In this document: positions 1-64,000 of the stretch, piece by piece
Numbering within the stretch: position 1 is the first letter of the stretch
Layout of the letters: each line of letters begins with the position of its first letter
Source of the DNA: Capillidium heterosporum
Lineage: Eukaryota > Entomophthoromycota > Entomophthoromycetes > Entomophthorales > Capillidiaceae
Length of the DNA stretch: 64,000 bases
Assembly: GCA_016630905.1 (NCBI GenBank)
Contig: WBMQ01000010.1
Span: 186,001 to 250,000 of the forward strand
Direction of reading: 5' to 3'
Notes under the pieces: model-generated
Told to the model about the DNA's origin: nothing
The model's database searches: none
The model's input: the letters and a program-made list of their open reading frames with translations, nothing else
Made by a program: the position numbers and the translations under genes

Positions 1-369
1 GGTAGCGTTACTGGCCAATGCAGGTGGGAGGAACGGAGCACATGCTTCATTAGTCTCACATAGGTTGCAGTTGAGACCGGACCAACCCGGCTTGCAGCTA
101 CAGCTCTCGTTTGGTGGGGCTGGTGCTCTCTCATTGTTGTTGTCGGATAGTGCACCACACAGTGGTTTGGTGCAGTCGTCACCGCCGAACCCTACTGGAC
201 ACTGACATCGTCCGTCATGTTGATTGCAAATGCCGAAGTTGAAGCATTTGTAAACTGGTAGTTGGCAGTTGAAACAGGGTGGGCAGGTAGGTTGAGCGTC
301 CAAGATGTTGAGGCTGGGTGATGGTGTATGCGCTAAAACTGATGTTGCGAGCAGTAGCAGTAACTGCAT
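1..369 (-). CDS. Secreted EGF-like domain protein, N-terminal part (runs off window)
   Basis: Reading from an ATG at 369 towards base 1 gives 123 open codons without a stop, so the gene continues outside the window. The product starts with a hydrophobic leader ([13 protein letters not shown]) typical of a signal peptide. A Cys-rich segment follows, with EGF-like spacing: C-x5-GIC, then [12 protein letters not shown], and later a second [12 protein letters not shown]. The CxCxxGFxGxxC pattern is the usual EGF signature, so this should be a secreted or surface protein with disulphide-bonded modules. Fungal EGF-type proteins are poorly characterised and I cannot name a function. The downstream part could hold more EGF units or a membrane anchor. 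Confidence 0.7.
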
Positions 370-1995
370 TATATGTAACCTCAGTATCATCGTTAGTCGT
401 ACTATAGTTGGACTTTAAGTGTACTTGCAACTTGGAATTTTCTTATTGAAAGTGACTAAGTTTGCCAATCCATTTCAAGATGAGCTACATCCACCTCCCT
501 AATTGGATCCTAGGTCAGTTTTTTACGAAACAAATCCGTGACTATTGGTCTTATTAGTTACTTTTGGACTCGTACCTAAATATTGATTGATTCTGGACCT
601 ATCATTGGTGGAAGATGAAGGTTTAAGCGATATTTTACTAATGATCGAAGTGGTGGATTTCTTGTTTATTCTTCCAGATCAAACTCTGGCAAAGGTATTG
701 CCGAATGTTTACTTATGCTTAGTACATTGACATACCTAACCTCAAAGGCTATAAAATGGTCTGATATGTTTAGTAGAGGCTTTCATGAAGCATCTGTGGA
801 TTAATGGAATAGAACGTTAGTTTCCTGGTTGACAATTGCACTTATATATGCCGGAGAAATAGATATAGAAAAATCCAGTCACAAACACCACTATACTGTT
901 GAATATATATGGCAATTATAAATCAAACGGAATAGGAAATTATTATAAATTTTAATAATAGTGTTGCATTTTCTTAGTAATTATACATCACTCAACGAAA
1001 TGAATTTCAATACTTTCGAGTGTTATATAAACTCACATTTCAAAAAATTTCATAGCTATTGTCTCGTAAAAACGTTTGTGCATTTTATCGTACATACCAA
1101 GTAGCATAATAAAACTGTACAAATATTTGATCAATATCTACCCAAATCAGTAAACAAAACTTGGAGTTTGAAGATATCAAAGTTTGAAAGTTGTGCTAAA
1201 TTGATTGTAGATGATCTTTTCATTAAGGATGAAAAGGTCAAAGTTTAAAAGCAAAGGAGAGCTAGCCCCAAATCTACAACAAAAAGATCTAGGACGACAG
1301 TGCCCTGAGTAAATGCACCTCCCTTTTACGGCTTATATTACATATTAGATCACAGCATACACATTAAACGCATTCATTTAATTCCATACGAGCCAAGAAC
1401 TCAACAAAGCTGGATCCTCCAATTTGATTAAATGAACCCCTACTACCTTCTATAGGGTACGATTAAGGATTTCATAGAGCAACTTATTCTAGTTCCTTCG
1501 TACATGTAGTGGCATAAAAGCCAGTAAAATTTTACTACTACTAAAAGTTCTCACTACACCTCCGTTTTAATAGATGTGATAGGGGTAAAAGTTGCTTGGA
1601 AGGGAAAGTAGCTGTGGAGTTGGAAAAGGGATGGAGACCACCATCAAATAGCGAAAGCTATCGATTTCAAAGGTAAACGATGGAGATATGTGAAGTATGA
1701 TGTGTGTCAAGCTTTGCAAGACAAATTAATAATTGGCGTCAGTATATAAAAAATAAAAGCCAATTAACGACAATTCAACATGACAATGTGCGTGGTGGAG
1801 TAAACGGTAAGGTAGGTGGGGACCGATGATTTTTATAGAAAAAGGAGCCTACCAAAAAGTATACATAGAAAAGGCAAAAGAATAGTATATAAAGGGAACG
1901 ATACTCTCCAAACAAAGCTAACAAAAACTTGATTTTATTAAGTGCTAGTCACCTAAAGAACAGGAATATTTAATTAATAAACCATTTAATACACC
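370..1995. other. Intergenic, divergent promoter region
   Basis: AT-rich and without a convincing coding segment on either strand. It lies between the divergently transcribed EGF-like gene and the first LPMO gene, so it should carry both promoters. A TATA box for the LPMO is listed separately. Confidence 0.6.
1886..1893 (+). promoter_or_regulatory. TATA box upstream of first LPMO gene
   Basis: TATATAAA about 103 bases before the ATG at 1996. The same motif lies at similar distance before the other two LPMO genes, which supports a core promoter role. Confidence 0.55.
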
Positions 1996-3043
1996 ATGTA
2001 CGCAACCCTCTCAACTTTACTCCTAGCAACCGGCCTGTTTAACCTAGTTACCAGCCATGTCGAGATGCAGTCGCCACCCCCAAGAAAATCGCAGTACAAC
2101 AAAGGGTACGGGTCCATTGACTATAGTATGAACTCTCCTTTAGGAGCCTTCCCCTGCAAAGGGTACGCAGCCGGTCCCAGCGTAGGTACCTACCAAGCCG
2201 GTAACCAGATCCAAGTCCAGCTTCTAGGCTCAGCAACCCACAATGGCGGCCACTGCCAGTTCTCTCTAAGCTATGACGGTGGTCAAACTTTCGTTGTCAT
2301 CAAGACGATTTTATCTACCTGTTTAGTAAATACTCATAGCTACTCGGTCCAGATCCCTGATTCAGCACCTAGTGGCAACAACGTCGTCTTTGCCTGGTCC
2401 TGGGTCAACCGTACTGGCAACCGTGAATACTACATGAACTGTGCAGATATTAGTATTAAGGGAACTGCCAATGGCCAGATTACTGGTCCTAAGATGCTGA
2501 TTGCTAATCTGCCTGGCTACCCTACTATACCCGAATTTACTAATGGGGGTTACGATGGTGAGGATCTGTACGGTAAGTGCGGTACAGTTACGGTTGGAAA
2601 CAATGGCCAAGCTTACCCAGTTGCTGACAACGGTAGCCCGAATTCGGTTCAAGATAGCAATAGTAAAGAGTATAGTAAGCCTGCCCCTTCTTCATCCTAT
2701 TCGATTGCCAGTGATAATGGGAAGTTATAATCAAGTGGCTTCTTCTTCATTGCCTTCATCAACCTACCCAGTCAACAATGACAATGGAAGCTATGCTCCT
2801 TCATCGCCACCTTTGCCAATCTACTCTGTTGCTAATGGTAATGTAGACTACAATCAAGGTGTACCATCACCACTCCCCTCTTCAATTTACCCAGTTAATA
2901 ATAGCAATGGAGACTATGCTCAGGCTTCCCCTTCACCACCATCGTCACCATCCTATCAAGTAGACTACAACACCAACAGTCCAGTAACACCTCCAGCTTA
3001 TCCAACTCAACCGGTAGCTTCTACTCCTACCCCCTACTACTAA
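1996..3043 (+). CDS. AA11-like lytic polysaccharide monooxygenase, frameshifted C-terminal tail
   Basis: Secreted copper enzyme expected to cleave crystalline polysaccharide oxidatively, probably chitin by analogy with fungal AA11. Signal peptide residues 1-20 end at ...LVTS, leaving His21 as the mature N-terminus. His21 and His82 (in ATHNGGH) would form the histidine brace, with Tyr146 in NREYYMNC as axial residue. These blocks match the AA11 pattern (NSPL..FPCK, W.N..GNRE.YMNC). As read, the frame stops at 2730 after 244 residues. The next frame continues to 3043 with a Ser/Pro/Tyr-rich tail containing repeats of the type NNDNGSY. Removing one G of the GGG at 2719-2721 joins the two into 348 residues and makes another copy of this repeat. 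The tail is likely a disordered wall or linker region. The frameshift may be a sequencing error or a real mutation. Confidence 0.85.
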
Positions 3044-3541
3044 GTACTTTTGTGTTGTGATATAAGTTGGATATATTGTAAATTTATGGTAAAAGTTCCG
3101 GCAATTTTTTCTGTAAGTTTATATTTCGAGTTTCATTTTGAAAAGTTAATAAACGCATATATACATCACCTTTTTATTTTACATTTGTAAGCTTTGATGT
3201 ATTGACCTAAATATTTAAAAGTAAAGCCTGCTAGATATGGAAAGTTTATTACAATCGGGATGGTGATCAAAGGTTGGTGTTTATAAATCTTGGGCAGAGC
3301 TCTTTAGTAAGCAGTTATTTGGTGATGTAAAAAGTAAGATGGGATTGTGGTTGGACATACTATTGAGGATAAAGTTGAATCAAGCTCTATCCTGGTTTAT
3401 AAATAGTTTATAAGAGGATCGGTTGACTAGAATTGTAAAATATCAAATAATTTACAGTTTGATGGATAGTTTTATCGGTCTCAACTCTAAAATTAACATA
3501 GTTGTAAGTGCTTGTTTAGCCAAGTCCCATTAAATTTTTCC
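3044..3541. other. Intergenic, 3' end of LPMO gene
   Basis: Contains an AATAAA at 3148-3153 that fits polyadenylation of the LPMO transcript. I see nothing else recognisable. Confidence 0.5.
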
Positions 3542-3822
3542 ATGAGTCTTATATTCGAGAGCAGGGCTATGAGGAGGAAAATCCAAGACAAAGTCGGCTT
3601 AACTCTATTTGAGAACCTATTACTAGCTTTGCGTATTAATATTAGCAAAGGCGACAGCTTTAGAGTAAATTACTCGTTCCTATGTATTTTGTACTAAAGG
3701 ATGTTAGAGTATTTATTCATATGCTTGATATTCTGATTCTATGGTTGCAAGTTGAAAAGGTGGTTCGTTGCCAACTTTGTCTCAAAAGCTCTTTGATAAG
3801 GAATACGTATACTTCAAATTAA
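3542..3822 (+). CDS. Possible small spliced gene of unknown function
   Basis: Two 41-codon exons (3542-3664 and 3700-3822) join in frame across a 35-nt GTAAAT...AAAG intron with a TACTAAAG-like acceptor region, giving 81 residues. The first exon encodes a charged stretch (RAMRRKIQDK) and the second a hydrophobic helix (MLDILILWLQ) followed by two Cys (CQLC). I recognise no family. Intron size and phase fit this genome, but open stretches of this length can arise by chance. The segment could also be part of a larger unrecognised gene. Confidence 0.25.
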
Positions 3823-4069
3823 CCAACAAAAAGGTTCTTTATTGTAATATTATTGGTGGGTTTCATTTATATACTTTTATTTGCTCATTACTTTATACCC
3901 TTTATCAATCAATTAACTTTGGAGCTTATTTCATTGCACAGAATTTCCTTCAACTGAAAACCCTGGTAAAAATTGGCATTACCTCAAGAACCAACTTTAC
4001 ATTCGAATTTGAAGTTTCAAATAGCTCGACACAACATCAAGCTCTCCAAATAGTTAATGGCGCCAACTC

Positions 4070-7000
4070 ATGCCACTCTACAATAACAAAAAGTTCCCAC
4101 ATGTACCCGGTCAAAAAGGTCTACTCAAAAGGCAATATAGTGAAAAGAACCTGCCAGTTTACTACCACAATGATTCTAACCTAGTTGTTGAAGATTACAA
4201 GTTATATCAAATTAATTTATAATGCTAACATAAACTATAGAGACTACATATATTTAGTTAACATATTCAATCAACCGATTTGGGAGTGTAAGGTGAGTGG
4301 AAAGTCTAAGTTGACCTACAAACAAGCTTTAGAATCGGAGCAGTCCATCGAAGCCGATTTAATCAAGCGGCTTAGCCAAAGGACTCGCAAAGAGATCATC
4401 GACATAAACAAACGAAATTTGCAAATAGGTGTAGCCTCATCCATTAAATTTATTTACTTTTAATATAGAAAAAGATGTGAAGAAAAATTGGCTCGAGAGT
4501 ATAATAAATGAGCTTTACTCTACCTTTCATGAAGATGAGAACGTCATTTATAAAGTGGATAAGGCTGCTCAGTAAATTTTTAAATATTGAAATCTTTGAA
4601 CCTAAAATCTGGTGTAGCTATAAGGATGGAATTATCTTTCATCTGGAACAGGATTCAAATGTGCCTATCAACGGATTCGTTATGCAAACTTACTATGAAA
4701 AGTTTTATTCTGTTGGGGATTTGACCAATTCTGATATATTCAGAGTCTCTAGCGATTTTATAAAGTATATATTTCTATAGATATCCATTTTAAAAAGTAA
4801 AACTTAGGCACAAGGGAATTTTAAGTACGTTGAGCAAACCTCGACTAAAGAGCATTATAGAGACGTGGATTACCGACCTCCAGTCCAACTTAACGGCTTA
4901 CGATCTGTTCAAAGTAAATTTACATTTAAACTTATACTGATTACTGCTCATACAGGCAGGTATTCCCACTCAACCTGGGTTCAGTGTCGTTATCCCACGG
5001 ACCAACAAGAAGCAATTGCTCAGAAACATTACAGTACATGGTATTTTGATCATCCTACTTATAATTTATTAAGCTCGGTACCAAAGGTACAAACAGTACT
5101 GGAAGTAAATCTTCCAAAGTTCAACCCGAAAAAGCGCCCGATCATCCCTTACAAGCAAAGTTTCAAAAAGCCCCTCTAAATAAGTTGTATAACCAGAATG
5201 ATTCCAATCCAAAGTACGGTTCAGCATATGCTAAGCTGCAGACGGATATGGATGCAGTTACGCAGGTCAACAATAACGTTCAACAAGCACTGCCTTTTAA
5301 CAGCGCTATGCAGTTGATTAGCTCAAGTCCTTTCCGACCCGACAATCAGCCGTTACAACCAACCCAAAGTCCTAGGGCTGAACCAATGACAATCAATATC
5401 ACTCAGAAGGAAGAAACGAAGACCAGTGAAGAAACCCAATATATCCAAAAAGTAGAATCCAAGCTACGTACTGAAGAAATGAAGTTGGATGCTCTACGCC
5501 AAATCGTAGCCCGGACTATCCAAGAGGCAGAGGCCAGGGTACGTTTCGAGCAAATGAAGTTGGATACTCTACGCCAAACCGAGATTCAGCGAATCCAAGA
5601 GGTGGAGGTTAGCCTACGTCCCTTGAGAATGGAGCTGGAGACTCTACGCCGCGCCGAAGCTCAAAGAATCCATGAGGCAGAGATCAAGCGGCGTGCTGAA
5701 ATTCGACGAATCCAAGAGGAGGAGGAGGTCAAGCGACGCGTTGAAGAGGTGAGATTGGAGGCTCTACGTCAGACTAAAGCTCGTCATATCCAAATAGAGC
5801 TGGAGCAGCAAAGAGGTAACCTTTATGCAATATGGATCTTCAGAACCTTACTTTTTAGAGTAGCTTATGAGGCCTCCATTGTATACCCAGTTGAGGACCT
5901 GGAGATTCTTCCCAAGTTTGTGGTAGGTAGCCGGCCACAACCCATCGCCGTGAAATCCAGTATTCAGTTTGAAAAGATCGTCAAATTATGGTCCTTCTTC
6001 GACCTCTATAGGTAAAATTTTGCGCCGTGCTCCCTTTAACTTCTATTAGGGAATACTTTGATTTTGCAGCCCGACCTTTAATGGACCTAGAGGCAGATTT
6101 ACGCCGTAGCTTTACATCACTTGATGATGACCGCTTCCCAATCGAAAGGCTTGTAGTTCAACTGCTAGAACTGATAATAGCCGACAAAGACGCCTTGGCC
6201 AACTTGTGGATCCCCGAAGGGATCAACGACCTTGAATATCAAAAAGAGGGATTGAGCATCACTGATATAGGTGACTGGCAGAAAGTTAAACTTCCGATCC
6301 AACCTGGCCGGTTTGGCCTCATTTTACTGGGCAGCATCAAGGAGGTAAATTTCTAAGTTGGGCTTTTAGCTTATTTATCTAGCTCTACTGTCAAGAGACG
6401 CTGCCCCACGGCCAAGCTACTATCCGGTTTTTGGAACAGGAAGGTAAGGTGGAAGACGTTAGGCTGCTAGAGATTCACCAAAGTCTGGTTGACCAGAACC
6501 TGGAGCAGGCTGATGTCAAAGTTTATCATACACGAACCCCCGGTAGTGGTATCCCCAAGTCCAACAAACGAGCTAAAAGGAGTAAGCCGGAACAAAAGAT
6601 TACCAACTCATCTGAAGCTTCAGACTCCAATCCAACTGACAACGACGAGGATTATGTAGAAGTGATAAATGAAGTGAAGGCTAAGGATATCAAGCAACGT
6701 AAGTTGGAGTACCAAGTCCAGTTAAGTTATTACGGACTTCCCTTCGACTGGCAGGTTGACCTACTAGTCTTCTTAGTCGAGATGGCTGCCGGGACTACCA
6801 TGATCCGGTAATTTATTCCCACTTCAAACGAGCTAACAAAAATATAGAAGATGCATCGATCAGAATGTGTCCAAGGAAGCTGAACTGCGTAGGGAACGTG
6901 CCGATCTAACTAGGAGACGTAAGACCAATCAGGATGTTATAAGTCGGATAGAGCGGGAATTGGCACCCCTTGTCCAGGCCTATAAGTTGTTCCACGATCC

Positions 7001-8017
7001 GAATTTTACTAATTTACCTAAAGGAGGCTTCATTACTAACACCAACAGGAACTCCAACTAGAAATGGAGGATCCACCGTAGCTACTCAAGCTTCAGTTCT
7101 AAACTCCCAGTTGAACATCATCGATCCTAGCATCGCCATCCTCATTCCGACCTCGCGACAGGGTGCAGGTTTACTCAACCAGCAGATCTTGAGTAAGCAA
7201 GAGCAACTCCACCGGCTACAGGTGGAAACCTCCAAGATGCAAGGCAAGGTATTTTTTAAAACAACTTCAAACCCGTACTGACTGTCGGTTTAGATTGACT
7301 GCGTTGCTGACGAGCTTGAGGAGTTGAATACGGACCAGAAATTCAAACCTATAGGTAAAGACCGGTTCCACAACACGTACTACTTTATTCCGGCCAGCCA
7401 GTTCGTCTCCTTTAAAAGTAATGGTTATATCGACGGACCTAAACTACTCATCGAAGTCCCGTTCAACTACCAAGGCATCGTCCAGTTCACCGGCTATGAT
7501 TCGCAAACGATAGCCTATCGCAAGCAACTTAGCCGGGACTGTTGACACTTCCCTACCGATGGAAAAGTGGTGGGACCGATCTGGATTCGCTTACTACCAG
7601 TACCAGGATGAGGTAGCCTACCTCATTGGATGGCTATCCGATAAAGGGGTGAGAGAAAGGAAACTGCAAGCCAATCTGAGGTCTTTACTCAAAAATTTTC
7701 CCACTGCCGTTATTGAGATTGAAGAGGATGCCAAGACACCTGCACTTGTTCAGAAAGGAAATGCTGATGAACAGAAGGGTGACATCCTTACCCAGATGAA
7801 CCAAATTGTCGAGCAAGGAGATCAGAGCGCAAATAACAGTGAGATTGTTGAAGGGAGTGGTCCTATCCAAGAGAACCAATCTACCGACCAAGTTAATTCA
7901 AATAAAGGTGGTAGAGTTAGTAAAAAGGATAGTCCTACCCAAAAACATCAAGTTGCCGATAAAAGTAACTCAGCTAAAGATGGTAAAGCTGCTAGGAAAC
8001 TATCAGTTGGAAGTTAA
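4070..8017 (+). CDS. ITC1: ISWI-complex subunit, WAC-DDT-WHIM protein (Itc1/Acf1-like)
   Basis: Nuclear accessory subunit of ISWI chromatin remodellers, binding DNA and the ATPase. Predicted exons, all phase-consistent: 4070-4200, 4241-4428, 4469-4571, 4618-4764, 4808-4913, 4956-5033, 5074-6011, 6050-6344, 6383-6807, 6848-6985, 7062-7248, 7294-8017. A further in-frame 48-nt intron is possible at 5816-5863. The product is about 1150 residues, close to yeast Itc1. It starts MPLY like other WAC domains, with WECKVSGKSKLTY and QALESE in the WAC core. A Lys/Arg/Glu-rich coiled coil with repeated LRQ units follows (about 330-500). Next come a DDT domain around FEKIVKLWSFFDLY and WHIM motifs (PIGKDRFHNTYYF; WLSDKGVRERKL). 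The last exon needs a one-base shift between 7511 and 7545: either a sequence error or a damaging indel. The first exon-10 donor (GTTGTT) is unusual. Confidence 0.8.
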
Positions 8018-8078
8018 AGTTGTAAAATAAAAATTTGCAGATCATATCACTAATTTTCAAAAACTTTGCTTATTTATT
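8018..8078. terminator. Compact convergent 3' ends
   Basis: Only 61 bases separate the stop codons of the Itc1-like gene (+) and the carboxylase gene (-). The stretch is A/T-rich with AATAAA-like signals on the plus strand near 8027 and on the minus strand near 8070. The two transcripts probably overlap at their 3' ends. Confidence 0.5.
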
Positions 8079-10532
8079 TCATTTCTCCTCCTCTACAAAC
8101 TTGACCAAGACGGCCTTATCAGGTACCAGTTGACCAACCGTATCGAAGACCACTTTGTCGACAACAGCATCTTTAGGTGCCTTGATCGTATGCTCCATTT
8201 TCATAGCCTCCAAAACTACCAAAGGTTGGCCCTGCTTGACGACATCTCCTTTCTTGACCAAGACTTGCGAGATTTTGGAAGGCATGGGGGCAAGTACACT
8301 TCCCAAAGTGGTAGCGTTATCCTCCAGCATATGCTTAGGTTTGGGGATTTCCAACTGGATGGTATGCAGTCTAGGATGGAAGACTTGGATGGAGTCCTTG
8401 AACTGGACGGCCGTTACTTTGAGTTTAGAGGTGGAGAAGTCGATGGTTAGGTCATTGCCCTTTACATCCGATAACTTGACACCTTCAACTTTGGAGACGT
8501 GGTTGTCGTCGTACTTAATTTCGAAGGTGTAGGTGTCAGTCTTGGCATCCAAAGTGACATCAATGGCCAGTTTGGATTTGGATTCCAAGCCGTAGGTCAA
8601 ATCAAAGTGCCACTTGGGCTTGAGGTTGGGCTGGAATTTGTCGTTGAAATTCCAGGGCGAGTTAGGGTCACTGGTCGAAGTGGTTGGTCGCTGGGTCAAC
8701 AACTTCTCCTCGTGTAGGAGTTTAAGTACAGCTGGGATGACCAACTCGGTGTTGAGATGAGGCTCGGGTTCAGGGGAACAGCTCCTTTTCGAATTTCTAA
8801 TTGCAAAGTATAAGCATCAGTAGAAAGCATCGTTTTACCTTGATGAATCCAGTCTCTACTTCTCCACGCTTGAAGGCCTCATGCTTGGCTAACCTACCCA
8901 AAAAGTCCAAATTGGTTTTTAATCCAACGATTTTGTAGTCCTTCAAGGCGGTAATCAACTTCTTGAGCGCTTCATCACGGTCCTTACCGTAGACGACCAA
9001 TTTGGCAATCATAGGGTCGTAGTGTACGGAAACTTGGTCTCCCTCGATGACACCAGTCTCAACACGAACTAAACCGGGGGTAGGTTCGGGAGTACGTACA
9101 TAAGCTAAGGGCCCGACGTCGGGTAAGAAGTTGTTGTCAGGGTCCTCGGCATAGATACGTGCTTCAAAGGCGTGTCCCTTCAACTTGATCTGGTCCTGGC
9201 TTAGGGGTAAGGGGTTACCAGCTGCCACCTTTATAAATAGTAAATCTTAAATTTTTCATAAAAATAGTTACGTCAAGCTGCCACTGTACCAAGTCAACGT
9301 TGGTGACCATCTCGGTGACAGGATGTTCGACCTGTAACCTAGTGTTCATCTCCATAAAATAGAATTTTCCGGTTTCGTTGTCCATGATGAATTCGACGGT
9401 ACCGGCACCTACGTACCCGACAGCTTTGGCAGCAGCAACCGCCTTGGCTCCGAACTCGGCTTGTAATTCCTTGCTCAAATTGGGGGCTGGGGATTCTTCC
9501 AGAACCTTTTGATGACGGCGCTGGACCGAACAATCACGTTCGTACAGATGGACAGCTTGACCCTGGGTATCGGCGAAAATTTGGACTTCGACGTGGCGAG
9601 GTGTAGTTAGATACTTCTCGACCAATACTTGATCGTCACCGAAGGACTTGGTGGCCTCACGTTTGGAGGATTCCAACATGGGCAAGAATTCGTCGGCATT
9701 AAAGGCGATACGCATACCCTTACCACCTCCACCTTTGATGGCTTTGATAAGTACGGGGTACCTTCAAGCTATAGTTAGTCTCTACGCTTACAAAATCAAA
9801 ATAAAACTTACCCGATTTTTTCAGCCTGTTCTTTTAGGAAGTTGGGGTCTTGGTTAGAGCCGTGATAACCAGGTACAACGGGTACACCAGCAGCCTCCAT
9901 AATCTTTTTGGATTCTGACTTGGAACCCATGGCAATCATGGCTGAGGCTGGAGGACCAATAAAGGTAATATTTTCTTTACTTAGCAGATCAGCAAAGTCC
10001 GAGTTTTCACTTAAGAATCCGTAACCAGGATGGATGGCCTTTTAAGTTTATAATTAGATTTTTTTAGCTTACTATATTACCTGGGCTCCAGATAGGCGTG
10101 CAACTTCAACGATCTTATCCATGCGTAGGTAACTTTGTGCCGATGCAGCAGGTCCAATGCAGTAAGCTTCATCAGCCTTACAAAAATAAATTTCTTAAAT
10201 GTTAAAAAATAGGTACCTGTTTGGCATGCTGGGCATCCCTATCGGCTTCTGAGTATACGGCGACTGTCTTTACACCGAGTTGCTTGGCGGTACGCATAAC
10301 ACGTAAAGCAATCTCACCACTTTTGAATTTCAATTAAATATAATAAAACAAAGTTTAAAGCTACCGGTTGGCAATAAGGATCTTGTCGAAGAGAGGCTTC
10401 TTAGCTACATAAAAGCATTTCAATACTCTTTCGTCTCCAAGTTATTAAATTACCTGTAGTCGTACTTACGGTACGTAGTAGACCTTTCCCCTTAAGGCTG
10501 GTATATGCTAATCGGTTGAGTTTCGTCAGCAT
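8079..10532 (-). CDS. MCCC1: Methylcrotonoyl-CoA carboxylase subunit alpha, mitochondrial
   Basis: Biotin-dependent subunit of the leucine-degradation enzyme that carboxylates 3-methylcrotonyl-CoA in mitochondria. Eight exons on the minus strand: 10532-10454, 10404-10365, 10319-10217, 10176-10081, 10038-9812, 9761-9272, 9228-8839, 8796-8079. The N-terminus ([17 protein letters not shown]) looks like a mitochondrial presequence. Biotin carboxylase follows: [21 protein letters not shown], the [11 protein letters not shown] loop, [14 protein letters not shown]. The biotin-attachment motif EAMKMEH lies near the end. About 713 residues with BC then BCCP fits MCC-alpha; propionyl-CoA carboxylase alpha is the main alternative. 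The last exon has one extra base near 8771-8776, putting a stop after KELFP while the next frame continues smoothly, so a sequencing error or a null allele must be considered. Confidence 0.88.
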
Positions 10533-11717
10533 GTTGTTGATGTCCTCTGACTTTAGTTCAAAGTTTTCGAAAAGGTCTCAAAGTTCAAAACTTGGGAAAC
10601 TCGAATTCAAGGGATTTTGACCTAAACTTTGACAACTGACGTCAAATTCTAACTTGTTACCCGGCTGATTTTTAACTTTTGAGAAGCGATTGGCTAGGAT
10701 TCAAATTTGAGTTGGGTTAGGAGGATTTGGTTTTGGCAAGTATTGGGATGTTGAGTTGGGCTTCGAAGGGATAGAAATAAGAATCGATAGACTTATTGAA
10801 GATGAAGATGTTTGGGAAAGTATGTATACCATATATCTGGAAACATACAAGATATAGTTTTATAAAATTTTGATTTAACATGAATTTCTTAAAGATTTCA
10901 TACATTATACTTTTTAAATGTAATGAATCGTTCTAAGCTTTCCATACATTACCTTTACAGTATAGCTCCTTATATATACTGTTATGATATTCAATTTAGC
11001 GGCTTGTATACCTATATACAAATACTACCTTCCTTCCAACTAGCTCTTTCAGGACACACGATGAGAAAGATAATACCTCTGGAAGAAACGTTGCCTATAT
11101 CAATTTAATTTAGTTGCTTTCCAATAATAGTTGACATTTATAGAAATAGAATTTTAATATATATATAAATCTAGCATTTATTTGAAAAACAATGTATATT
11201 TTATTATATAAATGTGATATGTAGCCCTTAAATAAATGCAGGTGGATTGCAAACTGGAGGTCAAATATGTATATAGGCTAGCCTTATATTGACGAATATG
11301 TATGCTTTATTGATATTTATTAGCTTAACAAAGCAATGTTATAAATTATATATAATGTATAAGGAGGCTGTTTATCCAGATACTATATGTAAATATTCAT
11401 TCAGGCTATCATAGACAATCCAACTACGTATAAAATCCAAAATTTTATAATCTTCAGAAAATGACTAAACTCAGCACTTCTATGTTCTTTTAAATAGTCA
11501 TTAATATATATATTTATTCAATTATATTTAACTTTTAATTTGGAACAATAATAAATTTGACAATTCCAGCTGCACAATAGAAGAGTGTAGAATGTTCATT
11601 TCCAAGCTTACGAATCCAACACCTCATTCGTCAGTATAAAGAACCAAGTAAATTTCAACAAGAACCAGTTCAACCAAGTCAGGAGAAACCCAACAACCTT
11701 TGTAAAGAAAATATAAT
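10533..11717. other. Intergenic, divergent promoter region
   Basis: AT-rich spacer between the divergent carboxylase and Dsk2 genes. Short open stretches here have no protein-like character. It presumably carries both promoters, but I see no clear TATA box. Confidence 0.55.
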
Positions 11718-12771
11718 ATGGCAGACAACAAACTTACGTTAAATATCAAGCAATCGGATGGGCAGAAGTTCACGGTTGAAACTACTCAAGATTCTACAGT
11801 TGCCCAACTCAAGGAGGAGATTTCCAAGCTGAACGAGTACCCAGCTGAACGACAACGCCTAATTTTCGCTGGTAAAGTCTTGAAGGATGAGGAGCAGCTA
11901 TCGACTTACAATTTGAAGAACGATTTGACTATCCACCTGGTCAGGAGTAACTTGAGCTCAGGTACCTAAATTTTTTTGCTTATAAACTTACCTTTTAGGT
12001 GCTAACAGAAGTGCTGCATCTTCGACACCAGCTACCCAACCTCAAACTCAAACTCAACAACCCACTACCACCCCACAGGTTGACCCTATGGCCAGTCTAT
12101 TCGGTGGGGCCATGGGCAACTTTGGTGCTCAAGGCCAAGGTTTCGGAGGTCAAGGTCAGCAGGGAGGTATGCCTAATCTGGCTGGCATGCTCAACAACCC
12201 CTTATACCAAAGTATGATGACCAGCATGCTTTCTAACCCCGAGCTGTTGACCAACATGATGCGGGAGAACCCCGACTTGAACCGGATGGGTATGACTCCT
12301 GAGCAGATTGGTGCCATGATGAGCAGCATTAACCCTGAAATGATCCGCAATATGCTATCTAATCCCCAGATGCAGAACATGATGGCCTCTATGGCCCAAG
12401 GGAACAATGGCTTCGGAGGAGGTAGCTTTGCCAATCCCTTTGGTGCCCAAAGCCAAACTCCAACTTCTCCTAACTCTAACCCCATTTCTACCCCAGCTGC
12501 CAACCCTATGGCTGAACTTATGGCCCAACTGGCTGCTGGAAATGGAACTGGTGCTGGAACTGAGGCCCAAGCCAACCCATTTGCTTCTTTTATGAACCCT
12601 GCTGCTACTCAACCACCGGCTAACCTACCACCCCCTGAGGAACGGTTCCAGGTCCAGCTGCAGCAGCTCAACGATATGGGCTTCTATGACGCCACCAAGA
12701 ACATTCGTGCCCTACTAGCTACTGGTGGCAACGTCCACGCCGCTGTTGAATATCTCTTCAGTAATCCATAG
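11718..12771 (+). CDS. DSK2: Ubiquilin/Dsk2, proteasome shuttle factor
   Basis: Ubiquitin receptor that carries polyubiquitinated clients to the proteasome. Two exons, 11718-11961 and 11999-12771, separated by a 37-nt intron, encode 338 residues. Residues about 4-76 form a ubiquitin-like domain ([20 protein letters not shown]). The middle contains Met/Asn-rich STI1 repeats ([33 protein letters not shown]). The C-terminus is a UBA domain ([27 protein letters not shown]). UBL-STI1-UBA order and length fit fungal Dsk2. The linkers are Gln/Pro/Thr- and Gly-rich. The gene looks intact and uses GC-ending codons more than the flanking DNA would suggest. Confidence 0.95.
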
Positions 12772-15308
12772 GTGGATATCTTACTTTGCTCTATTATTAA
12801 ATTAACGGCAAATTTCAGCGCGTTTGTACTAGTTCAAAGGTATTGTTTTGCTTTGTAGGTTCAAACTTTATCTTGGGGCACTTTAATTTTGTAAAGAGGT
12901 TGTATGTTAGTACCGGAGGTTTAGCCAAAGAGTTTAATAATGATTGAACCAGGTATATTGCTTCTACACATCCTACCATCTCAATAAGTTTTGTTTATTT
13001 TTATTGTCATCAAGGTAAGCTTACAACAGTTTTATTTTCTAGTTTAAGTTAGTTTGCTTATATATTCAGCTTTACTACTCTATACTTTCAACCAAAGTTT
13101 AACATGGTCTTATTAAGTTTTTCCCATCACATACCTTCTATTTTATTGTCTAGTATTAGATATTTAAAAGATCCCTTTACTCTAGCTATATATATACTAA
13201 CATCATACCTTACATCTATATTTTTATCGATCAAAGTGTTTTATATATATTAATTATTTTAAGTTTCTTTAAACTACATTATTAGATACTTTGAAGGTAT
13301 ATTGCGATATACCACTCTAAGCCGATAATATATAGATATACATTTTAGTCTATCCAGCCATTTATCTCCGACACTCATAAATAAAGTACATTTATTGAAA
13401 CTAGTATATTAAGAGCACAAGAGATCCTTATAAAAGTTACAATAACAGATATGATAGCATATAGTGGATTCTCTAACTTCTCACCTATTTAGATATACAT
13501 TGTATATTCTTGTTTTTGTAAATTAAGATTTAAGCTACTGACTTCCAAGTAACTTAGAGGAGAGAAATACGACTCATCCTTATAGTTAAGTCAATATATC
13601 AATATTATAACTAAAATTGATAGGTATACCAAGAGCAAGATATACGATAAAGTAAAACTTTGATATCGATTTGCAAATAAGAAGTGAAAAAGGTATAAAC
13701 GGAGTTAATTTGCAGGTGTTGTCAATACCATATCGTTGATAGCTGTAGCTATCTGTAAATTAATATATATATACATACCTTAACTTTGGATAACTTGCAT
13801 ACTACCAATAAATTAACATAGTGTGGTTTTCATACTATTGGTTTAAAAATAGGGGCTGATTTATCCTTTCTAAAAGGAGGATTAATTCATTTAAACTTAT
13901 ACACCTCCATTTAAGTTCACTATTGTTGATATGTACTTTGTCTATCTTTCATCTGTATCGACACCATAAAATAGGATGTCCCTTTAATAAACCGGAAAGG
14001 GAAATGTATGTATGAGCTAATACCCCAACTTTTCAAGCTTAAATATATAACCATGTTCTATTCCATCGGTGCCTTTATCTTGTCTGGTATTTAAAGTAGT
14101 TTGGATGCCTATTTGACTGATACAATTAAGGATCTTCACCTTCTAAAGTCTTTGCCATCCACCTACCAAAGTTAGTTGGACTACTACCCTATGGTATGTA
14201 TATAAGATGTATTTAGGTGATCTGATTGACCCCATCTTTATGCTTTTAAAATTCGTATAATTTTAAGGTTATCGATTTTCTTGAGGCTCTATAACATATA
14301 AAGAATCATCATGTTTGTCTATAGGATCTTGGTTTGTTTCATGATGCTTAAAGTTAACTTCTGAGTGGATTAAGTGTTTTGTAAACATTTTCAAGTGCAA
14401 AGAGAGATTGGAAAGCCAACTTGAATGAATGTAGCTTCACTTGCAAAATTTTGAAGCGTCATCAACTATTTGAACGGAGGGAAACTGCCTAATATGTCTA
14501 GTGGTTAACAGTAAAGTTGTCTTGAGCAGAAAACGTTCGTTTTCATACTGTCAAGCCATTTCATAATGCTAAAATTAGTGGGACTTGCTTAAATGCCAGC
14601 ATAATTAATTAAGTTGCCCAGTAAAGTAGTTCCATATATCCGATGCATGTGCCGTTTTAAGATATATATCGGCGTCTAGCTACAATTTAGCAAGTAGGTG
14701 TCCATCCCAAAGGAGTAACTGGAATTCATACCACTGTAGATCAATTTCACTTCAATACTAAACCGTTGTCTTACCGATTAGCTAATTGATAATTAGTCGG
14801 AGGAATTTACATGGAACAACATTCAGCCGAGCCAACCAATGATTCTATAGCCAACTTATACTCCACAAGCATAATCGTTTAGGCCAATAACATGACTATT
14901 CTTATGAATGTCCAAGCATCTGCAGGTTATTCCTTTTCACCCGCAATATACTAAATTGACCAATGACCTCTTATTCCAAATTTATAAATCGGTCACAATT
15001 ACGCACCCCCGTTCAATTTAGGGATGCCTAAAGTAGAAGATGGCTGAGCTAAGTGGAGTTCATTGGAGAAATGACAAAATTCAATCAATGATAAAACTCC
15101 AGATTGAGGGTAGTAGGGGTTTCGTTTTAGGAGGTTCTAATCCAATTTGACTTAACTTATGTTATTGGCTAGCCCAATCGATCCAAATTGGATTCCGGAA
15201 TGCAAAAGTTTGGCTATAAATAGTGGGCCAAGTCCAACTTTTCTTTTCAATTCCAAAGGTTCAAAATTTAAGCGTTCCTCAATTTATATATCCACAACTA
15301 CAAACATT
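12772..15308. other. Long intergenic region
   Basis: About 2.5 kb of AT-rich DNA with many short TATATA runs. I found no conserved domain, tRNA-like cloverleaf or terminal repeats. A TATA box near its right end is listed separately. Confidence 0.5.
15215..15222 (+). promoter_or_regulatory. TATA box upstream of small unknown gene
   Basis: TATAAATA 94 bases before the ATG at 15309. It lies inside the longer open frame that begins at 15159, and this decides against the upstream start. Confidence 0.5.
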
Positions 15309-15650
15309 ATGTCTCAATTTCAGATGCAAGCCCAGTTGACTTCGACCAAGTACTTGAACAAACCCCTGCTGGGATGCATGGACCAAAAGCCTGTCAAGTT
15401 CGTGAACCGGGCCCACAAGCTGAAGCACGACAGTGAGCTATTGAAGCAAGCTGATGAGACATGGCTGCCTACTACCTTGCCTAGTAGTAAGCCACGCCTA
15501 CCTAGCTTTAGTCCGCTGAAGACGGTTGCTAGCGCTACCGACTACTCTTGTAAGCGGAAGCAGCTGGAGGACGACAGCTTGGCAACAATAACAAAGAGGA
15601 TGTGCGGGCAACCCCACTTCTTCCAGACCTTTACTTTGAACTTCCAATGA
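15309..15650 (+). CDS. Small basic protein of unknown function
   Basis: 113 residues beginning MSQFQMQAQL. An in-frame ATG exists at 15159, but a TATA box lies between the two, so 15309 is the likelier start. The product has no signal peptide or membrane segment. It contains clusters of Lys/Arg (NRAHKLKH, CKRKQLEDD) and Ser-Pro/Pro-Ser elements (PSSKPRLPSFSPLK), which suggests a disordered, possibly nuclear or phosphorylated protein. I recognise no family. Codon use is GC-rich at third positions compared with the AT-rich flanks, which argues that it is a real gene. An AATAAA occurs at 15795-15800. Confidence 0.6.
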   Translation: MSQFQMQAQLTSTKYLNKPLLGCMDQKPVKFVNRAHKLKHDSELLKQADETWLPTTLPSSKPRLPSFSPLKTVASATDYSCKRKQLEDDSLATITKRMCGQPHFFQTFTLNFQ

Positions 15651-17268
15651 CCTTCTACCTACTATAGTTAGTTGTAGGTGGAGCTAGTCCTAGGACCAAC
15701 CTCTTACTAACCTTTGCTTTACGTTGCTTATGCGGCGCCTGTCCTGATCTGATCGTTGTATATAACAAAACGCATCCCGTTCTATTTAACAAGAAATAAA
15801 TGTATTTGAGTTTCTTACCATCTGTAACTGTTCTATGGCTTTGTATATAGTTTTAAACTATTGTTATAATTCATTTAACTTTTTATATAAGCTGGACAAA
15901 TGTAACAGCCATCAATACTTTCAAGAAATAACAGATTCTACACCCAAACTATCCATTTTTACAATGTAGTTTTGGTATAATCCTTTGATGGCGTCCATTT
16001 AACAGATTTCAAACCTAATTCAACTTTACCACTAAAATGCACTTAGCTATATCAAGTAAAGTAAACAAATACGCTGAAACGGATTACCGTTTTACAGTAA
16101 TGAAGATAGCTATGAGTATAAGACAACTGTAAATAATCTACAATAGATCTCAGATACTTTGCAAATTTTCGGTAGATGGCAATTAAAAATCTACCACCTT
16201 ATAAAGATAGCGATATAAATTGAATGGGTGCTATATGAACTTTGAGTATCACCAATTGTGGTTTGGCTTGATGGTAAGCTACTATTTATTACGATAGGTT
16301 TCTAAACTACAATTTGATATAGACAGATATGGGAAGCTGAATGAATTTAATTTAAAGTTAATACATTAATTTTACATATGTAGGATCAACTTTTCTTGAG
16401 TATAATTTTATGATTATTACGATAGTATATCAAATTATAACAGTACGGTTTACTTCACTATAAAGTATAAGTTTCCAGCATCGTTTAATAGCATAGAGTA
16501 GAAACCTTTGAAAATTCATTATATAATCGATAGAAAAAAGCATTTACTATATCACAAAGGTCCTCAGCATTGTTCTATTTTCCTTTTAAATGCATTTGTT
16601 GTTACTCTAGATCAGAACTTGAACAAGTTTAAGAGAGAGCTACCTTCAAATATGATACCTTTTACATAAAAGAATTTCGATCGAAAATCAGGTATCCCTA
16701 CTAAAAATTACTATTGATATTCGAATATAACATGGGCTTGGCATCTTTTACAGGTTGATAATAAATGGCAAATATATTTGCCTATAAGAGGAACGATGGT
16801 AAAAACTAATGAAGTTTAAAAAAAGGCTGGGAATCCTTTGATATGAATGCCACAAAAATTAGATGTCTGTATAGAAAAATAGACAGGATGCAATATAAAT
16901 CCATTTTTTGCAAATTATACCACCGTTTCTTCAAACAAGTAGAGCTCTCATATAGTTTATAGAGTCGTATATGCAAAGCTTAGTTACCCCATTTGACTAC
17001 CTTCCATCACGCTAATAAATTATGATACCAACAGTACAATCCATACTTTTGGACCCTCTCTTATATAATTATAGGCATCTCATAAAACTTTGGTACTTTT
17101 ACTATCGAAAAACTATTAAATGCATATTACTTTACTGATATAGAAATGCAAAAATTAACATAGAAATAAAACTGTTTAATTACAAATGATAGATCTGGAT
17201 TAATTAGAAATTTTGTATAGGCAGATCTACCACCAACGAGCTATTTGAACATACAAAACTTGTACAAA
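15651..17268. other. Intergenic, convergent
   Basis: AT-rich spacer between the 3' end of the small gene (+) and the 3' end of the kinase gene (-). No polo-box coding sequence or other conserved segment was seen here. Confidence 0.55.
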
Positions 17269-18443
17269 CTATTGGGATGCAGACTGTTGGAAGAAAGGAT
17301 GGGATAAGATGACTTCGAAGCTGGGTCGATTTTCTATATACATATATAAGTCATGGTATATATATACTCAAATTTACCTGGGTAGAAGTTGAGTAGGCTC
17401 AGAATCAAATCTTTGGCGACTTCCGAAATGGGTGATGTATCAGGAAAGTCTATAGAACCGTCCTGAATTTTACTTCAACGATGGGAAGTTAGTCGAGATG
17501 TCAAGATGATAGGTACCTGATAACCTCCTTGAAATCCTTGGTGTGAAATGGTGGTGTGCCTACTAGTAATGTATACCTGTCAAAACAAAAATATCTTAGT
17601 TTCTAGTGTTATTTTAGAATGAAGAATTTACAGTATTATACCAACCGACCAGATATCGGTTTGGTAGCTGTGGCCTTGCCGTTTAGCTAGAACTTCGGGA
17701 GCGATATAGTTGAGGGTGCCACACATCGTACTAAAATTTTATCAACTTTAAATATTGTAAAGTTTATATATCTTACTTTTTGCGAGGTCGAATAGTATCG
17801 ACTTTCTTAGCAAAGCCAAAGTCTCCCAACTTGATTCGGTAGTCTTCTGTCACCATCAAGTTGCTCAACTTCAAATCACGGTGGATAACCTTTTCGTTGT
17901 GGCAATGTTGGACTGCTTGGACAATTTGATAAAAGTACTGGCTTGCTTCCGACTCTTCGAGTCTACCTTTGACCTTCAAAAGTTCTTTGAGGGAACGTAA
18001 CGTACACAACTCCAAGATAATATAGATGAACTGTTTGTCGGTGAAGTAGTAGTAGATTTTGACTATGTTGTCGTGCTTGAGACTGCCTTGTAATTTCAGC
18101 TCCTGACGTAACTATATATTCGTTTAATACTACGTTAAAGTTAGAAGTGGTAAGTATATTACCCTTTCCCTAAACAACTTAGTGGCCAATCTACTTTTAT
18201 CGATCAGCTTGCAGCAGTACAGTTTGTTGGACTTCAAGTCGCGCACTTGGTAGCATCTGGAAAAGGCTCCCTACTCGCCAAAATTATACATATGTTAAAT
18301 TGATGAGGGAAATTGAACAAAGTTACCTCACCTAAAGTTGGACCAAACTGAAATACCCTACCGTTCTTCTTATCTTCAACTACGCTTTCCAATTTCGGCC
18401 AGTTTATGGTTGGGTCATTCTTTCTATCGTTCGCTTTTAGCAT
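17269..18443 (-). CDS. Polo-type Ser/Thr protein kinase, kinase domain only
   Basis: Seven exons on the minus strand, all phases consistent: 18443-18327, 18270-18163, 18111-17777, 17730-17632, 17576-17517, 17472-17378, 17333-17269. They give 292 residues. Kinase landmarks are complete: glycine loop [12 protein letters not shown], catalytic Lys in [20 protein letters not shown] in LGDFGFAKK, and activation segment [17 protein letters not shown]. The RKKT-CGT segment and the short N-terminal extension are typical of polo-like kinases, whose T-loop Thr is phosphorylated in mitosis. The protein ends with [10 protein letters not shown] immediately after the kinase fold, so polo-box domains that normally target these kinases are absent. 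No polo-box coding follows in 15651-17268. It may be a divergent paralogue or a kinase of another family with a polo-like T-loop. Confidence 0.85.
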
Positions 18444-19339
18444 ATTGGCTGTTGGGAAAAGAAGTTGAGTTTGGTAAGTTTCTGTTGAAATGTTTGTTTT
18501 TATCTTGACAATGTGATAGTCTTGGAATAGTTTAGGACGCTTCCCTTACATTTCTCCGTATTCTAAAATTGCATCAATTTAGCTAAATTGGCAGTAAGCT
18601 CTGTTCAACTAAGCTATACAAATGTCTATGATTAAACCTAGAAAATACTGTATAGTAAATTTGAACAATAAAGTTATTGTTTAGAGTCTGGATTGTAAAG
18701 CTAACTTTGATATACAGTTGTAAAGGAGATAAGGATGCTACAAAAGCTCCTTGTAGGTAAAAATAGCCTCTATTTGAAGGTTTGGTAGATGGATGACAAA
18801 GCCTTTGTTTTGTAGCTTTTGATGGAGTAACTATATATGGCTTTTAGAATAAAGAGCTTCGATTTTAAAGGAATGGCACATATATATAGTAGCATAATTT
18901 ACTAATATAAATTAGCACATATTTATAACTTTTCTATAGATGGAATTTTCACTACATACAGTATAGTTGATTTGGGGTAAGTATCAAAATGAACTTGAAG
19001 AGCTATGTAACTACATATTTAATAAAAAAACTACAAAATAACGTTAGAAAGAAAATAATATAACATTATAGCTGTTTCGGATCAGGGTAGACAGCAATCC
19101 TTTTACCAGAGTAGTGGTAGCTAGGTGTGGCAATAAAGCTCTTTGTCTAAATTTTGATCAGCATCAATCTACTAAAATTACGAATTGAGTGGTCTTTAAC
19201 GCATCTTGCCAACTAGTTCCAAAGTAATGAACATATTTAAGTGATTCTATAAATATACGAAAAGCAAACGAATGGCAGGCTTTTGTCGTTATTCATATCC
19301 CATATTACATCCTGAACCTTTTACAACGAGGGAAGAGCC
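18444..19339. other. Intergenic with possible coding remnant
   Basis: AT-rich. Most of it shows nothing, except two short minus-strand open segments at 19069-19250 described separately. Confidence 0.45.
19069..19250 (-). other. Possible pair of minus-strand exons, unidentified
   Basis: On the minus strand a segment reading ...KYVHYFGTSWQDALKTTQF could be spliced (GTAATT...TTTAG) to one reading TKSFIATPSYHYSGKRIAV...PKQL and a stop. The composition looks protein-like, but no upstream exon or family can be assigned. It lies directly in front of the plus-strand oxidase pseudogene, so it may be a gene relic or chance. Confidence 0.2.
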
Positions 19340-21037
19340 ATGGTAAAGTTATCCTATCTCTTTGTTTTACTTTCAATTTTGACGGTAGATGGATTCATCT
19401 ACACCTCCTACCAAGGCAAGATCGAATGCTTATCTAAAACCGACATTCAAACTCCACGAAACTTGAACGGGCTGCAGTCGATAGTCCAAAAAGCTGTCAA
19501 AACTAACACCAAGGTAAAAGTAGTAGGCAGTAGGCACTCGGTAACTGATACTATCTGTACTGAAGGTATCCCGATCCACCTTGAAAATTTCAACAAGGTG
19601 ATTCTGAACACCAATGGAACTACTACCAGTTTAGGTAGCAGTTTAGAACTTCTAGATGCTTTGGATGCCTTGCACAACTTGGGGTATGCCTTAAAACAAC
19701 TATCATCCTTCGGAGGTATTGCCCTAGGTGGAACTACAAGTCTAGGAGCTCACGGATCTTCGTTGAAGCATGCCAGTTCTATATCGAAAGTGTTAGTAAG
19801 TGTGACTTTAGTCGATGGCACGGGAAAGTTAATTAAAATTACTGATAAGGACCCGGAACTTCAATGCATTACGGGTGAATCTAGGATTGTTGGGTATAGT
19901 CGTCAAGCTGGAGGTCGAAGTGGTGCCTAGATTCAAGATGCAGATTCACAATTATAGGATCAGCGACGCCATTTTAGTTAGAACCCCGGCACAAGTTTTG
20001 GAGATGGCTAAAAGCAACAATCACTTTCAGTTCTGGTGATTCCCAACCGATCACAGTGTAGCCATCTCCAAAGGCAAATACTACGCCCCAACTGATATTG
20101 TAGAAGGAGATGCTAAGACTAACTTAGTTACTAATGTCTCACCATTCATTGCTGTAAGCACCAACATAGCTGTCGAACTAGTACAAGCCACTAACAATAC
20201 TTCTGGCAATTAAAGCTATCCAAAAGGCCAGCGAGAACGCATTTTACAAGCTGGATGCCAATTACTTGATCAGGGACCCCATATTCTAGGAAGGTAACAC
20301 TAGGAAGTACGTCAACCCAGCCGTTGGCTTTACCTACAAACTCATGACCAATCGGTGTAAAAAATGTCCATGGGACAACCCAATTCCTTTTGCTGATCAA
20401 TTACTCAAGGCTCCAATAGTTCGAGATGTCCCATTCCTACCTTTGACTAAGAAATTACCAGTCCTTATCGATGAATCAGCCTTCGCGTTGAGCATTAACA
20501 AGTTCGAAGCGGTAGTAAAGGATATCAACCAATTGTTTAGAGTATCCCATTCACTTTTTGTTTACTGGTCTGTACTTTCGATTCAGCCCAGCTTCCAAGG
20601 GACTGCTGGCCATATCTGGTGATAGAGAGACTTTCCACATAGATTGGGCCTTCCCAATGCGTAGCAATCCTTATATGGATGCACCATACGGACTGAAAGT
20701 CATGCAGGCACTAAGTCAACTTTTGATCTTCAAGCACGGGGCTAGACCACACTGGGGTAAGAACGGGTTGACTTACTTTCAAAACTCAATCATCGCAAGT
20801 GTTTACAACGAAACTTCTTTAGCTAGATTTAAGAAAGCAGCTAAAAGATTTGATCCATATGGATTATTTAGGAACCGGTTTGGCAATAGGATCTTGGCAG
20901 TTGAAGAAGATGAATTTGACATCCCTAAACGGGTCAAGCGGTGCGCCCTACAGGATTTTTGTATCTGTAACAAGGATTCTGACTGTTCTAAAGTGACGAA
21001 ATGTGGTAAGCTTATGAGTTATTCGGTCTGCAAGTAG
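19340..21037 (+). pseudogene. Secreted GulLO-type FAD oxidase, pseudogene copy 1
   Basis: Aligns along its full length with the intact paralogues at 51107 and 57010. It has a signal peptide (MVKLSYLFVLLSILTVDG), the FAD-binding GSRHS motif, GAHGSSLKH, RPHWGK and a Cys-rich tail (CALQDFCICNKDSDC). It carries at least four disabling changes. One extra base lies near 19855-19862. The second Trp codon of FQFWWFPT has become TGA at 20037-20039. There is an indel near 20200 and an in-frame TAG at 20287-20289. A further frame jump occurs near 20540. Residual similarity stays high, so inactivation is recent. Confidence 0.85.
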
Positions 21038-21942
21038 AGGTTGAATAAGTTATATTGATTTACTTTAAATAAATATGTAGCTTCGTACTAGATCGAACTT
21101 CAGGAATTAAGTAGTAGATTTTACCTAGAGGTAGGCACAAAATGGATGGACATTTACTTGAGTGAGCTATCCCTTTTATAAGATGATGACTAAACCTTGA
21201 AATCCAGATTTATATTGGTAGGGTGGGACTGTTTTTTGCAGATACATCCACCTTGGCCTTATGCTGTCGCTTGTCTCGAACTAACGCTGTAAATGACCTT
21301 TTTACAAAGTAAATTATGTAGTTCTATTAAGGCTGTGACAAAGTTTGTATTATTTCAACAAACTATATGATTGAACTAGATACTCTGAATTAGATTTAGG
21401 CAATAGTTTACCAGTCCTACATTTGAACTAAATGGCTTGTAATCGCTTCTATATAACCTTTGGTACCTTGTTCAAATAGTTTCAATTTTAAACTGAAAAG
21501 ATTAATATAATCGTATGAAACACCAAAATTTTTGAATAAATAAGATTGGTATCAAGATAAAAATATTACGGAATGCAAATTTCTGAGATGAGATTAGTAA
21601 AAAACTTTGCACTTGGTCCAATCAAAAATATACAAGTCGAGCTACTAAAGCACAAATATCGTAGAAATTGTACTATATTGCCTATCCATATTTCTTGCTA
21701 AGCATCCAATCTAGTTCGTATCAATTTATTTGATCTGAACTCTTAATCTACTTTTGTGAAATATTTCATAACTCCAAAACTTACACTAATACTACATTAT
21801 AAAATTTTCTTTTAATCAACCGTTAGCTTGGCTGGGAACTAGTAAAGATATATGTGAGATACTCCATAACTTATAAATCCACTTTTCAACATTAAATTTT
21901 TAGCATTTACCTTTGAGAGTATGTTAATAGTGAAGATTACAA
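21038..21942. other. Intergenic
   Basis: AT-rich spacer between two oxidase pseudogenes; nothing recognisable. Confidence 0.5.
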
Positions 21943-23555
21943 ATGAATCTTAACTTTGATTCTATTGTTTTGAATCATCACTATCCATACTTTCACCTAT
22001 CGATCTTATCAAGATAAAATCGAATGTAACTCCCAAAATTCAAGAGCATTAGCCAAACTACAGTCGATAGTCAACGATGTAATCAATACCAATACAAAAA
22101 TTAAGGTATTAAGTAGCTTCCATTAAATGAATGATACCATCTGTATTATTGGTACCTTAATCAACCTAAAGTATTTCAAAAAATATGATAGTTTAGCTAT
22201 AGTAGGCACCAGTATCGAACCCGTTGATGCGTTGAACTTGCTATATCATAAAGTATACACCCACTTATGAAGGTATTACGATAGGTGATGCCATAAGCTT
22301 AGGTATATATGGATCTTTGTTGAGACATATTAGCTCTCTATTCGAATATCTAATAAGTTTAATTATGATCAACAGCCAAGAGAACCTGGTCAAATTTGTT
22401 AATAAGGATCTATACTCCGATGCCCTAAAGGTAGGTTTAGGTCTCCTAGGTTTAGTTATTGAGATTGAAATTTTACCACAGTTTAAGGTGCATATAAAAA
22501 CTTATAAAGTTATTGAAAACTTCTGGGCAAATATACTTTTAAAATAGTAGATATGGCTCGTAGCCACAGCTGATTTCAATTCTGGTAGCTCCTGGCTATC
22601 AAATGGTTAATTATTTCTGAAGATACCTACTATAATTTCAATCAAAAAGTAAAAGATTTTCAATCTAATTTGATCTCAAATTTGATTCTATTTATCGTAT
22701 TCATAACCAACATCTACTTTGAACTCGCTCAATTCTTCCAAAGGTGTGCTGGGAATGTTTTATATCGATAGGAAATCTCCTGTTTGGTTTCAGAGACGGT
22801 GTTCATCGCTCCTAACAGTAAAAAGCTGACCAGCGTAGCTATAGGTTATGCCTATTGACTCATAGTCAACAAGTGCTCACAATGTTCTTGGGACGATCCC
22901 ATCTCAACTACTTTCAATCTCTTCTAAAACCCTGTATAAAAGACTTTCCATTCATATCTTCATTGATGAAAGCGGGGGTTCTACTCGATGAACCTTTCTT
23001 TGCTTTAAATATTGATAAGTTGGAAGATATATTTTATGATATGAACCAATTATTCCATAAACACCCAACTGAATTCCCGCTGATAGGCTTGCCCTTCTAA
23101 TTTAATAAGCCGTCTAAAGGGCTGTTGATTCAATTCAAAATGTGTGAGACCTTCAGTGTGGAGTGGACTTTCCCATGTGCTGGAGCCCTTATACTACTGT
23201 ATCTTACGCTCTAGATGTCATGCAGGCTCTGATCCAAATGCTAGTGCTCAAACATAGGGGATGATTTTACTGAAGTAATAATAGCCTATCACTTCTTCAC
23301 TGACTCCATATTAAAGGAAAACTACAACATTAGCTTTTTAATAATGTTTAAAAAGCTACTATATGGTACGATCTTAACTACCTATTTGAAAATAGATTGG
23401 TGACTGTATATTGAGTACCAACCGAAATATCCTTAGACTCTTCAATAAAGTTCAACATTGTGCTGTAAAAGATCACTATATATGCTCCAAGGACTTTAAT
23501 TATATCTATTTATATAGCTGTAGGGGATACTAAGAGCTACTCGATATGTAACTTG
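21943..23555 (+). pseudogene. Heavily decayed GulLO-type FAD oxidase, copy 2
   Basis: Short blocks in shifting frames match the family in order. They include a leader followed by YRSYQDKIECN-like sequence, a block with IVNDVINTNTKIKV, the GDAISLGIYGSLLRH region, and VGLGLLGLVIEIEI with LPQFKVHI. Later come DEPFFALNIDKLEDI with YDMNQLFHKHPTEFPLIGL, and a Cys-rich tail. Many stops and indels interrupt these blocks, and HWGK is lost. This copy is much older than copy 1. Confidence 0.75.
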
Positions 23556-24271
23556 AAGGAAATATTCGAGTGAGAAGGGCTCCATATTCTATAGTTTAAA
23601 CTCCATGTGGTGCTACCTATTCGTATGTATTTTAGAAAAGTCTTGACAAACTTTAATTTTTTGAAATTATCAGACCACTAATTGAATATAAACTAATAGA
23701 TATATATAGTAGATTTATGCTTTAGTAAGCTATTTTTTAATGTCTTGAAGGGCTTGGATTCTAATATTTGTATATCTATACTTTGATAGAATTTAAGTAT
23801 AACTGATATGCTGAGACATTAAGTTTTTTGTAAAATTTTCAAAGTCGGTACAAGTTCATTATATTTATCTTTCGTCTACCATCCACTTGTACTTTTTAAG
23901 AAAACTATATTTTCTGCTTTATGAGAGCTTTAAAGGCTCATCCTATCTACAGATGAGTGCTAAACTTACTGTTGAAAATCATCTATATGGATCCAACATT
24001 ATCTATCTATTTGAAAGCTGCGCCCTTGAACCAAGTTCAAAAGCGTATTGAACTGCTATAGATGTTATTTATGTAATACCTTTAAATACATCGACACAGC
24101 TAAACTTATGATATATATCATTGTGATTCACCGTATTACTAGAGTATCATTATCAGGTACCATATTAAATATAAAAGCCATCAACTATAGAGGCAAAAAA
24201 ATTTATTAGGTAAACCAATCCAATTCAACATTATGTAAGCTTCAATTCCAATGCTTTGATATCTTTCTACC
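23556..24271. other. Intergenic
   Basis: AT-rich, convergent spacer between oxidase copies 2 (+) and 3 (-). No signal seen. Confidence 0.5.
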
Positions 24272-25965
24272 TCACATACAGACCGGATACCCCATAATAC
24301 TGCTACAACTAGTTGAAGTAGCACAATCTGAGTCCTTGGAACATATACAGTAATCCTGGATAGCACAGTGTCTGACCTTATCAGAAACATCATACTTATC
24401 TCCGCCTTGACTTAAGATACGATTACCAAACTTATTACTAAAAAGACCGTTGGGATCAAACCTTTTAACAGTCTCCTTAAACTTTAGCAAAGAACTTTGC
24501 GGATACGAATCCCTGATAATGGAGCTACCGAAATAGGCCAGCCCGTTCTTACCCCAGTGCGGACACCCTCCGTGCTTGAAGATTAAGATTTGGGTCAACG
24601 CCTGCATAACTGAGAGCCCGTATGGGGCAGTCATAAAGGGATCGTACCGTTCAGGGTAGGACCATTCGATGTAGAAGGTATCTTGATCATTGGACAATGC
24701 TAGCAATCCTTTGGAGGAGAGGCTGAATCGAAATAGCAGACCTATAAGGGGAAATTCAGTTGGGTACTTGGTGAACAAGTTGGTTGAGGTCATGAACTAC
24801 TGCCTCTAACTTTGTGATATTCATAGCTATCTCATACTCGTCAGATACTACTGCAAGTTTGGTCTGCGGTGTCACAAAAATAGTGTCGACGTAAGGCAAT
24901 TTAGGTAAATCCTCAGCTGTTGGATAAGAACCGTACCATGAGCAGTTGGTGCAGCGGTTTGACATAAGCCGGTAAGAGTACCCAATTGCTGGGTTGACCA
25001 GCTTCCTGCTGGTACCCTGGGTAAATATAGGATCCCTTACCAGATTGAGGAAGTCCACCTTATACAGCGAACTTTCTGTCGCCCTTTGGAAGACTGCTAG
25101 AGCCCTGGTGTCGTTGGTAGCTTGGTAGTGTTCAAAAGACAGGCTTGAGCTCATAATTATAAAAGGGGGTAGATTGGGGATCAAGTTTACTTTGGCGTCC
25201 CCAGAAACTTCGGCATTCGGTAGAAAGTCTATACCTTCCGAAATTACAAGCCCGCGGTTTGTAGGGAACCACCAGAATTGAAATACGTCATTCTTCCTAG
25301 CCATAGTCAACAGTTGAGTAGCGTTTTCCAACAACAATCTGTCGTGGACACGGTAGTTGTGGATTTTCATCTTATATCTGGGTACCACTTTGATCTCGAC
25401 TTCGGTGATAATGCCTAGTAGGCCGAAATTTACCCTCAGTGCATCAAAGTCGGGATCTTCTTCGTTGACTTTCATAAGCTTTCCCTTACCGTCAATTATT
25501 GTCAATCCTACTACATAATCTGACAAAGTAGCTGGATGCTTCAACGAGGAGCCATGGGCTCCAATGCTGATAGCTCCACCTACGGTTATACCACCAAAGG
25601 CTGGTATCTGCTTCAAGGTAAAACCTAGGTCATGTAAAATGTCCAGTAGATCCATGAGTTGCAAGCCAGTTCCAACTGTAACCGTTGAACTTTCTTTGTT
25701 GAGAACGACTTTTTTGAAATATTTAAGGTGGATTGGGATGCCATCAGTACAAATGGTATCGGTCCCCGAGTGTCTACTACCTACTACCTTTACCTTAGTA
25801 TTGCTACTGATTGTCCTTGTCTACTATAGATTGTAGCTCGCTTAAGTCGTTAGGAGTTTGGATGGAAATTTGAGACAAGCATTCAATCTTGCCTTGGAAA
25901 GAGGTGTAAATAAACTCAGTTACCATCAATGAAGGAAGTAGAGCAAGTATGAACACAGTTTTCAT
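24272..25965 (-). pseudogene. GulLO-type FAD oxidase copy 3, two frameshifts
   Basis: Read on the minus strand from ATG 25965 (MKTVFILALLPSLMV, a signal peptide) it covers the whole family length. Two single-base frame changes break it. One lies near 25800-25822, just before the GSRHS motif. The other lies near 24775-24782, between DLNQ and LFTKYPTEFPLIGL. Between them 300 codons stay open with family motifs (GAHGSSLKH, FQFWWFPTN). The C-terminal part retains PHWGK, but with Cys in place of the Arg before it, and CALQ/IQDYCICSKDSDC. The rest is well conserved, so this is either a young pseudogene or an intact gene with two consensus errors. Confidence 0.75.
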
Positions 25966-28139
25966 CGTCAGTTTGGTTTCCAGGTACAAAAGAGCGGGTA
26001 GAAGTTTGGAAAGTAATCGTATACCGATTTAAATACACTTCATTACTATGATGAAGGATTGTTAAAGAGCAGTTCTCTCAGCTGGCTTTTTGCACTTCAA
26101 GCATCTATTTGAGGAGTATCATTCAAAGATTGCTCTAAAATTCTCAAGCAATGCCAATTTAATAGTAACGACTTTTCCATTAGCTTGAAAATCGCTAGCT
26201 CTAGATCAGTTTGGATGGAGCTTTTGGGATCAAAAGTGGTAAATTTGCTTCCAAAAATTTAAAATCGTTGCTAGGTTGTCAGTTTGTCAAACGCTATCAA
26301 TCAAATGGAAGAATCGAAGGTAACATCTAAGGTTAATTCTGTGGCTGGAAGGGACAGTTTGGAGAAAAACGTTCGCTCATTAGCAATCCTATCCACAATA
26401 ATTTCCTTATGAGATAAACTCTATTAAGTTTAAAAGCAAATTCTTATATTAGGGGAAATGTAAACTTGTTTAAAATTGGTGTTTTTCAAACGTTCCTCTT
26501 TATTTAAACCCCAAGCCTTATAGGTAGCTGTAGACAAGGATAGAGGATAGTGAGTTGTAACTCTTTCAATATTCACAATATTTGCTTATTTCGTCAAGTA
26601 TTAACTACTAAAACCCAGTGAATAATAACGCTGTTTTCAGAAAGAGTGAAAAAGTAGGTGACGCTACATCTATTATAATTAATGAATGTAGAGGAGATGG
26701 TTTAGAGCAAAGTTGGCAATCCAGATCAATCTAGTCTACTTCGTTTAATTAGTATTCAGCACCTGGGTGGTGATTGAATAGCATTATTCTTACAATATTG
26801 TAAATCCTATCAAAATATGATTAGATGTTACCAAAAACACGCCACTACAGCTAAAATATAGTGCATAATACATGTTGTCGGTTAATATTTGACGTGTATA
26901 GCGTCCTCTTGATCAGCATACTTTCGGCCAAAAGTTGTTGGACTTTACCCTTGATATTTGGGTCTATAAATAAGCAACCCTAAAATCGAACAATGTTTGA
27001 CCGAATGAGCAAAATCATTGTTTTAGAGATGCCATATGAGCTAAAATAGTAATAACATTTATTTGTTAGGGTTTTATTAGATATCGTTTTAATATAATTT
27101 AATGCGTTATAAGAACGGAGTCTCTAAATAGCCATCCAAGTTTAACCCTTATGTTACGCGATGGTCAATAGTTGGCCATTACATCATAAAATAGTACTAA
27201 CAAATAAAATCCACAGAATATCTAAACTACAAACGATAATTTGCTAAAAAGGTTAATATACAAGTGTAGTAATGTAAGGGTTATAGTATAATCTAAAGGA
27301 GATTTTGAACCTACCTTTATACATTCCAATATGAAGGTGTAAAAATTGCAACTCTATTTATTTGCTAGGAAGTCCATCAGGCGTTCGCGAACACTATTTG
27401 CCCATTGTTATCTGGATGAAAACTACAAACCTTGCTAGGAATCAAATTTGAATACCATCATATACTTGGACTTTTGAACGAGTTTTTCTACAATTTAATG
27501 CATTATAGCTGCCAAAGCTTTATAATTCTTCCTCAAATATAGGGAAAAGTTAAGATGAACTGCACGTATTTAGCCTCTGGCACATCTTATCGAGAAGTGG
27601 GTGCAAGGGTTACTTGCAAAAAAAGATTTGGTTAGTAACCGAATAAACTAGGTTTTGATCAAACTGTGACAGGCCACCTCTCAAAAAAAATTAAACTGGT
27701 GCATGCAAAGGACAAACCCAAGGAATAGCTAATTTTGTGTAGCTATGCGGACCTTTGCAATTCTTTAGAGAACCTCCAGATAGCTTTAGTTGTTTAAACC
27801 TGGAGCTGTACTTCTTGCTAATTCAGATAACCTTACTAAACCTTTAGAAAGCTTTTGATTGGTCGATAGCCAAAACTTTGAGCTAACGAGTGGCATTGCC
27901 TTCACCTACATATGACCATATACAAGTCTTATTTGGAGAGGTAAAGGCAGGGAGTGCATTTGATGTAACTTATCCTAATTTTCAATTTACTAGCGCGAGT
28001 AGACAACTTATACTCAATGTACGTTTAGAGTAAGTGAATTGAGCCTTCAAAGTATATATATTGGCAAATCCTGTAATTTAGAAAATTTTCATCTTATCTT
28101 TTCATCTAATTTGCCTCCCTGTAGAAAAATAAGGGCTTC
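25966..28139. other. Long intergenic, divergent promoter region
   Basis: 2.2 kb of AT-rich DNA between divergent oxidase copies 3 and 4. A TATATATA motif at 28053-28060 lies about 80 bases before the copy 4 ATG. No coding signal seen. Confidence 0.5.
28053..28060 (+). promoter_or_regulatory. TATA-like element of oxidase copy 4
   Basis: TATATATA followed by TTGG. The same TATATATATTGG core occurs on the minus strand at about 52885-52900 before the near-identical copy 5, although most of the surrounding upstream DNA differs. Confidence 0.4.
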
Positions 28140-29842
28140 ATGAAGTTTTCAAATTTAATTACCATACTCCCGGTGTTGGCGATCCAAGTTCAAGGGTTCA
28201 CCTACAAGAGTTACCAGGAGAAGATTGAATGTCAATCCAAGACAGCAATCCAAATCCCCAAAGACCTAACCGAACTACAGAATTTAGTCAACAAAGCAAT
28301 TGCCACCAACACCAAGGTCAAGGTAGTAGGTAGCCGCCACTCCATCACCGACACCATCTGCACCGACGGCATCCCCATCCACCTCAGCAACTTCAATAAA
28401 GTAGTCTTGAATAAGGAGGATTCCACAGTAACCCTAGGCACCGGTTTGGAGCTCATCGACGCTATGGATGTCTTACATAGCCAAGGCTACACTATCAAGC
28501 ACATCCCCGCCTACGGTGGTATTACGGTAGGCGGAGCCATAAGCTTAGGAGCCCACGGTTCGTCGTTGAACCATCCCAACAATCTGCCTGAATACCTAGT
28601 AGGCCTAACTATGATCGACGGCACCGGCAAGCTGGTAAAAATTACCGAGCAGGACCCCCACTTTGACGCGCTGCGGGTGAACTTAGGTCTCCTAGGTATA
28701 GTTGTCGAAGTCCAGCTTAAAGTAGTCCCTCAGTTCAAGATGCGTGTCCACAACTACCGCGTGACTGATGACATCCTAGTCAAGAACACTACTCAGTTGG
28801 TAGACATGGCCCGTCAAAACGACTGGTTCCAGTTCTGGTGGTTCCCCACAAACCATGGATTAGTCATCTCCGAAGGTAAGTACTACGACTCCAGCCAAAA
28901 TGTCCCTGGAGATGCCCGTACCAACTTGATCTCCACTGTATCCCCCTTCATTGCCATCGGTGGCAAGATCGCCTTTGAATTGATCCAGGCTACCAACAAC
29001 TCCTTTGCCATGCACGAGATCCAAAAGTTGACCGAGAACTCCTTGTACAAGTTGGATATAGCAGTACTGGCAAAGAACCCCGTGTTCACTGAAGGTACTA
29101 CCAAAAACTTTGTCAATCCAGCTGTCGGTTACGCTTATAGATTGATGACCAACAAGTGCAAAAGCTGTCCATGGGAGGATCCTTTTAAGCTGGATGCCAA
29201 CCTGTTAGCTTCACCTTTGGACAACTCCATTCCCATGGAGACTTCATTGGCCGCCTTAGCCGTCTTACCTGACGAATCCTCAATTGCTTTGAGCCTCTCC
29301 AAACTACCAGGCTGTTCATCGCCGACATGAACAAGCTTTTCAAAGACTATCCAACTGCCTTTCCGCTTATTGGTCTCTTCTTCCGATTCAGCCCTGCTTC
29401 CAGAGGATCCTTGGCATTGTCCAGTGGTCAAGAGACCTTCCATATCGACTGGACTTTCCCTATGCGCTTAGATCCTTTCCTTACTTCACCTTACGGCTTG
29501 AACGCCATGCAAGCTCTGATCCAACTTTTGGTCTTCAAGCACAATGGACGCCCTCACTGGGGTAAGAATGGCTTATACTACTTTAAGAACAGTATATTGA
29601 AGGCTTCGTACCCTGAAGCTAACTTGAACAAGTTTAAAGAGGCAGCTAGTCGATTCGATCCCAACGGTCTGTTCAGCAACAAATTTGGTAACCGAATCTT
29701 GGGTGTTGGCCAAGATGCTTTTGAAATTCCTAATAGAGTTATCCATTGCGCCCTACAGGACTACTGTGTCTGTTCCAAGAAATCAGACTGTTCGTTGCTG
29801 CGAAGCTGTCAAAAGATTGGTGAGTTCCCGGTCTGTCAATAA
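28140..29842 (+). pseudogene. GulLO-type FAD oxidase copy 4, frameshifted twin of copy 5
   Basis: For the first 360 or so residues this is identical at the protein level to the intact copy on the minus strand at 51107-52807. The frame closes early (396 residues) because two extra bases, near 29311 and 29316, break the segment after LSKLP. The rest of the protein, including RPHWGKNG and the Cys-rich tail, is open in another frame to 29842. A block at about 29158-29222 differs strongly from the twin (CPWEDPFKLDANLLASP against CPWENPINLDIDLLAPP). Either a very recent pseudogene, or two consensus errors in a functional gene. Signal peptide MKFSNLITILPVLAIQVQG. Confidence 0.85.
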
Positions 29843-31582
29843 GTATAAGGTTATCGGATTTATTATAAAAGCAACTAATAAAGTTTCAGCCATTTTTATT
29901 TGGTGCCATGAATCTATACATCAATATTATAATTCAATGTTAATATATATATACCTACATTCCTTCGGTTTAGAATTTTTCGCCAAAATAGTTCTTGACA
30001 CATTTTATCATTAAATATTGAGAAATTGTAAACTATCCTTGCTTGAACTTAAACTGTACGAATGGTTTTGTAAACTTGAAAAGTATTGCTTATTGAATAT
30101 ATTGGGTAGATAACCATCTTTTGGTCTATAATACCATGCCATTCAAAATAGCAAGAGACACTTTACGATACTTCAATGTCATTTATACCTGCTAAACCCA
30201 AATCTAAATAGAAAGTGTTGATGGGATGGAGAATGAACTTTGGTGTAAAAGCAAATATTAAGCAGATTAACTTGTCAATCTAAAACTTCAAATGTTGATG
30301 AGATATCTAATAGGCTCTATATAAATATAGAATGGATAGACTTTTCATCAGCTTAAATGCTATAAATGTTAATGGGACTGTATTTAGTTTTTTATACTTA
30401 CCGATCCTAAGTAAAAAGAAGCTAAGATTAGGGAAGCTAACGCTATCAGAAGTCTTTGCCAATCAATAAAAATGCTTATTATCAATAATTACTGGTTCTA
30501 CATAGTCAAAGTTACTGATAAACTATATTTACAAGTAATATAGATATACCCAAGTTTATAAATTTTAATGTTAATTAATATTGAACTAGCTCACTCCTTT
30601 CTTACAATTTAATATAACAACTTTTTATTTACAATTCCATTATAGACTTTAATTTCAACACTGACGAATCGATACAGGCTTGTAGTATAAGTATACTATA
30701 TATGTACATTTTTAATTAAATAAGCTTGATATTTCTCAAGTCTATATCAAGACTTTGGAAGCAATCAAAAATTAATCAAAGTTTCAATACTACTGAGAAA
30801 TCACCATATAAGAAGCTGTTTGAAATTTTCAGCCCAAATTCACCTCGTAATACCTTTGCCTAACAATCTAAGTTCAACAAAGTCGAAGGATACATCTTTC
30901 GATATGAAATCTATATATCAAATAAGTGAAGCATGCTTACTTTTGTAAAATTAATATGCCTTTCCAGAAATGTAACGTAATCCATTCTATTTATAAGACT
31001 TCTTGAAAGATGAGCCTACATCCAACCTAAAATAGCTATTGCTATTTCTCAAATATGGATTCTAGATAACTTCCACAGTTTTATCAAATTTAGCTAGTTA
31101 TTGTCAACTGCTGATCTAAAGTATTCAAGCTTGGAGAAACTATCCATCCAACATACTTGATTTTATGGTTTTGATATCATGTAATGGAAAATAAATTGTA
31201 AGGATATTTCTTTGTAAAAATACATATAAAAGTGTCTAAATCGCCAATTTGGCAAGTTTCCTTTATTACCTCTTAGCTCACGAGACTGGAGCCTAGTCGT
31301 CTGACTTTGATTACTAAATATATGGATTTAGTTACATACTTGGTCACCCATACCCTAGTAGTTTCTTAGAAGCCGCTGCAGACTAGCACATTAATTAAAT
31401 GCATCTTGTGACAGTGTATAGATATATTTCAACTAGGAGGCTTATATCTTTAAAAATTAGTATGGTTTCGGAACATCTATTTACTATTTATCATAGATAG
31501 AGTCCACTTAATGTATCAAATATCCTTACCATAAAACTTAAAGGCGCCTGATTTGACATCTATAGTAGTAAATGTGGTATAA
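29843..31582. other. Intergenic, left flank of lipase tandem duplication
   Basis: AT-rich. From about 30600 it resembles the DNA upstream of the intact lipase gene (32730-33900), so this part belongs to a duplicated unit. No gene seen. Confidence 0.5.
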
Positions 31583-32728
31583 ATGTATGCTGGAAAATAT
31601 TATTCAATCGATATTCAAACAAGATGGTTAAACAACTTTATTTCGATAGCTTTAGTTGGTATTAATGATTTAGTAGCAGTCACCATCTCAAATGCAATCA
31701 GCACCAGATCTTATATATACGTAAGCGACAAGGCAGAGATCCAAGCCAAAGCTTTGACAGTTTACCAAGGTTTGATTTTCAGTCCTGAAGATGATATGGA
31801 AAGTAGAGCTACTTTCACCAACCCATTTACTAATATCTTGTTACAAGATCTTAAGAACTTATCTCTACTGATCTTAACTCAAGATTTTACAAGCCTTTCA
31901 TCTACAAACCATCTACCAAGTTAAATAAACTCCGCATTTCCAAACACAAAAAGTACTCCCACTGTTTTCTATCTCCATATACTATAAAGATTCAATTCTA
32001 GGTCAAAGTTATGGGTGTCAGGACCAACTTATCAATATGTCAATAGTTAATAACGAGGACCTTAATATCTTAGTGGCAATCAGGATCAATGATGCTTGAA
32101 AGTTAATAGTTGTCTCCTATCAAGCTTTTCTTACTGTTCAGGACTGGATCATCAACCTGAAATACTCCATGATAAATTACCCTTATCTTTCGGAAAGTAT
32201 TAAAGTATATCACGAGCTCCTTTTCAACAATTTATCATCTACAATCAGATATTATGCATAGTAAAATCACCACTTGTAAATCCTCAGTCCAAAGGCTATA
32301 TCTTACATGTCACCGATTACAGTAAAAGGGTCTCTATGGCTACGCTATCCTTACCTAAATGGATTAAGCTTTTGAAGAAGCTTTGTGACACTAGATCAAT
32401 AGTTACCTATGCTTACTTTAACTCTAGAGTTGGAAATAATGGGTTCGCTTAGTGTCTATACAGTTTAGATGTCTCAATTATGAGGTACAGCAATCAGAAT
32501 AACGTAGTACTATATCTACCTCTTAGGCTGGATTGCTTTACCTATGCCGGTAATGAGATCAATGAACGTAGGATCAGAATTTTGGAGATACCGAGTTGGT
32601 GGTATGTAGCCAAGGTATATACGACGAGAATCCAATATACTGATTAGAAGGACAAGACTCTCATCTCTATTTTAAAGTATGTCCTCCCTATGAACATCCT
32701 ACCTGTTTCTATCTTTTGTACTTGAGTT
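31583..32728 (+). pseudogene. Decayed class-3 lipase
   Basis: The first 113 codons are open and match the propeptide-like repeat of the intact lipase at 33928 (SDKAEIQAKALTVYQG, TNPFTNILLQDLK). After the stop at about 31924 the catalytic part is recognisable only in fragments: SYGCQDQLINMS, VSYQAFLTVQDWI, and the serine region around ITDYSKRVSMATLSLP. The GxSxG motif has become DYSKR, so this copy could not be active even if the frame were intact. In-frame stops and indels occur throughout. Confidence 0.75.
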
Positions 32729-33927
32729 AATAAAATATAGTTAGTTTACGAAATATAACTATTCAATCCATTCATTTTACTTTTATTCTTGCATCAGTTT
32801 ATATATCGCTCTATAGTTTTATATTGAAAGTAGCTCCTAGAAACTCATTTTGAATTTCGACTTGAAAACAGGGATATATTTTATTTAATATAATGTGCTT
32901 GACCTTGTAGTGAACTGCTTTTCAATTGCTAGTTTATTATTTCACTATAGATTGTACTTTCAATACGAACGAATCGATACAAACCTAAATCTGATAAACT
33001 GTAAGATATATAATTTTCATTAGGATAAATTAGTTGCTTTCTAGCCTACTATCGGGATGCCGGAGGCAGCTGAAAATCGGTCCGAAGTCCTCGGCACTAG
33101 AGAAGACCGTTCCGTCAACAAGGTATCACCTGTAATTTCCAACACAAATTCACCTCACAATACCGCTTAACTATAACTTTTATTTAATATAGATGAAGGA
33201 TACATCCTTTGATGGAATATTTATACCTTGAATAGGTAAAATTGATAGTTTCATAAAGTTAACAAACCACATTCCAATACTTTTAAATTTGTTCCACCTC
33301 CCAAACCTCTTGAAAGATGGACCCTACATCCTACCTAGTAGGTCTACTGAGTTCTTCAAATATAGACCTCTGTCTAGACTTTCTTAGTTCGATAGACCTG
33401 TAATCAATTATTGCCCAACAGCTGCCTTAGGGTTGCTTAGGTTTGGAAGATTCTTTACTCAGTATACTCGGTTGAACAAATCCTAATAGTGTGCTACCTA
33501 CTAAAGTTGATAGCTTATGTTTATAAGACTTCGATAAGAGATAGCTAAATGGATAGTTTGACAAATTTCTTCCAGTTTACTGGCTCGTGGGGCTATAGTT
33601 TAAATGCTTGCCAAAATCTGCCACTTGTATAATTTTATTGTATATTCGGATACTCCATAAATTTTGGCGACTCCGTGGAAATTATTGTGGACTAATACCT
33701 TTTTAACTACGCCTTGTAATAATATAGACAAAAATGCTTCTAATAAGTGATATATTTCCTTAAAAGTAAGTATAGCTTCGGGATGCTTAAAATTCCATTA
33801 CTCCTAATAAACAGCCTCTCATTTAATATATCCATGTATCCGTGCTGGAAGCTTAAAGGTACCTGGCTTGATATCTATAAATGGTATAAATGCAGGCTGA
33901 AGACTTTTAAGTTTGTAGGCAAGGGGA
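32729..33927. other. Intergenic, promoter side of intact lipase
   Basis: Homologous to the flank of the decayed copy. TATAAA-type elements at 33876 and 33885 lie 40-50 bases before the ATG. The short open stretch at 33747-33941 overlaps the promoter and is not considered coding. Confidence 0.5.
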
Positions 33928-35292
33928 ATGGTCAAAACTAACTTTATTTTGATAGCTCTAGCCAGTATAGCTGGTATTTCAGCACCCACCACAACAAATG
34001 TAACCAGCAGTCTATCCTATCCGTTGGTAAGCAACCTGATAAAGATCCCAACCAGAACTTTAACGGTCCACCTAGATTCAACCCTCCGTACCAAAAACAG
34101 TTTGGAAGGTAGAACTACCACCACCAATCCTCTGATCGGTACTGTCCTACAAAGCCTCAAGGATCTGCTTTTGCCAATTCTAGATCGAAATCTCTACATG
34201 CTTTTTACCTACAAGCTGCATACCAAATCAAACATAACCAGTGTTAGATCCCAACCATTTGTAAGTGATAAGGCAAAGATCCCGGCCCGAGCTACTCTGG
34301 TTCATCGAGGACCAACCTTCGATCCAAAAGACAGTTTAACAAGCAGAACCACTGCCACCAACCCGCTGACCAGCACTTTTCTGCAAGGTCTCAAGGACCT
34401 GTTCCCACCGAAGCTAGATCAAGATCTCTACAGGCTTTTTATTCAGAAGCCACCTATCAAGCTGGCCAAATACCGCACTTTCAAGCATGGAACTATTGAT
34501 GAACTCAAGAAACACTTTCCACTATCTCTCATCTCTATCTGCTCCAAGGAAACGATCTTAAATAAGAGCTGTGGGTGCCAGGACCAGCTTACTCACTTGT
34601 CGGTGGTTTCTAACGAGGGTTTCGATACTTTGGCAGTAGTTGGAGTTGATAAAGTTCAGAAGTTGATAGTTGTCTCCTACCGGGCCTCTTTTACCTCTCA
34701 GAATTGGGGTAATAACTTGAGATGCCTTATGGTGGACTACCCCTACTTGTCGAAGAATGTTAAAGTACACCATGGGCTCCTTTCTGATTACTTGTCCATC
34801 TACAGCCAGGTGTTGAGCCAGGTAAAGCCATTACTCGCCAATCCTCAGTTCAAAAAATACACCTTGCACATCACCGGCTACAGTAAAGGGGCCGCTATAT
34901 CTACCTTATCTCTACCTAATTGGAGTAAACTTCTAAAAAAGCTTGGCGATAGTAGGCCTATAGTAAACTACGCCTACTCCAGTCCTAGAGTTGGAAACGA
35001 TGGGTTCGCTCAATACCTATACAATCTCAACATCCCAATTACAAGGTACAGTAATCAGAACGATGTAGTACCTCACCTACCCCCCAGATCGAATGGCTTC
35101 GTCCACGTTGGTGGTGAGATCCACGAACGCAAAGTAGGAATACTAGGAAAGACTGAATTGGTAGTTTGTGGTCAAGGGGTCTATGACGAGAATCCAGAGT
35201 GTGGTTGGAGGAATAGATACCCTGTCTCCATTTTAAAGCACGTCTTACCTATGAATTCCTTATCCATATCTACCTTCTGTATAAGTCAATAG
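33928..35292 (+). CDS. Secreted class-3 lipase with duplicated N-terminal region
   Basis: Extracellular triacylglycerol lipase of the fungal class-3 (Rhizomucor-like) type. 454 residues, no intron, signal peptide MVKTNFILIALASIAGISA. The catalytic Ser sits in GYSKG (ITGYSKGAAIS), the Asp in SNQNDVVPHLPP and the His in FVHVGGEI, matching the family order and the Pro-rich loop. Before the catalytic domain lie two diverged copies of a unit of about 65 residues (about 31-96 and 111-174), each with a KIPxR..T.H..T core and TNPL..T.LQ.LKDL. This is probably a propeptide. The decayed neighbour has only one such unit. Lys instead of the common Leu/His within GxSxG is unusual but present in related enzymes. 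Confidence 0.88.
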   Translation: MVKTNFILIALASIAGISAPTTTNVTSSLSYPLVSNLIKIPTRTLTVHLDSTLRTKNSLEGRTTTTNPLIGTVLQSLKDLLLPILDRNLYMLFTYKLHTKSNITSVRSQPFVSDKAKIPARATLVHRGPTFDPKDSLTSRTTATNPLTSTFLQGLKDLFPPKLDQDLYRLFIQKPPIKLAKYRTFKHGTIDELKKHFPLSLISICSKETILNKSCGCQDQLTHLSVVSNEGFDTLAVVGVDKVQKLIVVSYRASFTSQNWGNNLRCLMVDYPYLSKNVKVHHGLLSDYLSIYSQVLSQVKPLLANPQFKKYTLHITGYSKGAAISTLSLPNWSKLLKKLGDSRPIVNYAYSSPRVGNDGFAQYLYNLNIPITRYSNQNDVVPHLPPRSNGFVHVGGEIHERKVGILGKTELVVCGQGVYDENPECGWRNRYPVSILKHVLPMNSLSISTFCISQ

Positions 35293-36717
35293 AATCATGT
35301 CAAATTGGGCGATACAATTGATTTCCAGGTTTAAAAAAGTTATGCATGTCTAATTTATAAATGTATAAGTAATATATGTGCTATTTATCGGTCTAATCAG
35401 TTTGCTCTATTGAAATCCTTACATCAGTTTATATAGCGCTTTATAGCCTTTTATCAATTAACTAAAAGTTCATTTCAAACTTTACTTTGAAAACCTTGAA
35501 AAGCGTGTTACAAAAGCGAGTCGACTCCTTTTAACAAAGTGTACTTGGTTTAGTAAATGATTTCAGGCCCTAGAAAACCTTCTTTGCATATTCGAGCATA
35601 TATACGATATTTAGTAAATATGTACATTTTCAAGCTATATACACTAGGATAAGTTAACTTTTGAAGCATTACACACCATTTAAATCTGCACCTTCAAAAA
35701 TATACACCACCATTCCATCTTACAACACCTTATTTATCTAAAGGTAACGGGTTTTCATTATCGCCTCTTTATTAAATTTTTTCATACCAATCCGCATTTT
35801 GGAAGCTTTCCGTGTCTAAGTAGTTTTTCCAGCATATTTCCCATCTCCTAAGTGAAGTCCCGTCCCGCCTAGTTTAAGCTTCTAGATTACAAATTTTCTA
35901 TATAAATAGGATCTTATACTTTAGAAACTGAGCAACCGACTTTTGAGGCAGTGATAAGCTCGCGAAATACCTTTGCTACGTATACGAATATACTAGAATA
36001 AACTGTTCAACGTAGACTATACTTTAAAAAGATTCCAGATAGGTCGATGCTCTTTTCCTATAATGGGTTTTCAAGTACATGTGAAAATATTTTTATCAAG
36101 GCTGTGGTTCACCATCAATTTCCAACCTTATACTTTGGCAAAAAACTAGAACCAATAGATTTTGGAATCAATTGGCAATGCAAAATTTCCTTTTCAACCT
36201 CAAAATTTACATTGTAATAATCCGCAACCTCGAGGAAAATTAAAGTTTACCACTACTTTGCCACTCCTATCAATAGCCATAAAACTTGGATGAGCCATTT
36301 AACTTCCTATATAAACAGGTATAATTAAAACGTTACTATTTTAATGTATATGAAAAGGAGCGGATTTAATAGACAGCTAAATTTGATAAAAGGTAAAAAT
36401 CCTATATGATTCGCTACTTTTGTACAGTACGCCATTACCCTTTCAATGATTGACAGGAGATGGAGTAAAAGTAGCGGGGTCTAAGGATACGCCAACTTCC
36501 CAAGCTTGAAGGAGCTCTCAAGATGTTTGCATAAATAGAGGAGTCAATATCAATCTATCTAATAGAAATAATCCTTAAACCAATTTCCTTATAGGTTCTA
36601 ATATGGAAAGGATATTCGAAAAAAAGGTATATAAAGACAGGGAATACCTTTCGTTATCATTATCCAAGAATCAACATCAGTTTAAGTTTCAAGTGTAACT
36701 TCTCAAATAAATAATTA
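35293..36717. other. Intergenic before second LPMO
   Basis: AT-rich. The first about 170 bases belong to the lipase duplication. A TATA box at 36628-36635 serves the LPMO gene. Confidence 0.55.
36628..36635 (+). promoter_or_regulatory. TATA box upstream of second LPMO gene
   Basis: TATATAAA, 90 bases before the ATG at 36718. Confidence 0.55.
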
Positions 36718-37546
36718 ATGATGTACTCCTCCACCTACAAAGCTCTATTCGCCACTCTCATCACCTGCGTAGCCAGCCACATGGAGATGAAATCCCCTCC
36801 TCCTAGATCTTCCCAATTCAACAAGGCTTACGGTGCCGTCGATTATAGTATGAATTCGCCTTTAGGTACCTTCCCCTGCAAAGGATTCGCAGCCGGTCCT
36901 AGTGTTGCCACTTACCAAGCCGGTTCCTCGATCCCCGTTGAATTGTTGGGTACAGCCACTCACAACGGTGGTCACTGCCAGTTCTCTCTAAGTTACGACG
37001 GTGGTAAAACCTTTGTTGTCATCAAGACTATTATGGGTAACTGTATGATTGACAGCCTGAACTACTCGGTCCAGATCCCCGACTCAGCCCCCAGCGGAGA
37101 CAAAGTTGTCTTTGCTTGGTCTTGGGTCAACAAGACTGGAAACCGTGAGTACTACATGAACTGCGCCGATATTACCATCAAAGGCACTGCCAATGGTAAG
37201 ATCACCGGTCCTAAAATGTTGGTCGCCAATTTGCCTGGCTACCCTACTATCCCCGAATTTACCAACGGTGGTTACGACGGTAGTGATCTCTACTCCAAGA
37301 TTGAATCTATTACTGTTGGTGGTAGTGGGGGTAGTGCTCCTGCTCCTGCTCCTTACCAAGTTCAACCGGTTGCTCCTCCTCAAGCTAAGTTAGCCGAGGA
37401 AGCTAAGCCCGAAGCTAAGGTCGACAACTTTGCTCCTAACTTGTTGAAGGACCCTAATCCAGAAGCAACCACCTGTAGATTACAGCAATGTCGATTACAG
37501 CAAGACTGATTTCTCCAACGTTGACTACTCCAACGTTAAGTTTTAG
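36718..37546 (+). CDS. AA11-like LPMO, second copy, frameshifted tail
   Basis: Closest to the LPMO at 1996. Residues 1-20 form the signal peptide (ending CVAS). His21 and His82 are the histidine brace and Tyr146 (NREYYMNC) the axial ligand. The catalytic domain is complete to about residue 195. The frame as read ends at 37509 (263 residues) in an implausible tail. One extra base near 37471-37474 accounts for this. The alternative frame gives VDYSNVDYSKTDFSNVDYS and ends at 37546, a clear short repeat. As in the first copy, the break is in the low-complexity C-terminus and the enzyme domain is untouched. Secreted, likely chitin-active. Confidence 0.87.
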
Positions 37547-39710
37547 ATTAGATGACTGATCTTCCCCGTTCCATTCATTTGAATGCCAAGTTTTGAATTA
37601 GATAGTTGAGCTATCCAGGTTTCCTTGTAATAAATTTTGAAGTTTCTCAAGTATTTGGTTTTAAAATTTCTCTTGTTATGTTGAGAGTTTATTGGCAAAG
37701 TAATTCGTTTATATTAGTTGAAGAATACTGGTTTTTTACAAAAAAATGTTGGTTTTCAGTAAGTATGAATCTATCTGTACAGCTTATTGCCAAATCAAAT
37801 CTTCATTTATAAAAGTTGTAAAATCTGCTGAATCTTCTCTTTAGAATGTACTGATAATCTACAATTGTGCAATAGAATTTGATGGAAGCCTTGTCCAAGT
37901 ATATTTGAAATATAAAATCTAGTTGGGTACGGCATAGTAGTCCTTTTAAATATACAATTCAACAACTAAAGATATCATATTCCCTCAATACGTAGCTGGC
38001 AGTTTGACAAGAATATAGCATTAGTTGGTAGTCCTCATCTTAAAATTGAATGCTATTTTTTAGATTTGCAACTACAAAACCTGATGATGGAACTTACATC
38101 CAATACTATAGCTCCAAGTTGGCTTTATTACCTTCATAATATATTGGTGGGCAGCAAAAGCTTCAGTAATTATATATATAGTAACTTTCCAAGTTACTAT
38201 CCAAAGCTAGCAGTAGCATTGAGGCAAATCTAGGCTTCATTCAAGGTGGCCTCAATAGCTATTCTCTCCAATTCAAAATAGAAGGAATATCGTTGTCTTT
38301 GGAAAATGTATCCTATTTTCTCTGATTTTGAACGGAGACATCAATATTTAGAGTCCATCTACCTTGAATAAAGCTATATAAAGAAGGGTATCCTTTACCA
38401 TCTTCAGATCCATCACTGCACTCAGTAGGAGTGTTCCTTTACTAAAATATCCATTCGAAATGCTTGGCAAGACTTGTCAAAAGCTACAAACTTTCGATAC
38501 TTGAAAAATGATCTCATAGACTGGATCACCCTAAACTGTAATGGTCATAAAGGGTAGTTTATTGGTTAACCATCTAGTCAGCTGGTAAACTGTACCGAAA
38601 GAAGGGTTCGATGTCGACAAATTAGTACTAAAGTTTAGGCTCAGCTGATAATAGTAGATTTCTAGTAACTTGTGAGAAAGCTTAAATGAATTTGCTATAA
38701 ATTAAAAGCATGATTCATCACCAAAATATATTGTATAGCTGCGAACACTTCATACATATAGTATCTTTGCTTTGATATAATGGTACGTTATCTAACGTAT
38801 GTATAGCGGTGCGTGTGTGAACTTTTGACTTTAGGTAGAAGGAGCGGGTAGCTAGCAGCTTAAACTAGGTAGAAAGTCCAAACTTGATCCATAAACAAGT
38901 TTATTTTAGATTCATATTGGGTTTGGGCTGATAGCAGAAGGTTAGTAATAGCCTTTTAAGAATATTTAACGATAGGCAACTGGATCTAGTACTTTTGGAT
39001 TTTACTTTTCCCGATCCAAGTAAAGTATTCCAGCGGCTCTTGCATCTTCCTGGGTACCCAAGTTTTCAAGGGATTTGGGTTCCATAACTGCTTTTAGTTG
39101 GAAAAGGTAGGTAGAGTGACGCTAGATGGTGTAAAGACATTTTAGTACTTATATTCGTAGAAATTGATATTGGCTATTATGAACTGTCTATTGAAAATAT
39201 ATTGGATTGGATGCTAATTTCCATAACCAAAATTCTGTAGTGGTAGATGGAAGTATTTATGGCAATTGGATTTTGCCTCAGTTGAAATTTTGGTAACTTA
39301 TTCCTCTACCAAACTACCAAACTTTTGATAAATTTGAGACATTTCAGCGAATCAATCCATCGGTTTGCATCCCGCTTTGGTGAAATTGACTCATTCTATC
39401 AATCTGAGTCAATTTTTTCAAGCTTTCGAATTGAGTAACTATCGAATTGGTCGAGGAATTCAAGAAATAATTTATTACGACGGAATAACATCTTATGAAC
39501 TTGTAGAAGCGATAAGGTCCATAGGGGAGAAATAGTTTCCATATGAAATGTAAAGGTTCGCCAACTAATTGTATTCGAAATGGAACTAATAGCCAAAGGG
39601 TATAAATAGGAGAAATAAAGTCCCATCCAGCTTTACTTTAAAACTTTGAAAGTTTGTAAATTCACTTGTAGATACTACCAGCTCACCCAACAACATCTGT
39701 ACAATACAAT
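37547..39710. other. Long intergenic region
   Basis: 2.2 kb between tandem LPMO genes. AT-rich; nothing recognisable except the TATA box at 39601. Confidence 0.5.
39601..39608 (+). promoter_or_regulatory. TATA box upstream of third LPMO gene
   Basis: TATAAATA, 103 bases before the ATG at 39711. Confidence 0.55.
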
Positions 39711-40706
39711 ATGGTCAAATTTACCTCCACTCTGCTATGCGCCTTGGCCTTTGCTGCCTCTGCTTTCGCTCACATGGAGATGGGAACCCCAACTCCCAGA
39801 AACTCAGTTCGCAACCAGCTGTTCCGTGGTGAACCCGACTACAGTATGACTGCTCCTTTAGGTGCTTTCCCTTGCAAAGGTTACCCAGCCGGTCCCAGCG
39901 TCGCAACTTTCAAGGCTGGTTCCTCCATCCCAGTCAACATCATCGGTGGTGCTCCTCACAATGGTGGCCACTGCCAGTTCTCTTTGAGTTACGATGGTGG
40001 TGCCACCTTTGTCGTCATCCACAGTGTCATGGGTGAATGTCTGCGTGGTGCTGGTAACAGCTTCTCAGTAAAGATCCCCGAATCGGCTCCCAGCTCCGAC
40101 AAAGTTGTCTTCACTTGGACTTGGGTTAACCGTACCGGTAACCGTGAGTACTACATGAACTGCGCCGACATTTCCATTGAAGGTACTGCTAACGGTTCGA
40201 TTACCGGCCCTAAGTTGACTGTCGCCAACTTGCCCGGTTATCCTACTATCCCTGAGTTCACTACTGGTGGTTACGACGGTTCCGACATCTACGCCCAGGC
40301 TCCTACTATCACCGTTGGTGGTAACGGAAGCCAGCCTCAGCCCATCCCCCCTAAGGTTCCTTCCCAGTCCCCTGTTACTTCTGCTGCTCCTTCTTCAACT
40401 TACTCTCAAGCTCCCGCTCCTTCCCAGTCCCCTGTTACTTCTCAGACTTCTATCCCTTCACCTGCCTCCTCTGCCTACTCCCAGGATCCCGTTTCTCCCA
40501 TCCCTACTCCCGCTACCACTTCCTATGTTGTTGAGAAGCCCAGTACTTCCGCTGTTCCTTCCCCAGCTCCCGTACCCAGCCCTTCTGTCCAGCCTATCCC
40601 TCCTGTAGGTGGTAGCTACGACGACGGTCACTGGGACGCCAAGAAGTGGGGTTACGATGCCTACAAGAACAAGTACGACGACGGTTCCTACAAGGTCCAC
40701 TACTAA
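39711..40706 (+). CDS. AA11-like LPMO, third copy, intact with Ser/Pro-rich tail
   Basis: 331 residues in one exon. Signal peptide MVKFTSTLLCALAFAASAFA is followed by His21. His83 in APHNGGH completes the histidine brace and Tyr148 in NREYYMNC is the axial residue. Conserved Cys in FPCKGY, GHCQFS, GEC and MNC suggest two disulphides. After about residue 205 comes a Ser/Pro/Thr-rich linker with a repeated SQSPVTS element. A distinct terminal module follows, rich in Tyr/Asp/Lys (DGHWDAKKWGYDAYKNKYDD), possibly a wall- or substrate-binding tail. Codons are strongly biased to C-ending forms, unlike the surrounding DNA, which suggests high expression. AATAAA at 40798-40803. Confidence 0.93.
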   Translation: MVKFTSTLLCALAFAASAFAHMEMGTPTPRNSVRNQLFRGEPDYSMTAPLGAFPCKGYPAGPSVATFKAGSSIPVNIIGGAPHNGGHCQFSLSYDGGATFVVIHSVMGECLRGAGNSFSVKIPESAPSSDKVVFTWTWVNRTGNREYYMNCADISIEGTANGSITGPKLTVANLPGYPTIPEFTTGGYDGSDIYAQAPTITVGGNGSQPQPIPPKVPSQSPVTSAAPSSTYSQAPAPSQSPVTSQTSIPSPASSAYSQDPVSPIPTPATTSYVVEKPSTSAVPSPAPVPSPSVQPIPPVGGSYDDGHWDAKKWGYDAYKNKYDDGSYKVHY

Positions 40707-42485
40707 ACATTAAAAGTAATTAATTGGCACTTGTAGTTGTTGAGTTCACCGGCTTGAACTTTACACCTCAAAGTGTCAACCTTGTTTTTCTTATCTTAAT
40801 AAATAGTTGTAAATTGAATTATATTTTGCCTTTATTTGTTATTTAATTATACTAGAGCTATAATATATCTAACTTGGATAAAATTTGATGGCTTACATAA
40901 TAAGTCCTTATGAAGCTGATAGAAAGCTGTTTGATCGTCACCTGGTAAATTCGGTAAGATGTCAATGTATAGTGGCGAATTCATACTTCGAGTTAATAAT
41001 AGTGTTGTATTCAACGATTAAGCCCATATATCCTAGTACAGAAGCTAGTGCTGCGATACCAACCAAAGTTAAAGTCATAGATACAAGCACTAATTCTAGT
41101 TAGTCACCTAGAAACGGTATTGATGGGTAAATGCTCCATCAAAGTTGCTGATAATTAGAAACCTCGTATAAAAAGTAATATAGTTAGAGACTTTGTTCCA
41201 AATTCCTTTACTACAAACGAGTTTACTGCCGGATTTCTAGTTGTCTTTATATTGATACTATGTAGGTATAGTGACATCCTTGATGCCTAAAAATATCCAA
41301 AAGTTAACGTTTCCAAGCTTACTATATATATTATTTATTTTGAATTGAATATCGAAAGCGATAATTCTTCCAAAATATTGTGCTCGATAATGTCTGTTTT
41401 TATATACTGTATACATTTTTTAGTTTCAACTATTTATAAAGATGGTAATTAAATTGAAAATAGCTTCAATTCTCTATATTGAATCTCAAAAGTTTTGTAC
41501 AAAAAATGCATCTATATTTAACTGAGTATATATATTATCAATAGCATCAGCTATATTCTCTCAATCATGGCGTTACAATCACCTAAGTTGGTAACGTAGG
41601 AACTTTTTATCCCTGATCAGCATCCGATAAAAATATCTTCGCTTACGCTACTTGCCAGATGACCTACTACTAACAAAAGACCTCTACTTGTTTTTTTTAA
41701 AAACTAATATATACAAGTATTGGGTTTTAGAGTAGGTTCAAAGTTTACAACCTTTAAAATAAACTAATTGGTTTATACGTTACAAGGCTTAAAATACAGA
41801 TTTCAGTACATTAATAGACGAAAAGTTCAAGATTCTAAACTAATTTAAGTATATATCTGCAAGCCTACCTTATAAAATATAGAGTTATTTTTTGACAGAT
41901 TATTGGGGTTTACCTCTATTCTACGTTTTTATAGTTTACTCAGCTAGCTTATCACTACAGTATATTATTACTAGCTCTATCATTATAAAATTAAAAAATA
42001 TTTGTAGTATTGCTATATTAAAAACTCAATGTGTATTTTAGGACCATTGTTGGAACTAATAAAAGTATAGCTACTTTATATTTTAGTATATGGTATTAAG
42101 AAAGTTGTCTTCAATTAGCTTTGAAAATAGCAAAATAATTCCTTAATGAATATTTGAATCTACTTTATTGAAATGATGTACTGTATAACTTTAACCTTTT
42201 ACTAAAATTTTGTAATCCTTCAGTTATATCAATCCTACTACTATTAAAGAGACTTTGATCGGTTTGTAACTTAAGATTGTCCTAAAAATCATCTACATAC
42301 ATATTAGATCTTTGTATCACTTGTTCATTTTGTACTAAAAGAAATAGGTAGTTCTGTTGGAATTGAAAGACCTACCTCCATCAAAAAGTAAAATAACTTT
42401 GAAATAAATGCAACTAATCAGCTAATATGTCTCATTCAAAAATACTCTATAATAAAGTGTAGTAGCATAAGCCCTTTAATCAATT
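40707..42485. other. Intergenic, convergent
   Basis: AT-rich spacer between the LPMO (+) and clathrin light chain (-) 3' ends. A 72-codon open stretch at 40885-41103 has no protein-like features. AATAAA at 40798. Confidence 0.5.
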
Positions 42486-43494
42486 TTAGTAGGCAGTAGT
42501 GGGGACATGGTCCGAGTTCTTGAGGTCGTTAAGCAACTCACGTAAGCGGGTAGTATCCTTAGCCGATTTCTCGCGGGGAGCTTTAGTGGAAGTAGTAGAA
42601 GTACGGGCAGAAGAACTAGTAGGTAAGGAGTTACTTCGAGCTGGGGTAGTGGTACTAGCTTGAACAGAAGTTATCAAATGGCAGACAAGGCCCCAACCGG
42701 ACTTGCCATCTCTGCCGTCATTAGTATTGGAAGTAACCCTTTATTTTAAAAATATTAAACAACATAGACATAATATTTAAAAGTTACCTAGCGTTGTTCT
42801 GGATAGACTTTTGGATCTTGGTTTGGTAATCGGAGTGGAATTGTTGGAGAGCACGTTGGGCATCCGACTTGGTAGTCTCTAATTTCTCAAGGGCACGACG
42901 GTCCCGGTCACCTAAACGATCCTGGAACTGGGATTTCCAGTTACTTGTATTGGTTAGATTGATAATGGAATAAATTTTACCGAATGAATTCGGACTCGGC
43001 TTCAGGGATCTTGGGGCTACCAGAGCTGTTGGGTAAGGGAGAGAAACGATCAGGTGAAGTTATTTGATGGCCGGTGAACAAACTATCACTCTGTGGAGGT
43101 GAGAACACCTTTTAAATAAATAAAATTCAATTTGGTATAACAAATAAGAAGTTACCTCGTTAGTTTGGCCGGCGTTGAAGACGTTGGTTTCGTTGAAGGA
43201 AACTGGATTGGTAGCATAAGTGTTGGACTCGGTAAAGAAGTCACCGGAAGGGTTGGGGCTAGTACCCGACAAGGAGTTTCCAGTAGGTAAAGGGATGTTG
43301 CTTGGTGATAGAACTTCACTTTGCTCAAAATTAGAATTGAAGATGTCGGCTTCGTTACTGGCTGGAGGAGTCGAGTTGAGGAACTGGGCATCATCACCTA
43401 GGATGGCACGTTCTCTAGCTAAGAAATCTTCGGTGGGATCGGCCCCCGTACCTACCTCGAAGTCAGCAGTGTTGAAATCTCCAAAATCGGCCAT
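42486..43494 (-). CDS. CLC1: Clathrin light chain
   Basis: Regulatory subunit of the clathrin triskelion in endocytosis and Golgi-endosome traffic. Four minus-strand exons with consistent phases (43494-43156, 43108-42981, 42943-42788, 42738-42486) give 291 residues. The N-terminus has the family signature DPTEDFLARERAILGDDA. After a low-complexity Asn/Ser/Pro segment, exon 3 encodes the heavy-chain-binding helix (NWKSQFQDRLGDRDRRALEKLE, then SDYQTKIQKSIQNNA). The C-terminus is Ser/Thr-rich and ends with a charged helix (DTTRLRELLNDLKNSD), as in other fungal light chains. No defects seen. Confidence 0.88.
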
Positions 43495-43822
43495 AGTGTA
43501 AATAAGTTTATTAAATGTAAAGATGGGTCACTGCTTTATTGACTAAAAGTATTCGGTAATAATGGTGGGAAGCTAGCCAATAGATTACTTTCCTCTAATC
43601 AGTGGTAGGTTCTGAGTAGCTGTTTCAAGATATGATGTGACGATTTTCTCCGCTCTAATATCAAGATGTAAAGCGGTTGATTTTGTAAGAACAAGGATGC
43701 TGAGACATACAATGAATATACATACCTCTAAATAAACCATATTTCATTATTAAATACTCCAACCAAAAATATAAATGTTTAAAACCTAGCTATAAAGTAT
43801 ACTTTACAAAACATATCAGTAT
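43495..43822. other. Intergenic, short
   Basis: Promoter side of the clathrin light chain gene and 3' side of the trypsin gene; nothing else seen. Confidence 0.5.
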
Positions 43823-44626
43823 TTAATTCAAAAACTTGTTGATAAACTCAAGGTACCCACTGATTTTAGTAAACACAGTTGGAGCCCCTTTGATGGCACA
43901 AGCCTCTCCAAACGAAGTAATACCAACTAAAACGTAGTTGCCCTTTCTTTTTACAAACAGTGGACCACCTGAATCGCCAGAACAAGCGTCTCTCCCACCT
44001 TGACCTCCAGCGCAGATCTGCTTATCTTCAACTATACCATACCCTTGATTGTTCCAATAGTTGGAACAGTTCTGGTGACTTACCACTGGGATTACAATCT
44101 CATTCAAAACATCAGAAATACCTGAAGTTGTGGAAGTCACACCCCATCCAATTGCAGTAACGTAGTTGGAGGCATTTACTAGATCATCATGTTGATCCAA
44201 TCCGATAGGTCTAAAGTTGTAAGTTTTATTCGACCTTATCGTCCAAATAGCTATATCGTTGATATTTCCAAGTGCTTGGTAGTTTTCCATATCTATAGCA
44301 ACAACTTCAGCTTCAATACCACCTTCCTCTTTAGAGGATAAAGCCAAGTTGTGTCGATGGATAAAGGCTTTATATTCAGTTACCCTCTTACTGGGTGCAC
44401 AGTGGGCTGCTGTCAGAACCTTGGTTGGCTTGAGTAGAATACCGCCGCAGGTATGGAAAGTTCCACTGACGCTGGATTTTTGTTGAATGGATACCATCCA
44501 ACTGTATTTGAACTTTGGTATGACTTCATGCCCACCAACTATCTGGATCGTTGGTAAAGTTTGGCTTAGGATGGTTGATAGGAGGTTTAAAAGTAAAATT
44601 GTGAGGATGTAGGTTTGTATATGCAT
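43823..44626 (-). CDS. Secreted trypsin-like serine protease
   Basis: 267 residues, intronless, S1 family (chymotrypsin fold). Signal peptide of about 22 residues (MHIQTYILTILLLNLLSTILSQ), then a short propeptide and the mature start IVGGHEVIPKF. The triad is complete: His in LTAAHC, Asp in NDIAIW and Ser in GDSGGP. The residue six before the Ser is Asp (GGRDACSGDSGG), the trypsin S1-pocket residue, so cleavage after Lys/Arg is expected. Paired Cys around the His and Ser are present. Trypsins are typical secreted proteases of insect-associated and some early-diverging fungi. A TATATATA stretch lies 30-45 bases upstream (44660-44672). Confidence 0.93.
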   Translation of the reverse strand: MHIQTYILTILLLNLLSTILSQTLPTIQIVGGHEVIPKFKYSWMVSIQQKSSVSGTFHTCGGILLKPTKVLTAAHCAPSKRVTEYKAFIHRHNLALSSKEEGGIEAEVVAIDMENYQALGNINDIAIWTIRSNKTYNFRPIGLDQHDDLVNASNYVTAIGWGVTSTTSGISDVLNEIVIPVVSHQNCSNYWNNQGYGIVEDKQICAGGQGGRDACSGDSGGPLFVKRKGNYVLVGITSFGEACAIKGAPTVFTKISGYLEFINKFLN

Positions 44627-45539
44627 TTGAATTGGTGTTTAGTAGTTGAGAAAGTATTTCCTATATATATAGTGGTGTAGTTATTATCATGTATATAGGG
44701 TTGTGATATACGCTATGTTAACCCTCGATCCATGTGGTTTAGATAACATGCAGGTTGACCCTACAGCTTATATATTTCATATTTTAGTACCGAGATGTGG
44801 ATAGGAAATGGAGCATAATACTACCATTTACAGGGATTTATTGAAGTATAAGGTATCTAAAACGTGTCATCCGAAGTATAGCGTAAAAAATCAACCATAT
44901 GGTTCATCATTTGAACCGATATTTACTTTTTTAAGGTATGAATGAGAGTGGTTATCAGTAGATGGAGTTCTACTAAGCTTATAGCAAGACATCGTTTACT
45001 ATTTCACTTGACATCCAAGCATAAATATACTTGAAAAGTATATATATAGTAGTATATAGATTGAGTTTCAATTGTTTTTAATCACAAGTTGTTTATATAA
45101 CTATAGTAAGCTTTGATTAAAAGTTGATATCCGTGCAAAATGGTTCTAATACTCATTACAACTAATTAGCACTAACTTTGACTTTTGTTTGCTTTGAGTA
45201 GTCAAATCAGCTTCGTATCAAAGGCCTAAATTTTCTACAATAGAAAGCTACGACAGATGGTATAGGCTATAAAAGCAGGTGGTTCATTTTATTGTATCAA
45301 AATTGAAGATACTCGGATAAAATTTTGAAAAATACATTTAGTTTTGCCAAAACTACAGCTTAAAATTGCTCATTAAAGTTTCTATAAAAGATGCCAACAC
45401 ATCCCTATTAGAGGTTTCCTATAGCTAGAAAGGAATGTACAATTCATTTGCTAAAGATAGTTCAAAAGAACTCAAAGTGAACTTTGATTGGGTAGTTTAG
45501 GCTTGGGAGGTTTGCTCATCACCATCTCAACAGACACAT
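44627..45539. other. Intergenic
   Basis: AT-rich upstream region of the trypsin gene; no other feature recognised. Confidence 0.5.
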
Positions 45540-46765
45540 CCACAAGCCTGAACAAACTCATCTCAAACTCAGTTGACAGAATAGCGATGACCATCAAATT
45601 TGCTATTCTACCGATATATTGGTAGAAGAGGTCTTGGATATTTTGAAGTGATCAGCATGATTCGATCCACAACTCTGCAACAAACAATTTAGTAGCATTT
45701 TGCTATCCAAGATCTCAGAGGTAGCCATCTACAGCCTAAACGACAAATACTGCTAGCAATAATTTAGAGTTGCTTCCCAAGTGCAATAAGTTTATTGCAG
45801 ATATTACTGCACATATACGTCCTGAATTCTATAAAACCAAGCACCTCTTTTCTAGCTTGAAGAAGGTTAAAGTAATTCGGAAGAAAGATGAGGCTGGTTT
45901 GCAACTGCTTGCACAAATTTGATATGCCATTAAAGGAGTCGTATCCCGGCTTGATCTACTTTAGGTACATGCTCCAAGCCCTCAACAATTTTAAACTTTC
46001 GACTCCCGACAATTTTGGCAAAGGCTTGAAGATCCTCGAACTGTACCAGCTCCCCCAACTCAAAAAGCTGACTTTAAATTTAAAACATGTAAATTGTTAA
46101 CTTCTAGTTCCCATCAACAAGCCATTTCTTAATTTGAAGATACTATATTTGAATTTCTATAGCAATCACCTCGATCTAAGTATGGTCCCAGCCACCTTCA
46201 AAACTTGAAAAAATTGTAACTCGGCTACATGCAAAATATAAAGATTGTATCCCTGGCTTGCCTCTTGCAATTCCAAACCATAAGTTTCTCTATTTATCAG
46301 CAAAGGAGCATCCTTGATAACTGCAGCTACTTTCTCAAGCATTCCTTCCCCAAACTACTGGGCTTAAGTCTCAATATCAATCCACTACCCACCAATATCT
46401 CTCGAAAATTGATAAACCTTAAGCAAGCTAGCTTGTACTTGGACAGTGCCTTCGACAACAACTCGTTGAATATCATACCCACCTTGCCTCAACTGGAACT
46501 TTACAGAAACATCAACGACAGCTTGTTCCAAGATATCAGCTGTAAAAACCCAATCATCCAGTTGCATATAATTGAAGTCCTCAACCTAAACTATCACTTC
46601 CAATTTCTGCAGTTAAAGTTATCGAAGCTTGCCAATTTAACTTTCAACCCAGCTTACATACTCTTCAATTTGATGCATAGCGTATATTTTACTAAGCTCA
46701 ATTATATAAGCAACTTTAACTTACAATCTGTCACCTCCCAGTATAAAATTGAGTTGATAGAGTGA
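45540..46765 (+). pseudogene. F-box/LRR-like gene remnant
   Basis: A short segment near 45605 reads TDILVEEVLDILK, like the start of an F-box, and is closed by a stop. Leucine-rich segments at 45888-46100 (LKILELYQLPQLKKLTLNL) and 46229-46765 (FPKLLGLSLNINPLP, LPQLELYRNI) follow in different frames. The irregular Leu/Asn spacing resembles divergent leucine-rich repeats of F-box proteins. Frames are separated by stops without plausible introns, so I read this as a decayed gene. A multi-exon gene cannot be excluded. Confidence 0.4.
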
Positions 46766-47167
46766 ATTAAAGTTTAAGCTTCCAATACCATAGTTGCCTT
46801 CAATAGTAGTTTGCTAGACAACGACGACATTCTAGTACACGTAGGTGGAGGATCTTTTACCACGAAACTAGAAGTTATATATATATTTTAAAGTTTAGCA
46901 ACTGCTATTCATTTTATCTTAGCTTTTCATTTTTGTATTTCTACCAAAGTATTAAATATTATGCCTTCATAATTCCCAGTAACACAATTTGATGGTGTTG
47001 ACTACACAAAAGAAAAGTATACCCAATTGGAATGTACATTTCAAAAATTTAACATACTTTACATTTATTAGAAATTGCCATATTTCTTGGTAAGTCTTTA
47101 TAGAAGATGGGGAAGGAGAAGAAAATGATATAGACATAAAGGAAGTAAAATCTACAGTTCCACCAAT
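46766..47167. other. Intergenic
   Basis: AT-rich 3' flank of the TCP11-type gene; nothing recognised. Confidence 0.5.
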
Positions 47168-49879
47168 CTAAGATTGTAAACTAGCAGCTTCAGCGTCCTT
47201 GAAGATAAGGTTTAGTTCAGTCCCAATGATATCATCATAGTACTGATGGTAGACCTTACGGTTGAAGGTTGCTAAGTGGTTCAAGTTGCCTCCTAGCTCG
47301 ATAACTTCGCGTAGGACGCAGGCTAAACCATTGGCAGCAAACGTGCTAGGTTCAACCTTTTCACCACCTACTAACTGACGTACGATACGCTGTAAGCGTC
47401 GCGATAACAGCAAATAGACTGGATCCTTGTAGGATAGCGTCTTGTTGACCATGTTATTCAAGAAAGTGCACTGCTCCTCGGTAAGTTCGGTGGCACCAGG
47501 TGCAGTTCTAGTCTGGTAGGGTAATAAAAACTGAGCCAGGTGGGTGGTAATGTTGTCGATGGTAGTGCTTTCATCAAGCAGTAGTATGAACAAAGTCTCC
47601 TTTAGCCTTTGGATAGCCAAGTTGTCTCCTTTGAGCTTATCAGCAACGTTCTGGCTGATCATAACGAGGACAGCAACGACAGCAATACGCTGGAGGGAGT
47701 TTTGGAAGTCGAAAAGGCGGCGCACATCGCAAGTAAAGGTTTCGGGGACAGTATCCATAGTTACTGGATTTTTGGAGAAAAGGAGGGATACGTAAGCGTC
47801 GTTGAAGATACTTTCAAAGCTAGGCCAGGCCGAACGTTTGGTGGCGTTGTTGGGGTCGCGTAAACTCAAGGTCTCCAGCGTCTCCTGGATGCTGACTTTC
47901 AGCCAAGCTTTCGTATTGGTGAGTTGCACCTTACCTTGCTCCAAGTCGGCGTTGAACTTATCGGTTTCGTACTTGTAACCTTGGCTAGCCAACAAGGGGC
48001 GCAATGTGTTGATCTGGTGGTTCATGTGGTCGATCAGCATCAAACCCAACAGTTCAAAAATATCTTGGAAGGCATCAATTGGGTCACTTATTAGACTTAG
48101 CTTGGCAACATCGGGATCCCGTACCGGCGCACACATGACTTTGAGAAGACCTATTATATAGTTGATCCACTCCTTTGGTTCGAACGTATGGCTGTTGATC
48201 TGTTGCTTGACAAGTTCCATGTCAAAGCGCTCTTTGAAGCTCTGTACGAAGTGGCCTTCGGTAGGTAAAAGCTGTAGAATGCGAGTCTTGAGTTCAGACA
48301 TCAATTCGATGAACATTCCAAAATCATTGGATTGGAGGCGGTGGCGAAAGAGGTCGAAAAAGGATCTAGTAGCTACATCGTGGACCCTTTTGAAGGTAGC
48401 ATCACCGTTGGCCTCGAATTTGAATTCTGGATTCATGATGATTTCATGGGCCAACTCGCGGGAGGTGAAGCTGTTGGAAGAGTTGGGGAGTCGGGTAAGC
48501 TTTGGCAGTTCATCAGCAAGCACCTTGATCTCGTTTCCAGAGCTGGAAGTAGAGTCATTGGGCGACATCTCTGGGGCTACCGAATCCAAGTTGCTCTTAG
48601 GTTCACTGCTAGCCAGTTTAGATTCGTCGGCCGAAGATTCAGAAGTGATGAGAGAGTCTCGATACAGCCTACGTTTCTCCTGCAACTCTCTGACGGCTGC
48701 TTCACCACCGATGGCTCGAAGTTGGTTCAAAATATCTTCCCTCTGATTATCGATTTCTTCACACCAGGATTGGGAGGTGGGATCATCTTTAACCTTTAGC
48801 CACAGGTTGTCAAGCTCAAGGTAATGTCGCGTCATATTCTCCAGTAAATTGTGTACATCGGAGGTCTTCCACGCCTCAAAGTTGAAGTAAAATTTGTCCC
48901 ACTGGGCCAAGAACTTGTGCAGCTTGGCGTAAAACCCAGCCTTACCTAAAGATTGAATCCAAACTTCAAAGGATAGGAGCATGTCCTTGGAGGAAGTGTA
49001 AAGTTGCTTGGGCTATATTAAATAAGGGTTAGCTACAAAACATAAATAAATAGTTACCAAACTACTGTCTAACTCTCCTAAAATCTCCAGTGGATGTACC
49101 GAAATGATGTAAGCACATAGGAAAACTTTGACCAAGTTACGGTATTTGTTCTCTTGAGAGTAGAAGGGAGAGGTACTTCGTGCCCGGTCTAAAAGGGAGG
49201 TTACCGAGCTAAGTAGGTCTTTTGATTTCAGTAGACTGGCGATCTCCAAAAAACTCATAGCTGATGCCGAAGTTCTACTCAAGTTGAACGTCTCGAATTT
49301 CTTGATCAAGGGGGTGAAGTGTACCTTGCGCCACCAGTTCTGCAATCGAAGAGCTGCGTCCAAAGGCTCTAAGTTTATTATCTCTGAGTTGGAGTTGATT
49401 CGACTGCGTGCACTCTGTAAATACTGGTTCCTACGCTGTACCGAATGGGACATGCGCATCTCTAACTCCGCTCTACGCTTCTGCTGCTCGTTTTCGAATC
49501 GGATGTTCTGCAATCTAGCAACCTCTTTAGCCCGTTTCACAGCCAATGAACAGTTCTTGACGTGTTTGGCCAAAAGTAGATGTCGCTTAGCTTCGGCCGC
49601 TTGCAGTTCTTTACTCAACTGTTCGCGCTTGTCATTCTCTTGACTCAGTGTACGTTTGCAGTGTAAGCTAATGACGTTCTGGGTGCGGATGTACTGCCTA
49701 GCTAGTTTATTTCGACGTGCATCTAGAAAAGCATTTCGATTCTTTTCAGCTTCTTTGGCGGTAGTTCTTGAACGTAGCTTCCTCGATTGCATACGAGCAT
49801 CCAGGTGGGATGGTCGTTTACTGGTCTGCTGTATGGTCAAGGTGTCGATCTCGAACGAAATATTTTCTTTATCTGACAT
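47168..49879 (-). CDS. SOK1: TCP11/Sok1-type protein
   Basis: Two exons, 49879-49058 and 49012-47168, joined across a 45-nt intron in phase 0 (LDSSL|PKQLYTSS), give 888 residues. The N-terminal 200 residues are highly charged and helical (repeated Arg/Lys/Glu, Gln), with an IQ-like segment ALRLQNWWRKVHF. The C-terminal two thirds match the T-complex protein 11 family: LANSREL-type helices, ELMSELKTRILQLLP and a long helical bundle. In yeast, Sok1 acts in cAMP/PKA signalling; mammalian TCP11 is linked to PKA in sperm. Whether the fungal protein here does this is inferred. Many helices and no membrane segment point to a cytoplasmic or nuclear protein. Confidence 0.8.
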
Positions 49880-51106
49880 GATAGAAAAGGTTGATTAATT
49901 AGATGGATATCGATTAAATAGTGGTTGTTGACTAAGCTTAAAAAATCTAACTGTAAAAGAATGATGTGTTTTGAATCAAGGGAATTTATTTTTGAATTTA
50001 GACTTTGATTTGTAAGCCAATTAGGCTTATGATGCGCTTAAGTTCCTTGGTAATGGAGCCAATCCAAAACTGCACCTTTTAGGTGAAGTTAAATTCGAAA
50101 TCGATCACGTTTTCCAGCAACCTCAGTTGTAAAGTTTGCTTGTCGAATAAGTGGGGTAAAGCTACAAGCTATAACGTCGATTACAATATATTGGGTGCAA
50201 CAAAGCCAAATATTAGGTGATTTGTAAAGGGGATGATTAATTTATTTGAGGAGAGGGAAGTTGGCATTATTAATTCAAAGGATATCTAAAGCCCAGGTTC
50301 CCAACAGCCAAGAAGGGTGACTTTAAAAGCTAGATCATCACTAATTTTTATCTAGACTGTCAAGGTTAGAGACCACTGCTCTAAAGCTTAACATCACTTT
50401 ATCAAGCCTATAACTAAATTTTATAATCCTCTGGTCAGAAGATGCTACAAGGCTAATGCTACTTTAGGTAAATCAAATAAAATTTTGCAAGTTTGGTTAA
50501 AAAACTTGGCACTTTTATTTGAGCAGTAAAGTATAAGGCTTATAGCACTTTTTCTAACTGAGTACTATTTGGATCAGCAAGTCAAATTTGAAAATTATAA
50601 TACAGCAAGCCTGCTTTTGAATGCAGAAGACCAACATTTCTGAAGTAGATTCGGGTAGTTTATTTTTATAAAGTATTTAGGTACAGTAAGTTGGAGTACT
50701 ATAGGTAGTACAACCAACTACATTTACTTAAAAGCCAACAACTTAAATCTTTGATTGCTGGTATAGTTTGAAATTATTGACCTATTCCCATAATTGAGTT
50801 TAATTGGACTGCAATTTCCATATCTGCAATCCTCATAAATTCTAAATTAAACTAATAAACTTTGTGCCAACTCATTAGAAATTCTATTATAAACTTGTGC
50901 CACTTAACTTTTAAACCAAAGTTAGTACCCAAATCTGAACTATCAATTCATCAACAATAAACTATGTATATCCAAATTTAGACAAGGCATATTTTGTTGT
51001 TATAAAGTTTCATCTATGCTATATATACGTATAACACCAACTATAAACAAGGGAAACTTTATTAAATATTCAAATAACCCATCGAAACAATTCGACAACC
51101 TTGCGC
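49880..51106. other. Intergenic
   Basis: Promoter side of the TCP11 gene and 3' side of oxidase copy 5. No coding sequence recognised. Confidence 0.5.
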
Positions 51107-52807
51107 CTACTGACATACCGAGAACTCATCAATCTTCTGACAGCTTGTCAACAACGAACAGTCTGATTTCTTGGAACAGACACAGTAGTCCTGTAGGGCG
51201 CAATGGATAACTCTATTAGGAATTTCAAAAGCATCTTGACCAACACCCAAGATTCGGTTACCAAATTTGTTGCTGAACAGACCGTTGGGATCGAATCGAC
51301 TAGCTGCCTCTTTAAACTTGTTCAAGTTAGCTTCAGGGTACGAAGCCTTCAATATACTGTTCTTAAAGTAGTATAAGCCATTCTTACCCCAGTGAGGGCG
51401 TCCATTGTGCTTGAAGACCAAAAGTTGGATCAAAGCTTGCATGGCGTTCAAGCCGTAAGGTGAAGTAAGGAAAGGATCTAAGCGCATAGGGAAAGTCCAG
51501 TCGATATGGAAGGTCTCTTGACCACTGGACAATGCCAAGGATCCTCTGGAAGCAGGGCTGAATCGGAAAAAGAGACCAATAAGCGGAAAGGCGGTTGGAT
51601 AGTCTTTGAAAAGCTTGTTCATGTCGGTGATGACAGCTGGTAGTTTGGAGAGGCTCAAAGCAATTGAGGATTCGTCAGGTAAGACGGCTAAGGCGGCCAA
51701 TGAAGTCTCCATGGGAATGGAGTTGTCCAAAGGAGGAGCTAGCAAATCAATATCCAAGTTGATTGGATTCTCCCATGGGCAGTGCTTACACTTGTTGGTC
51801 ATCAATCTATAAGCGTAACCGACAGCTGGATTGACAAAGTTTTTAGTAGTACCTTCAGTGAACACGGGGTTCTTTGCCAGTACTGCTATATCCAACTTGT
51901 ACAAGGAGTTCTCGGTCAACTTTTGGATCTCGTGCATGGCAAAGGAGTTGTTGGTAGCCTGGATCAATTCAAAGGCGATCTTGCCACCGATGGCAATGAA
52001 GGGGGATACAGTGGAGATCAAGTTGGTACGGGCATCTCCAGGGACATTTTGGCTGGAGTCGTAGTACTTACCTTCGGAGATGACTAATCCATGGTTGGTG
52101 GGGAACCACCAGAACTGGAACCAGTCGTTTTGACGGGCCATGTCTACCAACTGAGTAGTGTTCTTGACTAGGATGTCGTCGGTCACGCGGTAGTTGTGGA
52201 CACGCATCTTGAACTGAGGGACTACTTTAAGCTGGACTTCGACAACTATACCTAGGAGACCTAAGTTCACCCGCAGCGCGTCAAAGTGGGGGTCCTGCTC
52301 GGTAATTTTTACCAGCTTGCCGGTGCCGTCGATCATAGTTAGGCCTACTAGGTATTCAGGCAGATTGTTGGGGTGGTTCAACGACGAACCGTGGGCTCCT
52401 AAGCTTATGGCTCCGCCTACCGTAATACCACCGTAGGCGGGGATGTGCTTGATAGTGTAGCCTTGGCTATGTAAGACATCCATAGCGTCGATGAGCTCCA
52501 AACCGGTGCCTAGGGTTACTGTGGAATCCTCCTTATTCAAGACTACTTTATTGAAGTTGCTGAGGTGGATGGGGATGCCGTCGGTGCAGATGGTGTCGGT
52601 GATGGAGTGGCGGCTACCTACTACCTTGACCTTGGTGTTGGTGGCAATTGCTTTGTTGACTAAATTCTGTAGTTCGGTTAGGTCTTTGGGGATTTGGATT
52701 GCTGTCTTGGATTGACATTCAATCTTCTCCTGGTAACTCTTGTAAGTGAACCCTTGAACTTGGATCGCCAACACCGGGAGTATGGTAATTAGATTTGAAA
52801 ACTTCAT
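51107..52807 (-). CDS. Secreted GulLO-type FAD-linked oxidase, copy 5 (intact)
   Basis: 566 residues, single exon. Predicted to oxidise an aldonolactone or related sugar with O2, giving H2O2; the real substrate is unknown. Signal peptide MKFSNLITILPVLAIQVQG. The FAD (PCMH) domain holds GSRHS with His67, the expected covalent FAD site in this superfamily, and FGG/YGGITVGG with GAHGSSL. An ALO-type C-terminal domain holds RPHWGKNG and FDPNGLFSNKFGNRILG. The Cys-rich end CALQDYCVCSKKSDC is typical of plant L-gulono-1,4-lactone oxidases (GulLO), not of the yeast arabinonolactone oxidase. It is nearly identical to copy 4 on the opposite strand. Strong GC-ending codon bias suggests high expression. 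Confidence 0.9.
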   Translation of the reverse strand: MKFSNLITILPVLAIQVQGFTYKSYQEKIECQSKTAIQIPKDLTELQNLVNKAIATNTKVKVVGSRHSITDTICTDGIPIHLSNFNKVVLNKEDSTVTLGTGLELIDAMDVLHSQGYTIKHIPAYGGITVGGAISLGAHGSSLNHPNNLPEYLVGLTMIDGTGKLVKITEQDPHFDALRVNLGLLGIVVEVQLKVVPQFKMRVHNYRVTDDILVKNTTQLVDMARQNDWFQFWWFPTNHGLVISEGKYYDSSQNVPGDARTNLISTVSPFIAIGGKIAFELIQATNNSFAMHEIQKLTENSLYKLDIAVLAKNPVFTEGTTKNFVNPAVGYAYRLMTNKCKHCPWENPINLDIDLLAPPLDNSIPMETSLAALAVLPDESSIALSLSKLPAVITDMNKLFKDYPTAFPLIGLFFRFSPASRGSLALSSGQETFHIDWTFPMRLDPFLTSPYGLNAMQALIQLLVFKHNGRPHWGKNGLYYFKNSILKASYPEANLNKFKEAASRFDPNGLFSNKFGNRILGVGQDAFEIPNRVIHCALQDYCVCSKKSDCSLLTSCQKIDEFSVCQ

Positions 52808-54308
52808 AGCTTCCTTGCTTCCTAGACTGAAGGTTGGTTTTGAGATAGCTGAAGGGTGAGAGGTAAAGTATAATTCAGAATTTCATTCCAATATATATAG
52901 TCTGACGGCTCAACTCCATTAAAGTCAGTCGTTCATTGCGAATAAGTTGTCTGGTCTGGCCTAATAAATTGGACTTTGTGACAAATTGCCATGTATTGCT
53001 CTCAATTTTAGTTCTTTGTTAGTATACCTACACACAGTTTGGCCTACATCTTTACTCCAACTTGCAAGGAATTTCCTAGTTGACAAGTACCTCTACCGAA
53101 ATGTTGACTTCCGACCAATTATCTATAAATATTTGAAATTTTTTGTAACGATCTCAAGATCTTGTAAAGAATAGCAAGAGTTCAGCCGGTAGATACCTGT
53201 GCTATACCTTATGACTCGCCTTTTCATACTCCAATGGAAGTTTTTGAATAAAGTACTATATTTGATCAAAACTTAACTTATCCAGCTATTAGCCAAATGG
53301 AGTCTTTACAGCTATCCTTTGAACCTATTTTTTGATAGAGTTGAGGAAGGAAGCTTAAAAATGTGCTATGAAGCTTCATAAATCGAAAGGCAAATTGTTA
53401 GGATCGGATGGTAGGTTGTTGCCAAAGCTCTTTTACTTGTGCTAGTACCAACTGTTTAGATTTATGGAATAGGTTAAATAACCTTGAGCTAGCTTCTCGG
53501 ACCTATAGCACTTCTCTTTATATATTCTACTTGGTGTAGGATCCTAGGTTATTTATCTTTCGAGGTTTTCTAATAAATAGTTGCAAAATTTTATTGAGTT
53601 TTGGTGGTTGATTCCAAGGAGAAATGAGCAAATTGATGGAAATCAAAGTACTATCACATCTCATCCTTCCTCGAATAGCGACCTATGAGGCCTTGGGCTA
53701 AAATACAGTTATTTTTAGGGAATAGAAAGGTATCTTCCGCAAGGTTACGCCAAAAAACTATAAAAATAACTTGGCTTTGAAAGATTCGATCTAGAATTTA
53801 TATCGAATCTATTGTAGAAGTTTCACTTCAAGTTCCAAAAGAAAGTGTTATGGTAAGTCAATCGCATTCCACATTAAATAAACAATTTCCATTTGGTATA
53901 ATGAAGGTAAATCTACCACGAGATAATACCTTACTTAGCACTGATCTAGCCATCTAGCTTCCTAAATAAAAGTTCAAGTTTGCAGTTACCGATCTCCCCC
54001 AAAGTTTAAGGCAAAGCTATTAAACTATATGGGGTAGTAAACTTTGTTGCTGGAGATCACTTTTGTACCCTTAAATCCATACGAAAAGTAATCCTACCTC
54101 ATCAAATTTACGATGGTAGGCCCTAGTTTAATTAGAGTAAGGCTAATAGCCTAACACCTTTGTATATGTATGTTGTAACTGGTATTTATCTCAGTTTTTG
54201 ATTTAGAAAGGCTAGCTTTAAAAGGTAGTATATATCTGATATAAAATCTAGCCCAAGGTAAATTTCTAAATTTTGTTTCCATCTTTTCAACTTATTATAC
54301 GATATAGA
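52808..54308. other. Intergenic, divergent promoter region
   Basis: Between divergent oxidase copies 5 and 6. Minus-strand TATATATA around 52891-52899 serves copy 5; TATATATC near 54229 may serve copy 6. No gene seen. Confidence 0.5.
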
Positions 54309-56048
54309 ATGACAAAAGCAACTATGAGCATTTGGAAGTTAGTACTAGTACTTCCCATCCTAACGATCCACTCCTTCACCTATAACTCCTATCAAGGTAA
54401 GATCGAATGTACTTCAGAAGCTGCAATCCAAACTCCAAGGACGCTACAAGAGCTACAATCGATAGTCAACGATGCCATCAATACCAACACCAAAGTCAAG
54501 GTAGTAGGTAGCCGTCACTCTATAACTGATACTATATGCACCGATGGGATCCCTATCCACCTCAGCAACTTCAACAAAGTTCTCTTGAACAGACAAAGTG
54601 GTACAGCGATTTTAGGTGCAGGCATTGAGCTCATCGACGCATTGAATAGGTTACATGAGCAAGGTTATACTATTAAACATATGGCAGCTTTTGGTGGTAT
54701 CACGATTGGTGGTGCTATAGGCCTAGGTGCTCATGGGTCCTCGTTGAAGCATCCCAACTCACTATCCGAGTACCTAGTGAGTGTTACCATGATTGATGGA
54801 GCCGGAAAGTTAATTAAAGTTACTGATCAAGATCCTGATTTTGATGCTGCAAGAGTAAATTTAGGTCTCTTGGGTATAGTTGTCGAAGTGGAAATTAAAG
54901 TAATACCCCAGTTCAAAATGCGTATGTACAACTACCGAGTTTCCGATAAACTTTTAATTGAAAGTCCCAGTAAATTGATAGATATGGCCCGTAGCAACGA
55001 CTGGTTTCAATTCTGGTGGTTTCCTACCAACAATGGTCTAGTTATCTCGGAAGGTACCTACTATGATGCAAGTGTCAGAGTCAGTGGAGATGCAAGGACT
55101 AACTTAATCTCCAACTTATCCCCTTATTTAGCCATAGGTTCCAAGGTCGCCTTTGAAATCATCCAAGCTGCCAATAACTCTTTAGCAATGAATGAAATTC
55201 AAGATCTGACTGAAAGTTCGTTGTACAAGGTGGATATAGGTGTTGTACTCAAGAGTCCAGTGTTTACCCAAGGTACTTCAAATCAATTCGTCAACCCTGC
55301 TATTGGATACGCTTATCGATTGATGACTAATAAATGTACCAACTGCCCCTGGGATAACCCTCTACCGATTATCGATAGTTTGTTGAATTTACCTTTAGTT
55401 AAAGATATCCCGTTGGTGCCTTCTACAAACATACTTGCCGTCCTACCTGATGAATCCTCGGTTGCTTTAGACTTGAACCGGTTCGAAGATGTCATTCAAG
55501 ATATGAGCTTACTGTTTACTCGATACCCAACTGCGTTCCCACTGATAGGCCTGTTCTTCCGATTTAGCAGGCCTTCTAAAGGGTTAATGGCTATTTCAAA
55601 TGGCCAGGAGACCTTCCACATCGATTGGACTTTCCCTATACGGTTAAATCCCTACAGCACAGCACCTTATGGACTTGATGTTATGCAGGCTTTGATTCAA
55701 CTGCTGGTTTTCAAGCATGGTGGGCGTCCCCATTGGGGTAAAAATGGCTTACATTACTTTAAGAACTCTATAATTTCCAACGCCTACCCTCAAAGCTCTT
55801 TGACAAAGTTTAAAAATGCAGTAAAGAGGTTTGATCCAGATGGTCTGTTTAACAATAGGTTTGGTAATCGCATTTTGGGTATCGGTGAAGATGCTTTCGA
55901 TATCCCTGATAAGGTTGGTCATTGTGCTTTGCAAGACTACTGTATATGTTCCAAGATTTCGACTGTTCTATCTCAACCAGTTGTGGAAAGATTATGGAGT
56001 ATTCAGTTTGTATGTAGAGTAGAAGGATATAAGAGTGTTGGAGTTTAA
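54309..56048 (+). CDS. GulLO-type FAD oxidase, copy 6, altered C-terminus
   Basis: Starts at the first ATG, 54309 (MTKATMSIWK...); 54324 is an alternative that begins right at the signal peptide. All catalytic landmarks are present: GSRHS, FGGITIGG, GAHGSSLKH, FQFWWFPTN, RPHWGKNG and FDPDGLFNNRFGNRILG. After CALQDYCICSK the frame departs from the family. A missing base near 55951-55960 replaces the conserved Cys-rich end, and the frame stops at 56048. In the neighbouring frame the normal ending (DCSISTSC...YSVCM) is present, with a stop at 56015-56017. Only the last about 20 residues are affected, so the enzyme could still fold if the change is real. Confidence 0.85.
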   Translation: MTKATMSIWKLVLVLPILTIHSFTYNSYQGKIECTSEAAIQTPRTLQELQSIVNDAINTNTKVKVVGSRHSITDTICTDGIPIHLSNFNKVLLNRQSGTAILGAGIELIDALNRLHEQGYTIKHMAAFGGITIGGAIGLGAHGSSLKHPNSLSEYLVSVTMIDGAGKLIKVTDQDPDFDAARVNLGLLGIVVEVEIKVIPQFKMRMYNYRVSDKLLIESPSKLIDMARSNDWFQFWWFPTNNGLVISEGTYYDASVRVSGDARTNLISNLSPYLAIGSKVAFEIIQAANNSLAMNEIQDLTESSLYKVDIGVVLKSPVFTQGTSNQFVNPAIGYAYRLMTNKCTNCPWDNPLPIIDSLLNLPLVKDIPLVPSTNILAVLPDESSVALDLNRFEDVIQDMSLLFTRYPTAFPLIGLFFRFSRPSKGLMAISNGQETFHIDWTFPIRLNPYSTAPYGLDVMQALIQLLVFKHGGRPHWGKNGLHYFKNSIISNAYPQSSLTKFKNAVKRFDPDGLFNNRFGNRILGIGEDAFDIPDKVGHCALQDYCICSKISTVLSQPVVERLWSIQFVCRVEGYKSVGV

Positions 56049-57009
56049 TTTATATAAAGCAGGTTTAATTCATTTATTTATAAGATTGAATCTTCTTTGA
56101 TAGATAATGATATTATTTCTTAACTTGGTGCATGGCTATAACTCCACAAAAGTATATTGAACTATAATAGTGTAGACCGTGCTTTTTGGTTTAATAGACT
56201 ACCTTTGAGGAAATCCAATATATTCTGTAAAACTTGCCTCGTAATGCTTTTGGTTTGGAATTGATGGATTTTCTTGTCACCACTAAACTTCAACCTATTA
56301 GTACTTTGTAATAGGTTGAAAGCTTATTCTAAACTTAGTTTGTAGGCTGACAGGTAATATTAGATATCAATAAAAGCATCAACCAATTTCTTCCAAATGA
56401 AAAACAATCTAGCGAATGGAAGATGTAGGATAAAGGGTGGTTTAGACTTGTACCAAGTATAGGAGTTCCTTCAAAGGTTATTGGAAGCAGAATTGAATTA
56501 ATGCTGTTAGGTGAAAATTTTATTTGTCTTCAAATGCATCCTAAGTGAATATTGAAAATTCGTTGAAATCACAATTTTGCACTCCACAAATTAATTGTAC
56601 TCCATACTATAAATTTATTTGCATGGTATAGCCCCAGCCTGATAAGGGAGGCTGTGCTATAGGATGCTGCCTTAAATAGCTTACTGAACAGCACTTGACT
56701 TCAAAAATTTCAAGCCCGGCTACTGAAGCTTCACAAGCCAAATATGGCAACTTGGAATTTTAACTTGGGGTAGCTGTAGCACAACAGTATATCCAAAAAA
56801 TTGTGACTGGGTGCTAATTATAATTGAGATGGAGCATTAATACCATGGAGGTATTTAACAGATGATGGGACCTGCAACTGTCCTTCACTTTAAAACTCGA
56901 ATCAAAAGTTTGGAAATATCACTTACAACAGAAGCGCATCTTCCAACTTACCTATACTCATTTTCAATTTTGTAAACAAAGTCACCTAACGTAGAAGAAA
57001 AACAGGCGT
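56049..57009. other. Intergenic between tandem oxidase copies 6 and 7
   Basis: AT-rich; no coding sequence or repeat recognised. Confidence 0.5.
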
Positions 57010-58704
57010 ATGCAGCTCCATTACTTAATTGCAATACTCCACATTTTAGCTATCAACGCCTTCATCTACAAATCTTACCAAGGTAAGATAGAATGCAACA
57101 GTCAAAATCAAACCCTCATTCCAAAGTCCTTGGAAGAGCTACGATATATAGTCAACGGTGCTATCAAGTCAAGAACAAAGTTGAAGATAGTAGCTAGCCG
57201 ACACTCAGTTACTGATATAATATGTACCGATGGGATCCCCATCCACCTCAGCAATTTCAACAAAGTCATCCTAAACAAACAGAGCTCTACAGCTATCTTA
57301 GGCGCCGGCATGGAGCTTATCGATGCTTTAGATAGGCTACATGAACAAGGCTATACAATCTCTCACCTACCTTCCTTTGGTGGTATTACGGTAGGTGGAG
57401 CTGTTAGTGTTGGTGCCCACGGTACTTCGTTGAAGTACGCCAACTCATTGTCTGAACTTTTAGTAAGTTTAACTCTAATCGATGGCAAAGGAAATTTAAT
57501 CAAAGTTACTGAGCAAGATCCACATTTTGATGCGTTGAGGGTAAGCTTAGGCCTTTTAGGTATAATCGTCGAAGTAGAGGTTAAAGTTGTACGCAGTTTC
57601 AAGATGCGCGTGCACAACTACCGAGTTTCTGATCAGCTTCTGCTCAAGGAGCCCACTAAGTTAATAAATATGGCCCGTACCAATGACTGGCTTCAGTTTT
57701 GGTGGTTTCCCACAGACAACGGCTTAGTTATCTCGAAAGGTAATTTTTTCAGCCCCGATCAAATCGTCCAAGGAGATGCGAGAACTCATCTTTTAACCAA
57801 CGTATCTCCCTTTGTAGCTGCAGGCGGTGGTGTAGGTTTTGAACTAATTCAAGCTCTTAACCTCTCACTAGCTATGAATCTTATGCAGAAATCGACCGAA
57901 AACTCGCTCTACAAAGTGGATCTGGGAGTCTTGATTAAGGAACCCATGTACACCGAAGGTGCCTCCAACAGATTCGTAAACCCAGCAATAGGATACGCCT
58001 ATCGCCTCATGACCAACAAGTGTACTCGATGTCCATGGTTTAATCCCATCCCCATCACCGAAAGTTTGCTGGATCTACCGATAATTAAGGACGTCCCTTT
58101 GGTGCCAACGGTATCCAAGCTAAGACTCATGCCAGATGAGGCATCAGTAGTTGTGGACCTAGCTCGGTTTCCAGCGGTAATTGCCGATATAAACTATCTG
58201 CTAAGTTTGTACCCGACTGCATTCCCACTTGCTGGTCTCTTCTTTCGATTCAGTAGATCGGCCAAAGGGCTGCTATCAGTTTCTCATGGAAGGGAATCTT
58301 TCCATATTGAGTGGTCTTATCCCATACGCAGTGACCCATACAATACTGCACCTTACGGCCTAAGCGTCATGCAAGCTCTGTCCCAGCTTCTCATCTTCAA
58401 GCATGGTGGTCGTGCTAGCTGGTGCAAAAGCAGTTTAGCCTACTTACAAAGCTCTATAATAAGGGATGTCTACGACCAGAATGCTCTGATGAAGTTTAGG
58501 GAGGCAGTCCAAAGATTCGATCCCAACGATCTGTTCCAAAATAAGTTTGGCAATCGCATCCTTGGTGTCGGCGAGGATAAATTTGATATCCCTGATAAGG
58601 CTCGACACTGTGCCCTGCAGGATTTCTGTATCTGTTCCAAGGATTCGGATTGTCCAGCTTCAACTAGATGTGGTAAGATTATGGGGTATTCGGTTTGTAC
58701 ATAA
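57010..58704 (+). CDS. GulLO-type FAD oxidase, copy 7, changed HWGK motif
   Basis: 564 residues, single open frame with signal peptide MQLHYLIAILHILAINA. The FAD domain is well kept: ASRHS (Ala for the usual Gly), FGGITVGG, GAHGTSLK, GLLGIIVEVEVKV. The C-terminal RPHWGKNG motif, shared by the other copies and by the wider aldonolactone oxidase family, reads RASWCKSS here, with the His replaced by Ser. Nearby FDPND replaces FDPNG. The Cys-rich end CALQDFCICSKDSDC is normal. The frame is undamaged and the rest is conserved, so it may be expressed with altered substrate binding or reduced activity. Tandem to copy 6 in the same direction. Confidence 0.9.
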   Translation: MQLHYLIAILHILAINAFIYKSYQGKIECNSQNQTLIPKSLEELRYIVNGAIKSRTKLKIVASRHSVTDIICTDGIPIHLSNFNKVILNKQSSTAILGAGMELIDALDRLHEQGYTISHLPSFGGITVGGAVSVGAHGTSLKYANSLSELLVSLTLIDGKGNLIKVTEQDPHFDALRVSLGLLGIIVEVEVKVVRSFKMRVHNYRVSDQLLLKEPTKLINMARTNDWLQFWWFPTDNGLVISKGNFFSPDQIVQGDARTHLLTNVSPFVAAGGGVGFELIQALNLSLAMNLMQKSTENSLYKVDLGVLIKEPMYTEGASNRFVNPAIGYAYRLMTNKCTRCPWFNPIPITESLLDLPIIKDVPLVPTVSKLRLMPDEASVVVDLARFPAVIADINYLLSLYPTAFPLAGLFFRFSRSAKGLLSVSHGRESFHIEWSYPIRSDPYNTAPYGLSVMQALSQLLIFKHGGRASWCKSSLAYLQSSIIRDVYDQNALMKFREAVQRFDPNDLFQNKFGNRILGVGEDKFDIPDKARHCALQDFCICSKDSDCPASTRCGKIMGYSVCT

Positions 58705-60059
58705 AATACAAAATCACTGGATGTTGATGCTGAATTCGTATAAAATAGATATGATAGGCTTATCTACTCAATAAAAGTACATTTCGTACCTGTTAGTAAT
58801 AAATAGAAAGCGAAGTTTTACAGTATTCTCTTTATATGCTTTTGCTATATATCGCTTATTTTTTTTAAGAATAAGTCTTCATGAACATACTATTTATATG
58901 TTTTTCTAATGTATAGGTAATTTTTGAAATTAATATCTTAGATATACTTACTTGATAGGTTATATATACTAGATTTTGTGAAATATGGTGAAAATAATAG
59001 TTTCTAGCCAGCTATAGACAAAACTTTAAATGCTTTGACTCAAATTGAAAGTATAATTAAGCAATTTAAATAATCTTTCTATTCTGAATTAAACATATAA
59101 CTTTATTAAAGGTGCTTGAAAAATGGACCATATAAGTGGTATTCTAATTATTAAAGTAACTCTTAAACGGCTTTTGTTCCTTTGATTCTTTTCGAAAATC
59201 AGATCCCATAAAAAAGGTGAAAATAATTATACTTCTAATTTTTGATTGTTTACATGAAAATTAAATATAATCTAATTGTATATGCTTTTTCAAATATATC
59301 TGCCTGATCAACTTTAAGTTTAAGCTGTCGGAAGGACTAATTACAAAATTAGCATTTAGCTAGGTTGAGCTGAACTATACTATGACTAATTAAATTCATG
59401 AGCAATGTGCCAATTATCAAACATCACTTGAAAAATACGTTTTGATAGAACTAAACATTGCTTTGGATGATGGTGTTTCATTGAAGCATGCATCTTTTAT
59501 GAATTTAGTAATCGAAATTGAGGCAGATAATTTGAAATTCAAAGTTTGAAAAGCTTTGGCTAAGGTGGAGTAAGTCCAAATAAGCTTACTGCAATTTCAA
59601 CAAGTGTTGAGGTTTGGGTGAGCAACTTGGAAATCTTAAAGAATGATGTCCGAGGTATCACAAGCCTAAACATTAATTAATTTCAAATAGGTTAAAGACG
59701 TCCATATTTAACCCAGGAGAGAGGTGTAACTTTCCTACTTGAACATATAGAGACTTACTCCGATTTCGAAAAACGAACACGATCCTTCTTCATTTCCAAA
59801 TTCCAAAAATCTGGACTTAATAAGCCCTCCTGGCCTTTCATAATTAGCTTCTCAAGCTAGAGGTGTAACTCTAGCCAACTAACAAGCGAAGTAAGTAGAT
59901 AGCATTACTAATATATTCCATTTATAGAATATAAAGAAATTTCCATCCAAAATTAAAGTCAGCATGTATAGGAATAATTGGTAGCTGCAGTATATAAAGT
60001 AGAGTCTAATCTTTGAAAATCATTATCCTAGCTCAACCATAAAATCTAACTCTGTCACT
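58705..60059. other. Intergenic with a possible tiny oxidase relic
   Basis: AT-rich. At about 59478-59550 a short stretch reads VSLKHASFMNLVIEIEA, resembling the SLKHA and VVEVE parts of the oxidase family with the middle missing. The segment at about 59860-59935 resembles 61095-61165, part of a trypsin-unit duplication. TATA box at 59991. Confidence 0.4.
59991..59998 (+). promoter_or_regulatory. TATA box upstream of trypsin-fold pseudoprotease
   Basis: TATATAAA, 69 bases before the ATG at 60060. Confidence 0.55.
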
Positions 60060-60845
60060 ATGAAAGTTGCTGTCTTCACTTTACTCGTTTTAATTGCCGG
60101 TATTATAGCTGCTTCTCCAGCCGTTTTAGAGCGTCGCATCTATGGTGGAGCCGAAGTCACTCCCGCCTTCAAGTTCCCCTGGATGGTTGTCATCAACCGT
60201 CCCAATTCCTTAAACTTCTTGTGTGCTGGTATTGCCCTCAACCCTATCACTGTTTTGACTGCAGCCAGCTGCATCTACGGTTCGCCTGCTGACTACACCG
60301 TAGACCACCACCGCCACAACTTATCAAAGACTCTTAAAGCCGAATCTGGTCAACGCCTGCAGGTCATCAACTTCATTGTTCACCCCAACTACAACATCTG
60401 GGGCAACCGCTATGACGTTGCCATCTTAAAACTGTCATCCCCCATCACTGGAGACATCGGCAAGGTTGAGCTAGATGACGGTGCCTTGTCCAAAGTTATT
60501 AACTCCAGTGCTTCCACCATCGGATGGGGACAGTACGACAGTGCCCACGAAAAATCCGACTACCTTCGTCAGATCGAGCTGCCCATCGATATTACCAAGT
60601 ACTGTCAGGATCAATGGAGTAAGGTTGGTGTTTTGATAACTGAGGAGCACCATATGTGTGCCGGTAACCACGTAGATAAGAGTATCTGTGTCGGTGACAA
60701 TGGTGGCCCCCTCTTCCAGCAAAAAGACGGTAAGACGTATGTACTCGGAGTATCTTCTTTTGGGGCTGCCTGCCAGTACAAAACTCCCAGTGTCTTCGCC
60801 AAGGTCGCTACCTACAAGGATTGGATTTTACAACAGGTTAATTAG
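60060..60845 (+). CDS. Secreted trypsin-fold protein, predicted catalytically inactive
   Basis: 261 residues, intact frame, signal peptide MKVAVFTLLVLIAGIIA, S1-family fold with IYGG at the usual IVGG position. Two of three catalytic residues are changed. LTAAHC is LTAASC (His to Ser) and GDSGGP is GDNGGP (Ser to Asn). Asp in YDVAILKL is kept. The S1-pocket Asp (six before the Ser) is Ser. Structural Cys and the conserved SFGAAC and VFAKV segments are kept. Codon use is strongly C-ending, as in the LPMO at 39711, and the frame is clean, which suggests selection for a non-enzymatic role such as binding or inhibitor decoy. That role is inference. Confidence 0.92.
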   Translation: MKVAVFTLLVLIAGIIAASPAVLERRIYGGAEVTPAFKFPWMVVINRPNSLNFLCAGIALNPITVLTAASCIYGSPADYTVDHHRHNLSKTLKAESGQRLQVINFIVHPNYNIWGNRYDVAILKLSSPITGDIGKVELDDGALSKVINSSASTIGWGQYDSAHEKSDYLRQIELPIDITKYCQDQWSKVGVLITEEHHMCAGNHVDKSICVGDNGGPLFQQKDGKTYVLGVSSFGAACQYKTPSVFAKVATYKDWILQQVN

Positions 60846-61284
60846 AACCTTTAGATCTTATTAAACTTTATTTAATTATTATTATGCCATTGAATGAGCA
60901 ATATTCTTTAAAATGACAACATATAGTCAAGATTAGTTTATATTTCATATCTAAAGGACCCAGGCTTATAGAAAAGTTTAGATAAATCAAGCTAATCAAC
61001 ATGGCGGCTAACTGAACTTTACCTTTATTTCCACCTCAAGAACTTCAACACCTAATCAACCAATTTTGATCCTTTGCAATAGTTGATTGTTCAAAGCTGG
61101 AGGCATAACTCTAACCAATAGATGAATAAATAGTGAGTCTTAACAATATACTTCTCTTGGATCTTTGCTCGACTTGTTATCTAAAACTAAGGACAGCCTA
61201 TCAAAGAAATAAATATAACATATAAAAGGTTCTGAGATTTGCAATTTATACTTTAAGCTTGGCTCTTTCAGTTCAAGCCTACCA
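60846..61284. other. Intergenic, duplicated trypsin flank
   Basis: Part of this (about 61095-61165) resembles DNA at 59860-59935 upstream of the intact gene, indicating that the gene was duplicated together with its upstream DNA. Confidence 0.45.
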
Positions 61285-61975
61285 GCATAAAATTTAATTT
61301 TTCATCCTCGTCTCATTAACCTTCGGTATTCAAGTCATTATTTCAGCCACGTTTCAGTGTCAACTGATCGGTGGAACTGAAACTCATCCCCAGTTCAAGT
61401 GCCACTGAATAGTTTCGATCTGTAATCTGAGTGCGCACATATGCAGCAGTGTTTTCCTTGATAATAGTGCCGTACTGACGACTGTTCAGTGCGCAAAATC
61501 TTTGATCTCCAAGCTTACCTCCATCAACTATATTCACATTGTTGGAAGACTAAGGTAGCATCCGATAGGAAGTATCCAAAGTCATTGTATATTTCAACTG
61601 CAGCGTAATTGAATTTACTAACAACACCACAATCCTGAAGCTGACTGCTCAGATCCAAGGCGACACCGTCAAAGTTGCCCTCTTCAAAGATGAGTTGAGC
61701 TCCAGCCCCACTTTCAAGGTCAAGGTAGTTTGATAGAATATAACCAGCTTGCTTAGTATTAACTCCAATAATCTACGTGAGATCATCTACCGTGGCGTGC
61801 TGTACGCAGAGTATACAGATCTTTCGATTGAATTGCTTTGATCTATCTCTCAGGAAAAGAACGTATGCTTCGCTATTGACAAGGACAAAGGCATTTGCCA
61901 CGATGACTATGAGGCCACCTTGCTCGTAGGCAAGAAAAATAAGTCTATTATCATAAGCATCCCCTTCATTTTTTC
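61285..61975 (+). pseudogene. Decayed trypsin-fold paralogue
   Basis: Fragments in order match the neighbour at 60060: CQLIGGTETHPQFK (mature N-terminus), NNTTILKLTAQIQGDTVKVALF (compare VAILKLSSPITGD), and DKDKGICHDD followed by LLVGKKNKSIIISIPF near the former active-site Ser. The initiator ATG is lost and several stops and indels occur. Tandem, same direction as its functional neighbour. Confidence 0.7.
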
Positions 61976-63109
61976 CTATATCAGTATATAAGCAGTTGAT
62001 TTTAGACTAGATCAGCTAGCTTTTGTTCAAAGCTCATTAAAACCGTCTATCTAATTTTTATGTGGTAGATTTATATAAAAGGTAACCAGATTTTTAGCTT
62101 GGATCTCATAAAATTTGAATTCATATATGAAACTACTATATCTGGTATATTGGAGGCAAACAGTCAAAGATCTACCTGACTTTCTCAGTATACAAATTGC
62201 TTTTGACCTTGCTAATTACAATATAAGCTACAGTAGTTCCAACGTAGTTTATAGAAAAAGCTATATTCAACTTTAAAGATGCAGTTTGAAATGAATATAT
62301 AGGTTATTAAGCAGATTGTCAAACAGCTAAAGGTAGATAGACTTATATTGGGAGCCATAATCGAATGCGTACCAATCTCTCCTTTGTAGTTTGTTTTGGC
62401 AATTTCAATAATTCTAAGCAGCCCCTTGAAGGTTCTAGCTCGATGTTGAGGACGGATACTAAAGTTAAAATGAAGAGTTTACAATACTTGTGTATTGTCC
62501 GTCTTGACTCTTTTTCCATATAAAAGCCTGTCAAAACTTTTTAAGCTTTTGCAGTTGGTTTTGAAAACTTCAATCAGGTCTGCATCCTGAGATCGATATC
62601 TTTAACAGTTATGGCAAAGGTTGATGACTTCGAAAACCCTCTTCAGTTATGGAGAAATATAGATGGATGTTTAAACAAAATATATTTGTGCAAAGTTACA
62701 CTAGGTATATCAAGTAAGTGCATTTAGAAACTTATAGTAACAAATACTACTCGGATCAGAAATAATAAAAATATTACATTATAAATTTATAATGTAAAGT
62801 GCCCTTTAATTCTGATCCGAGTAACTATGATAAACATCTAATAAATAAAGACTCAAATTTCCATATTTACTGTGCCTTAGTTTTAGAATACATTAAGATA
62901 CAGGACATTTAATTTGGAATTGTTTCGAACTTTTCTTCTTACTTGATATAAATTATGACGTAGTATATTGAAGAGATGGTCACATCTGATTGATCCAAAT
63001 TATTCCTTCAAAAGTCAACTTCTAACACGACACTGGAATTAGCCCAAACGTCGTTTCCACCATAACCTTCAACCCAAAATCTATAAAAACTTCCAACTAA
63101 AATATCAAC
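61976..63109. other. Intergenic with a small palindromic element
   Basis: AT-rich region upstream of DAD1. It contains the terminal-inverted-repeat element at 62750-62821; otherwise nothing recognisable. Confidence 0.5.
62750..62821. mobile_element. Tiny MITE-like element, TA target duplication
   Basis: 72 bases bounded by perfect 12-base inverted repeats (CTCGGATCAGAA and its complement) and flanked on both sides by TA, the target of Tc1/mariner transposons. The centre (62774-62797) is a perfect 24-base palindrome (half-site TTACATTATAAA). No transposase is encoded, so it would be a non-autonomous relic. Alternatively it is only a strong hairpin. Confidence 0.5.
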
Positions 63110-63584
63110 ATGAGTTCCACTGACACCACCAACATAGTCACTCTTACCACCCAAGCTTTCAACTCTTACCTCGACAAAACCCCTCAAAACTTGAAGTTGA
63201 TCGACACCTACCTAGCCTTCATCTTAGCTACTGGTATCTTACAATTTATATATGTCTGCCTAGTAGGAACTTTCCCTTACAACGCCTTCTTGGCTGGTTT
63301 TATAAGTACGGTTGGGTCTTTTGTATTAGTTGGTAAGCACTATTTTAAAATTTTATAAATGAAGTTAATGAATTTTTTTAATGTAAAGTCAATTTGCGAA
63401 TTCAGACCAACGTAAGTTATAGTAAATCTACCTTTGAGATAAGCCCCAATCGGTAAGTTTTTATTTGTTGTTTCTATTCAAGTATTTATGTGATTACTTC
63501 TTTTTTGGTATGTGTAGGGCTTTTGTAGAGTACGCCTTCTGCCAGATTATCCTGCTATTCTTGATTGCCAACTTCCTAGGCTAA
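63110..63584 (+). CDS. OST2: Oligosaccharyltransferase subunit DAD1/Ost2
   Basis: Small membrane subunit of the ER N-glycosylation complex. Three exons: 63110-63332, 63389-63452 and 63518-63584, with 56- and 65-nt introns, give 117 residues, the usual length. Conserved features are TPQNLKLIDTYLAFILATGILQ, the LVGTFPYNAFLAGFISTVGSF loop and second helix, RIQTN, ISPNRAFVEY and the C-terminal helix ending ANFLG. Three hydrophobic helices can be seen. AATAAA at 63628-63633. Reading past the first donor would give a false short C-terminus (GKHYFKIL), so the splicing is well supported by the family. Confidence 0.93.
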
Positions 63585-63875
63585 GATTGAAACTTTATGA
63601 TTCCAAGCTCCTACTTTCAAAACTACCAATAAAGATTAAGGGTATATATTTCGATATAGATGTTTATCTTTAACCATTCACATTTTGACTGGCATATATT
63701 TACATGGAATACAATGGAGCTTTTCAATATGCAAAGTGGTATATAGTTCTATTTGATAGAAATGTAAATAACTTTTCAAATCGATTTTTAAACTATATAC
63801 CTATATATAGTATATCCGATACAACTGCAGCTTTACTTCCATATAAAACTCAATGAACTTTAATTACAGACACTA

Positions 63876-64000
63876 TTATTTGAAATTCAAGAATCGATTC
63901 AGCCCAAAAGTTTTACCGGGTACATTTGGTTGTTGCGATGTTCCATTGTAGTTGATGGTTGGCGAACTAGGGGTCTCCACCCTTGCCAGTCCTTCTACGC
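63876..64000 (-). CDS. Possible C-terminal end of a minus-strand gene (cut by window)
   Basis: On the minus strand one frame is open from the window end to a TAA at 63876-63878, giving about 40 residues rich in Thr/Pro/Asn/Gly (SSPTINYNGTSQQP, ending GLNRFLNFK). GC content is higher than in the adjoining spacer. The position would make it convergent with DAD1. Nothing identifies the product; chance is possible. Confidence 0.35.
   Translation of the reverse strand, partial: VEGLARVETPSSPTINYNGTSQQPNVPGKTFGLNRFLNFK

Follow-up and report, generated by a model that had tools for sequence, protein, structure and literature searches.

Plant GulLO and its flavin-oxidase relatives

The closest described relatives of the proteins considered here are flavin oxidases of the VAO fold. 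In this group, a proline at the gatekeeper position marks oxidases. The plant 'L-gulonolactone oxidases' (GulLO; models TIGR01677 and PF22906) combine this fold with an ALO domain, and the gatekeeper proline and a histidine at the flavin position were both present in 10/10 plant rows compared. Plant GLDH, which is mitochondrial, differs in carrying a leucine in place of the FAD-binding histidine and an alanine at the gatekeeper. FAD_binding_4 and ALO domains are also found in Alo1 and animal GULO, and berberine-bridge-like oxidases share with the present proteins the FAD_binding_4 domain. AldO (alditol/xylitol oxidase, 2VFR) is bacterial and has about 420 residues. The gatekeeper position is treated in a review (PMC7312611). 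A nectar GulLO is secreted and is reported to contain no flavin, which argues against plant GulLO working through covalently bound FAD. A literature search combining Conidiobolus with 'L-gulonolactone oxidase' returned no match, and for early-diverging fungi 'gulonolactone oxidase' was not found among the literature matches listed, which does not establish its absence from print.

A cluster of GulLO-like genes in Capillidium heterosporum

The window analysed is a stretch of 64,000 nt from C. heterosporum (GCA_016630905.1, contig WBMQ01000010.1, positions 186,001-250,000, forward strand). A sequence-only reading had placed seven homologous oxidase copies in it, and all seven were located there by sequence comparison and tblastn. 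Even the worst copy, B, matched copy E with an E-value of 2.7e-85 summed over pieces, a similarity far beyond chance. An eighth copy, unmentioned in that reading, is a fossil lying outside the window on contig C4. Copper LPMO-like proteins are encoded in the same window as the oxidase cluster.

Two copies, E (51107..52807, minus strand) and G (57010..58704, plus strand), are fully open from ATG to stop, as had been claimed. Copy F (54309..56048, plus strand) is open up to its Cys-rich tail and then shifts by one base within the last ~20 codons, in line with the altered end ascribed to one copy. The three copies described as frameshifted are indeed so: C (24272..25965, minus strand) by two single-base shifts, D (28140..29842, plus strand) by a pair of neighbouring single-base insertions around codon 392, and A (19340..21037, plus strand) by three frame shifts together with two in-frame stops, so that this GulLO-like copy is probably a young pseudogene. 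The fossil of the window, B (about 21943..23524, plus strand), carries 7-9 frame shifts and many stops.

We consider it probable (about 0.7) that these copies belong to an old gene family, arranged in tandem and in inverted orientation, that encodes predicted secreted flavin oxidases with the VAO/aldonolactone-oxidoreductase fold, that this family is sister to plant GulLO and separate from intracellular fungal Alo1, and that the breaks of C, D and F are likely assembly errors while D and E are alike through gene conversion.

Domains, motifs and predicted function

PF01565 and PF04030 both scored above their gathering cut-offs in the two open copies (75.8 and 69.2 bits in E, 69.1 and 33.1 bits in G), and a predicted model adopts the VAO/aldonolactone-oxidoreductase fold; the alignment of AldO to this model reaches only residue 525. 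Berberine-bridge-like oxidases of C. heterosporum also occur in clusters with near-identical inverted pairs. However, when reticuline oxidase was compared with G only the FAD domain aligned (residues 16-220), and the BBE domain (PF08031) was not found in E or G, even at E <= 1, an ALO domain being present instead. As a control, PF08031 was found in 3/3 loci scanned on contigs C23 and C32, which gave no ALO-domain match.

The pattern of GSRHS, GAHGSSL, HWGK and a Cys-rich C-terminus, said to be common to all copies, is present, though not intact in every copy: G has ASRHS, GAHGTSL and SWCK instead, F lacks the last part of the Cys-rich tail, and several of these motifs are lost in B. Plant GulLO and the fungal copies have in common the framework HSxxxxxC, CPW, PHWGKN and CALxxxCxC...C...C...VC, with 25-29% identity between plant GulLO and E; the variable stretch that follows CPW is longer in the window copies than in the plant proteins. 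The proposed likeness of the C-terminus to plant GulLO held up in an hhalign comparison (score 33.2; the best of 200 shuffles reached 22.5). Homology of the two tails is thus supported at the level of sequence comparison, despite a PF22906 third-domain score below the cut-off (12.3-18.5 bits in six fungal proteins, cut-off 27). Similarly, TIGR01677 was the best-scoring model, although its membership cut-off of 383.1 bits was not reached (170.1, 138.1 and 160.5 bits).

The histidine at the flavin position, His67, is kept in 8/8 copies. The gatekeeper proline is not kept in three of them, being serine in A, alanine in F and leucine in the C4 copy. The cluster proteins begin with a hydrophobic N-terminus that, judged by eye, may be a signal peptide. 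As predicted from these features, the products of the cluster are most likely secreted FAD oxidases generating H2O2. The protein would be exported, with disulfides formed by the cysteines that it has in common with plant GulLO, and FAD would be held via the conserved His67. The substrate oxidised may be an aldono-lactone or a sugar, and the flavin would then be re-oxidised by O2 to give H2O2, as Pro123 at the gatekeeper position would permit. The uninterrupted fungal frame can be offered for testing the chemistry of the GulLO family.

Position of the fungal copies in the tree

Among the sequences compared, the nearest relatives outside fungi are the plant 'L-gulonolactone oxidases'. Plant GulLO and the fungal copies were placed together (98/97), with GLDH and the genome's own Alo1 on the other side of the tree. 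A first tree, which kept the full set of 37 rows, had shown this main split at 98/94, P0014 and P0016, both long outgroup rows, lying on the GulLO side; the window clade was supported there only at 77/99. After removal of seven rows (two partial proteins, the two fossils and three long outgroup branches), a second tree united the window copies in one lineage-specific clade (99/99). The expectation of a fungal clade on the plant-GulLO side with lineage-specific duplications was therefore borne out by both values, 98/97 and 99/99. The fungi are sister to the plants and are not nested inside plant GulLO. These trees contain 10 of the 120 plant matches listed and are without algae, mosses, oomycetes and animal GULO.

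Could the cluster encode ordinary D-arabinonolactone oxidases of the Alo1 type, serving intracellular erythroascorbate synthesis? PF04030 (ALO) matches above the cut-off and the public names of two relatives, which start D-arabinono-1,4, would suit such enzymes, and the genome's own Alo1 has in common with the cluster an HW.K motif. This genome nevertheless has its separate Alo1 on contig C1, with a glycine at the gatekeeper and on the other side of the tree, and this protein lacks the Cys-rich tail, the cysteine framework and the hydrophobic N-terminus of the cluster proteins. A grouping of the cluster with Alo1/GULO2, without GulLO affinity, had been named as the refuting outcome. A clade with Alo1 was rejected for the genome's own Alo1 (AU p = 0.003) and was borderline for Alo1 and GLDH together (p = 0.051). 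We regard an Alo1-type cluster as improbable.

Horizontal transfer from plants is not supported, because the plant and the fungal proteins fall into separate clades in a tree without algae, mosses and oomycetes. For a prokaryotic source, a scan of contigs with a mixed plant-fungal alignment and only two short patterns, a weak search, gave 22 stretches, none of them confirmed.

A family labelled plant-type by the NCBI model (pln_FAD_oxido) appears in several early-diverging fungi as a clade of its own that is under constraint, and this clade bears on the origin of the poorly understood plant GulLO family. It is conceivable, though doubtful, that 'plant' GulLO did not originate in plants and instead represents an ancient eukaryotic lineage of secreted, disulfide-rich oxidases that make H2O2. 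This lineage would have been kept in early-diverging fungi (chytrid, Calcarisporiella, mucoromycete and Entomophthorales relatives) and expanded here, one copy having a rebuilt loop at the active site and two others being held together by gene conversion, and it may feed peroxide to the LPMO-like proteins of the window.

Copies D and E are linked by gene conversion

D and E share 99.3% identity over coding bases 1-1019 and 97.3% over the whole coding region, as would be expected if they had arisen by a recent duplication, segmental or retroposed. Their flanks, however, are only weakly similar (24-66% in most blocks). Moreover, the coding region contains two stretches with saturated or high dS amid neighbours at 0-0.05. 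One of these is an unconverted island in D (CDS positions 1020-1074, 29159..29213, plus strand), where 20 differences from E fall within 55 bases and synonymous divergence between the two copies is saturated. Such islands would not be left by one duplication event, and recent duplication is accordingly an improbable origin of the pair. A longest-run test restricted to third positions gave a marginal result (1011 of 20,000). D and E duplicated long ago, in inverted orientation, and gene conversion later overwrote their coding regions; it would also maintain their likeness. Paralogues may thus look young merely through gene conversion.

Age and selection of the copies

The cluster had been read as rapid birth-and-death evolution with copies in all stages of decay. 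The first part of this view is not supported: synonymous sites are saturated in every pair of copies but D/E, which makes the duplications old, and branch pN/pS, a counterpart of the per-copy dN/dS that had been proposed, is low even in the 'broken' copies (0.08-0.24 across the six non-fossil copies, about 0.20 in C and about 0.08 in F). A lineage-specific expansion was followed by long purifying selection. Codon bias is strongest in E and D among the eight copies.

Nor is the second part supported as stated. At 38 invariant residues, E keeps 38/38, C and D show 0/38 changed, and F has none changed with 3/38 absent, while one is changed in A. B, in comparison, has 12/38 changed and 4 absent, and the C4 copy has 14 changed; these two are the only clear fossils.

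Frame breaks compared with housekeeping genes

The breaks in C, D and F cannot be attributed to introns since the neighbouring pieces overlap or abut, leaving no room for one. Most likely, they would be single-base consensus errors of the assembly. Similar single-base insertions are also seen in this assembly's genes for RNA polymerase and the HSP70 family, and most inserted bases can be read by eye as a neighbouring run lengthened by one, the RNA-polymerase insertion excepted. F breaks by deletion, not insertion, and the insertion or deletion class of some breaks varies with the reference chosen.

The background for break density included rows of six long genes, used from 47 HSP70 matches after partial and degenerate ones were dropped, where stops within two HSP70 rows (C41 and C6) are possible introns. 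Of 4 HSP90 matches, a partial one containing a stop was left out. CCT and actin genes were excluded because introns confuse them; in the RNA-polymerase gene on C23, introns may explain the stops and gaps. Copies C-G carry 5 breaks in 8.5 kb, compared to 6 in about 21 kb of housekeeping sequence (p = 0.10 Poisson, 0.18 conditional), a density not clearly above that of housekeeping genes. At about twice the background, it makes some real decay possible.

The alternative that C, D and F have genuinely become pseudogenes in recent time and are heading toward the state of B has several points in its favour. The breaks exist in the given sequence, B and the C4 copy demonstrate that copies do die, A has its two stops, and with A included the excess of breaks over background rises (p = 0.010 Poisson, 0.052 conditional). 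In addition, near-identical inverted pairs of another oxidase family in this assembly show 0 gaps in 2149 bases and 1 in 3410, fewer than a comparable random indel rate predicts unless errors coincide in both copies. Set against this are the age of the duplications, the covered invariant residues and low pN/pS retained by C, D and F, and the comparable breaks in HSP70-family and RNA-polymerase genes. We therefore hold ongoing pseudogenization of these three copies to be unlikely, and apparent decay in an assembly needs a housekeeping-gene check before birth-and-death is claimed.

Same-sense breaks recurring in presumably essential genes could also point to programmed +1 frameshift sites, the genes being intact as they stand, and 3/6 background breaks do fall in one context, a CCC run followed by T. 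The other three and the cluster breaks are without that context, the run-lengthening just described is what consensus errors produce, and fully open frames are found in three HSP90 and many FAD_binding_4 genes, which leaves programmed frameshifting very improbable. Single-base consensus error remains our preferred account for C, D and F.

Finally, copy G has an open frame, yet its otherwise conserved HWGK loop is replaced, PHWGKN reading ASWCKS.

Oxidase copies and their genomic setting

Stop-to-stop reading frames and tblastn recovered all seven homologous copies where the sequence-only reading had placed them, and in the states it described. E (51107-52807, minus strand) and G (57010-58704, plus) are open, F (54309-56048, plus) has a frame shift near its 3' end, A (19340-21037, plus), C (24272-25965, minus) and D (28140-29842, plus) are interrupted and B (about 21943-23524, plus) is a fossil. 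In the whole assembly (29.5 Mb, 44 contigs) we found one further member, a fossil on contig C4 (C4 copy), and a separate Alo1 (D-arabinono-1,4-lactone oxidase) gene with introns on contig C1.

The window further encodes a lipase (class 3) and a pair of trypsin-like proteases (33934-35289, 43823-44635 and 60063-60842), and a second stretch (32012-32736) shares 68% identity with the end of the lipase gene. Three related LPMO/BIM1-like proteins are also encoded: that at 1996-2727 matches LPMO_10 at 23.8 bits, slightly above the cut-off of 23, that at 36721-37506 matches PF20238 and PF03067 slightly under their cut-offs, and that at 39708-40703 gave no domain match at E <= 0.001.

A sister line of the plant enzymes

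With few exceptions, the aligned fungal and plant proteins have in common the GSRHS His, the CTDG Cys, the CPW pair, PHWGKN and, in the tail, six cysteines. Fungal and plant tails alone aligned by hhalign with 93.7% probability and a score of 33.2, compared to maxima of 21.2 in 100 column shuffles and 22.5 in 100 shuffles with cysteine columns fixed. In a 30-row tree, plants and fungi were separated (support 98/97) from Alo1 of C. heterosporum, two L-galactonolactone dehydrogenases (GLDH) and two other ALO proteins; the plant proteins formed one clade, as did the six non-fossil window copies (99/99). A tree forced to group the fungal and window proteins with Alo1 was rejected at p 0.003; forcing them together with both Alo1 and GLDH gave a borderline p of 0.051. 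The full 37-row tree kept the main split (98/94) and the window group (77/99), with two long outgroup rows placed on the GulLO (plant L-gulonolactone oxidase) side. The plant PF22906 matched six fungal proteins weakly, at 12.3-18.5 bits for a cut-off of 27. The proposed GulLO affinity was therefore right as to side of the tree and tail homology, but the cluster is a sister line of plant GulLO and falls outside that subfamily when its curated cut-offs are applied. We regard it as a genuine and clear fungal example of a plant-like oxidase family.

Old copies and a probably noisy consensus

Rapid birth-and-death had been suggested. pS is saturated (0.71-0.83) in all copy pairs except D/E. Branch pN/pS, uncorrected and taken at codons where two references agree, is low in the six non-fossil copies (0.08 in F, 0.13 in D and E, 0.18 in A, 0.20 in C and 0.24 in G), and is 0.36 in B and 0.41 in the C4 copy. 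Of 38 columns that do not vary among 18 further proteins from fungi and plants, none is changed in C, D, E or F, one in A, three in G, 12 in B and 14 in the C4 copy, with further positions absent (F three, A one, B four, C4 copy seven). The copies are thus old and under long constraint, which speaks against rapid birth-and-death.

Frame-aware alignment gave three events in A, two in C and one each in D and F, with 7-9 in the fossil B and 5-6 in the C4 copy; at the DNA level the event in D aligns as two inserted single bases. As background we used HSP70, HSP90 and RNA-polymerase genes, expected to be intact. The long HSP70-family genes, six in number and 10.9 kb in all, comprised two open ones and four with five breaks in total; all three long HSP90 genes (6.8 kb) were open, and the three genes for the second-largest RNA-polymerase subunit (3.4 kb of model) included one that was broken. 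The broken loci (L050, L051, L052, L053, L056) are presumably, by motif, mitochondrial HSP70, cytosolic HSP70, an HSP110 type and RNA polymerase. All six breaks are readable as single-base insertions adjoining conserved residues, as judged by the HSP70 and RNA-polymerase consensus, and three lie in one context, a three-C run then T. Alo1 on C1 has one frame switch without an intron, and inserted bases break two of eight fetched berberine-bridge-type FAD_binding_4 genes, one of them aligned to a distant reference only. Consensus indels should thus be suspected genome-wide, although two near-identical gene pairs elsewhere count against this reading, one being free of gaps over 2149 bases and the other showing a single gap over 3410.

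Copies C to G have five breaks in 8.5 kb, compared to six in about 21 kb of background (conditional p 0.18, Poisson 0.10), which is not a clear excess; adding A gives eight in 10.2 kb (conditional p 0.052, Poisson 0.010). A is probably a young pseudogene, since it carries two in-frame stops. The supposed 'all stages of decay' must accordingly be corrected: B is a fossil and A probably a pseudogene, but C, D and F, whose breaks resemble those of background genes, are probably intact genes viewed through a noisy consensus, the apparent decay being largely an assembly effect. Separately, several divergent HSP70-like segments on contigs C44 and C2 are interrupted by stops and look like the remains of an HSP70 expansion that is old and has decayed.

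Probable gene conversion between D and E

D and E are inverted to each other, 21.3 kb apart. Most 50-base blocks of their coding region are 96-100% identical, while flanking blocks show 24-66% identity and the last three, at the alignment end, 0-8%. Codons 1-339 differ by seven synonymous and no amino-acid changes (dS 0.031), codons 340-358 by 11 synonymous and nine amino-acid changes (dS saturated) and codons 359-390 not at all; dS is 0.051 over the following 160 codons and 0.85 over the last 15. Among 5000 shuffles none matched the clustering of third-position differences, and 10 of 20,000 contained an identical run as long as the observed maximum (371); on third positions alone the longest run was marginal (1011 of 20,000). 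A single recent duplication does not fit the flank divergence and patchy coding-region dS. The pattern fits two old duplicates with most of the coding region overwritten by gene conversion, the one good surprise of this analysis.

GC3 is 0.58 in D and E versus 0.36-0.46 in other copies, and codon-bias nearness to two HSP70 genes is 0.47-0.48 versus 0.33-0.36, values consistent with GC-biased conversion, with higher expression, or with the two combined. This bias is not exceptional, since it is equalled or exceeded by other window genes and other oxidases (0.34-0.62). The genome may favour exchanges between inverted pairs, because berberine-bridge-type clusters (C32:1895480-1912201, L002-L004; C23:2580400-2588500, L048 and L049; PF08031 in all three loci scanned) also hold near-identical ones (99.86% over 2149 bases, 99.6% over 3410).

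Predicted chemistry

His67, the predicted flavin-binding residue, is retained in all eight copies. In a profile alignment, the gatekeeper, position 123 of E, is Pro and aligns with Ala113 of GLDH; Pro occupies it in 10/10 plant and 10/11 public fungal rows, the exceptions among the eight copies being F (Ala), A (Ser) and C4 copy (Leu). Besides Gly, a Pro at the gatekeeper probably marks oxidases in the superfamily. His67 and this Pro make an oxidase with covalently bound FAD, predicted to yield H2O2, the likeliest reading for the cluster proteins. According to PMC11099136, a gatekeeper Gly enables oxidase activity, and the enzymes of fungi and animals combine it with a flavin-binding His. The one secreted plant GulLO purified from nectar oxidised lactones and sugars weakly and was put forward as an H2O2 producer, but its authors did not find flavin (PMC6077269).

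G keeps Lys475 of the HWGK loop (PHWGKN, residues 471-476) but has lost Pro471, His472, Gly474 and Asn476, and is constrained outside it; G is either changed in substrate or chemistry or on its way out. P0007, a public relative from outside the C. heterosporum genome, is another altered copy: its flavin-His position is Tyr, its gatekeeper is Gln, and the His of HWGK is replaced by Asn. The sole Alo1 found (C1:935741-937093, L042) keeps the oxidase-type gatekeeper Gly but has Leu at the flavin-His site, in contrast to the His said to be typical of fungal and animal enzymes (PMC11099136).
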